Of a stretch of DNA of 64,000 nt, positions 1-64,000 are shown in pieces (the stretch's first letter is position 1; each line of letters opens with the position of its first letter). This stretch comes from Gossypium raimondii (taxonomy: Eukaryota; Streptophyta; Magnoliopsida; Malvales; Malvaceae): positions 56,766,094 to 56,830,093 of the forward strand of contig NC_068576.1 of assembly GCF_025698545.1 (NCBI RefSeq), read 5' to 3'. Under the pieces are notes generated by a model. It saw nothing but the letters and a program-made list of their open reading frames with translations. It was not told the DNA's origin and ran no database searches. The position numbers were made by a program, and so were the translations under genes.

Positions 1-245
1 AAATAAGCAAATTAGTCCATGCATGTTAAATTAAAAAGCAAATTAATTCTTTTTGTTAAAAATTTCATCAAATTCTACCGTTAAAAACTAGCATGGCTAA
101 CAGAATAATCGGACAATTGCACATGGTGTGCTATGAACTTGTTTGCTCTTTGATCTAACATACAAGGACTAATTTGGCAGTTTTTTAGTAGAGGGGGCAA
201 AATGCAATTCAACTCCAGTACAAAGGTCTCCATAGTACTTTTACA
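1..245. mobile_element. Foldback family 1, copy 1 (cut by window edge)
   Basis: Right part of a copy, ending CCATAGTACTTTTACA. It shares GAGGGGGCAAAATGCAA, TTTGCTCTTTGATCTAACAT and ACAGAATAATCGG with the other copies. It lies in an intron of the HDA15-like gene. Confidence 0.9.
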
Positions 246-3200
246 GTTAAAATTTTGAACTAGTTCATCCTCAAAAATAATTGAGCACCATAAGTTAATG
301 TCTGCTCCTTTTGTGTCTATTTATACCTTAATCACTGCAGTAGCAGAAGATGATATCGAACGGAGGTTGTAGCTGCCAAAATGAAAAAGTCGATGAAAAG
401 CCAAATTAAATGATAATCTGGACTGTACCAAACAGCAGAGAATAAACCACAAACCCGCCCTCAAGTACAACTAGCAACTTTCCACCCGAGAGGGTACTCA
501 ACATGTGTGTCATCTGTGTATAACCAGCAGGAGTCACCTGTAATGGGAAAAAAAGGTGACCATCATTATGCATCGCAAGGAGCACAAAAAACAAACCCAT
601 TTTACAAAATTAAAATTCTTACTCCATTTGATAAGTTTATAATAATTAGGAAATAACAAAATCAAGATGCATTTGCACGAAGAGATATGTCCTCTGAATG
701 CAGCCAATCAATCATTTTAATTGAAGTATACCGCCAAAGATTTGAGGTAATAATAACCTACTTTTCTAAAAAGTTCTCTTGATATATATATAATAAGGTT
801 CTCGATTTTTTTTCTGGCAATAAAGTTCTCTTGATTATATCAGAACAAAATAACGGAAACAAACTTACATCACAGCATCCTAAAGGATCACCACGAGCAG
901 CATCAAATCCAGCTGATATTATAGTAAAGTCGGGAGCAAACTTGGAAGCTGCAATTAGGGGTATGAAAAACCAATAATCGGATTAAAGCAAAAAAATCAG
1001 ATATCAACTAATGCAGGTCATTTGATTTCGAACTGGTGGCCAAGAACAAAATATACCGATCTAGAAATAGGATACTAATCATAGTTAACAAAAGGGAATA
1101 AAAACACAAATTCAGCCACTTTGGCTGATTTTCAAGCAATAAGAAATATGCCGTAGAGGTAGAGTCCTCTATTCTCTCTTAAAAAAAGTACATCGAGAAG
1201 CTATTATTAAGCAGCTTGTAGAAATCCTTTACAGTTCACAAAGTTAATAATCCTATTCATCTTAACAATTATAGATTTGAAGGATTCTTTCCCAATACAA
1301 TGCATTGTTCTCAAATTCACAAAGCATATAATTGATCTAATTCTTAACTAATAAGGCTTGGGAATTCCACACCTAGAAATTCCATCTTGATCTAAACAAT
1401 GTACTTTGAAATAGATGACTGAAAATGATAGATATATATGCATACACGTATATTTTTTTGAAAATGAAAATTTGAATGGGGTAGGCTTGGTTTGGTCATG
1501 CTAGATTCAAGCTGTTTTGGGTTCGGACCATTTCGAATTTAAATTCAAGTCATTTTCATGTTTTATTTAAGATTTCGTGTGTTCAGTTGGTTTCAAGTTG
1601 GGGTTTTTGAGGGTTCTGGCAGTTTTAGAGGTTCAAGGAATTTAGTATAAGTCACAGGCAACCACTAACTAGCCTTGAAGCATAAAGGTAAAAGTACCAT
1701 GGAGATTCATGTACTAGGGGTTAGATTGCATTTTGTCCCCTCTACTCAAAAAAATGAGCTAATTAGTCATTGTACATTAGACCAAAGAGCAAATTGATCT
1801 TTTCTATTAAAAAATTCATCCATTTATACTGTGACACGTGGCGTGCCATACGAGCCTCATGCTGGCATACAAGGATCAGTTTCTAACCGAAGAAATTGAT
1901 GGAATTTTTAACAAAACGATCAATTTGCTCTTTAATATAACATAAAATAACTAATTTCCCCATTTTTTGAGTAGAGGAGACAAAATACAATCTGACTCCT
2001 AGTACAAAGGCCTCTATGGTTTTCCTACTGAAGCATAAACTGTTTCACTATTTTGTATGGCAAAGATTGATGAAATGCATCATATCCCATATTCATCTTG
2101 CAAACTACAGTTGAAATGCAAAGATATCTCTGAATAAGGAATAACAACCTATTGGAAGCACAACGTGTTGAAATGCAAAAATGTAATCATTATCTCCAAC
2201 TCCACCACGACTCCATGGAATATTCACGCAATATCCTTCTGCACCCTTGGTACCAACCTACAAAATCAAATTGAAAAAAAGAAACATATGGTGCATCAAT
2301 TACCAAAGATACAAAAATGAATGGCTAAATGCTCAATTCAAGATCTAACTTTAGATCCAATTCACAATTACAGTACCAAACATCAATCCCTTTGTGTCCT
2401 AAGGACCTGATGCAGATAAGAAAACTACAGAACCAACATTCAATTTGGACTAACTCCGGTATTCCCACATATTAATGAGATAACTGGTGGAATTGAAATT
2501 ACAGAATTATTTAGTTTAATATTACAAATATTAATGCTAAAAGTCACATCAACCAGCCCCTAAGAGTCCTAAGGGATAATATGCAGTTGATATTACGATA
2601 TAAACCCATCTTTATTACCGTCTATATCTCCCTTTCTTCTCTGGTCTATTTCAAGGTGAGATGCTAAATTCCCAATCAATATGTAGCAATGCAAAACTTG
2701 TATAAATAAATAGTCAAGTACCTCAAAAGCTGAACCAGTACCAGGGTAGAACTTCCCTCCTTCATGTCTATGTAAGGATATGTACAATACCTACAAAGAG
2801 GTACAAGATATTGGTCAGGACATAGGCCTCCAGGACACTCAAGGGCAGAGGGGGACAGCAATGGTTCCCCCCCCCCCCCCAAAAAAAAAGAAAAATTGCT
2901 TATATAGTCCCTTAGTTTTTAGGAAATCACAAGTTAGTAAAATGGTAAATTGTACTTTGCCCCCCAAAAATTTATTCATTTTCGCCCCACCCCAAAAGAA
3001 ATAATTTCTTGGCTTCGACCTTGAGTACACCCCCCAAAAAAAAAAAGAAGAAAAGAACATAATAAACCAAAACCAGCAAAAGAAGAAAAGCAAGGATTTG
3101 GTTGGTTAGTGCAGCCTCATATGTGTTTTTTAGTTCTTACCATAAACTCAGGTCAAAAGCAACATAGCCAAACCAATTACCCAGCAACAAAGTTACCAGA

Positions 3201-6200
3201 AATGAATAGCATTAAAAAGTTGATCGATACGTTGCAAGTATAACTTTACGGTTAAGAAAGCTCACCGATTTATTTTGGTCAAATATCTCTTGTGTACCAT
3301 TTCCATGATGAACATCCTGAAATAGTGAATGGAGAGCCATTAACTCAAAATTTTGATGCCCCTACGCCTTCGTTTTGCCATAACTTCAAGAAGTTAAAGT
3401 AACTTACCCAATCAACAATGAGCACCTTCTTCGCCCCTGCAGCCTGTGCTGCTAATGCAGCAACTGCTGCATTGTTGTGGAGGCAGAACCCCATTGCTTG
3501 TGTGACACCAGCATGATGGCCAGGTGGTCGAACCTGTATCAGAGGTGAAATGCAGATTATGAGAGATAAGCAGTCATTGCATCTAGAGCATAGTATAGGT
3601 TGGTCATAAACTTTAAACATATTAAACAGAATACTAGTAGAACTCATACACACCAGAGCAAACCCATTTCTTACGCGTCCAGAAAATATTGCTGAAGCAA
3701 GATCTGCACATAAACCAGCAGCAAGTCTGGCAGCATGTGCTGAATGCTCATTAGCATACGTGTCAGGAGTAAAATAACTGCCAGTAAAAAACAACCCATC
3801 AAGTCAGATTGTGTTTCATTTTAGCATCACTCGAGAAATTGACATAGAGCCTAATAGATTTTGACACACAACACATACATTGATACCCTATCACTTCAGT
3901 GGCGGATCTTGGCATTAAATTTTGGGGGATTCGAACTAAAATTTTAAAATATTTTGAGGGTTTTAAAGAGAATTTTCAAAAATTTTGGAGGTTTAATAAA
4001 ATTTTACAAAAGCTTTTGAAGAGTCTAATTGAAATTTTTAAAATTTTTCAAAGGTTTAATGAGAAATTTCAAAAATTTTGGGAGGCCTAATTAAAATCTT
4101 TTGGGTATAATTAAAATTTACAAAAAATTTGGGTCTTAATGACCGTCCGCCTCTGCTATCACTCCCACACCCCTTCTCAGGGAAGTGCTTTCAAGCCACC
4201 CGTAAATGGAAGATAATTGAAGAAAGAACAAAAGTGTTCTTTTTCTACAAAGATAATATAAGCACTTCACAATTTCTATGCATGGATACATTTGGAGTAG
4301 GAAAAGACAAATGATATAACCTAGAAAACATTTGGCGGGTAAGTTCAACAACTTCAATATGCTCCGAGGAATGGACCTAAAGATTCCAAAAATAAAAACA
4401 AAAAGGCTTCAAAGACGGTCCTTTCAGTAAATATATAAACAGACAATCGGAAGAAGCAAATCAAACAAAATAGCTAATCACATCAACAAAATTAAAATGA
4501 TAGACTAGATGGAGCCATATCTCCAAGATAAAGAATGGTCCTCACCATTTGAAGCTCCTCCAGAGTGATTTCTCTAGCAGGAATTAAGCAGCACTTTCCA
4601 GGGAATATACCTGTATATGTCAAAAATTGCCATTTAATTGTTACAGACAAATCAAAAGCCTGCATATTAATTTAAGAAAGAAGCATAAGACCAAAATACC
4701 GGTAAAAGTACCATGAAGGTCTCTGTACTAGGAGCCAGATTGCTTTTTGCTCCCTTTACTCAAAAAATAAGCAAATTAATCACTGTATATTAGATTAAAG
4801 AGCAAACTAGTCCTTTCTATTAAAAGTTTCATCCATTTCTACTGTTAAAAGCTAACATGGCTAACAGAATAATTAGATAGGCGTGCCATGTGTACCTCAT
4901 TCTGATGTACTGGGACCAGTTTTTAATAGTAGAAATTGATGAAATTTTTAACAGGACTCATTTGCTCTTTGATCTAACGTATAGGGACTAATTTGCCCGT
5001 TTTTTAAACAGAGGGGGCAAAATGCAATCTAACTCCTAGTACAAGGCCCTCCATAGTACTTTTACCCCTAAATACCAGCAGCAGAAAGGCTAGCAGCAAT
5101 AGCTCGAAGACGATCTGGTCTTTCTGGATGTGGATGTGATTTTATTTCAACCTACGCCACCAAGCAAGCACCAGATACAAGAGAGCAAAAAGAGTTAAGA
5201 CACAAGTCCCACATAAGTAACAACAAAGAAGCAACCACAGATTCATCATACAGTTGTTTTTGCAGATAATTAATTATTTTAGTTCCGACGATAAAGTGAA
5301 TCTTTTTTCATGATTTGAGGTTATAATTTCTAAGATAATTGCATGATACTTGATCAAATACAACCATCAAAAGGAACCTCCCCCAAAAAAAAAAAAAGTA
5401 TCAACTCCTCATCAAAACTTTGAAGAGCAAAATAGAAGCAGTGCAACAAAAAAACTTTGCAAGCAAACAAAGAGACAGATTCCATTAACTTATAAAACTT
5501 CCACCACAATTCATACTCATATATTCAAATTCAATACATCAATCTTATCATGAAATGGTGTCAAACCACCATAAAATGTCATTCAAGTGGAAGATTCCAG
5601 GGAAGCATATAGAATACAGTGGCATACCTCTGAGTGCAGCAACATTCTTTCATCAAAACCAACTGCCGTAGAACAGTTTGAAGCTGAAGCCTCGGACCAA
5701 ATTTCTGCATCAAGAAGCGTAAACAGATTAGGATCACAAAAATCCCATGCCTATAATAGCTTTCCTGATCCTACCAACGGAAGTATTTTAAAGTTTCAGA
5801 GAAGAGTGGAATAATTCAATAGAGAGAAAGAAATTCCCAAGACTAGGATCTCTCAGTTGATATGGTGTATCTACAAGCAAAATTTTTTACCAGACCAAGG
5901 TTTTCTTGCTAGGGTTGTTTACTAACGAGGCAAATGTAATTCAGGATTCAGGCCAAAAACAGAATATAGAAGTAAAAGTCAACATAAAAAAACTAAATTA
6001 GAGTAAATTAGAATATTTCTACTGGTTCAAAGTGTGATAACAAGAGGCAAGTTAGCAATAATACATAGTAATGGCAAAAGCACCTTCACATTGAAAGAAA
6101 ACACTTAAATACATTAATAAATAAGCAAATAACAAATTAAAAAAATTCTATCAACCTCATTCAAAAGAGTGATTTAGATGCCAACATATAATTAAGGTTG

Positions 6201-7538
6201 AAATGAAACTCTAAATTGTTACATCATCTAAATATGGCTAAATAGAAAGTAAATTTTAGGAATCATTCCAATTCTCCAGAACTTAATTGAAATCTTAAAT
6301 CCACTTTTTTATTTTTTAAAAGCAAAAAAAAAAAAAAACCCCATCCTGTTTTTAAACTTGATAACCATAATTTTGACCATATATAAAGTGCATAATAAGA
6401 ACTTGAACAGCATAGAAAAGCAAGATAATTAAATATAGGGCACTTTAAAATAATAATAAATAAGTTCACCGTGTAACAAAAATATTTAAATATGTTTATG
6501 GCATAAGATATCGTATGTTATTATAGCACAACCTCCACAACCTTTTCAATGCTGTCGCATATGATTATAACCGATTGGCCATTGATGCATTTCAATGTAC
6601 CAGAAAGACCATCGTGAAAACACAAAGCCAACAACCACCAAAATGACAATAGATTCAAGAACTATACTAAAGGTACTGGTTTGGTTGTATATCAAGTGCG
6701 GAAGACAAATTTTGTTAGTAGATTACAAAAAAAAATTAAGACCGGAAAAGAAAAGAAACCATCAAAATGTAGGGCAGTCCTATAGCCTCTTGGACAGAAG
6801 AAAAAGAAGGGAAACAATGTGGTTACCTTTCTCTCTTCCTGTGGCTTCTGATTCAACCTGAACAAGTTCTACCTCAGGTGAGAAAGGAGACGCATAAAAT
6901 CCATGCCTTAGGATGCCAGATTCTTTATGTTCCCCACAAATCTGCATAGATTCCAGAAATCAAGATAGAAGATTTCGAACAAAGCATACCAAAAGAAGGG
7001 CATGGAATAGTATCAAGAAAAAGAATGAAAAAGTGTACATCACAGAGGAAAACATCATCAAGGTTGACCATCGTGCAGTTGGTACAAAACCACTTCAAAA
7101 TCTCTATGTGCTTTTGTACAGGCTCCCAATCACTGTCATCCTCATCATCATCATCAAATGCATCTTGATTGTTGTACATATCCTGAAAAGTCAATTCTTT
7201 TGGCAGCCTCACCTTTTTCTGCATACAAACCTCAAAACAAATTTAACACATTAGAAGCAGCATAAATAAGAACCAACATCCATAGCAACTATATTCATTG
7301 AAATTAAAGGAACTCCTTAAAGTGTGCTGCTTACAGATGCATCGTCAGCCTGTGTGTCTTCGTTTATATTGGCAGCAATATCTCGCTCAGATGTTCCTAT
7401 GTCCCCTTTGGCATCGGAGCTATCATGACGAGAAGCTGATGCATGCTCATCAGATCCTAAATGTTTCCTTTTAAAGCTTTCATTGCTCTTAGTCCCCCCA
7501 TTTGTCACACAACTCCCTTGAACTGTTTCAGAAACCAT
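1..7538 (-). CDS. HDA15: HDA15-like class II histone deacetylase (3' end beyond window)
   Basis: Removes acetyl groups from histone lysines in the nucleus. Fifteen coding exons are visible: 7538-7335, 7218-7039, 6941-6827, 5704-5628, 5151-5076, 4610-4546, 4376-4321, 3777-3654, 3533-3408, 3316-3266, 2790-2722, 2257-2149, 948-869, 537-455 and 372-327. All joins keep frame and give 487 codons; the family is about 550 residues, so the last exons lie left of base 1. A RanBP2-type zinc finger (C113, C116, C127, C130) follows an acidic [14 protein letters not shown] stretch. The deacetylase domain shows RPPGHHAG near residue 301, DVHHGNG at 342 (metal ligands), [10 protein letters not shown] near 430 and EGGYNL with the catalytic Tyr at 473. 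The first ATG in frame is at 7538. A 5' untranslated exon probably precedes it. Three foldback transposons sit in its introns. Zinc finger plus this domain order is the HDA15 signature. Confidence 0.96.
1687..2029. mobile_element. Foldback family 1, copy 2
   Basis: Begins GGTAAAAGTACCATGGAG. The right end has decayed (CCTCTATGGTTTTCCTACT). Exact 10-bp duplication GAAGCATAAA at 1677-1686 and 2030-2039. Intronic in the HDA15-like gene. Confidence 0.92.
3896..4155. mobile_element. hAT-type MITE, 260 bp
   Basis: Exact 8-bp duplication CTATCACT at 3888-3895 and 4156-4163. The ends are TCAGTGGCGGATC and GTCCGCCTCTG, near-inverted and hAT-like. The interior is a run of imperfect AATTTTCAAAAATTTTGG-type repeats. 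Intronic in the HDA15-like gene. Confidence 0.85.
4701..5066. mobile_element. Foldback family 1, copy 3, at a splice donor
   Basis: Perfect ends GGTAAAAGTAC and GTACTTTTACC. Flanks CCAAAATACC (4691-4700) and CCTAAATACC (5067-5076) match at 9 of 10 positions. The right flank contains the last exon base and first nine intron bases of an HDA15-like exon. Confidence 0.94.
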
Positions 7539-8395
7539 ATTGTTTTCAGAGTTCAATGGAGATTTCTGCCAGAATCATACCTTTATTTAAACCCGAATCA
7601 TCTGCCAATGAAATCTATTTAAAAGGAAAAAATAAAACCCAACAAATTCAATTAGTACCAAGTATAAAATGAAATTTGAAAGGGGGAAAATAACAAGATA
7701 AAAACTTTTCATATTTGGCAAAATAAACAGTAGAAAAAAGGAAATGAAAACACAATTTTCAAAGATATCAAGCAAAGAAAAGGGAAACAATAAGTCAGGA
7801 TTTTACATTGTTTCAAATAATTAAAAACACTGGGCATAAGTAAGCTGATACTGCACATCACCATCTACCTACAGATATCAATTAAAATAGGTGCAAAACT
7901 GATAAAATCTGAGCAAACCATTTTTAGTCATGAGCTATATACAGTTATACACACACTAAACGTCAAACAAAACAAAGAAATGAAACATAAAAGAAGAAAG
8001 ATATTTAAGTCAAATTTAACTTTTTTTTTCACTCTGCAAGTTGAGCATAGAAACAGAGTTTTTTTTTAAAGTCAGCTATAAATAAATTTTCAAAAAGAAA
8101 AGGAAAATCCACCAAAATATTCAAAAAAAAAGTAAAACCCATATAGTAATTCATAAGAATAAAATTAAAAATAAACAAAACGTAGAATCGGATTTCTAAA
8201 GCTATATTGCAGTTAGAAGGGTAGCTCCAAGCGAGATTAAATTTAAAAAAAAAAAACTGACCTGTATAAATCTATATGTATACAGCTCGTTTTCTAAAAC
8301 AATTTTTTTTTCAAAAAAAAAAGGTCTTGAAGAAAAATAAAGAGCTGATAAAAATAATTGCAGATAAAATAAATACATAATTTCAATTTTTTAAC

Positions 8396-8475
8396 CTGGC
8401 TAGGGCAACCCGTGGAGGGTCTCGGAACGTAAATTCGGTGTTTTTGAGGGAGGAGAGAAGGTAGCGACTAAAATA
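8396..8475 (-). other. Probable 5' UTR exon of the HDA15-like gene
   Basis: On the minus strand a donor (CAG followed by GTTAAA) ends an exon at 8396. It pairs with the CAG acceptor at 7566-7568, just upstream of the HDA15 start codon. The implied 830-base leader intron is AT-rich and holds no coding signal. The upstream limit is a guess. RNA reads crossing 8396/7565 would settle it. Confidence 0.5.
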
Positions 8476-8479
8476 TAGC

Positions 8480-9864
8480 TGTTTTCTTTTTCTTTCTTTT
8501 TGTTTTTTAAAAATTTGGGGATTTTCGATGAGCAACTCTTTCACTAAAGTCCTCAATAAGTCGTTAGATTTGAGCCTATTACCCGCTCCTATTCTATGGG
8601 TTTTTTATTTGTCGCCGCGGTTATTTGAATGATTTTTCAGTTTGGTCCTTCATCTGTGGGCGAAAATTATTTTTTAGAAAAATTTCTTTACGGTACCAAA
8701 AAAGAAAGAAAATATTTTTTTCAAAAAAGCTACAAGCCAACTAGATTTGTCCAATAAATAGATGATCCAACCCAACTAATTGATTTAGCCTAAGTTGAAT
8801 TAGATTTGGATAAAGATTTAGCTTTCAGTCCATTCAAATTAACTCAAATTTAAATAAATTTTAAAATAATTTTCATTTAAATTTAATTACAAAATATATA
8901 TTTTTATTATTCTATTTTTAAACAGTAATATAATTTTTTTGATAAATCTTCTACTCAATTTATGGACACCTCTAAAACCAACTTACACAATTTGCTTACA
9001 TTAAATCATGAGAGGGTTAGCCATAAAGCATGTTTCAGTCCTATAAAGTAATTTAAGTATTGCATTGTTAAAAATTTTGGTGTATTTCGATCACTTTAAT
9101 ATATTTCAATATTGGTTTATATTAATATATATTAGTTTATATAAATTTTAATATTTTAAATTTGTCTTAACCATTTTTATATTTGTATATTTACATTGAA
9201 AAGACAAGATATGGCCACTAATTTAAATTAACTAATACTTTTAAAGCTTATGTTTATACTTATGTAATTTCAGTACATTTGCATGTATATTACTGTATAT
9301 TTAATTAAAATATAAATTAGATTATATATGCAAAAATTATTTTTAAAATTGATTCTAATCTTACTACTATGATAACTAATCTCTCCACACCACCGATCCA
9401 AATAGACATTTATCTCTTTATTAATAAAAAATATTAATATCTTTTGTTATTTAATACCCAATTTTGTAACTCGTATTCTTCAAAGCTAGACTTTTGGCAT
9501 TTTGATGATTCCCATTTATTTAAACACTAGTGAAACAAATTTCATTCAACAAATACAAATACATATACATATATGACGATTCTGTATAAGGCCGTTCCAT
9601 TCCCTCTATTGAGAAAGTTTATGAGATAAAACCACAAAATATCATATTTAGTTTCTTGAGTGACATACACAGAACAAATATAGGATACAAACATGGCTCA
9701 TTAAGGGGGCACCATTTAAGGAGAAAACTGACCTCAACATTGGTAATTTGGTACACAAAGTGACTTGCTCTCCTTAAGAGTTTTGAGGCTATATAGATAG
9801 ATTAAAACACTAAGCAGTAACTACAGTATTTTTCTTGAAACTATAAGGGGGCATATTGCTTTGC
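8480..9864. other. Intergenic: HDA15 promoter and 3' flank of the CDCA7-like gene
   Basis: AT-rich DNA with no credible gene. The part near 8480-8700 would be the HDA15 promoter. The part near 9590-9864 is the likely 3' UTR of the CDCA7-like gene, whose stop codon is at 9865. The middle is simple AT-rich sequence with no repeat boundary I can define. Confidence 0.5.
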
Positions 9865-12800
9865 TTATTTCCTTTGCATCCTGCAAAAACAAAATGACCA
9901 AAGTTGAAATTATGAAAGCTCTTTTGATTGCTTGAATTTACCATTAAGAACCACCAGCACTCCATTGATGAAATCAATGCGCAGCAACAAGTAAAGAGAT
10001 CCCGTTTTCTTAACCAATCAAGAATAGCAACTAGGAAAAATGTTGCTAACAAGTATATACAAGGAGTTAATATAACTTTTAGTCCCTGAACATAACAATT
10101 AGATCCCACTTTGGTACATGAATTTAACAACTAGGTCCATTTTGGTCCTTGAACACCAAAATGGACCTAGTTGCCAAGTTCAAGTATCAAAATGGACCAA
10201 AAAAAAAGTATAAGTACCAAAGTGGACCTGATTGTCAAGTTCAAGGACTAAAAAGTTATATTAACCCTATACAAAGTTATCTTCTTTATTGTTGCTAGTT
10301 GAGGACATATTACTTCAACCTCCCTCTCTAACAACTTAAGTATCAAGCAATATCTATCATTAGCCAGAAAAAAAATCTAACAATGAACCTTGATCTTGGC
10401 CAGGTGGTTCAAGGTGAATTACCTGAGAGGTCCCTTTGTCATAGGGACCTGATCAAATTAGTTCCTCTAATATTAAATGAATCAATTTAATCTATATACT
10501 ACTAAAAAAAGTCAAATAAGGCCTAATTAGAATAAAGTTAACATTTACTATTTAACAAAGTTCATATTTTTAAAGTTTTCATGATTCAGTAAATGAAATC
10601 TTTTGATTAGAATTGAACTACAATTGAAAAATAATAATTTAAGACATTTTAAACAGTGAATGTTAACTCTATTACAATTTCGGGTTTATTTGATTCTTTG
10701 TAATAGTATAAGGACTAAATTGATCCATTTAACAATAAAGGGACTAATTTGATGCAATCCCTCTAATACAGGGAACCTTTAGATACTTTAACCGGTGGTT
10801 CAACCATACACCATAACAAACCCTCGGCTAGTGGACTTACTGAAGAGCAGGGTTCCATACACCATAACAAACCCTAACAATGGCATAAGATGCAATTCTG
10901 CACATGAAATATGCACAGCAATATTATCCTAAGTACATGTCTGAGCCTCCCTAAAACTTCATCAGCTATAGGCAAATAGATAGCATTAGGATAAATAGAT
11001 AGCATTATGACAAATTTCCAAAAGAGAGGGGCAGATAGTCAGCTTTCGATACCTGAAAGATGAAATATATTTCTCAACGATTGGTTTTTGTTCGGTGCTG
11101 TAGGTGTACCATTTTTCTTTAGCTGCAACTAGATCACTGCCCTCAATATCTGCACATTAGTGGAAACTAATGAAATGGCAATTTGGTTGATAACTGGTAA
11201 AAGTACCATGAAGACCCCTATATTAAAGTTGGATTGCATTTTGCCCCCTCTATTTAAAAAATGGGTAAATTAGTCCTTGTACATTAAATCAAAGAGCAAA
11301 CTGACCCTTCTGTTAAAGATTCCATCCATTTTTACTATTAAAAACTGATCCCTACATCAGCATGAGGTACATATGACATCACATTTTACTTTCTGATTAT
11401 TCCATCAACCATGCCAATTTTTAACAATACAAATAGATGAAATTTTTAACAACAAAAAAAAACTATTTTACTTTCTGATTTAATGTAAAAGGACTAATTT
11501 GCTCATTTTTTGAGTAAAAGAGGCAAAATGCAATCTAACTCCTAATACAAAAACCTCTACGATACTTTTACCATTAATAAGTTGATAAAATGCAAATTTT
11601 GGAAATCGAGCATATGAACAAACCTTGAAGTAAAACATCTGTTTCACTAGAGTAGCTTCTCAATTTCCAGAATCTGTGACCATCGCCATCCCAAAATATT
11701 GGCTCTGATCTAACAGGATTTAACGGCTCATCCTCTTCAAGCATCAATTGCAAAGCAAAATGTCAGTTGAACATAAGAACACAGTTCCATTTGTGCAACC
11801 ATACAAAAAGCACCAAGGCAATGCTCAAATAGTATAAATTAAGTATAGGTAAAGATCAGTATTTTATGATCAATTTCAAGGTGCTGAGATATGATTTGCT
11901 CCATTGACCAAATGATGGTGAAACTGCAACAAGTCATTGAACATACCCTCGTCGACCACTGTCTCAGACACTTCCAATGTGCTTGCAAGAGTACGGGCCA
12001 CTTCAAGAGTTTGAGCCACTTCTGACTTTATTCTCGAAAGAAGCTCTTCATTTTCTGAAATGGAAAGAGGTGCACCATTTCTCATGAGAATAGCTTTGGC
12101 TATCTCGTCCTGCAACTTCTTCTTCATCTCTTTTTCAAGGTTTCTCTCCTACACAGAATTAGGACAAAACAGGCTGTGTCATAACATTAACATTAACACT
12201 ACCACTAACTCGATCTCAGTTGCCATATTCATGTCATTACCTTCTCCCTCTGTGAAAGAAGTTTCTCTTTTGCTTTCTTTTGTCTTTCAACAAATTTCAA
12301 GTTTTGTTTATCGATCCAGCTTCTAAACTCTCTGAAAGAAGTGCGACTTTTTTTATTCATACACTTCCATATGAATCTAAAACAAAAAAATACAAACACA
12401 AGCCTTACGTGGTGCTGAGAGCTTCATCACACAGAAAATTTAAGACTTTGAGCTTTTTAGAGGAATTTAATCGCTCGTATTTATCACCACCACCTACATC
12501 TAAACAATCCAACAATGGCTGCTTTAATGGATATTGAGAATCATTTATGTATTCTCCAAGAACTTGCACCCATGATTTTTCACTTAAGTTCTTATTTAAG
12601 CAAGGATACCTGCATAAAGATTTAGTTCGAATGATTGATATACGATTTAAAAAAAAAAGTAACTGAACGTTTATAACAATCTAGTTAAAACAAGCATACT
12701 CTTTTCCCAAATCCTTTTGCATCATGGATAGCAGTAGAATGTGAAACTGCACAATTGAAGGATGACGTAATTTGTGCTTGCGTTTACTTTTTCCAGTAAA

Positions 12801-14543
12801 TAACTCTTTAAGTAACAGCTGAGACTGTCCTTTCTTCATATTGAGAACCTATATCAACCAATAAACAAATTAGAAACCTTACTCTATTAGGATTTATGCT
12901 GAATAAACAGATGACTAAGTTTACCTCTCCGAAAACTTCACAAAATTCTAGAAATTGTAAGGCATGGCCAACATCCTTGACAGGCAAGTCAATGCCATCA
13001 ATATGGTTTAATGATGTGCCTTGAGGCAATACAATTTCAGCGTCAGAAGCTTCGTTTTTGGCTTTTACATTTTTCTTCTTAAGATTTGGAGACCTACAAA
13101 TCGGCTTGTTCCTCACTACAGGGTCTGCATTGTTTAGCACTTCATCTTCTCCATGATCACACTTCATAGGCACCTTCATGTCAATTAGTTGGATAGCAGT
13201 AATCATGTCATTAATCACTTCGCCCTTGTTCGACACCTCCATGGAGGTCTTAAGCTTTTTAGGACTAATCTTTTGGAGATCATTGCCTTCCGAGACAATT
13301 TCCTTACCATTCTTGCTCCATTTGATCAACTTGGTGTTACTAGTTACAATCCTTTTGTCATTGGCTCGTATCAAACCATTAGGCTCTTTACAACTGCTTT
13401 CCTTTCTGCTATTACCAGTTCCCTTAACTTCAGAATCCTGTTAGAAAATTTTAATGAACACTCGATAAGTAGAGCCATCTTATTTTTGGAAACTCAACAA
13501 GGATCAAGCATTCATCATATCATTGATCATTCTATCATAAAAACATATATACTCTAATCACACACAAGGATTTTAATGGCAAACAAACCTCATCTTCTGC
13601 AGCTTTTCGCTTTTTGGAAGACACAGCTACATCAACAGGCTCTTGAGAACCCGATTTTTCGGAATCCTTAAGATGCAACATATCTGAAACTGAGGCGAAC
13701 CCATTTGCCTTTGCTGCATGTACAAGTACACCAGTAGGCTGGTGACCTCGTTTCTTCCTACAAGATTCAAAATTCCCCCGTTTTAGATTACCCACAAAGA
13801 AAAAAAAAACAAACAATAAGCAAGTATTTGCAATTGATTATATATCAATGTTCTAAAAAAACATATGGACTGACATGCAGAAACTACAGTTGCAAATTCC
13901 TCTACATCTTGGACAAGTCCAATCATTCAACAAAGCCACCTCCTCAGCCTTTTCCCCATATCTGATAAAAAAAAAATTAAGCTAATCATATTTCAAAGAC
14001 AATAAAGAAACACCCTGATTGTTAGATCTATAACACGATATGATCTAAAGATTTAAAAAAAAAAGCATGTTGACAATGGGATTTTTGTCTGCTAGAGAGT
14101 AAGATCCAGTAATGTAGCTAAAAATGTAAGGAAAAAAAAAACCTGTTCAAGAGACATTTGTGACAAAAATGGATGGTACATTGCTTCCCATTAATCTTTG
14201 TCTTGCAAGAAGCTGCAAAATCCACTGTTTTTTGCCTACACTGCAATCATTTTTTACTCCAAATATTTCAACAAAACGTAATTTTCCCAAGCAAAAGCAA
14301 CAAAAACTTTATTAAAAAAAAAGGCACCTGGTGACAAGTCTTGCCGTTCTGAGAATCATAGATTCGACCATGGATGAGTCGAACTCCAGGCGAACTGTTA
14401 CGACGACGTTTTGGACTGAGTTGTGGTGGTGGTGGGTCAGTTGAGTAAGCTGAGTCAGTAGGCCGAGTTGTCTCGATGTTGGCGTTGTTCCTCTTCTTGT
14501 TCTTATTCTTCTTCTTTGATGATGGAGAAGGAGAAACAGCCAT
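9865..14543 (-). CDS. CDCA7-like zinc-finger protein (zf-4CXXC_R1, MAOA-repressor R1 type)
   Basis: Likely nuclear DNA-binding or chromatin protein. Twelve exons: 14543-14328, 14240-14143, 13961-13875, 13757-13589, 13437-12925, 12848-12700, 12609-12409, 12331-12241, 12148-11947, 11734-11624, 11149-11053 and 9880-9865. The frame holds throughout and gives 649 residues. The N-terminus is Lys/Asn/Arg-rich. A cysteine cluster runs from residue 70 (GKTCHQ) to about 137, with CxxC-type pairs including WTCPRCRG and CNCSFCM, then KKRGHQPTG. This is the CDCA7 C-terminal zinc-finger layout of plant 'monoamine-oxidase A repressor R1' proteins. A large basic middle exon (171 codons) precedes a conserved C-terminal region ([16 protein letters not shown], coiled EKxxKKKLQDE) that recalls DDT-type domains. 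The last coding exon adds only RMQRK before the stop and lies beyond a 1.2-kb intron with two foldback elements. Confidence 0.88.
10063..10267. mobile_element. Short foldback MITE with TATACAA duplication, 205 bp
   Basis: The left arm GTTAATATAACTTTTAGTCC mirrors the right arm GGACTAAAAAGTTATATTAA, and the arms continue nearly to the centre (AGGTCCATTTTGG against CCAAAATGGACCT). TATACAA is repeated at 10056-10062 and 10268-10274. Same intron as family 2 copy A. Confidence 0.88.
10413..10793. mobile_element. Foldback family 2, copy A
   Basis: Ends GGTGAATTACCTGAGAGG and AGATACTTTAACC. Exact 10-bp duplication GGTGGTTCAA at 10403-10412 and 10794-10803. The arms hold ATCAAATTAGTTCCTCTAAT and its mirror GGGACTAATTTGAT. 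It lies in the last intron of the CDCA7-like gene. Confidence 0.92.
11196..11572. mobile_element. Foldback family 1, copy 4
   Basis: Ends GGTAAAAGTACCATGAAG and GATACTTTTACC. Flanks GTTGATAACT and ATTAATAAGT agree at 7 of 10 bases, a decayed duplication. It lies in an intron of the CDCA7-like gene, 46 bases from the neighbouring exon. Confidence 0.9.
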
Positions 14544-14879
14544 TGCTTAAAGCTTTTTTCTTTTCTTCAATGCGAAATTGAAGATCACGAAGTCTTTTTT
14601 TATGTGTTAAAATTATGTACTTAAAAATTAATTCGATTACTGTTTGCATCTTCGTTTCATTATGCTTTTAAATTTATTTATTTATTATTGTTTGGATTGG
14701 GCGTTTTTTTTTAGTAATTATTATTTTTTGTTTTTAGTGATTAGAGAAATAATAAATAAATAATTGTTTGTAATTAATATTTATTTTCTTTTGGGATCCG
14801 GCGGGAAGAGAAAATTAATGGAGGGAATGCCTGGGTGGGCTTGTTTTGGGAAAGGGCCCATCTGTATTTTGCTTTTTTT

Positions 14880-15122
14880 TTTTGTAAATTGACCCTTAAA
14901 CTATATTTCAATTTCTAGATTAGTCCTTAAAGTTTTTTTGTCGGAATTTGTCGTTAAATTATCAATTTATCCAAAATATATATTGGCCAATATTAATTAG
15001 ACACGTGGTATATTTTTAGGTAAAATGAGATAAATTTGATAGTTTAAAATCACTTTTGATTAAAAATTTTAAGGATCAATTTGAAAATTAAGGTATACTT
15101 TAGGGCCTATTTACTAATAAAT
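14880..15122. repeat. Foldback (MITE-like) repeat
   Basis: The left arm reads TTGACCCTTAAACTATATTT...GATTAGTCCTTAAAG. The right arm is its approximate reverse complement (CTTTAAAATTTTTAAGGATCAATTTG... to GGTATACTTTAGGG). Arms of about 60 bases flank an AT-rich core. The exact ends and target duplication are not clear. Confidence 0.5.
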
Positions 15123-15357
15123 CCTTTTGTTTGAAGGCTTGGTTGTCTCGAGGAACAAACATAATCACCTGAAAATTTTAAAAATAAAATAGGGATTTAG
15201 GGATAGTGGGTTTCAATAGTTTCGATCACTAATAGATGAATAGTTTGATTCTCATTGGTTTATGTTAACAAAATATTAATAAAGTTTAATAATGTACTCA
15301 GTTCATTTATGTGAATTAGTTTATTGATTATTTTATATCTAAAACAGAATGCATGTT

Positions 15358-15386
15358 TGTTTATTTATTTATTTATTTATTTATTA
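15358..15386. repeat. (TTTA)n microsatellite
   Basis: About seven uninterrupted tandem copies of TTTA/ATTT. Confidence 0.9.
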
Positions 15387-16724
15387 TTTGGAACATTAAC
15401 ATGAATATCATTATTTATATTTTTCGTTTAACTTAAATGAATAAATACAAACACAAATGATGTTAAATAGACGAATATGGATATAATATTAAAATATTTA
15501 ACAAAACACAACAATCTAAAATAGATTATTTACCACAAAAGAGGAAACGTGAATATCACCTAGAAAATATGAATTACTTTGTAGGGTCGCATGGGAAAAT
15601 GTTTAAGGCGAAATATTGTGAGGTACTTTTTAAATTAATAATTGTGGTTAAAGGATGAGGATGAGAAGATTATAGTCATTTGATTAAACCACGTCAAAAG
15701 TTAGAAAATTATGCTGATTATTTAGAATGTGTTAAATTAATTACTGAATACGTTACTTTTATTTTAAAATCACTCTCTCATTATTTAGTGATGAAACTGA
15801 TTGAATTGATTGAACGATAAACTCATATTATTCAATGCAGACCCATGTGGCATGATTAACAATAGAATGCTGTTTCTTCTTCTCCTTTTTTATTTGATAC
15901 GTGAATTGAAAAATAATCCCACAATATCTTTAAATTGATGCCACCACTACAATAACTTATCCTTTCCATCTTCGATAGTTTTTAGGATGTGATTTTTCAA
16001 AGGCCATCCAATTGTCCTGACTTTTAGTTACAATTTTTTGACATGTCTGGTGATGTTAATGTTGTAGTGTCTGTCCAAAATTAAAAGTAAACGGTAGACT
16101 ATATTAGTATTCACCTAACTATTAATAAAATTATTATTTTATTATCACATAAATATGAAAAGTTACAAAATGATCACCCAACTAATTAATTTTATCTTTT
16201 TTAACCATCAACAGATTAAGAGGGACAACTTTTAAAATTAGTATAAAAGCAACTTCAATATTCAACATTTATATATTCTGTTAATCTAGTATTGATTCTA
16301 AAAATCTAACCCATAACATTTGTATTTTTTTTTCTTGGAGTGTAGTTTGCCAAAAGAAAAGAAATACCAGTGCAAAGTAGGCATTGTTGTATAGCAATGT
16401 TTGTTGGAGATAGATTAAGCTAAAGCATAAACCAAACTTGAACGGGCATATAGACTATGTAGTATGATGAATTTATGTGTTCAATTGCAAAATAGGGGAC
16501 TTAGATCCTTCAAATATGAGATTTTTTTTTATTACTCATGGCTCTTTAATTTTAACAATTAATTTTTGAGGGTGTGATTTTCTAAAAGTCTACATAAATC
16601 GGTATTAAAATTAATACGTGTCTAAATTGCAATCATGCGACCTAGGTGATGATATCAACATTGCATTGTTTGCAAAAAAAAAAAAAACAACAATAAAGCA
16701 AAACCAATCAAACCTAAACTTATC

Positions 16725-17268
16725 CATGGTCCGGTCCGAATATTCGCCCGAAAAGTAAGAAGATTTGGGCAAAATATAGATTTGAAAAATGAGTTTGAGT
16801 AAAAAAAAGATTTATTTAGAAGACGGGTCAAATATCAAGTAAGGCTTTTATGACCCAGGCCCAACCCAAATTTGCAAAAAGAACAAAATATGTTGTTTTC
16901 TTACACTTATTTTGCTACCATTTCACTATTATATTATTACTATTTTTTATCGCTGTTTGAATATTGTATAACTCTTATTTTATTGTTAATTTTGCTACTA
17001 TTTTAGAAGCATTTACTCATTAACTTACACCTATTTTAGTGTTATTTAAGTATAATTTTTTAAAAAAAATTTATTTTCAACTTGTTATGAAATATTTATT
17101 TTAATGTTTTTAGTGTTTTTAATGTATTATATTTTAAAAAATTATATAAAAAAATTAACACAGACAGGCCGGGCTTGAGTAAAATTTCAGGATCATTTTT
17201 AGGCCGGGCCCGAACCTATCAAATGGGCATAAAATTTTGTCAAGGCCCGAGCCTAGTCAAACCTACAG
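16725..17268. repeat. Degenerate GGCCGGGC-type interspersed repeat
   Basis: GC-rich arms (GGTCCGGTCCGAATATTCG on the left; AGGCCGGGCCCGAACCTATC and GGCCCGAGCCTAGTCAAACC on the right) enclose a roughly 300-base AT-rich core. Such GGGCCGGGCC-rich ends also occur in the hAT element at 54749-55216, so this looks like an old, longer relative. I could not fix the ends or a target duplication. Confidence 0.55.
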
Positions 17269-17269
17269 C

Positions 17270-18953
17270 TTGGTATAATCATGTTCACCTGAAGTCAGAT
17301 CGAGTAAGAACAAAGTCAAGCCATGCGGATGCTAGATTGCGAAACATGGGAGAATAACATGTGATAGATAGCAAAATAAATTACTCGAATCCACATAAAA
17401 AATTTATTATTTCTTTATAAGATTTATACAAAGCTAGACTCGCTAACCTCAACGACTATACGATTACTCTGTAATTCCATTTATCCAAACAATACCTATT
17501 ACTATGTTACTCCATTCCATTTCATTCCGGCAAACCAAGCAGTTCTCAAGTTCGCAACAAAAAAAAAGAAGGTCAAGGTCATTGGCATAGGCAGTGCAAT
17601 TCACAACTGAGTACAAAATCCACCAACGCTTCAATGAATACTTCACTCACTCACTCACAGAGCATCCATTAACAATAAGTAAAATGCCACCACAAGGAAT
17701 CCTCAAGCTATTCTTGATGTAACAACAACAAAAAAAAACTTTCATTTCAGCAATCTTAGGGCATACTAGTTTCCGTCTTCATTTTTAAAACCACCAACAG
17801 AGAATGACCCGTCACCAAAGCCGCATTGATAAGAGACTTAACGAATCTAACTCGACTTTCCTATTCGATAAACCACAAGGAGAAGAAGCACAAACCCAAA
17901 TTGCTCTATAAACATAACCACAACCAATTTGGAACACAGAGAAATGAAAGCAAGATTAGCAACTATAATCCAAACTCACAAGGCAAAAAATGTTCAAAGC
18001 AAGTAATGTCCTAGATTTGAGATTTTGCCTAGTAAGAACAATGGAAACTGATAAAGACGGAAAAGCTGTTAATCTAACGGTTTAGCTAAAAAATAATAAA
18101 GTCTTATCTCTTCTTCTCCTCCCTAACAAGCAAAGCCTAAGAAGGCACATGAACAGGCCATCATTACTTCACCATTGAAATGTTCTATATTTCAACCATA
18201 ATTTTGCATATGTTTCATGATAAGAGGTATAATCATGTCCTATTTCTTGTTTGTTTCACCTCACATCCAATGACTAAACACAATTCTATGCATAACTGTA
18301 TGAAAATGAAAAGCTTCAAATCTGTGACAAAGGAAACGAAAATGGTCATCGTTCTCTATTCCTCTAAAAGGTAAACCGTAAACTCTCACCATTTCAACAC
18401 CATCATTGGCAGGCTCAAAAATGGCATCCCAAAATTCATGTCTGCTAATAAGAGAAAATTGATTCTCAAACCCTAATATTCCTTATTGCAGAGCATAAGA
18501 AATTTCTCCTTCACAAAGCTAATCCCCAATCAAACTTTCATTATACCAGTGTTTTAGCATAAAACTTTAATCCCTAATTACACTTTCATGTTATTTGTGT
18601 GTGTATATAAGTTCAGTAAATCAATCTGAACCTTGCATTTTGGACATTACTATACTAAATTCATGAAAATAATAGCAATAACTTGAAATTCGAATAATTA
18701 TACCTAAAAAAACTCTGATAAATTCTTTGACAAAAGAGAAGAAACCATTCAAAAGTCGGAAGGGCGCAATCGTTTGTACTGTTTTGAGTATCTTTCAATT
18801 TAATTCAACACTTAATAAAGAAACAATCACTAATCAACCAAAATCACCATGATTTCACATATCTCCAGCTTATTGTGTGCTGATTCTAAAAAACAACTTA
18901 AACAAAAAGGAAAATGGAGGCTTAACTGTTAAAAAAAGAAAAAAAAGAAAAGA
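17270..18953. other. Mostly non-coding stretch with two orphan exon-like blocks
   Basis: Downstream of the small membrane-protein gene. The sequence has a less repetitive, UTR-like texture than its surroundings and may be transcribed from the minus strand. The only coding-like pieces are the two blocks listed at 18104-18441. Confidence 0.4.
18104..18441 (-). other. Two possible exons of an unidentified minus-strand gene
   Basis: Block one, 18441-18390, is flanked by a TTAGCAG acceptor and a GTGAGAG donor and encodes HEFWDAIFEPANDGVEM. Block two, 18136-18104, follows a CTTCTTAG acceptor and encodes ALLVREEKKR then TAA. The phases fit each other (both phase 0 at the join). I do not recognise the protein and could not find an upstream exon with a start. 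It may be the 3' part of an alternative transcript of the small gene at 18954-19224, a decayed gene, or chance. Confidence 0.3.
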
Positions 18954-19224
18954 CTAGATGGAATCTTCAAGTTCATCTAGCTTCTCTTTTCTTTTCAATT
19001 CGAGCTCATATTGCCTCAATCGCTCCTTCATCTTTTCCTATTCGAATAAAAATTAGAAGCTTACAATCTTTTCTAAATTAAATAAAAACAAATTAAGAAA
19101 TAAATGAAGAACGACAAAAGACCTTGTAACTGAGTTCGACGCGGTGCATAACGTAGAAGCCAAGGATACCGCCAAAAATGGTGCCGGTGATGATACGGAC
19201 ATATCCCCATTGCACTGAGTTCAT
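18954..19224 (-). CDS. Small single-pass membrane protein, 61 residues
   Basis: Two exons, 19224-19123 (34 codons) and 19037-18954 (27 codons plus stop), join in frame. The N-terminal half is MNSVQWGYVRIITGTIF followed by GGILGFYVMH, one hydrophobic helix at about residues 9-26. The second exon is a charged helix (EKMKERLRQYELELKRKEKL) ending in LDELEDSI. This layout, a short N-terminal anchor followed by an amphipathic charged tail, matches a conserved small plant protein. From memory it resembles At1g67785, reported in mitochondrial complex I preparations, but I hold that identification loosely. It is shorter than typical gene-finder limits and easy to miss. Confidence 0.75.
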
Positions 19225-19375
19225 AGCCCTTTTTTTTAACTCGATCTACTACCTCAGTCGTAACTAAGTTGAATAAAATTGCTACCCTTTTTGAAAATTC
19301 AAGGTTCTTTAGATGGGAATCCATTAAAATGCCAATAAAATCTTATATAAATTTATTTAATCGTTAGATCAGCTG

Positions 19376-19447
19376 GTCGTTGTAGTATAATGGTGGGTAT
19401 TCCCGCCTGTCACGCTGGCGACCCGGGTTCGATCCCCGGAAACGGTG
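19376..19447 (+). tRNA. tRNA-Asp (GTC anticodon), divergent, possibly a pseudogene
   Basis: This 72-base sequence aligns without gaps to plant tRNA-Asp as I remember it. The anticodon loop CTGTCAC carries GTC, and the T arm CCGGG-TTCGATC-CCCGG is perfect. The first five anticodon-stem bases CCCGC face GCTGG, leaving one C-T mismatch. In the acceptor stem GTCGTTG faces AAACGGT, giving a G-A mismatch next to the T arm and a G-U pair at the outer end. Both the A-box and B-box regions are intact, and a run of T (TGTTTT) follows. The mismatches suggest a decaying copy. Confidence 0.8.
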
Positions 19448-19647
19448 TTTTCTTCCGTTTTTACATTTTAGGTTTAATTCTGCTTTTATTCCCTCTATTA
19501 TGCTGGAATTTAAGAATTGATCTTTCTATTTTAATTTTGATATACTTTGATCTTTTATTACCAAATTTTAGCATATATAGAGGGACTAGAATAAGAATAC
19601 TGCCTATTATTTATTATCCGTTATATTTTTAAAACAACTCATAAGGT

Positions 19648-19940
19648 TAAAGCTTAAATGTAAAATTCCCCTCAAATTATACCATATTTCTCATTTAAGT
19701 ACTAAAATTTTTCTAGGTCACAAAGTGCTTAAACTACTAAATTTGTTTCATTTTATCCCAAAGCATAAGACTAACTAATAAGAATGTGACACATTCCATG
19801 TTTTTCCTAAACTTTATACATTTTTTTAAATAAAATGAGTTGAATTTAAAATTTTAGGTACCATTTTTAACCAAAAAAATAATTTACGTACCTAAATGAA
19901 AATTCCATAATAATTTGAGGGTCAAATATGCAGTTAGACC
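19648..19940. repeat. Foldback element in the peptidyl-tRNA hydrolase promoter region
   Basis: The left arm (AAATTCCCCTCAAATTATACC, ATTTAAGTAC) is matched by the reverse complement of the right arm (GTACCTAAATGAAAATTCC, AATAATTTGAGGG) over about 50 bases, with a roughly 190-base core. It ends about 160 bases before the start codon of the hydrolase gene. Confidence 0.6.
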
Positions 19941-20102
19941 TAAAAGAAAAGCAAAATGATGGCCTTTCGGATCTTTTGACTCTTGAGTCGCAAGGCAAAG
20001 GGGGGAACTTTGAGGAGCTTCTTCATTGCTTCGTTCTCCTTTCCCCCTTCCTTCTTCACAACATTCTTCAAAAATTCAAACCCTAATCTATAAAAAAAAA
20101 TC

Positions 20103-23034
20103 ATGAAATTAAGTTCATCAATCTTCACTTTTCGCTTCCTAAACTTCAATTCCTTATTCATTAAATCTCATCCTTCCTTCAAAATTTCTGCCGCAACCAA
20201 AAGAACCATGACTCAATTCCCTAATTTTTCCACGAAAATTTCAAATTCTTCTCCCGCCAATACGGCGGAGGATTCCCAGGTGTCGCCGCCCGAGCCCAGG
20301 CCGCAGTCTCCGCCTCGCAAGCCGTGGCTCATCGTCGGTCTCGGTAATCCCGGCAAGAAATTCAATGGCACCCGCCACAACGTATTAATACGTCTTCGTT
20401 TTGATTTTTTTTAACGAATTTAATGTTCTTTTAATGATTTTTTTTTTCTTGTTTCATTTTTTTGCCAACAGGTTGGTTTTATGATGGTAGACGCTATAGC
20501 TGAGGCTGAAGGGATTTCTATTAACACTGTTAACTTTAAAGCTCAGATTGGAAAAGGTACTTTTCAAAAAAAAGTTCAATCTTTTAATTACTTTCACTAC
20601 TGTTAAATTCAAGAACTTCAATATGCTTTGATGTATTGCATGCCTGTTGAAAATATAATAGCCATGGAACTTTGCTGGAATGGGTTATTGTTTCTTCATA
20701 AATTTATCATTTAGACATGATAGGGTCCCAAATTTCTAATTCTAGACTAGTATATTGCTTTGATATTGAGTTGATTCTACTTCTTCTAATTTTGAATACC
20801 TGTATGTAGTGTATTTGAAGGGTATATTTCGTAATGGGTACTTAATTATCTATCCATACTAATATAATGCCTTTGACTTAGTTGGTCTCACTAGTTAAAC
20901 AGATACCAACTCAGTTGTAAAAAGTCTAAAAGACCTCTTTTTTAACAAACAACAAATTTTATTACAATGGTATTTATGTCTCTTAGTAGTTTATATAAAA
21001 CCTTTTAAAGAAACTACTTAAAAACACCATACCATGGTTTAAACCTTAAACCTTAAGTAAAGAAGCACCAACCACCTCTTCCAGGGGGTGTTGTATTTCT
21101 AATTTTAAAGATTAAATTAGAATAAATGCTTATACCACTGCTGTAGTTGGATGGTTTACTAGCCACGGTTTTCTTCGTTTGACTAATTTCTAGCTCCCCT
21201 TTGTTTTGTAATTGAAACTTCTAACTGATTGTTTTATGGTTTTGGTGATGAGATTGAGTGCTGTAAAACACTAATAATTATATATATTCTTTGAAGTTCA
21301 TAATCTACCACCAGCCTCCCACATGTCATTAACGAACCTAAGGGAGACATTACCTGCCTGAGGCCTCTTGAGAGTGTTTGTAACTTGTATGCCATTTGAG
21401 CTAATATTCATACCTTAAAAAGTTTTAACTGCAATTATTTGCAACTTTATTCTTGATTTTGAATGCTTTAGATGAAGATACTGTTTTACATTGTAACCTT
21501 GAAGAGTGCATTTAGATTACTCAATGGGAAAAGATTCTCTCTTCTACTACAAAAATAATGGAAGTTTCAACTACTTTGTTTAAGGGGAGTAATTTACTCT
21601 CAATTAAAATTATGGCCGGAATTTTAATGTTTTTTAAGATATATAAAATTTAATTAAAAAAAATATCAACCTTAGATTTAGTTGAAAGTGGATTAGTGAC
21701 CCTTGGATAATGGAAACTAATTAGATTGAACAGTAAAACAAACAAGAGTGTATTAGATAATGGAAACTGATTAGATTAGAATCCCACCTGAGTTTATCTT
21801 TGATTTGGATGATGGCAGACAATAGAAGCTGCAATTCTTAGTGACTTCACAATTTTCATATGTTTTTGAGAAACATATTTAATACGTGGCATAAACTATC
21901 CAAAAACCTTCTATACTTCATCTTCTTCCATATTAGTTTAAGCATCAAGATTGGTATTTCCTTATGCATAAAGATAATAAGACATAAGTTCTAGCCTGAT
22001 AGATGGAAAATAAAAAGTAAAAGTTTATTCATTTCAGTGAAAATTGTAGGTAAATTACAAATGAATTCACGTTCTAAAATGTTCTTAGGCAACTCAGAAT
22101 GTCCCATTTTGCAATATTTAATTTGAGATAGTTACTTTTTCCCAGGATTTATAGGAAATGTTCCTGTCATGCTTGCCAAACCGCAAACGTTTATGAACTC
22201 AAGTGGTGAGTCTGTAAGTGAGCTATCTCAAAGGGCCTATATATTGTTTTTGAGAGACTAAGATTCTCACCTGATTGAAATTACTGTAGTTCTAATATCC
22301 ATTGGATGGTTTCACTTTACATATTGAAGGTTGGGGCCATTGTATCATATTACAAGATTCCATTGAAGCAAGTTCTTGTGGTAATTTTCTTCCTTTATTA
22401 TGACTTAATGATAATCTTTTCCCTCCCCCCTCCGCACTTACAGTTCCCTTCTACAGATTTTTGATGACTTAGATTTGCCTTTTGCCAAATTGAGACTACT
22501 TCCGAAAGGCGGACATGGTGGACATAATGGGTACTTTCTTGTCAGCATTTGTTATATCATGCCTTGAATCCTACATGCTTATATCAACACTTATTTTCAA
22601 GTTTTCTACCAGAATGAGAAGCATCATCGATAGTTTTGAAGGTAGCCGCAATTTTCCTCGTCTAAGAATTGGTAGGTTGCTAAGAACACTAAAAATATTA
22701 TCCAAATGCAACTAATTTTCCTACCGGTTATTGAAGTTTCTTAACTTTTCTAGGCATTGGACGACCTCAAGGGAGGATGGATACTATTAATTTTGTTCTT
22801 CGTGCTTTCAACAAGCAAGAACGTGAAGAGGTATGTAAATGATTGTAAAGCACAACCAAAGAAGAAAAAGTAAAGAAATTGATGAATAAACTTCACAGGT
22901 CACATCTTTTTATCTTTCAGCTGGAGTTTACGTTTCATAATGGAATCGAGGCTGTCCGGATTCTCTTACTCGAGGGTTTCGATAAAAGTGCAACATATGT
23001 CAACAGCACCAAAGCAATGGAACAGCTTGGGTAA
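20103..23034 (+). CDS. Peptidyl-tRNA hydrolase, organelle-targeted
   Basis: Frees tRNA from peptidyl-tRNA that drops off ribosomes; the plant family also includes the chloroplast splicing factor CRS2. Eight exons (20103-20381, 20472-20556, 22146-22213, 22330-22380, 22457-22530, 22613-22671, 22754-22830, 22921-23034) give 268 residues with the frame kept. Residues 1-75 are Ser/Arg/Phe-rich, as expected for a transit peptide. The Pth core follows: VGLGNPG (78-84), NGTRHNVG with the catalytic His at 92, [20 protein letters not shown] with the conserved Asp, and [15 protein letters not shown]. All key residues are present, so hydrolase activity is plausible. I chose the first ATG because it precedes a full transit peptide; ATG at about 20208 is the alternative for a cytosolic form. 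Intron 2 is 1.6 kb. Confidence 0.95.
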
Positions 23035-24156
23035 AATTATTGCTCCAGGCAAGCAGAAAAGTTAGGTAATTTGCTAGCGGAGAATATGATATCATTGAAT
23101 TTTCCTTTTAATTACTCATTAGTGATTTTAGATGTTATTTTTTTGTTAACTGATATATAACTGCTTCAATGCATTAGAAATTTAGAAGAATTATTATTTT
23201 TAATCAAAAAATGAAACTTGCACTGATGGTGTAGAGAGATGGATAGAGGTATTTCTTTGATTTCATTCATGGAAAGATGTTATATCTCTGGTTTTGTTGT
23301 ATTCATTGTTTAAATGGGGATTTATTTGTGTGCATTGATGAATATATGGATTAGAGACTTTAACCTGCCTGACCTGAATTAAAAAATCCAATCTTTTTGA
23401 AAATAAAAATATAAAGATTAAAATTCAAAATTTCGAAGAATACAGGGCAGAAAAGGACTGTCTCACCTAACGCCTAACATGTCCAATTTAATTATTATTA
23501 CATGACAACCCATATAGTAGTTAGCATTTTTGTGGTGCACTATAACTTGCGGATTAGTCTCTCAAAACCAGAACCTATACAAAAATTGAGCACAAAAATT
23601 AACCAATAAAAAATAAATGCTACTGACTAAAGAATCTTGAACTACTAATTTATGACATAATAATCCATTACTGGATTAGATTGGGGTATCTTTGTAAGGG
23701 AATATAGTTTTTATCTGTGGATAATATCACAAAATTAATATTCAATGTGAAAGACAGAAACATGATCTGCACAAATTGTGTTCACACCACATTATAACAA
23801 CAGGTTAAATTCAATAGTTAAATTTAATCCAAAATTACATCCATTTTGAATTATATATATGATATTAAAATGAAATTTCAGTTTAATTCAATGCTCATAA
23901 ATTATTGATACACATACAATGGTATTATTTTATGTTTATATTGAATACGCAGATAATTATACTTTATTCAATATAAAAATAATTTAATGTATTTATTTTT
24001 TAAATGCGTATAATTAAATTAAAATTAAAGTTTTATGTATACATTTGAACCACAATTAAGGTTTCATATGTATAATTGTACCAAATTAAAATTTATTTAT
24101 TGAATTGCATATTGAACCAAAATTTATGTATAATTTTGAGTGGTGAGAAAATGTAG
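23035..24156. other. Intergenic, 3' flank of the hydrolase gene
   Basis: AT-rich sequence. The first few hundred bases are probably 3' UTR. Nothing else is supported. Confidence 0.5.
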
Positions 24157-24463
24157 GGTAAAAGTACTATGGAGGCCCTGATTAGGAGTTAAATTGTATT
24201 TTGTCTTTTCTTCTAAAAAAGAGAGAGCAAATCAGTCCATGTATGTTTAATTAATGAGTAAATTGATTTTTTGTAAAATTCTATCCATTTGTGACATATC
24301 ATTTTTATCTTATGTTGACTTAGAAGGATAAGTTTTTATCAATAGGATAGATGAATTTTTAATAAAATGATTAATATACTTTTTTTTATCTAAAGTATAT
24401 AGACTAATTTATTTTTTATTATAATTTAACTCAAAAAATAAAAACTTCTATAATATCAAGAAA
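24157..24463. mobile_element. Foldback family 1, copy 5 (degraded)
   Basis: Good left end GGTAAAAGTACTATGGAGGC. The interior is recognisable but AT-drifted, and the right end is poor. Intergenic, downstream of the peptidyl-tRNA hydrolase gene. Right boundary approximate. Confidence 0.75.
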
Positions 24464-25019
24464 GATATGGTTGGGAGATTTAAAGGGAGCAGCCACAGTT
24501 TTAATTGCTACGTATCGTCCAATGAGAGTGATGAAAGCGACTGCCGACATTGACGGAACTGCTCCCTTATAACCCTTATGTACATTAATTTTAAAATTTT
24601 CGTATTAAGTTATAGTTAAAGAGATATTGTTAATTGATGTATTATAATCCTTAAGCCTGCATTTGACTCTCCCACTACAGTTGACATCACGAGGAGGGTC
24701 CCACGCGCTTCATGTGATCTGTTTCCCTCTTTTAATTTTTCATCACTCCCAATATAATGTCCGCGGACCCCACTCGCCATTACGCCCAAACCAAACCTTC
24801 TAAACACGGTGATAACCAGTAACCAAAGATGTTCATTGGTCACGGGTCGCACGTCAGTTTTATGGTTATGATTATTATTATATTATTATTTTAAGTTTGG
24901 ATTGGAAATATCAAATAAATGGTGAAATAATATTAAAAACTTATAAATTACGTTTAACTATTATAATAAAATAGAAATTATATAGGTTTTTTAAAGAGAA
25001 CGAAATTGGTCGAATTAAA
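24464..25019. other. Intergenic, unusually GC-rich for this gap
   Basis: Bases 24484-24566 begin GGGAGCAG and end CTGCTCCC, an 8-base inverted repeat. 24690-24860 is noticeably less AT-rich than its flanks. No coding frame is convincing. It may be a remnant of an old promoter or transposon. Confidence 0.35.
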
Positions 25020-25515
25020 GAAATATGCTGTATTTTAAAGATATTTAAGGATTTTGTCATTTTTATATTTATTGTGATATGTTATTTTGAATAGAGAAAT
25101 GAAAACGCATTTTATAAGGTTATTCTCCTAATGGTTATAAATCCAACGGTTGTAATACCTCAAAAATCATATTTTTCTTATATAAATCCTCCAAACTTCA
25201 TTCTTTTCAATTTAAACTCAATTCTCTCAATAATTTCATTTTAAATATTTCTCTGAATATGTTATTTTATTCCTTATAATTTGTAAAATGATAAATCAAC
25301 TCATTCGTTTGGATGACAAGCACATCTCTAACGCTCAATAACAAATGGTTGAAGATCTAATTTCTAACCACAAGAAAAAAGAGAAGAAAAATAATTTAAA
25401 ACAAAGTGAAAATGTACATTATACAATGCGTTTTCATTTCTCTCTTCAAAAACAATATACTACGATAAATGTAAAAACAACAACATTAATCCCTAAATTA
25501 AAAAAATTCAACATA
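25020..25515 (+). mobile_element. Terminal-inverted-repeat element carrying a broken plant-mobile-domain (PMD) gene start
   Basis: Arms of about 100 bases (25020-25117 and 25412-25515) are reverse complements; the best part is GAGAAATGAAAACGCATT against AATGCGTTTTCATTTCTC. Between them is a TATA-like TATAAATCCTCC, a leader, and an ATG at 25288 that reads MINQLIRLDDKHISNAQ, then a TAA, then QMVEDLI. From memory, LIRLDDKHIS is the N-terminal signature of PMD/MAIN-like proteins, which are often linked to MULE transposons. The gene is cut short by the stop and by loss of everything after about 25 codons. Confidence 0.6.
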
Positions 25516-26762
25516 TAACGAAATTACTATAATAACAAACTAAACAAATACAATACAATATAAAAATATATAAACACAACATATGTGTATATACGTATTA
25601 AATTTTATGTACATAAAAATTATATATTCCAAAAATAGCATAAACACAATACAATATAAAATGTAATAAATTTTACATAAGACGAATCAACTGAACCAAA
25701 TACCAGTCCAGAGCTGTTCGAGCTATGAATAAGTTGTCTGATAATATTAGCATTAACTGTTATTTCTAATGCTATTCACGTCATGTCGATGTTTATATTT
25801 ATTTGCTAAAATAATTTAATTAAAATATTAAATATAAAAAAGGTTTGTTTTGGTAATTATCTTGAGCTTCTCAAAATCATAAAACATTTCTGTAATACGC
25901 TGGTATTCATGCTATTTTTCGCTGTTTAGAGCATGCAAATTTACCTAGAAAATTTATATATATATATAAAATTGATGAAGGAGTTTTCTTTTAATTACAC
26001 GTTTTATGATTATTTTCAAAAATAAAATAATGTTTTTGCAAAATGCCCATATTTGTATTATTTTCCGCTAATTAAAGTATACCATTTATACATAAAATTT
26101 ATGCTATAATTTTGTTTTATATAGATGTTAACATGTTCATATATACATGACTTGTTGATATAGTTTTGTATTTTTAATTTGTCAAATTATATCAAAAATA
26201 TGTTTAATTAATTAACAATTTAATTTTTTATTATTCTTAAATCCTTATCTTAAATATTTTTTAATAATATTTCGAATAATAGAAAAATATTAAAATTTGA
26301 TCAATCAATCAGATTCGGGAAAAGATTCCAACTTAGCTATTTGCTGTCGAATCCCTCCACGTAAAATCAAAAACCACAATGCAGAAATCTAATACGTCCA
26401 CGTGTCACGCATGCACGCGATTGTAATAATTACAACATCCAACTTGACTCTTTTCATTGCCCTTCAAATTTCAACAAATTTACTACATAATGACACTGAA
26501 CTTACCTTACAGTACAAGTAAATCAATCCTAAGGCGGGTTATATTCATTAACCGCCCACGTCCACACTGCTTCTCCATTCTTTGGAATTTATTTCCCCAA
26601 TGTAAAAAAGTACGACTAAATGGTAAAAATTCAACCTAAATATAAAATTACTATACATATTACAAACAAACAAACTTCGGTATATTCTTCACCTTCTTTT
26701 ACCAGAGAAGAATGGATAGGTAAATTAGTAAATTATCACCAATAAGCTATTTATTTACTGTC
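25516..26762. other. Intergenic, 3' flank of the aspartic protease gene
   Basis: Very AT-rich. A G-box/ABRE core CACGTG lies at 26399-26404 with another ACGT at 26394-26397. No gene is seen. Confidence 0.5.
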
Positions 26763-28241
26763 TTAACATTTATGAGGAGAGAACCCGACCTTATTATTAG
26801 CCAAATCGAAGCTCACACGTGTCCCTTGCTGTTGTACGTTCCCAATTATAGACAAAGACGACGTCGTGGGGGCAAACGCCAAGCAATACGTTCCCGATGA
26901 GTCCACCGGTATCAAATAATTTTTCGCCGGCAAGTCCAGTGACATTCCGCCGCTGAAATGAAACGCCACTGTCGGGACCCTAACACTGGTTCTTGAAGAC
27001 AAGTCGTAGCACGTGTCGAACAACGCAACCCCACCGGTGGTCGGCAAGTCCGGCGATAATTTCACGAACGCGTCGCGGAGTGCGTTGTAAGCCTCCGCTT
27101 GCAACCGTGTTATGGCCGTCCCGCAGTCGACGATCACTCCTCCGTTTCCCGATTGTTCCAACTCGAAAAAGCCCGGCGGGAGTTGAACAGGTTGGCCGCC
27201 TACGCTAAGCCCGGTCAGACCGACGTAATAAAAGGTATCCACCTTTCGGCTCCTTATTAACGGAGCAACCACTGAGTCAGCCGGTAACCCGGAGTTGAAA
27301 TCCAACGTCGACGAACCCGCTGAGTCACGATCCACTAAACAATAAGAAAACGACGTCGCTTTAATCTGAGATGTTAAAGACAAGGGACCACCACCGAGTC
27401 CAACCAAACCGGCAGCTGCAACAAATAAGCCTTCGTTGGTATGGCCACAACCCATAGCAACGCCTTTGATATCACCGGAGTTCCCAAACGACACCGTTTC
27501 AGTCACGAAATCCCCTACTGTGTAAGATCCATCACCGTAGGACACCTGGTAAAGACATTTCCCGCCACGACAAGCCGATTGTCGTAGAAGAGAACATTGC
27601 CTTGACTCGCAAGTAACCGGACTGTAAGTCGACGACGCCGACGGGTCAAAAATCGGGTCGGATTGTTGGTAACAATCCGTACATGGTTCACATTGGATCC
27701 AATTAACATCACTCCCGGTATCAAGAACCATGTAGAATTGTTTAGCCGGGTTACCGACTCCGACCCGGGTAAAATACTCCCCACTCCCTTGGCTCGTACC
27801 GGAAATAACAGGGGTGGAAAGCGCCTCTGGTTCTAACTCGGTAACAACAGGCTTCAGCTCAGTTTTGCGCACCCCATTGACAGCGAGTAGTACCTCGGTG
27901 GTGAGCGTGTTAACTCGAGCTGAATCACGGTCGAGTCGGGATCGGACCAGGTTTTTATAATCAACATGATGGGTTTTTCGCAAAGAGCCCCGTGAATGAA
28001 GTGGAATCGAAAAACCAGAACCCGATGAAGAAGAAGAGTTGAAGAAAAGGGGTTGGCTTTTGGAAAAGCCATTAGAAATTTGAGGATCAAAGGAAAGAAT
28101 ATGCTGAGCTTGTTTCAAAGAAGCTAAGACATCGAGGATTTTTGTTGTTGGTGAAGGGGAATTACGAGCTAAAGTGGAAGCAAACAAGAAGGAAAACAAG
28201 AAGAAAAGTGAAAGCTTTGAAGAAGATGATGAAGTAGCCAT
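26763..28241 (-). CDS. ASPG1: Aspartic protease, ASPG1-like (A1 family, nepenthesin type)
   Basis: Intronless, 492 residues. The N-terminal hydrophobic run at about residues 8-25 (LSLFFLFSFLFASTLA) is a signal peptide, so the enzyme enters the secretory pathway. A pro-region reaches about residue 155. The mature enzyme begins near GEYFTRVGVG. The first catalytic motif is DTGSD with Asp174. A Cys-rich insert follows (WIQCEPCTDCYQQSDPIFD), as in nepenthesin-like plant proteases. The flap region contains YGDGS. The second catalytic motif is DCGTA with Asp372, where Cys replaces the usual Ser/Thr. I recall the same DCG in Arabidopsis ASPG1, where the enzyme acts in guard-cell ABA responses, so it is probably a clade trait. 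The C-terminus SIIGNVQQQGTRVSFD is typical. Confidence 0.93.
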   Translation of the reverse strand: MATSSSSSKLSLFFLFSFLFASTLARNSPSPTTKILDVLASLKQAQHILSFDPQISNGFSKSQPLFFNSSSSSGSGFSIPLHSRGSLRKTHHVDYKNLVRSRLDRDSARVNTLTTEVLLAVNGVRKTELKPVVTELEPEALSTPVISGTSQGSGEYFTRVGVGNPAKQFYMVLDTGSDVNWIQCEPCTDCYQQSDPIFDPSASSTYSPVTCESRQCSLLRQSACRGGKCLYQVSYGDGSYTVGDFVTETVSFGNSGDIKGVAMGCGHTNEGLFVAAAGLVGLGGGPLSLTSQIKATSFSYCLVDRDSAGSSTLDFNSGLPADSVVAPLIRSRKVDTFYYVGLTGLSVGGQPVQLPPGFFELEQSGNGGVIVDCGTAITRLQAEAYNALRDAFVKLSPDLPTTGGVALFDTCYDLSSRTSVRVPTVAFHFSGGMSLDLPAKNYLIPVDSSGTYCLAFAPTTSSLSIIGNVQQQGTRVSFDLANNKVGFSPHKC

Positions 28242-29987
28242 TGTTGTTTATTTGGGTGACTGAATTTGAAAGAGTTTAGTGGGGGTTTTATTTTGGTTTA
28301 GAAAAAGGGGAGAAGGAGAAGAACGTCACCGTCAGGCTTTGTTGGCAGACATTAAAGGCTTCAGCTAGAAGCAGATGAGAGACGGTGAGTGGCAGAGCTT
28401 TGAAACATACTATCTATGGTTGTCAATCTTTTCTTATCTTCTTTTATTTTTATTTGTCCATAACAATAATATAATAATATGAAGGATTAATTGCACCATA
28501 GTCCTCTTACTATGGTTCATATTTTAATTAATTTTTAAATATCAATATCATATTAATCAAATCTTCGCAATGGGCAAATATGAGGGGACACTTAGTGACT
28601 TTTGCCCCCCTCAAGTGGTAAAATGGCTTTCTATATCTCTTAAAAAGTTATAAAATTACAATTAAGCATAATAATAAAATTGATATTAGACTCCAAAAAT
28701 TTATAATTCAAATTTCAATTCCCTAGACCCTAGGTCAATTTAGCCATTAGTTTCACCATTAAAACTAGCTCAATTTTAGCCTAGAAAATATTAAAAACTC
28801 ATGGATTAAATTATAAGCTCGTGAATACATACTACATAGATATCGTACAACGTAGATTTGACATGTTGAAAAATAAAACAATTCTTCTAAATTTAATCCA
28901 TATGATTTAAATATGCTTGTGTCGTATTAAAGTTGTTATTTAAAATTCAATAAAAACATTTTGAAATTATGAGATGAATTTAAAATCAGAGGAATAATTT
29001 GAATACTTCTGATGAAATTAACCCTAAAAATTAATCTCCATTTCAATCCAACCCGTGATAAAAACATTGTGTGAAAGTTTTGGATTAACGATGACGACAG
29101 GCACTAATATTATATATAGTAAAATATTTTTATATCTAATTTTGATAAATAAAATATTTTTATCTAAGTTAAAAAATCGATCTCATCCCAATTATTTAGA
29201 AAAGATACGAGTGCCGTTCTTTTTCTCTTTAAATTCCAAAATTTTGTTTAAATACCTTTTTATATATATAAAGACTTCAATATATGACAAGTTAGAATAT
29301 ATTTCTAGTCGACTTTAGTTTCAGTTTATTAAACAAAGGATAAAGCGATTTTAAAGAAGTGAAGGAAATCAACTTAAGTTTGACGCAATGTTGTATGATT
29401 CGTCAATCATAATTGATGTCCTAACTAAATATTCATCTATAGGAGCACATATACTATAGATTATGACACATGTACGTGCCTAAAAAATTAAATTTAAAAA
29501 AATAAAAGCACTCCATAATAATATTTTACTTTTTAAATGAAAATAAAATGTGATTTTTATTAAAATTAAAAGGTTGTGATGGTTCAAATTTAATATTCAT
29601 ATGATGTGTATGTATTTTGTTAAAATTATAATAATATAAAAATATAAATACCATTGTAATAACATTTGTTGCTTTGGGAAGCAACAGCAAATTTTGGGAT
29701 TAAGTTTTAAAACATCTAATTAAATTTTTTAAAAAATTAAGAGTATTTAATTGAGACTTTCAAAAAATTCAAAAGAAAATGAAAATTTCTAAAAATTTTA
29801 AAAAGCCTTACAATTCGCCCTTCATAATTAAACTGAGATTGTTAATATATATAGATTTTATATATTATGAAACTAATAGCAGCATTCACAATTAAATGAG
29901 TTTTAATTGGTTTTAACTCCTAATTAAAACAGATTAAGTGTTTTCACGTACACATTAAACTATCCTTATTGCTTATACTATCTAATC
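28242..29987. other. Intergenic: ASPG1-like promoter side, then AT-rich repeat debris
   Basis: 28242-28440 should hold the protease promoter and leader. 28580-28750 and 29675-29820 look like old fragments of the kind of AT-rich element seen at 3896-4155, without clear ends. No gene is supported. Confidence 0.4.
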
Positions 29988-30220
29988 GACCCAGAGGTTA
30001 TGCCACTAAATGGTAAAATTTCAATTTAGACCTTTAATAATTTATAAAATTTTAAACTAATAAATGATAAAATTATATTTTAACTCCCAAAAATAATAAA
30101 ATTTTGATTTAACCCTTTAAATTTATAAAGATATAATTTATTGAAATAATAAAATTATATTTTTACTATCGTAAAAATATATAATTTAATTTTAGCTCTA
30201 AAAATTTTCCGCCTCCACTG
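29988..30220. mobile_element. Degenerate hAT-type MITE with flanking duplication
   Basis: TATCTAATC occurs exactly at 29979-29987 and again at 30221-30229. The right terminus CCGCCTCCACTG is the hAT-style end also seen in the element at 3896-4155. The left terminus has decayed (CCCAGAGG). hAT elements make 8-bp duplications; the ninth matching base may be chance. Confidence 0.6.
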
Positions 30221-30380
30221 TATCTAATCAGATTATGTTTGAATGACGTAGACTACACATACATACATATGTACAGATTATGAAATTTCTATCCATACTT
30301 TCAACGCTATACATATATTTCTCTTGCCATCATGAAAGAAGACATTATGAGCAGATGAAACTTAATTCCGCGGGGGAGGT

Positions 30381-33300
30381 TCAGATTTTTATCTCCGATG
30401 GGGCTTTGTCGGAGCCATTGCTGCATTTGGCAAAATACCATATTTTAAGTCAGATAATTCGGAAGGGAAACGGGAAGAGTTCCGGGAAAAAGAGAAGGCG
30501 AACGATAACCTGAGGTAGCTTAGAGCTGACATTCGATATAGACAAGTGAAGAAAACTAGGATATGCAAACCAATTGTGTAGAAAAATGCAAATTTTCGAG
30601 CATATCTGCATACTGAGGTAATTCATTACTGAATCAATGAACTCTCTATTAATACCAAGGGTTAATGTACTATATGAAATTTAACTTTCCAATTTGTTTT
30701 AAATTTTCTTTTATCCAAATTAATCTCTACATGGAACTTGACGATTATTTCAATATTAAAATTTGAGTATTTTTGTCCAAGTTAATATCAGATATTTCCT
30801 TTAAAAATTACACAAAAGGTTTAAACCCTAATGTATGAAAATTTGTTAAGTTCAAGAACTATCTTGAACAAAAAATTCAATCTCCAATGTTAGAGCACTT
30901 GAAAAAAATTTAGATCTCAATATGTAAATAATTGTTTGATTCAAATCCTAATATAAAAATAATTGTTAAATTCAAAAATTAATTTGGAAAAAAAAATTCT
31001 AACCCAAAATAGTTATCCAATTTAAACCCAAATAGTGCATTAAACCTAATACCAATGAATAACATAAACATTGCAAAATGGAAATTGTTTTCGCCACGTG
31101 TTATTAGACAATATGGTGAGATCACTTGAGAAATACATGCATATTTGAAGGCATGCATGGTAATACATGAAAAATGTAGACCTTACTACGCGGCCCCAAA
31201 CCGATTACTTGAAACATAAGTTGATCCACAGAGAGTGGTCTATCCTTGTAATAAACTAAAAATGATAAACATGAAATACGACAGGGACCTAGACTACCCT
31301 TGATGATAATGCTAGATGCCTCGAATCTACCGCAAGCTTTATATACGTCCTTGCACTCAAAGGAAAATGCAAAGAAGGGAATGGAAGATCCCACCAATTT
31401 AAGAATGCAATTCGACAATGAAATAAAACCGTACTTGTTTCCCATGAGAAAACGACCACTGCTGAGTGTGATTCGGTCTCTGAAGCCCAACTCCTTGTAT
31501 CTTTTTTCTCTCTATTAGAGAGCCTACTCAAATTAGTCCCTCTATTATTAAATAAATCAATTTAATCTCTATACGATTTAAAAGAATCAAATAAAGTGAA
31601 ATTAAAATAGAGTTAACATTTGTTGTTTAAAAAAAATATCATTTATTGTTTACAAAGTTAATATTTTTAAAATTTTTATGATTCGTAAATGAAATCTTTT
31701 GTTTAGAATTGAACTGCCATTGAAAAAATAATTTTTAAGACATTTTTATATAGTAAAGGTTCACTATGTTATAATTTGGAGTTATTTGATTCTTTTTAAT
31801 AGTATAGGATCTAAATTAATCCATTTTATAATAGAGGGACTAATTTGATCAAATCTCTATAATACAGGAACCTCCCAGGTACTTTAACCTAAAAAGAATT
31901 AGAACCTTGAATCTATCTTAACATTTGCAGAGGGAAGTAATACTTGAGCTTTGTTTCATCAGAGTCTTCGATTGAACCGAAGACATACGTACCATTGTTC
32001 CACATATAATGAAGCACACTGGCACGGATACATGAGTTATGCTTTAAAGAAGAAATGCGAGTATGAACTTTAATCTCGTGGGGCTCATGTAAACTCGAAC
32101 AAAACCAAAAATCCGTGAACGGACATTGGCTCTTGTCTTCTAAAATAATGTAATGGAAGAAGCAAAAGGGTCTCTGCAGGCCTAAGTTCAGATTTAAACG
32201 AGATGACTCGAGTATGTGAATCTAACAGAACTATATATTACTGAAAGGAGCTCAAGCTTACCAACCTTTCTAGAGAAAGCTGCAAAGGGATTAATATCAT
32301 CCTCATACATCTTCTTGTACTTGGAATCAACATCTGAGGAAAAACCACTTTCAAGATCTTCTGCGTACTTAAAAGTGATCGAATGAAAGAATTTCAACTT
32401 CAAGAAGCTAAAGACACTAGATAAAAATTATGAGAGGTTCCAAAAAGAGGTTACCTTTTTCAATCCTCTAGAAATTACTTTCTCCTGGTTATAGTCCGGG
32501 AATCTTTCCATAAAGTTTAACGTTGTCAGTTTTTGTTTTCTCTAGGTCTGCAGTTTGTGCCCTTATCTTCTCCTTTAATTGCCTTATTTCCTGTGAAATA
32601 CGGAACATTGCAGAAACCATAACCTTAATGCGTAAAATAAAAATTCCATCAAATGCAAGTATGAGTAGACATGTCAACAGCATACTTCTTCAGTTTCTTG
32701 CAAACGCGCCCTAAATCGATTACGCTGGTTGCAGATCACTTTCAGCATTGAGGCCTGGTCTTTATCTGAGGAAACTTGCTTCTGATCTATGTTCTTCTCC
32801 AGAATAGGTAATGGACTAACAAATCAGAACAAACTCATTCTGAAAACTGAACTATTTCTCTTGCAAAACATACTTCAATTTGATGTCAATTTTTTCCTGT
32901 CTATAAATATTCATTACGGTCCATGATATGAAGGATTTAAATGCAAGTTTAACATTATCAGTCAGAAAAATATTTCTTGCAACAATATACCGTACACATG
33001 TACCACTGCACTTCTTAACAGGTTAAACCATGCCACCCTCAATGAGTGCTTAGAACAATGATATAGATTCTTTCCTAACCTAACATTATCTGATTAAAAT
33101 CAGGTTGGCAAGTGTTGCTGATGCTGGTTCTTTACATGTAACTAATTTTTTATTAAGGTTGGACAATTTGACTTCTTTAAGAGGCCCCTTGGTAGAAGAC
33201 AAAGAAATAAGAAACGAGGAAGCAAAGTTCTCCGGAGATTATACTCCATACTGGTTATGGCTAGAAATGACATGGAGCTAGAATGGATTTATGCAATACA

Positions 33301-36300
33301 ATATACATGGACAATATGAATACAATGTTTTTTAAGTAAACAGAAAATTACTAACATCATGTTTTTAAGTTATGTTCGAGTTTTCTTTGGTACTAAGTCA
33401 GATTTTGTGCAGAAGTATACATACCAGTAACTTATATATGTAGAGAAACAAAAAAGAACTAATATACCTCAGAAAGTTCATTCCCGGTACTCTCTGAAAT
33501 ATCCCAATCATCAAAAAGAGTCCCTTTCCATTCTTTTGAACTATAACCCTGCAGTAAAGACAAACTAAGAATTGTTAAAGCAACTAATTGACAGTATCAA
33601 TCATTCACAAGGTAAGAGAATTCACATATGGAAATCATTAGAGGAAATTTCTGTAAGAAGCACATAATGAAGCGGGTAAAAAAATGTCATTTTCAGAATG
33701 CCAGAAGAAAGTGATCCAAACCTTCAATATATCATCTTCTAACTTCTGTATTAGCTTTTGTTGTTCGTTAACCTTTTCTGTGAGTTCTCTTATTTTGCCA
33801 TCATCTGTTTCCAGCAAAGATATTTTCTCGGAAAGTTTGACCTGAAAACCAGTATAAGATACATGATCATGGCTAGTATATGATGGTTAAAACACATCAA
33901 AATCTAACTCCTATAAAAAATTTCAAAGGAAGAATACAGAATAAGTTGATAACCACAGATTCCACAAGATACTGTCTTATTATTGTTTGATCAAGACTGG
34001 ACAAGATCTCAACAATCCACTAAAAACACTTCTTCCCCACTAGTAGCAGCTTCCCAATCTTCAGCCTCGACTGAGTTATAACCCACTGCCTACATATCCA
34101 ACAATGATAGAAAGATACATTGAGATCACTTCTTGCTTGTTTTGATTGTTTTCAAGCAAGACCAACAGAACAAGAAACTGTTAGAACGAAGTCTGTACCT
34201 GCAAAATTTTCACTTTCTTACGTAAACCCTCAACCAATTTTTCTGTTGGTCTTGTTTGAAGCTCTTTCTTCATCCCCTCACTAACAACTTCCTAGTTTGA
34301 CAAATAAGAAGATCGAATAGGAACCGAAACTTAAAAACCTTTTCATATGAATAAAAAAACATTCATTTCAACAAATAATAATTAATACAGAAATTTAAAA
34401 TTTTTTAAAAGTGTCAGCTCTAGTAACAGTTTTGTTATACGATGATAATAATTTATATATATTATATATTTTATTATATAATAACCCGACCCGGGTCCAA
34501 CCCGGTATAATAAAAAGAGGCGGACATCAGACCATTGGGGATCCCTCCTGATCTCTCTGCTTCTGGACCTTCCTCTCATTTTGCCATTTCTCTTCCCATC
34601 TCTCCATTTCTGTTGATAAATTGTATCAACAACCCTAGTTAACCTCAAATGACTACAGTGGAGTTCATGAGAAGGAAATTACAATTTCTTACAACATAAA
34701 TATAAAGAATGGTGATAGTGACCATAAATACTGTTGTCTTATGAAACTAAAGTGGAATTCGGTAAAAAAGTTATGAGCAATTCATTTCAATTATTATACT
34801 CTTTTCCCCTCAAATGAAACAACGATTTTTTATTTAACAAAAAAACCAGCCATGATGTCAATTGATTAATATACCATTTGCAGACAGTTATATAATTAAT
34901 ATCACCAAAATACTCCATCAAACAATTTTCAAATTTAATCCAAAATATATTATCATTTTCTGGACCTTAGTTTTACCATCTCACGCAAATAAAAGATGGA
35001 TTAACATTAATGAAGTCAATCAATTTAAAAGTAAAGTAGGAAGGCATACAAGTGATAGAATGCAAAAGTATGATCGTATTCCAAAGAATTACGAATTACT
35101 GAGCTAATACTTACAGTAATTGAAGCAAGACCAGGATAAGGATCGGGAGCCTCATAAAGCTTTTGGTATATGTTCAGGAAAGTATTCTCACCAAATTTTG
35201 CTCTCTTTGTAAGATTATCAATTTCTTCTTGGTAACCCTTAAGCAATGAATTAAATAAGCGTAACTTTTCCTCTGCTGAAGCTTTCTTGAAATCTGTTAA
35301 CGTGACAAATAAGTATTTTAGATATGGCATTTCTCTATGCAGATTGTTGATACAGAGATATACACAAGCATGGAGGATAAAAAGAAAAGGGAAAATTTAT
35401 AGTTAGCCTTATCTTTGCAGTAATAATAAAATAACCACCAAACAGTTTTCCTCTATAAATTGCATTATTCCCTCTCCTTTTCTTACCTTTTCGCCCAAGT
35501 AACTGGACCAAAAAACTAGAAAATTTTAGCTGTTTTATCTACGATGGACATAAAAAGGATCAGACATTAGAGGTTTTGAACTAACGTCTACGTGTGACAA
35601 ACACGCACCGAGAAATAGTAGGTTAATGCATTTCTATTTAACTTTAGAAACATACTGCACGACAAGGCTACCCTACATCCTTGTTAAGAAACCTGCAAAA
35701 AGTGATTATGATTGATATACAGACATGGACATACAAGTAGGAGAAAACAATACTTCTTGTACTCTCGCAAGCTTCCGTCTATTTTTTTGGCTGTTTTCCA
35801 GATTTTCAGCTATTCTGAGTCCTTGTCCATCAAGCAAGCTTTTCTCCTTTTCCAGATCAAGTTCTACAAAAGAAAGGAAATCCATACCCATCCCAAGGAT
35901 AATTATTTTTTTTATTCGATTATACTAGCACATAGTGATAGTTACATACAATGCACACTAAAAAATGTTAGTAATATATATTTTTCTAAAACTATATATA
36001 AGTGATCTAAGGATAACAAAACGGAGGCAAAATGCATAACATTGAGACTTCTAATCTTTCAAATTTCTAATTAGATATTAGTAATCATATTTATATTTCC
36101 ATTATAAATAAAATTATCAAAGGACAAATTAATAATTCCATTTTCTATTTCTCACTTTGTGCTCCTACGATCAAAGTGAAATCGACTAACAACTTCAACA
36201 ACAACAAAAATGCAGTTTATCATCTAAAAATCACTTACATGAAAACCAGTGAACAAACAGATTGAGCAACCTAAATAAATCGATAAAACAGCTCGCCAAA

Positions 36301-36461
36301 ACAAAAATTAGCACCTAGATATATATACATTTATAAAAATCAGAATAATTTTCAATGTAACTAAAATCGATAATACCTTTCCAGAAATTGGAGACAATGA
36401 AGACGGAAGAAGATGAAGGGTTGGATTCAACCGGGTCGGATCCACCTTGTGGAGTATCCAT
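30381..36461 (-). pseudogene. Decayed CASP-like golgin gene
   Basis: CASP is a Golgi coiled-coil protein with a C-terminal membrane anchor (about 690 residues in Arabidopsis, from memory). Recognisable exons: 36461-36377, 35863 to about 35769, 35293-35115, 34291-34199, 34084 to about 34008, 33841-33722, 33548-33468, 32796-32686, 32590-32455, 32367-32266, 31511-31435, 30605-30510 and 30420-30381. They encode landmarks such as KEKSLLDGQGLRIAEN, LLKGYQEEIDNLTKRAKFGE, KLYGKI, DLESGFSSDV, GFRDRITLSSGRFL and FFYTIGLHILV. Faults: the exon 32590-32455 is 8 bases short and runs into TAA at 32491-32489; the roughly 230-residue central coiled-coil block is absent between 35115 and 34291; the exon after SGEE is not found; and a small exon needed for phase before DFKKAS is not found. 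Surviving splice sites are intact, so it may still be transcribed. Confidence 0.8.
31512..31889. mobile_element. Foldback family 2, copy B, truncated at a pseudogene exon
   Basis: Same interior as copy A (AAATCTTTTG, AATTGAACTGCCATTGAAAA, GAGGGACTAATTTGATC). The right end GGTACTTTAACC is intact. The left end lacks its last 20 or so bases and abuts the CASP-like exon that starts at 31511. The AG of that exon's acceptor is supplied by element sequence. Confidence 0.85.
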
Positions 36462-38163
36462 TTCGCGGGGTTCGGATCTGTTTTTAGCGTTGTGTGAAAA
36501 AACGGATTCTCAGGATTTGATTTTTTTTTTGAGAGCTAATGAAGATTTATGGGAATTTGAATCTGCTTATATAGATCTGAGAGAAGCTTGAATTTGAAAG
36601 GTTTCTTTCAAAATAAATACCTTTCGGTTGCATTCTTTCACTTCGCGGTTACTTTCAAACTCATTACGCGGGTAAGGCTTAGTGGTAGAATTCGTAAATT
36701 TAGACACTGTATTATTATAAATAGCTTAAATATATTTCAAGTCCCTGTATTTTTTGTTTATTTAAAATTTAATCCCTTTATTTTTTTGGATTTGAAATTC
36801 AGGTCTACTTAATATCATTAAAATTTTATTGTTAAATGTAACATTTAAAAAAATACTTACTCGGGAGTCATGTAATAAAAAACATGTAATGCATTTGAAC
36901 TTAATAGAATAAATTTAACGATATTAACACTTAGACTTATATTTTAAACACAACAAATTGAGAAATTAAATTTCACAAATAAAAGTAAATGATTAAATTT
37001 CAAATATATATAGTAATTGAGCGTACTTTAACCTTATAAATATGTTTAAATTTGGTGTGTGTTTTTAATTTCATCAGATATTCTTAAACCATTATCTAAA
37101 TTTGAAATTAATCCTAAACTTAGAGATTTACGTATCAAGATCAGTCTAATCTTTAGCTTAGAATTAAAATTCAATCCGAATATAACATATCAATAGCGTA
37201 TTTAAAACAAATTTTCTATCTAATTTTAATAATAAAAATACAATCATTTATGATATTTATCTTTAATTTCGAATCACAAAATTATAAAATAAAGTATTGA
37301 TGGTGTTAAATTTAAGAAATTACCATAAAAGATAGCTAATAGTGATTGATGTAATATGTGAATCAATTTTTTATTTATATTAAAAATAATATTATATACG
37401 TATACGTGTAAAAGTTATAATTTTAAAATGTAAATTGTTTAAAAATAATATATAATAAAAAATTAGTTATAAATTTAAAATTTTACTATTTCGATTAGCA
37501 CGAGTTCAAATACCAATCATATACATATTTTTCTTAAATTTTGTTAAAATTAAAAGACTAGAATACCCTAAAATATAATTTATTTTAATTAAAAAATATC
37601 TCCATAATTTCCTAATTACAAATATCGCCCTTGCATTTTAATTAAAAATTCAAAAATAATGACATTTTGAGATCTTCCTATTTCTTTCTTACTTTTAAGC
37701 AAAAAATTTATTCATCTACAATTGAAAGCAAGCAAATATTTCCAAGCATGCTCTTATCTAAATATTATTAATTAATCTAAATTATTATTGTTAATTATTT
37801 GCACTAAAATATTGAACAGAACGCTTCAAAGTTTTTCTAAATAAAAATTTCAGTCAAAATAACTTAATCTAACATAAAATTAGATATCAGATGTTCCAAA
37901 AAATAACTAATGTTAACAATTTGAATTAACAAACATTATAAAAATAAGAGACTAGAACCATAAATTAGACCTAAAATTGTTAGACAAAAGAAACTCAACA
38001 ATTCAATTTTAGAAAAATTACATATATAGCAAAGGAGTGTTTCAATCTGAAAAAAGATATACAATTAAAATAAGGAAAAAACAAAACAAAAGCTTTAAGG
38101 TAAAATAAATTTAAAAAGGAAAAAGGCAAGGATGTAGAAGTGTGATACAAGTAATGTAGGGTT
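36462..38163. other. Intergenic between CASP-like pseudogene and PP2A-A
   Basis: Holds one foldback repeat (about 36730-37035), then AT-rich sequence. 38090-38163 is likely 3' UTR of the PP2A-A gene. No further gene is seen. Confidence 0.5.
36730..37035. repeat. Foldback (MITE-like) repeat
   Basis: The left arm begins AAATATATTTCAAGTCCCTG and includes AAAATTTAATCC and AGGTCTACTTAATATC. The right arm is an approximate reverse complement ending ATTTCAAATATATATAGT. Arms are about 110 bases. A related single arm occurs at about 51265-51420. Confidence 0.55.
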
Positions 38164-38328
38164 CTAGCTAGACATCATCATTTGCTGATCACTTGATTGT
38201 AGAGCTTGGGTGGCGAAATACCTGACATCAACATCTGGATCCTCACTTAGTTCAACTAGGCATGGCCGAATTGTCTTCTCCACCACCTGTTCGTATTTAT
38301 TAGTCATCCATAATTCAAACAATACCAC

Positions 38329-38375
<47 letters not shown>

Positions 38376-41300
38376 CTAAACCAATTATTATCACTCTTAA
38401 AATGCTTTTATTAAATTTATTAGTGTAATATTTTCAAATAAAAAATCATAAAAAATTTAATAGTGTTAACTATCCAACATACATTTTTAATTTAAAAATA
38501 AAAAAAACTAAAATTTTAAAATAAAATTTAAAAAAATCACGGAAGTTATTGTACTAAAAATCAAGTTGTGTTGTCCCTACTCAAAAATAACAAATTAATC
38601 CCTATATTTTCTATTAAAGAGCAAATTGATATTTTTGTTAAAATTCATCTATTTATGTGGTTAAAATTGACATAATTAACAAAATAACCAAAAAGTGACA
38701 TGTTACGTGCCACATGTACCTCATGCTAATATACAGAACAATTTCAAACAGTAAAATGGATGACAATTTTAACAGGACTAATTTACTCTTTAATCTAACA
38801 TATAGTGACTATTTTGCTCAATTTTTAGTAAAGAACAAAATGCAATCTAAATCTTAATATAAGAGCCTCCACGGTATTTTTATCGAAAAATTTAACCGTT
38901 TAAATAATTAAACTTCATTTCTAAATACAAAAAATAAAATGACTAGATCCCTCGAAATAAAAGTAAAAAAGCAATAAATAAAAAGATACAAGAACTTGAA
39001 ACATATTTTAGCCTATAGAGTCTAAGCAAAAGCCAAAAAGAGACCTAATGAAACAAAATAGGCATTGCATATGAAAATTTTGCATGCTAGTAGCAAACTC
39101 AACCCCTTTTTTCTATATCAATATCCGACACATTTTCGAACAAGAGGGTAGAATATACTCCTCCGAATATATGATTTGCTTTTTAAAACGAAAATAAATT
39201 TACTTACAGATTGATCAACAATAGGGATAAGTGACTGCAACACCTTGGCGACATTAAATTTGATGTTCGGAACCCTGTGCTCATGCAATTTTTGGTCACA
39301 TAATTGAAGTCAAAGGATTCAAACAAATAGTTTCACATCGAAAACTGGTATCAGCATTACCTATCTTTAGAAGCATTAATAACCACGGGCAGAAGTTTTG
39401 AACAAGTAATATCTTTTCCCATAACAGGGGCAAGTAGAGAAACTGCGTGTAGAATGGTCATCCGATATAGATAATGCGGGTTGTTTATCATGTCCAAAAC
39501 CTGTTCAATAGATTATCCGGAAAAGAAATCTTATTCAGACCAGGCATCATCTTCGGGTATCTTCTTATAGATTTATAAGAGAACGAGACTGACCTGTGGA
39601 ACTATGTGCTGCATTGCCCAATCGGGTCCAAATTCTTCTGCGAGGCGCTTAACGTTATTAGCAGCAGCATCACGGATAGAATAAACCTAAAATTGCAACG
39701 ATGAAGTTAGAAAATAGAGGATTCTCAAATAGGCAGGGAGAAGTTCCAGATTGACATCGACGTAAATATTTCATAATGAGACACTTCAACAGGAATAGAA
39801 TCATAAAGAACCGAGCACATGAGCTCTATTTTTTCTTTTGCTCCATATCAAAGTTCTGTGCACCTTATCTTTTAACCATTGCATGCAGAGTGCACCAAGT
39901 TTGTCATCGAAGAAGCCAACACCCAATTGGCTTGCCAATAAAGGTATGTATTCTATTATTGCAAGTCGAACCCTCCAGTGCCTATCCTCTGCGAGCTCCA
40001 CAATTGCAGGCAATAGGGACTGGGACAGCAAATCAATTCCAATTACCTGAAATGATAGGGCATGTAAAACGATGTGGCGTTCAGAAATTGACGCATATTA
40101 GAAATAGAAAACAAAACGGCCGTTCTTAATAAATCCTAAATTACGTCCCACCTGGTTGACTTGATCAAGCTTGCTAATGATATTCAGTCGGACATCTGGA
40201 AATTCATCTTTTAGAAGAGAAAGAAATATAGGAAGCAATTGTTCTATGGTCGCATCCTACAACCATCAAACAAGATAACATTATCTTGTGTGAAGAAAGA
40301 ACGCTATTTCAATTATAATGCAACAGAACAATAGGAAACAATGCAATCTAGAACAAATATGAGATGCAACAATAATAAATCAGTGAGACATCTAATTTGT
40401 CCACTCATCACAAAATACACCTACATACTTGCAGTTAACATGAGGATAGGCGACCAGAAAATGTCATAAAAGGAGGATGAGCATCTATTCAACAACCAAT
40501 ACTACCCAAATAGAATGAATTTCATAGAGGTGGACCGTATGAGAACAAAAAGAGACGGTATTTTTACCTTCCCCAAAATGGGCGCCATTCCCATTATAAC
40601 TGAAGCCAAAGCAGAACGGACATGTTGGGATGAATCTGTTGATAGTTCCTAAAGCAGGCAACAAGAACTAATTTAGAAGGACATAGCAAGGGTGGAAAGA
40701 CTAGATTACCACTAGAAATGAAGTGAAAATTTGGATGGAGTAGTCAAAGTATTCCATAAGCATTTTTACCTTGACACAAGGAAGAATGTTCTGAATTGCT
40801 AATTCTGAATTCAGAATTCGGCAAAATTTAGTTACTTTCCCAGCAGCAGCTATCCGGACTTCAGCTTCATTATCACGAAGTAGGCGAACATATGCAGGTA
40901 CTAGGTCCGACCTAAACATGTAAACTTTATCATTCAATGATAGTTGATAAGCATGTCCAAAAATAAAAGTTCATTAAAAGTAATTTAAATAAGTTTTGAA
41001 TGGCTGAAGCCAATTGTAGAGAGGAAACAAGGAAGTTCATCAATATTGACCAAGGGAATAGGAAGAAGGTAAAACAACAGAAAATAGGTAGAACAAAAGA
41101 TGCCAGAACAGCAGAAAATAATATGGTTTATGCCTCATGATTATAGAAGTTACCTAGTAGGCTCAGGACCAACAGCTTCACACAGCTCATACAACTGATT
41201 TGCGACCATGTAACGGACACGCCAAGACTTGTCCTAGAAGGAATAGTAATACCAATAAAAAATAACTCAAAACTATATATTACCATATTTAAGAATGGGA

Positions 41301-43977
41301 AAAGCGAGAAGCAGAAAGGGAAAAAATAATTAAAAGAACAATAATGTCCATCACATTTTACATCAAGAAGCAAGAAAAGAAAGCCTTAAAAATTAACTAG
41401 AAACCATACAAAATATTGCATCAAATGGAAATACAATTTATATTCTCTGAATGAAGAACAAATCTTAAGCTTAGAGGTTAATCAATTTCTAGTAAAGTGA
41501 ATCAAACATGTTTGTAACATAATATTCATAACACATGGTCCACCTGTGAGAAATTAACTATGACAGGGAGAATGTGAGCGACACAATCTTGGGGTTCCAA
41601 CAACTTTCCAAGAGCTGCACAGCCCTCAACAGCTAACAATCGGACAGAATCTTGATCTGCAGAGACAAAAAACAAGCTGTTCAAACTCTGCTACAAATTA
41701 TGAAGTTGAAAACAATAAAAGAAAACTAAATACGCAGAATAAAAGGCACGAGTATGAAAAAATGCTAATAGATAAAGGAATCATTATTCTTTTGTTTATA
41801 AAATAAGGTTAGAATCCCATAAAGTACATTATCAGCCTTAGTTATGATTCACACATGAAGCACTAGATAAATTTCACTGATTCTTTGATATAATTGTTTG
41901 AAAAGATTGAAAGGAAAAAGGTTGTAGGTGGCTTGCTGGTAGAACAGCTCAAATATCTTTGATTTAGTTTTGTGGGTGACCGTCAATGACACTTGCTCAT
42001 AAAGAATAATTCTCGAATTTGTTAGGGGAAAAAAACTAATAAGGGAAGAAGTTGAAAATTTCTGAAATGCAGTCTTCAAATTTTTCAATACGAAAAAGAA
42101 AGGCTAAAAGTAGAAAGGAGCAGCTTGCTACCCCTTTCCCAATTCACCTTCCTTCAAGTTTGAACCTAAATCCGTCCCCTGTAAAAGAAAGAAAAGCACC
42201 ATAAGGCTACTAAACACTCCCCTCATGATTTTTTACCAGGATTGTTTAGCTCAAATCACTTATCCTGCACTTCTATCTGTTTAAAATATTTCAAAGCATA
42301 TATTCAACAATGAATTATCAGCAAAAAAAGCGATCATAATGAAGCAAAAAAGATAAATTAGGTAATCTACATACCATCATGCGTCAAATCATCAAACATA
42401 GACATAATGTCCACCTTCAAATGAGGTGCTTCTACAGTAGCAGCAAATTTTCCAAGATTTGTCGCAGCAGATCTCCTAACCATGGGCATGTCATCTTGGC
42501 AAAGTTGACCGTATAATGTTCTTAATTCAGTTTTCAGTGCCTCTGGGGCACTTGGGTATGCAATATGAAACAATCCACAAGAGGAAACTCGAGCTGTAAA
42601 CCACTCACCAGCAGCCAATCTCTGCATGTTGAAGACAAACACATTCATTTCATTTTTAGTGAGGTAAAACCATATCAAGTATTATTAAGGAGATTACAGT
42701 CAATAACAAATTTGAGTAAATATCAAGGATAACACCATTAACTGGTCACTAGGCTCAGGAATTATCACATTATATATGGTACAATTATCCAAATGAAAAC
42801 AAGGCAGGGCAGCAGAACAATAAAATCAGCAGTTAACATACAGTTTTCAAGCATTACAAGATGGAAACACTATATCATGCATCCATCTTAAGGCATTCAA
42901 CTTGCATTTTATATGGTACAATTATCCAAAAGAAATCAAGGCAGAGCAGTGGAACAATAAAATCAGCAGTTCAATGACAGAAATATTACTAATTTTTGAA
43001 ACACAAAACACAAATGCAATTATACTTTCATCCACTCTGGTTTATATACAGTTTTCAAGCATTACAAGATGGAAACACTATATCATGCATCCATATTAAG
43101 GCATTCAACTTACATCTTATATGGTACAACTATCCAAATGAAAACAAGGGAGAGCAGCAGAACATGAAAATTAGCAGTTAATGACAGAAATATTGCTAAT
43201 TTTGATACACAAAACACAAGATGCAATAATACTTCAATCCACTCTGGTTTATACAGTTTTCAAGCATTACAAGATGGAAACACTATATCATGCATCCATA
43301 TTAAGGCATTCAAATTACATTATATATGGTAAAATCATCCAAATGAAAACAAGGCAGAGCAGCAGAACATGCAAATCAGCAGTTAATGACGGAAATATTA
43401 ATAATTTTAAAACACAAGATGCAATTATACTTTCATCCATTCTGGTTTATACACAGTTTTCAAGCATTACAAGATAGAAACACCATACCATGCATCCTTA
43501 TTAAGGCATTCAACTTTCTAATTTCTATCTCAACAAACATGCAAAACCATATAAATTATATACACACACAAAAAAAAAACCAACCTTCAACAATGGAATA
43601 AAGAACTCAACCAAGTCCTGCTCTCTCATTTGAGCACCAATTCTACACAACGACTCAACAGCCTTATCCCTCACACAAGTTTCCTCAACAATGCAAAGAG
43701 TCTCCAACGGAGGCAACAAAACATTAGCATGTTCGACACCTCCAACATAAGGAATAAAAACTCCCAATTCTTCAGCCATGGCAAGGAGAACTTCATCATC
43801 GTCATCATTGTTCTCACTAAGAAACGGAATCAATTCTTTTCGAGTCCTTTCTTCCCCAAGGGCACGTGCAATCGTAGAAAGCTTACGGATCGAGTTCAAA
43901 CGAAGCTGTATATCTTCATTTTTTAGCTCATCTATCAACACCGCAATGGGATACAAAGGCTCATCGATCATTGCCAT
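38164..43977 (-). CDS. PP2AA: PP2A scaffolding subunit A (PR65, RCN1/PDF1 family)
   Basis: Scaffold of protein phosphatase 2A: its HEAT repeats hold the catalytic C and regulatory B subunits. Twelve coding exons: 43977-43585, 42621-42375, 41656-41544, 41233-41154, 40911-40770, 40648-40568, 40256-40152, 40046-39864, 39686-39594, 39500-39361, 39274-39208 and 38286-38164. The frame is kept at every join and the total is 588 residues, the usual family length (about 587). It starts [18 protein letters not shown] and ends [18 protein letters not shown] repeats recur about every 39 residues, with DxxxxVR-type motifs such as [19 protein letters not shown] and [10 protein letters not shown]. The gene appears fully intact. 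Introns hold a tandem array (42764-43525), a TA microsatellite and a foldback element. A leader intron (44293-44000) separates a 5' untranslated exon. Confidence 0.97.
38332..38374. repeat. (AT)21 microsatellite
   Basis: 43 bases of uninterrupted AT/TA in the last intron of the PP2A-A gene, 46 bases upstream (minus strand) of the final 3' splice site. A good branch-point match (TGACTAAT) lies between the repeat and the acceptor. Confidence 0.97.
38531..38884. mobile_element. Foldback family 1, copy 6
   Basis: The left end is decayed. The right end is CCTCCACGGTATTTTTATC. Flanks ATAAAATTTA (38521-38530) and GAAAAATTTA (38885-38894) agree at 8 of 10. Intronic in the PP2A-A gene. Confidence 0.82.
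42764..43525. repeat. Intronic tandem array, unit about 200-208 bp, nearly four copies
   Basis: The anchor CAGTTTTCAAGCATTACAAG recurs at 42841, 43049, 43254 and 43454 (spacings 208, 205, 200). Other shared blocks are TCATGCATCCAT, TTAAGGCATTCAA, TATATGGTA, AAATCAGCAGTTAA and CACTCTGGTTTATA. Copies differ by small indels and substitutions. The array fills most of the first coding intron of the PP2A-A gene (43584-42622). Confidence 0.93.
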
Positions 43978-44293
43978 GTTAACTCGCGAGATCTAACACC
44001 TGTAAATACACACCAATAAACTCAAAATAATCATTTAATTTTACACATCAAAATTTTGAAAAAAATATAGAAATTAGAGTTAAATCCGAAAAACTAGTTA
44101 CAGAGATCCTAATAAATGCTGAGAAAAAAAGTGATCCAATTTATAAACAATTCGAAAAATACATGGAAAAAGAAAAAAGAATCTTTGTAACTTAAATCGA
44201 CTAAAGCTGCAGAGAACCAAAGAGGAGATCTATAAATTCAGAGAAAACAAATGTTCTTAAACGGTGAAACAAAGGAAAAGAAAAATGGAGTAC

Positions 44294-44395
44294 CTCTCGA
44301 GGGTTCGAGTCAATTGCCGGTTTAATCTAAAGCTAGATTTTATATATAAGCGGACAAAGAGAAAGAAAGAGAGGGATCGATCCGTAAAAGATTTA
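44294..44395 (-). other. Probable 5' UTR exon of the PP2A-A gene
   Basis: A donor (CGAGAG followed by GTACTCC) at 44294 pairs with the TTTACAG acceptor at 44000-44002. The spliced leader then runs 18 or so bases to the ATG at 43977. The 5' limit is estimated. Confidence 0.5.
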
Positions 44396-45716
44396 GAGAT
44401 TTGAAAAAGGTCAAAATATGGTCTAAGTACCTATAACTTTTTGTAAATTTAGAATTTAATCTTATACTTTTTATATTTCAAATTTTAACTTCAATTTTCA
44501 ATGTTACCTTAATTTTTTTTCAATTTTACTGATACTCATTTAATAGTTATATAATAAAAAAATAGTTGTAATAAACTTAAATTTGATAGAAAAATTTTAA
44601 TGTATGGACAAATGAACTTGCAATTTTTTAACTTGCAAGGTTAATGTCTTGAAATAAAAGAAAAGTAATTTCTACTTATGTAATTATCTCTGCATAAGAT
44701 AGCTTTTTTTAATAATCATATGGTTAGTGAGAAACAGTGTTGTTTTCCATATGCCTTGGAATAATTCCAACATCCTAAAAGGGGTGATTGGGAAAGGCTG
44801 CGGGTTTCATTCACTTGCGCACACTGACCATATCATCCGAAGGGCACATACAGTTGGAGTGAGATGGCAAGCACCGAGAGATGGTTGAGCGAAACTCAAC
44901 ATTGGTTGATCGACGTCGGAAACCCAGGATTGGCGGGTTTGGGCGCAATCGTTAGAGACTCCAATGGATATGAATTAAGCAAGCTTACCTTCAGGTGATA
45001 TTAGTTCAGTTTGATCAGATTTTCTGAACCATTCATAATAATTCGATTTAATTCAGTTCGATTCTCGATTGTTTTATATTAATTTTTTGTTTTGTATTTT
45101 AAGACTTATTTTGACAAGATTAATTATACATGTTGTTTCAAATAGAAAATCCTTTTTTATATTATAAAAATTAAAATTAATTATAAATTAAATAAAAATA
45201 GATTCGGTTTGAGTTCAAATAATCACAGTTGTTGAATTTCCGTTCCACAAACTGTTCAAATCGATTTTTCTTGCTCAATCTCCTTAGGCTTGTTTTTTTG
45301 TATTCATCCTTTTCATTACCACGCTTGGTGCATCTTAGCACCAAACAACAAAAGCCAGCCTGATTAAAAGTTCAATAGGGCATGTAAGAAGGAAACTTCT
45401 CAATAAACATAAATGAATCACAATAAAACCATGCATAATGACCAACGAAAAAATTTGCCTTCTTTACGAGTATACTATATATGCTAGTGCCTTCTTTGCG
45501 TCCCAAGGCAGTACAAAGGGTTCTAGTGGTTAGGGTGTGCTTGTGCCCTTGACAACACTGGTATATAGACTCTGTACATTGTTTGATTCATTTAAGTCAA
45601 AAAGCTCTGCTTCAAAAGTTATTTTTCACTTTCCGTTTGCGGAAGAAGAAATGTTGTTGCCGACTAATCAAATCCTGAACTTGTTGAGGCCCGTGTCTTA
45701 AGCTGTAAGACCTGAT
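44396..45716. other. Intergenic between PP2A-A promoter and ALMT 3' end
   Basis: 44405-44640 is foldback-like AT-rich repeat debris. 44835-44998 is a LINE RNase H remnant (listed). 45020-45280 has GGTTCGATT-like repeat wording. 45450-45716 is probable 3' UTR of the ALMT gene. Confidence 0.45.
44835..44998 (+). pseudogene. LINE-type RNase H fragment
   Basis: The frame before 44900 reads VRWQAPRDG, then a stop where Trp is expected, then AKLNIG. A frameshift follows, and the next frame reads DVGNPGLAGLGAIVRDSNGY. This is the usual W-x-P-x-x-GW-x-KLNTDG ... GNPGxAGxGxxxRDxxG pattern of the RNase H domain at the end of plant LINE polyproteins. Only about 50 codons survive. Confidence 0.75.
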
Positions 45717-48700
45717 TTAGGCTCCAGGCCGATACCATTTCCATCTAAACAATCTTGACCAAAAGCCAATGGGCTCTCTTGCTGCTGCTGGTAGCTCTTC
45801 AGGTTCCTTAAAGTTTGCTTTCTCACTCAACTCTTCAAACGAGTCAACGACATTTTCAAGCCTGGCGACGAATTCTATCAAAAGTGAAGTGAATGTTGCC
45901 AGTGACAACGCGCTTGCATTCTCATATGTTTTAGACTCTTCCAAGGGTGGTGATGTATCAGTAGTAAAAGAACGGGGTGCAGGCCACGATATCTGCTTCT
46001 TCAGTAAGTCGTTAGAGGGAACAACGGGAGAGACTGAAGGGCGGACACCTACATTAGTCTGCTGGCCGTCCCAACTATTTGGTATAGGAACCGATTTGAG
46101 ATCAAGTACTGCTTCACTGAGGGACTTATAAACCAAGACTTTGTGTTCTTCGTTATCCGAGTTTCGTGAATCTTGAGGCTCTACTGGACTATGTGGTCTA
46201 TTTCCGATTTCCCAACTCTCGGCATTGACAAGAAGGTAGGATTTCCGGTCAACTTTGTTTTGCAACTCCTCAGCAGCTCCAAGTACATCGAATAGCATGT
46301 CACGAGAACCTAATTTCTCCATCTTTTTAACTTTGTCGCCAAGCTCACACAATAGTCTAGCACCTGTAGCACCTACCCTCTGAAGTTCATGATAAAAGAC
46401 TCGTCTCCGTTCAGGTGGAGCCTATACAAAAGTTACTAAGATTTGAGATACATGAAATCGAGGACAATAGCAACACCATCTCTTCAGAGGGAAAAAGAAA
46501 AGTGGCACTAGCAAATGTAAAGCACATTTCAATGAGGGGTAAGTAAAAGTACTGTAGAGGCCCTTGAACTAAAAGCAAGATTGCATTTTTCCCCCTTTAC
46601 TAAAAAAATAAGCAAATTAGCCCTTGTATGTTAGGTCAAAGAGCAAATTGGTCTTTTTTGTTAAAAATTCATCCATTTCTACTATTAAAAATTGGTGTGA
46701 CTGATGGACCAGTTTTCAACAATAGAAATGGATGGAATTTTTAACAGAAGGATCAGTTTGCTCTTTGATCTAACATATAGGGACTAAATTTGCCAATTTT
46801 TTGAGTAGAGAGGGCAAAATGCAATCCAACTCCTAGTATAAGGGCTTTCATGATACTTTTACCATGAGGGGTAGCTTTAGAACGAATATTCCAATGGGTT
46901 TGGTGTTCCACTAACGATCACTTGGGGATCCTACTGTCAATACAGCTATGGAACAAACAAAGCAAGAAGAAAGGAAGGTACTTGTAATCATATTGGCAAT
47001 CAATTGCATAAATTTGAGACATGAAAGAATATATATACCTGTATTTCTGAAAGTATACAACCATGTAATGCCATGACCATGAATGCACAATGCCTCAATG
47101 CTCCACTTAGTCTGGCATAATTCTTCCAAGGATAACCAAGTGACTTGTAAGGGCCATGGGGAGGCTCCCATATGGCAAAACCCAACTTCACAATGGGAAA
47201 AAAAAAGTCAGAGAAAGGGAAGAAAAGTGAAAGACGAAACATAAATGCAACAAATTTACCAGAGCTTCCTCTTGACTTGTAGATTCTACAGCTGATCTAT
47301 AGCCATTGTAAACTGGATCATCAGAAGCTTGATAAGTTAGGATTCTGGAAGGGACCCTTTCATATTCAACACAATTAAGGTACCCTTTAACACATCCTGA
47401 TCAAACGTAGAAGGAAACAAGCATGAAGATGCCATTAATTTCAAATTCAGATGAGATACATGAATTAGAAAACATTAGGTGCATGCTATAACCTTCTAAG
47501 GAATTTGCCACACTCATAAAATTCTTGGCCACCAAATTGTGTAGATCCTCACCAGCCCAGATTGGGTAAATGCATACATTAACAGCTAAAGAAACACCAG
47601 CACCAAGTGCAATCAGAAAAAATCGTGTCACAGCTGTATGAATGAAGTCCCCTGTCCTATACCCAGATACTATTACGAAACAATACGTCAAAACAAACAC
47701 TCGGAATCCATACTCGTAAGGCTTCATTGTTGGGTATAGTTTTGCATAAGTTGAAAGAAATCCTGGCGATAGATGGAATAATATCAGAGAAAACATAGTT
47801 GCAAATTTTAAGAGGGACCACTAAGTAATAATATGACACATAAGATGAAAAAACAAGACCACAAAACCATACCTGTGATAAAGATGCTTATAACAACAAC
47901 AATTTCTTCCCATTGTCCAGCCAACTCCGACAATTCTGCCACAGCAAGAGCAAGCCCTCCAGCCGATAATGTCCCCAGCCCACGGTTAAATCCTTTGCTA
48001 AGAGTTGCTCCTGTAAAAAAAAGGTGGCCATTAAAGTTGTAAATAGAACAAAACATATGGTTCTTTATGCTAGTCAGAAAAAATGCAAACAGGAAAGAAA
48101 TAATGAATTAAAAAAGTTATGGATATAATCAAATAAAGTTTGCCTGCTCATACTGTATTTCATGTTTACTGGTTTGACATACATATATTTAGAATAGAAC
48201 CAAATGGTGAATTGGCTTTTTATGTACTTCAATCAGTAAAACATTATCACATGCGTTGCCCACAGTGAGCATAAAAGCGAGTATGATGAACAAAGCCCAG
48301 GGGAATAAACAAAAACAGAACCAATACCAAAACAAAATACACTCTCTCATGTACCAATATCAAAACAAAATGCACTCTCCCATGGATAAAAACAAATTGC
48401 ACTCGTTAATACAAGGCGGCAACATTAAGCCTCTTTCTGTTAGTTGGTTCTTGCTTTTAGAAACGAAAGAAATATGTACATTTGCATGCAAAAGGCCAAA
48501 AGTAAGTACAACTTTGAAGAATTAAAAAAACTGCAATTGCAGTTTTTAAAGCAACAATCCAATCAAACCAATAAACAACCCCTCAAAAAGGAAAGAACAT
48601 TGTTAAATAATAAAATAAAATAAAACTACAGGCAAATCTATGCAACAAAAACAAGAGTATACGATTGCAGATGAACAATTGAAAAAATAATTACTAGCAC

Positions 48701-49158
48701 GAAATTAATTTATAATTATGATTTATGACCCACAGAAGAAAATTATTACAAAATACCCAATTTACTAAAAAACAAAACAAAACAAAATTACCTATACTGA
48801 ATTCAAAGACTACGACAACTGTAAGAATAGCCCAAACCGAGTATTGACTTAGTTCCTTGATGGGTTCTTCTTTCAAGAAAATAAGTAAAGAAATAAGTGC
48901 TAAGGCAAGACCCATCTTGGCAGAGAAAACAATCTTTCTGGGATCCGATATGCCCATCTGCCATGCCTGGCCTGCAACATATTGGACTTCCTTTAAGAAC
49001 CCAGTTACTTTTTCGCTTATGAATCTATAAGAATACCACCTGCATCGCTGTTGTTGCAGCTCTTCTTCTTCATTGGTGAGTCCCAACACTGAATACCCCT
49101 TTGTTTTCTCCCTTCTCTCTAGAAGAGAATGCCTAAAGGAACCTAATTTTGCAGCCAT
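45717..49158 (-). CDS. ALMT9: Aluminium-activated malate transporter, ALMT9-like
   Basis: Anion channel family; ALMT9 works in the vacuole membrane for malate and chloride (family knowledge). Six exons (49158-48792, 48010-47873, 47762-47493, 47396-47260, 47185-47039, 46421-45717) give 587 residues in frame. N-terminus [18 protein letters not shown] matches ALMT9. Six hydrophobic segments lie between about residues 78 and 250: [69 protein letters not shown] and [19 protein letters not shown]. The cytosolic half carries the conserved WEPPHGPY motif and [18 protein letters not shown]. The C-terminal tail is Ser/Pro-rich, then [20 protein letters not shown] took the ATG at 49158 because the upstream frame has only a GTG. 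One foldback element lies in the last intron. Confidence 0.95.
46542..46863. mobile_element. Foldback family 1, copy 7
   Basis: Ends AGTAAAAGTACTGTAGAGG and GATACTTTTACC. Exact 10-bp duplication ATGAGGGGTA at 46532-46541 and 46864-46873. Intronic in the ALMT gene. Confidence 0.94.
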
Positions 49159-49159
49159 T

Positions 49160-51940
49160 GAGAACCAGAAACTTCTTTTTTTTTCTTGCACAGATAGTTG
49201 AGAGAAGGTATGAGATGAATCACTGTGGGATTCCCTTGAAAAATCTGTATTAATTAGTAATTAATATTTTTTTCTTTGAAGGAATTCAAATGCATTGGAC
49301 GAGAAGAAGGGGCAGAAGAAACGACGGCGTTTGTTTAGTTGGTGAGTGACGTACGAATGAAAGTACCAAACACTGGGGACCCGCGCAGGCGGCCTAGACC
49401 GTATCCCTTCAAGTTTAATTTCAACCGTTCATCGTTGGAGCCGAATTTAGAGACCTCGTAATTTGTCTACCATTGAGCAAAATACTGAAAATGCCTTATA
49501 TACGTAAGCTAAGCTTTAGGTCAAATTTGTGCAAAAAAGTCTTGTGCAGATTTTCTTGGATAATAGAAAACATCGAACAAAATGTGTTTTGTTTATATTT
49601 TTAAAATAATTTTTAAAAAGTAAAAATATGTAAAATTTTCAAAATAAATTTTTTTGTGTTTTTACTGTTTTGTTTTCTACAAGTAAAATTGATAAAATAA
49701 TTATTTTTAACAATGAATTTACATTTGTAAAATAATTTTTCAATAATTTTTAATATTAAATCTGGCCTCTCATTCGAATGCATATAAATGAAAAATATAT
49801 ATATTCCATTTTTATAGAAAAAATAGCATGTTTTCATTATTAAATGAAAAAGCACAGAAAACTCAAATGCTCCAAACATAATTTCCTTTTAACGAATTTC
49901 TAACTGAGGTAGAAGAAAGCTCAAAAAATATTTCATTAAATTGACGTGCAATGCATATCATAAAATATTTTTCTAAACTAATAATGCATACTAATTTATA
50001 TGGAAAGCAAAAATAAATAAATAATTACTATTTGATCCACATTCAAAAGCACCTAAAACAATCACCACTTAACGAAGGATTAACTAATGTTCAACATCAT
50101 ATTTATAATCATTTTTCTGAACTCTTTTACCTCATTGGTGTGAACGATTGAGAAACTGAAGTAAGGGCGATAGATCCAATGCCGTGAGCTCCCATGATCT
50201 AGCTATATAGCTTTCACTTGTCACTTTGAGAGCTTGATTTTTCTTCATAGAGTATTGATTCTTATCTTTAAAGCTCATTTCATAACGACGATTTGAGATC
50301 CAAGCATCATTCTTTTTAGTGTGTATAAGCTCAATGAAGAAATTGGGTAACGGCAAGTGAAAAACAAATAACAGAAAAGGAATCATTGGCATTTCTAGGA
50401 TTTAATCATTGGCATAATGACTTATTTGATCCTCTAATTTTACAAAAAAATTATTTTAGTTTTTTATTTAATTTTTCGTCTTTTTTAACCTTAATTTTAC
50501 GTTTTACCCCATAATGAATAAAAAAATTAATATTTTTTAACTTTGCTAATGTTACATATATCACGGACCGCAGTTCAAAGTCCGTGACCATCGCATCAAA
50601 TGCATCCGATGGAAGTTTATTATGTAGATGGGGATCATTTGGCCCGCAAGAACTGGCCTAATTCAGTAACCTGTTGGAGAAACCTGTCAGATTGAAGCCT
50701 GGTTGGCCTGATAATGAATATATGACAACTTAGAAAATTGATAGAATCAAAAGATTATATTAGATTTGATATGACATATCTTGTAAATTACATGATTTAA
50801 TTCATTCATTGTGTGTGTTCTTTTTGTTGTTCTTTTGTTGCTTCTTTTAGCATAAATCACTTCTACTATACAAGTTGGTGCCTTGGATGACTTCTAAATG
50901 AATTATCACTTGAAGTAAAGGCTAACTTAGGCGAGTTTGGACAAACGGATAGTCTAAGACCGCACAGATCGCGAGACGAAAGATCTAGCCCTGTGACACA
51001 TACACGTGGATGACGCTCAAACATTTATTACTTAATAATTCACATGTATGCCACATTAGTAAAGATAGTAAACATTAACTTTTTCATCTATTTTGAAGTA
51101 ATTTGACAAAAAAATATAAGTTCAAGACTAAAAAAGCAAAAAATTAAATAGAGGTTAAATAATTTTTTTAAATTAATATTTTGCCTGAATCTAATGTAAT
51201 CCATGGGCTGGTAGCAAGCCCAAGGTGACCGTGTATCTCTAATATCAAAACCATTTTACAGAAAGGATAAACTATATTTCAAGTCCCTGTGTAATTTATA
51301 TATTTAAAATTTATTGTATCTACTAGTCTATCTATTTTGAATTTACCAACTAAGTACCGGCATTTTTATCCACTTTAATATTTAAATTTAAAAATGTAAA
51401 ATGTTTGAAGATGTGTCTTTCTGAAATTATATCATATTTCCTTACCTAACAAAAATAAATTTAATTATAAAGTTGGTACGAAAAAGTAAAACAATAAAAA
51501 TAAACTTAATTGTCTAACTGGGGCTAGAAATTATAATAACATTACTTTTATTTATATTAATTTTAATTTACGAGTTAGTTACGTATTCACAATGAAGAGG
51601 TTTTTTTTATTTTTAATATACTAAAAGTAAAGAAATAAATTTTAAAATTTAAACTTCTATCATGTAAATTTGAAACGAAATTTTAATCTTTACTCTAAAT
51701 AATTCTTATTATAAAATTTTCCTAACTTTTAAGTAGTTATTTTTGAAGTTTAAATTTTAACGAGAACGAAGCTTTATTACATAATTTTATTTTTTTTCTT
51801 CTCATTTATTAATTAGTTAATTACCCAAAATCTAAATAAAAAAAAACCTAATCTAGCATCAAAAAATGACCCTAAATGTCTATATCATATTCGACCACAA
51901 AGAAACGGCACCGTTATCTCTTGAATTTTTTTTCCTTTAT
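49160..51940. other. Intergenic, ALMT promoter side, no gene seen
   Basis: 49160-49450 is the likely ALMT leader and promoter (contains GTGACGTACG). 50132-50392 has a minus-strand open frame that I could not tie to any family. 50410-51175 looks like an old foldback element with other DNA inside it. The rest is AT-rich. Confidence 0.45.
50410..51175. repeat. Possible foldback element with a long interior
   Basis: The left end (ATCCTCTAATTTTAC, TTTTTAACC) is roughly mirrored by the right end (GACAAAAAAATATAAGTTC, GACTAAAAAAGC, AAATAGAGGTTAAA). The right arm closely resembles the right arm of the element at 55950-56400. The interior 50560-51010 is less AT-rich and unidentified. Confidence 0.35.
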
Positions 51941-52618
51941 CTACAAAGCAGAGAGCGATTCAGGGTGCCACGTCAACTCCGAAATATCCGCCGATGTATC
52001 AAATAAACCTCCAAACGCCACACAATCACCGCTTTTACTATGGCTATTATTATCGCTATTGATAACCCAGTCACCGCCGACTCCAAACTCGAACGATTCG
52101 TAACTCGGAATCGAAAATTCATACCCCATCATATCCGCTAATCCAACTGCTCCTGTCCCTCCACCTTCCTCCACATCAAGGGTCGCAAGTTTCTCCTCAA
52201 AATCCGGCTGTAAATCCAACTCGTATCCAGAAGCTTCTAAACCAAACCCTAGCTCCAGCCGGGACTCGCCGGAATCTAATTCCTGTACCGGATCCTGAGC
52301 GGGGACCGAGATCTCTTCTTCGAAGCTTTTGATAACCAAGTCGAGACCCTGAATCTCCGGATCAAGTCCAATAACCGGATCCGAATCGTCCAAGATATCA
52401 AGCAAATCTTCCTGGATACGCTTCACATCCGGCGACTGAATTCCCTCATCGTCAGGATCAGGCTCCACGTAAGTAACCTCAGAAGAGTTCGAGCCCGTAT
52501 TCTCCGAGTCAACTCGAGCGAGCTTTGAATTATGGACCGACTCCAAGTTACCCTCCGTTTCAAAATCCTCAAACTCTACTCGAGTTCTCTTGTTTCCTTT
52601 ATTATCCTCCATCGCCAT
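51941..52618 (-). CDS. Acidic plant protein of unknown function, 225 residues
   Basis: Intronless. Begins MAMEDNKGNKRTRVEFEDFE, so a short basic patch (NKRTR) could be a nuclear signal. The rest is strongly acidic and has no membrane segment. Recognisable conserved-looking blocks are DVKRIQEDLLDILDDSD, GLDLVIKSFEEEI and the C-terminal GLFDTSADISELTWHPESL. The base composition is clearly higher in GC than the flanks and the reading frame is clean, so I take it as a real gene. The paired acidic and hydrophobic blocks would suit a transcriptional co-regulator, but that is inference. I do not recognise the family with certainty. A cluster of ACGT boxes lies about 1 kb upstream. Confidence 0.85.
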   Translation of the reverse strand: MAMEDNKGNKRTRVEFEDFETEGNLESVHNSKLARVDSENTGSNSSEVTYVEPDPDDEGIQSPDVKRIQEDLLDILDDSDPVIGLDPEIQGLDLVIKSFEEEISVPAQDPVQELDSGESRLELGFGLEASGYELDLQPDFEEKLATLDVEEGGGTGAVGLADMMGYEFSIPSYESFEFGVGGDWVINSDNNSHSKSGDCVAFGGLFDTSADISELTWHPESLSAL

Positions 52619-52699
52619 TGAAGATCTTTTACACTTTAATCTACTATTTTAAGATACTGTTTGGATAGTGTGAAAAACAATAAAGAAAATGCGGGAAAA

Positions 52700-53630
52700 T
52701 TTTTTGAGTGGCAAAAAGGGGAGAAATGGGAACGGGTTTATATAGTAGTTGCAAACATGAGGCTGATTTTGAATTTACCTTTTTTTAACAAATTTTTTCA
52801 AAAAAAAGAAAATAGAAAAAATAATTAAAAATAAAAAAACAGATATTTTAATTTAAAAATTGAGGATAAAATAGAGGCGCGTGTAGTGCGCAGCCGAAAA
52901 AGGTAAAGTTTTTGCCTTTGACGAGTCATTCACGGGATTCGCTGTCTTTCTTTTTATTTATCTGTCTTCTCAGTACTGGTTTTTCATTTTTTTTTTCAAA
53001 TTAACTAAATTTAAATCCAAGACTATTCACGTTTGAAGTCCGTTGCGTGGACCCACCGAATTAGGAGGTAGGATGGGAGAACCGGGAATCCAGTGGTGGG
53101 CTTCGCTTCTTTTGTTCTTGCTGTTTTTCTTTTTGGATAAACTAATATTTAATCTATAAATTTGTTTTTTTTATTTTTTTAAAATTTTTTTAGTTAATAT
53201 TAATTTCGAATTTTTCGATTTATTTAAAGATTAATTTTTGAGAATAATAAGAACGGATAAAAACACATGGACCAAAATTTACATATAAATATAAATTAAA
53301 ATATTATATGAATTTATAATTTCAGTTCATCATTATTCTTTTCAATAGTAAAATGATAAATTAATTTTTTAATTTTTAACATTTTTAGTATTTATTAGTT
53401 AAATTAGACCTACTGTTAATTAAAAAATAGAATCCTAATTCATCCAAAAAAAGACTTATTCAATTGTTATAAAAAAATCATTTAAAGTTAACTATAATAT
53501 ATAAATATTGGCATACATTATTATTTTTTATCATTTATATTGAATTCAGTAACTCAAATTAAAAAATATAAATTACCCATCAACTATGAATATATCTAAT
53601 TTAATAGGTCCATGCTGCTCATGTTCATGC
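52700..53630. other. Intergenic, promoter side of the acidic-protein gene
   Basis: The minus-strand promoter and leader should lie in 52620-52950 (the TTTATATAGT at 52738 is a TATA-like match on the minus strand, ACTATATAAA). The rest is AT-rich without features. Confidence 0.4.
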
Positions 53631-53635
53631 AAGGT

Positions 53636-53825
53636 GCCACGTCATTAATATAGGGGGCCACGTGTTTATTGCCGCTATTATAGTAGCACATGGAAACGGG
53701 ACATCACCGACTATCTATCACGTGTGTACTACCTCTTCAGGTACACCAAGTTTAAGGTGGTAGATTAATACACGTTATACGTGCAGTAGGTAGTACACCA
53801 GTTGTACAATATGAGGTCACGTGAC
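53636..53825. promoter_or_regulatory. Cluster of six ACGT-core (G-box/ABRE-like) sites
   Basis: Within 190 bases: GCCACGTCA (53636-53644), CACGTG (53659-53664), CACGTG (53719-53724), CACGT (53771-53775), ACGTG (53779-53783) and the perfect palindrome GTCACGTGAC (53816-53825). These are binding sites of plant bZIP and bHLH factors. The cluster lies 1.0-1.2 kb upstream of the acidic-protein gene. No closer gene is seen. Confidence 0.6.
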
Positions 53826-54620
53826 AAGGGACAGAGTTAATGTTTTCAGCTTTTATTTGTTGTCGTCAAACTGAGTTGGAAGGAATAGAAATAGAGTTAT
53901 GTTTAAATGTCAGTCAAGTCCGGTTTTTGTGGTGTCGTGGTATTCACGTTGTGGGGAAGGTAAGTTTATCGATAACTACTTTAATTTCTTTAAGTGATTA
54001 ATGTCTATTTTGGCAGTATATAGTATATACAACATAAAGTAATTAAATTATTAATAATTTTATATTTTCATTATTTAATTTTAAAAATTTATAAAATAAT
54101 TATTAACCTATTCAAAAGTTTTATTTATTTAATAGGCTGTTTTTTATTTTAAGAAAAATAAATTTATAAAATTATTTATAAAATTCAAGCAGAATATATT
54201 TTAAATCTAAATTGATCTAACAATTAGTATAAGAGATTGAAAGAAGAAAATGTTAAGGTTTTGGTTCAAAGAATCATGACATGTAAAGTTATTTCATAAA
54301 AAATTAAACTATAAAAATGAAAGTTTTCAATTAGTACAGCGATATAAATAAAAATATTATATAACATCGATTTTAGTAACTCGGTAACTGAATAATTTTA
54401 AAATTAAATCTGTTATCTTACTAATTTTCATGTTGTATTGTGGTTTTGAGTCATCAAACTTTTATCTCTTTCAATAATAATATATATTTTATAATTTATA
54501 AACTACTTATAATCCTTAATTTTAAAAATTAAAGATATTATTAACTTTTATGAATATCACATAATCTAATTGTCTATTGGTATATTTTGTTAGTTTTACT
54601 TCAAATCATGTGCCACCGCA
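53826..54620. other. Intergenic, AT-rich
   Basis: No gene, no definable repeat. Ends at the left target duplication of the MULE-like element. Confidence 0.5.
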
Positions 54621-55727
54621 GGGTTTTTATTAAAATAATATTAAAATATTAAAATAATATTTTTTATTTATTTATCAAAATGGTCTAAAAAAACAGTTAA
54701 AAAAATAAGAAAAGTAGAAATATGGACCTGCCATAGCGTGTCTGTGGCTAGAGGTGCTCATGGGCCGGGCGGCCTGACTCGGCCCGATGGCCCGCCCGAA
54801 ATATGGGAGGGTTTGGGTAAAAATATAGGCTCGAAATATGAGCTTGGGCAAAAAAACGAGGTCCGATTAAAAAACGGGCCGGGCCTCGGGCACAACTTTT
54901 TTGGCCCGGGCCCGACCCGGCCTGGCCCGAATATAATAAATATTTTTATTATTTTTTATTTTTTAAATTTTAAAATACTTTTATTAAATTTTTTAAATTT
55001 TAAAATTTTTTTAAAATACTTTTTTAATTTTTTTTAATTTTAAAATATTTTTAAAATACTTTTTTAATTTTAATTTTAATTTTTAAAATAATTTTTTGGT
55101 ATTTATTTAAAAAACGGGCCGGGCCGGGCTCGGGCTTATGAATTTTTTTCCGGGCCGGGCCTGTGCAAAATTCTAGGCCCATATTTCGGGTCGGGCCCGG
55201 CCCATGAGCACCTCTATCTGTGGCATAGGCGACACCAACATATTCGTATATCGGCTATTTTTTCGTAATTTTTTCTGGATTTTATTATTTTAAAAAAATA
55301 TTATTTTCTAATTTTATTATTTTATATTATTTTTGAAATGTATTCATTTAGTGTGTTTTTTAAATAAATTTTTAAAAAAAAACCCTTATTTCGGTCATTT
55401 GTTCGTATTTTTTTCACGGTTTTTCTTACTTTCAATAAAAACACTAAATTAATACATTTCAAACATAATATATTAAAATAATGTAAAATAATAAAATTAG
55501 AAAATAGTATATATTTTTAAAATAATAAAATCTAAAAAAATATAAAAAATAGTCGAAATACGAACATATTGGTGCTGTCTCTGCCACAGGCACTTTTGGT
55601 GCCGCCTGTGGCAGGCCCATATTTCTACTTTTTTATTTTTTAAACATTTTTTTACCATTTTAATAAATAAAAAAAATACTATTTTGATATTTTTTTAATT
55701 TTTTTGTATTATTTTAGTAAAAAACCC
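54621..55727. mobile_element. Non-autonomous MULE-like foldback element, interrupted by a hAT element
   Basis: The termini are inverted: the left reads GGGTTTTTATTAAAATAATA and the right ends TATTATTTTAGTAAAAAACCC. The arms stay complementary far inward (AAGTAGAAATATGGACCTGCC against the reverse complement of GGCAGGCCCATATTTCTACT). Flanks are GCCACCGCA (54612-54620) and GCCACCGCG (55728-55736), a 9-bp duplication with one mismatch, as expected for Mutator-like elements. A second pair of arms (near 55225-55360 and 55440-55580) forms the inner stem. No protein is encoded. Removing the inserted hAT element leaves about 630 bases. Confidence 0.8.
54749..55216. mobile_element. hAT-type MITE nested in the MULE-like element, 468 bp
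   Basis: A perfect terminal inverted repeat of at least 22 bases begins TAGAGGTGCTCATGGGCCGG. An exact 8-bp duplication TCTGTGGC flanks it (54741-54748 and 55217-55224). Both are hAT hallmarks. The arms are GC-rich (GGGCCGGGCC runs) and the middle is almost pure A/T. Its perfect ends show it is younger than its host element. Confidence 0.92.
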
Positions 55728-55949
55728 GCCACCGCGCCTGCGTTTCTAAAATCAGCGGTCCCCCTCATAAGTCACATCCTTACCTATCTCCTAGACCACG
55801 TGCCACCTTCTTCACCACACGATCTTCTTTTCTTTTTAGCAAGAATTGCAATGATTTATTTTTCCCTTTTCTTTAACATTTATAATATTAGCTTGTGGAT
55901 TAATTTTAATTTTATTAGTATAAGTATTGTTATCAATATAAAATAACAC

Positions 55950-56400
55950 GATTTCAACTTATTTAGTCCTTTGACTTTTGAAAAATTCTATTAGTCCTTC
56001 CATTTATTTTTTTACCATTTTAACCGTTAAACTTATATTTTTTGTCAAATCACCTCAAAATAAATAAGAAAAGTTAAACGTTCTTTTTTTAATTTGCTTA
56101 AGTGTAGAATACGCGTGGATGACACATTAACATTTTATTAATTTTTAAAATTTTTAAAAATTCAAAAAATATATAAAAATATAATTTTAAAAATTTTAGT
56201 ATTTTAATTAAATGCTAACATGTCACCGACATAGCAACTCACGTGTATTTCGCGTCAACAAAGTTAATAAATGTTAGCTTTTTCATCCATTTTTTAGTTA
56301 TTTGACAAAAAATACAAGTTTTAAGACTAAAAGATATAAAATTAAATTGAGGGCTAAAATATTTTTTTTTGTAAAGTTGGAGGGCTAAAAAAGTTATCTT
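55950..56400. repeat. Foldback (MITE-like) repeat
   Basis: The left arm (TTTAGTCCTTTGACTTTTG, ATATTTTTTGTCAAATCACC) mirrors the right arm (ATTTGACAAAAAATACAAG, TGAGGGCTAAA, GGAGGGCTAAAAAAG). Arms are about 100 bases. ACGT-containing sequences (GAATACGCGTGGATGACAC, ACTCACGTG) lie near the core. Exact ends are unclear. Confidence 0.55.
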
Positions 56401-59400
56401 GCCAAATTTAAACTTACGATGAGTATAGCAACTTATAACATATTTTAACCTTATTTCATCCCACACTAATGCTGAGCATAAAATATCAATAATTTGGTAA
56501 TAAAATATTGGTATTGTTAGCAAAGGCTAAGGTTTTAGGTTATGAGAATTAAAATTCGAGTTCCTTCATACGCAATTACGCATTTTTGTGTCTCAGTCCC
56601 ATCAAGCGCAATTATGCACATGTGATTTTAGTCCGAATAATTTCATGTTTTTCATTCATTCGTGCATTTTAACGGTTTGATCTTATTTTATAATTGCTTA
56701 GACATGTACTTACATTGTATTTGTACGTAAAAGATCTTTCAATAAAAACTGAGAAATCGAAAAGTGTTTTGTTTTGAACGGTTTTTAGTTCACGGATTAA
56801 AAATCACGGTTAACTAAATCGTTTGAGTAGTTATATATATTTTATTTAATTTACAATTGATTTTAATATTTAATCGTGTAACAATAAATATTTATTATTT
56901 TATAATAATGAAATTAACTTTATAAAAATATTATAAATGATTTATTGATTATTTATTTATTTGAGAAATTAATTTTTAAACATGTTCATGAAAAAAACAC
57001 TTTACTACAAAAATCATTTTGTCAAAATAGAGTATAAAAATCCAAAAATTCAATTTAGTGTCGAGAAATTAAAAATCGAATTCACAAATAATTTAAAAAA
57101 TTAAAAAAATCGATTTGAAAAGAAATTTCATTACAACTTTAATTTGTTTCAATCAAATCTCTACAAAATATTCTATTATATATGTTATTTTATATAATAT
57201 TTAACTATTTATAGTCCCTTTTAATTCTTAAATGGTATAGGATAATATGCTTCAATACATCCAAATAATATCGATATCAATCAAATTAAAACTCAATCTA
57301 CTCATTACTAAAAGTAAAACATTGAGGAGTAATGCATTATATGAGGTCTGAATCAGTGAGGAATAAAGTGGTTGGTGTTTAGAATGTAAGAAAGATGGAT
57401 GTTTGGGCATAGCATGAATTGGAGGAGTATCCTAGTTTTGTGGGACGAAGGAGTATCTTGTTGATTGGAAGTTAAACGTATTGACTGTCTTAACAACGAA
57501 TCCCCACGCGGGTCTCCACGTACTTACGCAATATCAAGCTCAATCGTTTAATGGAGATTAGCTTAATGGTCCCATTTTATTTGATTATATTTATTTTAAA
57601 TTATTTTACTAGGGTTTGATTAGAGTTAAGATAAGAATGGAAAATATTAATTAAAATGATTTTATGGGATGACAATGAGATGAGATCATGTTTTTGTTAA
57701 TCTCGACTAGATTTTCACGCATAATAATTTCTTTAGGACAAAGTTATTTTAGTTTTTATTTAAAATTTTATCACGTTTGCAATTTAAAAGAACTTTTGTA
57801 ATGTGACGTTAAATTTTTATTTATTTTAGAGTAATTTAATAAATAATACAATTTTAATAGTTAAAAAACCCAACAAATCAAATGAACGAGTAAAATAATT
57901 TTTTTAAATTGAAAGGTATACCTAATTTTATACCTCTTTCGTCCAACTCAATCTTATATAAAAAATTTGCCCCGACTTTGATGTAACCTCCAAAATTTTA
58001 AATGATATTTTTGTAATATATTAATATTTACAAAATTAAAGCAAATATATTATAAAATATTATGGAATTAAGAAATTAGAACAAAATATATAACAAGTGT
58101 TTATAAAAAACCCTATATGTTATAAATTCTAATAATATTATGAAATTATAATTAAAAACATAAAAATACTTATAAAATCAAAAAGACATTTCAATAAATA
58201 TACATGAGTAAGAATGTTAGGCCGAAAATATAAAGAGCGGTGAATTAGTATTTTAAAAATATTTGTAAATTTTTCTAAAGGGTGAGAAAATGAAAGAAAA
58301 GCTTAGACATTTCAATTTATAGTGCTTCAACTCCAATTACTTATCTCCATTACTTTAGTATACCTCAACAAAGGATTTTCCAATTCATTATACTTAAATT
58401 GATACCTTTCAATGAAAATATACAACCTTTACAATCTTTAGGTTAAACACAATACTAAGATGAGCTTTCTCGGTTGTTTTTGTGGCTTAACTAGAACCAT
58501 CTAGTTTGTACAAGAATCAACTATAACCCTTAACAAATAACAAAAATCTTAAGTAACTCTTGCGATACAAAGAAAAGATGTAAACAATGAAGGCCTTTAA
58601 AGTTGCGTGTTTACAAGTATTAATCTCTTTCTTAAGGAATTGAAATGAAAATGAAAAACAAAAAAAAAAATCTAACAATAAGCACCTAAGAGATATGCAC
58701 AAGAGAAAATGAAGAATTTGAGTCTTTTCTCTTAATTTATATGCTTTGATGTTCATCTAATGTATCTTGAAATGACCTTGATGTGTATATATAATAAAAG
58801 AATATTTTGTGATCGCTATAACCATCGGAGATAATTTCTAGTTGTCGGAAGTATTGCAGACAGACTTGTATAAAACATGTTTAAAACACTTGAAAACATT
58901 TAAAACATATTTTTAAGTATTTTGCAAGTCTTGAAAATCTTTGATAAAAATTTCAATTATGTTCTCATTAAATGGTTTAGGACGTATAAAATATATAAAA
59001 TTTATCTTAAATATTATTATATCAAAAGTTCACTACATCAAAGCTAACGAAGAATCGACATACGAGGATATTAATCGAATTTAATTATTTTTTTTACTTG
59101 GTGAATGAGTTTGGGTTTTGAATGCTTTATTGGGTTAGATATTTGGATTTTGATTATAATGAATGGGGTTTTAATTTGGTCTATTGCCAACTGGGCTGGT
59201 TCAAATAAATTTTTTAAGTTTTTTGCTTTTATATATATAACTTAGAAGAGGATTGTAAACGAATATGATCATGAACATATAATTGCGTATAAAACAAATA
59301 TAAACAAGTGTTTTTCATGTTCCGTTTATAAATGAACCTTAAAATCTTATTTATGTTCATTTATTTGATTTAATAAACAAACAAAAATAAACCATTCATT

Positions 59401-59847
59401 TATAACCCTAATGTAAATTGAATAATTAAATACAATTTTTTATTAATTCAAACATAGTCCAAACAACAAAATTTATATTATTTATATGTTGGTTTATTTG
59501 GGTTTTTCTTTTCAATTTAGAATATTTGAGAAAATAACCTTGAATGAGCTCTTACTTACTATTTTAGTACAAATGATAAATAAGTTACTATAAATTGATG
59601 CCTAAATATCATTTCTACAACAGAATTTCAAAAGTGAAGAAAGATAAACTAACAATAATTGTAAAATCGAAAAAATTCAGAAACAAACTAGATATGCATC
59701 ACCTTGACCGAACTACTAAAAATTGCATCCTCGCTTCGCAATCATCAAACCAACCTAATGATGAACTTTTAGTTAACCAATAAACCATTGCCAAGAGCCT
59801 TGAGAGATCACCTTATCAATGATGCAAAGAAGACTAAATACCAGTTC
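56400..59847. other. Long AT-rich intergenic stretch
   Basis: No gene is supported. 58200-58990 has a different texture (less repetitive, mixed composition) and may be part of an old retrotransposon, but I see no LTR ends, no primer-binding site and no coding remnant. Confidence 0.4.
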
Positions 59848-60412
59848 TTCATTGCTTTTGAAAAGTGCTTTTAAAAAGTACTGTGGAAAAATATTTTTGA
59901 GAAGTGCTTTTGAAAAGATTGGTTTAAAATTTAAGTGTTTAGCATTGCTGTCAAAAAGTGTTTTTGAGAAATAAAATGTTCATTTTAGAAATGTTATTAT
60001 CAAGTAACAAATATGCATTTAAATAATATTTAAATTAGTTAATATTATTATATTAAATATTTTTAAGTAATAAATATTAATTATTTATAAAATTTAATTA
60101 GAATATATAAACTATATTTTAAATATTTAAATATAACCATTAAATATTTGTAATTAGTATTTTAAAAAATATTTTTTTAATTAATGATTTTAACACAATT
60201 GTAATTAAGCACCAAGAAAAAAAGAAGAAAAATACTATGTTATTGGAGGGGTGAAAAAACAATTAAGTATCAAAAGTGCTTTTGAGAGAGGAAAAGCTAA
60301 AATTTTTAGCTTATTCTTTTCAACTAAAAGCAGCTTGTTCTTCACAACTTTTCTTTCAAAAGTGATTTTGGAGTCAGAAGTACTTTCTTTAAATAATGAA
60401 AAACTAGCCCTA
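59848..60412. repeat. MITE-like repeat built on AAAAGTGCTTTTG motifs
   Basis: The left end has several direct and inverted AAGTGCTTTTGA words. The right end has TCAAAAGTGCTTTTGAGAG, AAAAGCAGCTTGTTCTTC and TTTCAAAAGTGATTTTGGAG. The two ends are roughly inverted copies. Boundaries are approximate. Confidence 0.5.
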
Positions 60413-61476
60413 AGTCTCAAATGCCTTATCCTTCCTTCATCATATCAACCTCCAATTTTATGATCATTATCATTGTGCTTTAATTTGCTCCGATAACAGT
60501 TCCCAATAAATCTAGTGACACATTTATCTTGACAAAATCTCATATATACATACCAGTAACATGATTAAAAATTAAAACTAAAACTTCAAAAAATTGTGGA
60601 CAAAAATCACGATATTATAGACTAAAATTAAAAATTAAAAAATAAAAACAAAAAATACAATCGAAGAAGCTACGACTAGCAACCAACTCGAAAGTTGGTA
60701 TCGCGAACAAAAACAAAAGTTTAGGTGGAAAAAATGGAGCAACTAGAGTTTTTTAGAATTTTTATTTTTTCACCATTTAATTTCAGACTTAATTTAATGA
60801 CTTAACTCTTGAATTAAATATATATATTCACCTCAAATTAAAGACTACTAATAATGTAAATTGAGTTTTAATTTAGCTAGCATCGATATTATTATTAATA
60901 TAAAAATATGTGGATTCAAACGTGTTAAAATGTGTTTATAAATTGAGAAAGGTTATGAGTAATTTTAAAATTATATTAAAAAATCTAATTATAATAGCAT
61001 AATGTGGCATATTTTTATTATTTAATTCAATAATTCGCTTTATTTATTTATTTATTCTAATTTTACAAGTATACATATAATCATAATCACAAAATAATTA
61101 TAAAAATAATCCCCAAACGGATCATTAGCAATAATTATTGTTTTCTTTAAAAAGCTGTTTTTTTTATTTGATCGTTTTTTCTTCTATTCTAATATTAAAA
61201 CAAAGAACAGATCATCAACTTGGGAGAGACATGAAGAAGAATTTTGCTTTTTTAATTTTTGTTTTATATGCTGATTTACATTACAATGATAATATATTAA
61301 AAATAACGTGAAAATGGATGAAAATGAAGGTATTTTTACTATTTTACTTAACATATAAAAATAAAAATTAGTTAAAGTACGTACGTCCATAGAAAAAAAA
61401 CCTTCAATTAGAATAAAAAGGAAAAAAAAAATACATATGGAATTAAACCACCGCCGTTCGGCGGCGGTTTTCATGA
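60413..61476. other. Intergenic and probable 3' UTR of the NIMIN-like gene
   Basis: AT-rich and without a gene. An ACTTT/ATTTA-rich stretch just left of 61476 is probably the transcript's 3' end. Confidence 0.45.
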
Positions 61477-61878
61477 TCAGCTCATCGGATCCTCCTCTTC
61501 CTCTTCCTCCGGCGCTTCGTTCAGGTCCAAAGCACCGTTCTCCGCCACGGCTTCCCTTCTATTATTATTATTATCGTTGTTATTATCAATACCATCCTTG
61601 ACGTCATCGTCATCTTCATCGACTACCGCAACCGTTTTCTCAGACTCCACGGCCGCCCTCCACCCTTCGCTTCCTCCGCTTTTGTTGAAATACTTAACCA
61701 CCGCTTTCATCCTCCTCAGTATAGCGAAGAACTCCTCCACTTCCTCCTCTTCTTCCTCGCCAACGCCGCCGTCTTCTTCCTCTACCTTCGTCACCTTCTT
61801 CTTCTTCTTCTTCGTTGACTCCATTGTTACTCCGTCTTTCCTTTCTTTCTCGCTCCTTTTCCTCTTCTCCTTCTCCAT
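61477..61878 (-). CDS. NIMIN-like NPR1-interacting protein, 133 residues
   Basis: NIMIN proteins bind NPR1/NIM1 in the nucleus and tune salicylic-acid defence genes (family knowledge). The intronless frame begins MEKEKRKRSEKERKDG, basic and suited to a nuclear signal, then a poly-Lys run. The core is EEVEEFFAILRRMKAVVKYF at about residues 45-64, the NIMIN block with its paired Phe. The C-terminal LDLNEAP is an EAR repression motif (LxLxL/DLNxxP type). Length fits NIMIN1/2 (about 120-142). Glu, Asp and Asn homopolymers make it low complexity, and two coding trinucleotide runs may vary in length. The frame is open upstream to 61986, but the ATG at 61878 fits the family. Confidence 0.85.
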   Translation of the reverse strand: MEKEKRKRSEKERKDGVTMESTKKKKKKVTKVEEEDGGVGEEEEEEVEEFFAILRRMKAVVKYFNKSGGSEGWRAAVESEKTVAVVDEDDDDVKDGIDNNNDNNNNRREAVAENGALDLNEAPEEEEEEDPMS

Positions 61879-61989
61879 AACTCTCCTAAATCTAAATTTT
61901 TCACAAAATATTTGAAAATTTCTCCTCCTTTCTAACGCATCAATAGTTCTTTTTTGGCCAACAAAATTTCCAAAAAGAAAACACACAAA

Positions 61990-63429
61990 GGAATTTGATC
62001 TGGTTTTTAAGAGTGGGAGGGTGAATGGATTTCTTATATTACAACGGCCATGACTAACATAATCAAAGTCTTACTTTAACCCATTTTTATTCTCTTTCTT
62101 ACTTTTTTTTTCCTTTAATGATTTTAATTAATTATACTAATATCATAATTCATAAACTTTTGATTCTGTTGAAAATACAACAAATATTTATATTATAGAA
62201 ATCTTTGGACAAGCCATCTTAATCTTTTTTATAAATATTTTCATCCATATAATAAATGTACCGGAAACAACAATTGCTTTTTATTTATGGAAAAAATATT
62301 TATCTACCTATTATTATGATTTTTACTTATTTCCTATATTTTCGTACCTTTAAATTTTAATTATTTTATTATTCATATTTCAAATTCAACTTCTTCTTTT
62401 TACAATGCATAAATTCTATCCAAAATTTTCAGAATCGGATTGATGATTGAACTAGTCAAATCATTTGTTTGTTGATTCGATCGATTCATTTGATTCAATT
62501 AAATAAATTATTAAAAAAATTAAAATTCAATTCATTCGACTGGTACCCATTTTCAAAATTCAATGCCCTTCTCTAGGCTGGTAGCTTGACCAATCTAATT
62601 CGGTTCAATTAAATGAAAAATGCGCTTAAGTACTGCACTTGAACTTGACCTTCATTGTTGTTACACTAGTCACGATGCCGACTAAGCTAAAACTAAGTCA
62701 AAAAATTCAATTGTTAACACCTTTAAAGCTTTTCACTTGTGTGGTATTTTAAAATAAGAAAAATACTTACTTGCTAATCATGTAACAAATTATAAAAATT
62801 AAATTTAATAAAAAATAATAATGTTAACAATTAAATTTAACATTTTAAAATTTGGAAAAAAAAATTAAATTCTAACACAATTTTAACATTGTATAATAAT
62901 ATTGGATACATTGTTAATAAAATTTTAAATATTAAATGCAAGAGTTTACTAAAGTAATATTTAATATTGAGGTTGATCACTTGATTGCCCATCTTTTTAA
63001 ATTAATTATTATTTTATTAATATACTGAAAATATTTGGTTTTTTGAAATTCGACACAATCGCTTTCAGCCTTTTGATGGCGATGTAATGACGTCATCATA
63101 GTTACGTAAGCACACGTTATATGGAGTGGGTATCATGGGTGTACTAATGAAATGCTTGAAACGATAAGGACGATGCATCACGCGCAAAGTCGGCAACGCG
63201 CTAGCACCGTAAATGTAAGAGGGAATAAAAATAGGTGGGCCCACCAGAACAATGGTGCTAGTGGACTTTTATATTTGTCCGAAATGTAGGAAGAGAGAGG
63301 GTAACGTCTATGGTGATATTTTATTATAATGGGATTTTGGGAGTTAAAAAAAAAAATTGTGGTTGAGAGATAAAAGTGCGAAAATTATAGTGGTTTGATC
63401 AAGTTATATTAAAAATGAAAAAATTGTAA
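61990..63429. other. Promoter side of the NIMIN-like gene, otherwise AT-rich
   Basis: A TATA-like AATATAAG (minus strand, near 62034-62041) lies about 160 bases before the start codon. 63060-63330 is less AT-rich and contains the paired ACGT sites listed separately. No gene is seen. Confidence 0.4.
63088..63109. promoter_or_regulatory. Paired TGACG-type bZIP sites (as-1-like)
   Basis: TGACGTCA at 63088-63095 is followed by TTACGTAA at 63102-63109. The two TGACG/TTACG starts are 14 bases apart; the classic as-1 element has 12. TGA-class bZIP factors bind such pairs and drive salicylate-responsive genes. The pair is about 1.2 kb upstream of the NIMIN-like start. It could instead serve a gene beyond the right edge. 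Confidence 0.5.
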
Positions 63430-63803
63430 GTAAAAGTATCAAAGTCGCCATCGTACTATGATTCAAATTATATTTTATTTTTTATTTAAAAAATAAGTAA
63501 ATTAATCATTAACTTATTATATGTTAGATTAAAGAGTAAATTGATTTTTTTTGTTAAAAATTATTTTCTATTGTTAAAATTTGGTCTCTATATGTCAAAA
63601 TGAGGTACTCATGGTACATCATGTATAACTATATAGTTATTCTATCAACCACGTCAATTTTTAACAGTAAAAATAGATGAAATTTCAACATAAAATATTG
63701 GTTTGCTCTTTGGTCTAATGTACAAAGTCTAATTTCCCTTTTTAGTAAAGGGGAAAAAATGCAATTTGATTCCTAATATAGGGGCTTTCATGGTACTTTT
63801 ATT
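63430..63803. mobile_element. Foldback family 1, copy 8
   Basis: Ends AGTAAAAGTATC and GGTACTTTTATT. Flanks AAAAATTGTA (63420-63429) and GAAAATTGTA (63804-63813) agree at 9 of 10. Intergenic near the right edge. Confidence 0.92.
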
Positions 63804-64000
63804 GAAAATTGTACTGGTGACTGGAGCCTGTTAAATTGGTTATCGAATACCTTGCTTTTATCTGAAAATAAGTTCTTCTCATTCTTTAGTGTTGAAACTG
63901 ATTGAACTGGTTAAATGTGAACTTATGCTTCTCAAATACAAATCCTACATGACATGATCAACGGTGGATTGGTGTTTACTGTTCTCCCTTTTTTTATTTC

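Follow-up and report, generated by a model that had tools for sequence, protein, structure and literature searches.

The 64,000 nucleotides of Gossypium raimondii DNA analysed here (the window) contain eight copies of one palindromic element, raising the question of what these copies are and how they came to be there. The same eight places were recovered by blastn, with four copies as queries (E up to 1e-3), and by an nhmmer profile (Table 1), in agreement with an earlier note that had described an eight-copy foldback family in this DNA; neither method found a ninth copy in the window. The only additional blastn match there is 29 bases in length (50444-50472), and further weak profile matches fall at the right ends of two related elements (10675-10793 and 31781-31889). 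Very probably the eight copies are what is left of a DNA transposon that was non-autonomous and reached a high copy number, namely a Mutator-like MITE of around 378 bp with terminal inverted repeats of around 154 bp.

Table 1. Inverted-repeat elements in the window, with their ends and flanking duplications
Feature	Position	Strand	Ends	Duplication (left / right)	Remarks
MITE copy 1, right part	1..245	.	left end CGTAAAAGTACC outside window	right GTTAAAATTT, 246-255	
MITE copy 2	1687..2029	.	right end eroded	GAAGCATAAA, exact, 1677-1686 / 2030-2039	HDA15-type intron
MITE copy 3	4701..5066	.		CCAAAATACC / CCTAAATACC, 9/10, 4691-4700 / 5067-5076	HDA15-type intron
MITE copy 4	11196..11572	.		flanks GTTGATAACT / ATTAATAAGT, 7/10	
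MITE copy 5	24157..24434	.	left end good; right end gone		
MITE copy 6	38531..38884	.	left end decayed	flanks ATAAAATTTA / GAAAAATTTA, 8/10	flank match AT-rich, weak
MITE copy 7	46542..46863	.		ATGAGGGGTA, exact, 10/10	ALMT intron; centre mostly missing
MITE copy 8	63429..63803	.		AAAAATTGTA / GAAAATTGTA, 9/10	
Related-family MITE copy	10413..10793	.	GGTGAATGTAC / GGTTAAAGTAC	GGTGGTTCAA, exact, 10 bp	right end matched by profile
Related family, probable second copy	31520..31889 (start approximate)	.	left end decayed	unreadable	
Separate element	36724..37033	.	GCTTAAATATA / GTACTTTAACC	TTATAAATA, exact, 9 bp	
hAT-like element	54749-55216			TCTGTGGC, exact, 8 bp	

The consensus, derived from the eight window copies together with 39 copies from the genome, is 378 bp in length, with arms of ~154 bp each that pair around a centre of ~70 bp. 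It is bounded by GGTAAAAGTAC and GTACTTTTACC, the ends that the earlier note had reported together with long inverted arms, and its outermost bases are GGT...ACC, which are not diagnostic of a superfamily. Identity to the consensus is 82-89% for the 39 genome copies and, across the part that aligns, 74-91% for the window copies. Exact 21-base ends occur 127 times in the genome, against none for a reversed control pattern. The element thus combines the short length, terminal inverted repeats and many copies by which MITEs are recognised, and at 378 bp is too short to encode a transposase; the family is probably old and inactive. Copy 1 is cut by the edge of the window, the element starting 56 bp upstream as read from a genomic sequence (L048) in which the left-hand GTTAAAATTT precedes the end CGTAAAAGTACC, so that its duplication too is exact (10/10). 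The centre of the consensus reads as two inverted CACGTG motifs, suggestive of a G-box, yet CACGTG is present in only 12 of 47 copies and we propose no regulatory role for it.

It is scarcely credible that these are immobile sequences, whether plain inverted repeats or segments of the genome that were duplicated. The arms do make stable hairpins, and one pair of places (L069/L070) has common flanks, but the 40 best genome matches are spread over all 13 large contigs and have sharp ends in common with site duplications that differ from one to the next.

The length of those duplications was measured in 59 copies for which both ends could be read. These comprise the 40 best matches in the genome less one (copy 3 itself, counted with the window copies), window copies 2, 3, 4, 7 and 8 (copies 1, 5 and 6 being left out) and 15 of 30 loci located by the end pattern, which were kept if a second end scored at least 15/21 within about 250-650 bp, repeats being dropped. 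The 39 are the best matches to copy 3 among 4,292 first-look candidates and, having been chosen by likeness to it, favour well-kept copies. The duplication is 10 bp in 33 of the 59, 9 bp in 12, 11 bp in one and 6 bp in one, with none seen in 12 at the threshold used, whilst permuted flanks gave about one duplication per 59 in all. The single 11-bp case (L041) would read as 10 bp were its end moved by one base, but is counted as 11. Ten leads among the window copies (4/5), among the copies most like copy 3 (21/39, with 9 bp in 10/39) and among those found by end pattern (8/15, with 9 bp in 2/15), and the result is therefore independent of any single sample. Mean flank identity tells the same story, reaching 0.675 in register 10 (z 20.9, against a permuted null of 0.293) and 0.439 in register 9 (z 7.4), with registers 8 (0.320, z 1.3) and 11 (0.314, z 1.8) close to the null. 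Tabulating flanks across the genome at 8, 9, 10 and 11 bp had been set beforehand as the test that could refute the proposal of a 10-bp duplication, and the proposal came through it; the claim that the 10-bp length is consistent needs qualifying, however, as about a quarter of the copies that could be assigned a length have 9 bp.

These figures bear directly on the choice of superfamily. A hAT-type MITE family whose 8-bp duplications merely look longer by chance is very improbable: hAT MITEs are common in plants, and one hAT-like element, its 8-bp duplication exact, is present in the window itself, but none of the 59 copies has an 8-bp duplication either exact or within one mismatch. The terminal repeats of hAT elements are short, moreover, and the arms of this family are far longer. 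Nor do the flanks carry the 3-bp TAA/TTA or the TA duplication of PIF/Harbinger or Tc1/mariner elements, the duplications being 9-10 bp and the composition of the 33 assigned 10-mers showing neither a TA nor a TAA as a fixed core. The set length of the duplications completes the description of a MITE, and their length of 10 or 9 bp, with arms of ~154 bp, lies within that of the Mutator superfamily (8-11 bp, or 9-10 bp for Mutator MITEs, with long terminal inverted repeats).

The second MITE family, related to the first and represented in the window at 10413-10793, has the same habit: in 21 copies (the window copy and 20 of 40 other places, mostly full-length), counted without row-by-row permutation control, the duplication is 10 bp in 12 and 9 bp in three. 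Both families, then, mostly have 10 bp and, in a smaller number of copies, 9 bp. It is only suggested that the separate element at 36724-37033 belongs to the same group.

We looked for a transposase gene with the family's ends, as the earlier note had proposed. MULE transposase matches are plentiful in the genome (a PF10551 search gave 2,055 first-look candidates, of which 150 were scored, every one above the cut-off), but no such gene was found at 32 distinct MULE loci of the 150, 26 of them taken with only ~1.5 kb of flank. Thirty MULE loci, each read with ~1.5 kb to either side, gave no profile match, one of them (L091) having a lone 11-base end-like match. Six stretches of 9 kb were also read, four of them enclosing loci from among the 30 and two at new loci, and five of the six gave no profile match above 1.3 bits. 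Two of these five (L112 and L113) are alike only internally, so that comparing them defined no ends. In the sixth, at C9:49422917, a MULE match and an exact MITE end lie 2 kb apart; here a transposase-like gene, putatively MUSTANG-like, sits alongside a separate complete MITE, and the two do not form an autonomous element. Similarly, inward-facing ends 7.5 kb apart (C6:60064507 and 60072042) belong to two separate MITEs and not to one long element.

As the 32 loci yielded no transposase gene bearing these ends, it is arm length and duplication length that place the family in Mutator. One could suppose instead an enzyme belonging to none of the named plant superfamilies, with a preference for a 10-bp stagger, in keeping with 10 bp being commoner than 9 bp in each of two families and with the lack of an autonomous partner among the loci examined. 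We consider this improbable, as the 9-bp minority, the length of the arms and the abundance of MULE matches are all in line with MULEs and call for no new enzyme, and the search for a partner reached only 32 of 150 scored places. For a Mutator-like MITE, a MULE transposase made elsewhere would bind the GGTAAAAGTAC ends, excise the element and insert it at staggered breaks, mostly of 10 and sometimes of 9 bases, which host repair would then fill to leave direct duplications. More tentatively, and with somewhat less than an even chance of being right, a single MULE lineage may have mobilised at least two MITE families, its transposase cutting loosely around a stagger of 10 bp and not 9; the autonomous member of that lineage would have died out in this genome or have escaped notice there.

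The earlier note had placed six of the eight copies in introns. The analysis shows this for copies 2 and 3 (in an HDA15-type gene) and copy 7 (in an ALMT gene) and makes it likely for copy 1, so that the count of six is supported only in part. The right-hand duplication of copy 3 spans the splice donor of its intron. One copy per 8 kb is the correct density here, but the distance from the window to a contig end is ~0.9 Mb, which puts it in a zone where copies are concentrated: 73 of 94 exact ends lie within 5 Mb of a contig end, the 94 being those among the 100 listed (127 exist in the genome) less six on C10. The MULE places taken alongside were the first 51 listed of the 150, less one on C183, many of which may be genes of the host rather than transposons. 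The family has thus added intron sequence in distal chromosome regions, one insertion having duplicated a splice donor.

Searches of phages and plasmids gave no match to copy 3, and a 25-base internal pattern had no exact counterpart in viral_contigs or genome_contigs. Six stretches of the element (16-18 bases) were not found in the searchable literature, and none of the titles on cotton or Malvaceae MITEs listed there names the family, although repeat libraries and most subscription papers lie outside that scope and the family may be published elsewhere. The 11-base ends do occur in 18 papers, none of them concerning transposons as judged by title and the start of the abstract. In the available parts of the sources, GrTEdb has 12 Mutator elements for G. 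raimondii and no MITE class in its table (PMC5467567), and nothing in four further papers bears on the 378-bp family (PMC12550479, PMC10004981, PMC3338460, PMC6264596).

Duplication length has thus been cleanly measured for one family of plant MITEs and for a relative of it. A group of MITEs can make 10-bp duplications for the most part and 9-bp ones less often, and many of its copies would be mis-called if 9 bp were taken as fixed. Ten is not the unusual length it had been taken for: the sections available give duplications of 8-11 bp for Mutator-like elements and 9-10 bp for the plant MUDR clade (PMC6446971) and 9-10 bp for Mutator MITEs (PMC3991616); long arms combined with duplications of 9-10 bp are, on these accounts, characteristic of plant MULEs and of Mutator MITEs. 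Knowledge of Mutator-like elements is not overturned, and the result fits this common group of plant transposons.

Three known systems, described here from the accessible portions of the papers, invite comparison. The Brassica MITE survey reports duplication lengths of 2, 3, 8 and 10 bp and classes one family as Mutator; this family, BraMu-1, is by that passage the one behind the 10-bp class, and is likened to ours by description rather than by sequence and from a different host (PMC3991616). The barley MULE Hvu_Abermu has terminal repeats of 138-145 bp and a duplication length that varies within the family, but this is 9 bp in 267 of 278 cases, 8 bp in 10 and 10 bp in one, where our MITE has mostly 10 bp, and its ends are GGG...CCC rather than GGT...ACC (PMC9168764). 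The autonomous MULEs of group 50 in the plant MUDR clade, which include a Gossypium raimondii element, have terminal repeats of 30-320 bp and, where indicated, duplications of 9-10 bp; unlike the 378-bp MITE, which is too short to do so, they encode a transposase (PMC6446971).

The eight foldback copies described in the window, with ends GGTAAAAGTAC/GTACTTTTACC, were recovered by two routes. Blastn searches with copies 2, 3, 4 and 7 returned these eight places and a single stray 29-base match. A profile combining all eight window copies with 39 from the genome gave the same eight, together with weak matches at the right ends of two relatives (10675-10793 and 31781-31889). The consensus is 378 bp long, with arms that pair over ~154 bp, in agreement with the earlier estimate of about 150 bases, and a centre of ~70 bp. 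Two inverted CACGTG (G-box-like) motifs lie in the consensus centre, and CACGTG is present in 12 of 47 copies.

Features discussed in the text (window positions, except for the last row)
Feature	Position	Strand	Flanks, ends or match
Copy 1	1..245		left end 56 bp upstream of window; GTTAAAATTT on both sides, exact (read by eye from the sequence)
Copy 2	1687..2029		exact 10-bp duplication; right end eroded, boundary therefore placed by the duplication itself
Copy 3	4701..5066		flanks match 9/10
Copy 4	11196..11572		flanks match 7/10
Copy 5	24157..24434		right end lost
Copy 6	38531..38884		flanks match 8/10, weak, AT-rich surroundings
Copy 7	46542..46863		exact 10-bp duplication
Copy 8	63429..63803		flanks match 9/10
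HDA15-type exon	5077-5142	minus	residues 22-42 of 6j6t_A, E 5e-06
HDA15-type exon	within 4495-4671	minus	residues 40-72 of 6j6t_A, E 5.5e-05
Related-family MITE	10413-10793		ends GGTGAATGTAC, GGTTAAAGTAC; GGTGGTTCAA on both sides, exact
Third element	36724-37033		exact 9-bp duplication
1.1-kb foldback	54621-55727		GGG...CCC ends; 9-bp flank duplication GCCACCGCA / GCCACCGCG, 8/9
468-bp element, nested in the foldback	54749-55216		TAGAGGTGCTCA...TGAGCACCTCTA; exact 8-bp duplication TCTGTGGC
MULE-transposase-like open frame, 638 residues	C9:49419600-49428600, 2460-4373	minus

For the comparison of flanks, element ends were placed via a 21-base terminal motif, blind to the flanks themselves. Across 59 copies, mean flank identity at a duplication length of 10 bp was 0.675 against 0.293 for permuted flanks (z 20.9), falling to 0.439 at 9 bp (z 7.4), 0.320 at 8 bp (z 1.3) and 0.314 at 11 bp (z 1.8). 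At 13 bp identity was 0.326 (z 3.3); with no copy inside two mismatches at that length, we put this value down to composition. Copy by copy, 33 of the 59 were assigned 10 bp, 12 were assigned 9 bp, one 11 bp, one 6 bp and 12 none, while permuted flanks received any assignment in only ~1 of 59. Ten-base duplications were found in four of five window copies, in 21 of the 39 genome copies most like copy 3 (9 bp in ten) and in eight of 15 copies found by pattern (9 bp in two). The claim of 10-bp duplications thus survives comparison across these 59 copies as the main length, but not as a uniform one, with 9 bp in about a quarter of assigned copies.

The family is a miniature element (MITE), being short, with long inverted repeats, many genomic places and 9-10-bp site duplications; among plant superfamilies, this duplication length is the one seen in Mutator-like elements (MULEs), with which the family probably belongs. 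From what is established for DNA transposons in general, a MULE transposase supplied in trans would bind the MITE ends, excise the element and insert it at a target site opened by breaks staggered by 10 or 9 bases; repair of these breaks would produce the flank duplications that we observe. MULE transposase matches are plentiful in the genome, but the MITE ends were not found on the transposase-bearing unit at any of the 32 distinct loci examined. Thirty of these were read with ~1.5 kb of flank; of six further 9-kb stretches, four extend loci already in that set. One of the six 9-kb stretches contains a complete, separate MITE, ~0.9 kb from the 3′ end of a 638-residue frame which we take to be MUSTANG-like.

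The right end of the element at 10413-10793 has the outer part of the main-family profile in common. This related family has 1,025 first-look candidates in the genome. In a sample of 21 (the window copy and 20 of 40 other listed copies), 12 carried 10 bp, three 9 bp, one 8 bp, one 11 bp and four none; the window copy sits in the 9-bp count, its scripted end being one base off, and is exact at 10 by hand. Flank identity was 0.705 at 10 bp, where the null stands at 0.359 (z 10.3), and 0.418 at 9 bp (z 2.0); a value of 0.468 at 6 bp (z 3.6) is unexplained, in a sample of 21. Elsewhere in the window, the 1.1-kb foldback looks Mutator-like, and the 468-bp element nested within it looks hAT-like.

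The window occupies C12:56766094-56830093 of a 751-Mb assembly (281 contigs, 13 of these seen at 48-63 Mb). With copy 3 as query, this assembly yielded 4,292 first-look candidates; all 40 that were scored, each in its better orientation, were at least 79% identical. Mismatch-free matches to the 21-base end numbered 127, against none for the reversed control pattern. Identity to the consensus over aligned parts is 82-89% for the genome copies and 74-91% for those in the window, from which the family is taken to be old and probably inactive. An identical outward-facing pair of ends occurs twice, ~50 kb apart (G000 C5:56428656-56429532 and 56478651-56479527), which suggests a segmental duplication.

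Of the 94 exact ends listed on contigs C1-C9, 73 are less than 5 Mb from where a contig stops (expected 18%), compared with 8 of the 50 MULE places listed. Full MITE matches show the same, at 30 of 39. Because the window is itself near a MITE-rich contig end, its MITE density is at least partly regional.

The earlier note put six of the eight copies in introns, of which three can be placed. Copies 2 and 3 both fall in an HDA15-type histone deacetylase gene on the minus strand, copy 2 between exons and copy 3 between two exons matching PDB chain 6j6t_A; copy 7 falls between ALMT exons. Copy 1 is probably also inside the HDA15 gene, since the exon at 409-609 reaches residue 306 of 364. A longer reading frame extending into the copy 3 MITE gave no match. 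On the minus strand, the right duplication of copy 3 (5067-5076) reads GGTATTTAGG, which by our own reading of the splice site would open on the final base of the exon, followed by the donor GT; its far duplicate (4691-4700) is GGTATTTTGG. On this reading, the insertion point of copy 3 would have been a 5′ splice site in the HDA15-type gene, and because GGTATTT is kept in both duplicates, the exon beside it would still have a donor.

The family was not met in the literature searched and may well sit in repeat libraries, which lay outside that search. The original observation is correct and now quantified on a genome sample, and the surprise is small: ten had been called unusual, yet it falls within the published norm. 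MULEs in general are given 8-11-bp duplications and the plant MUDR group, including a Gossypium raimondii element, 9-10 bp where indicated (PMC6446971), whilst Mutator MITEs are given 9-10 bp, and a Brassica survey with 10 bp as its longest duplication class put one family in Mutator (PMC3991616). The 10-bp majority in the cotton family is, however, unlike barley Hvu_Abermu, for which PMC9168764 gives 9 bp in 267 copies, 8 bp in 10 and 10 bp in a single copy.
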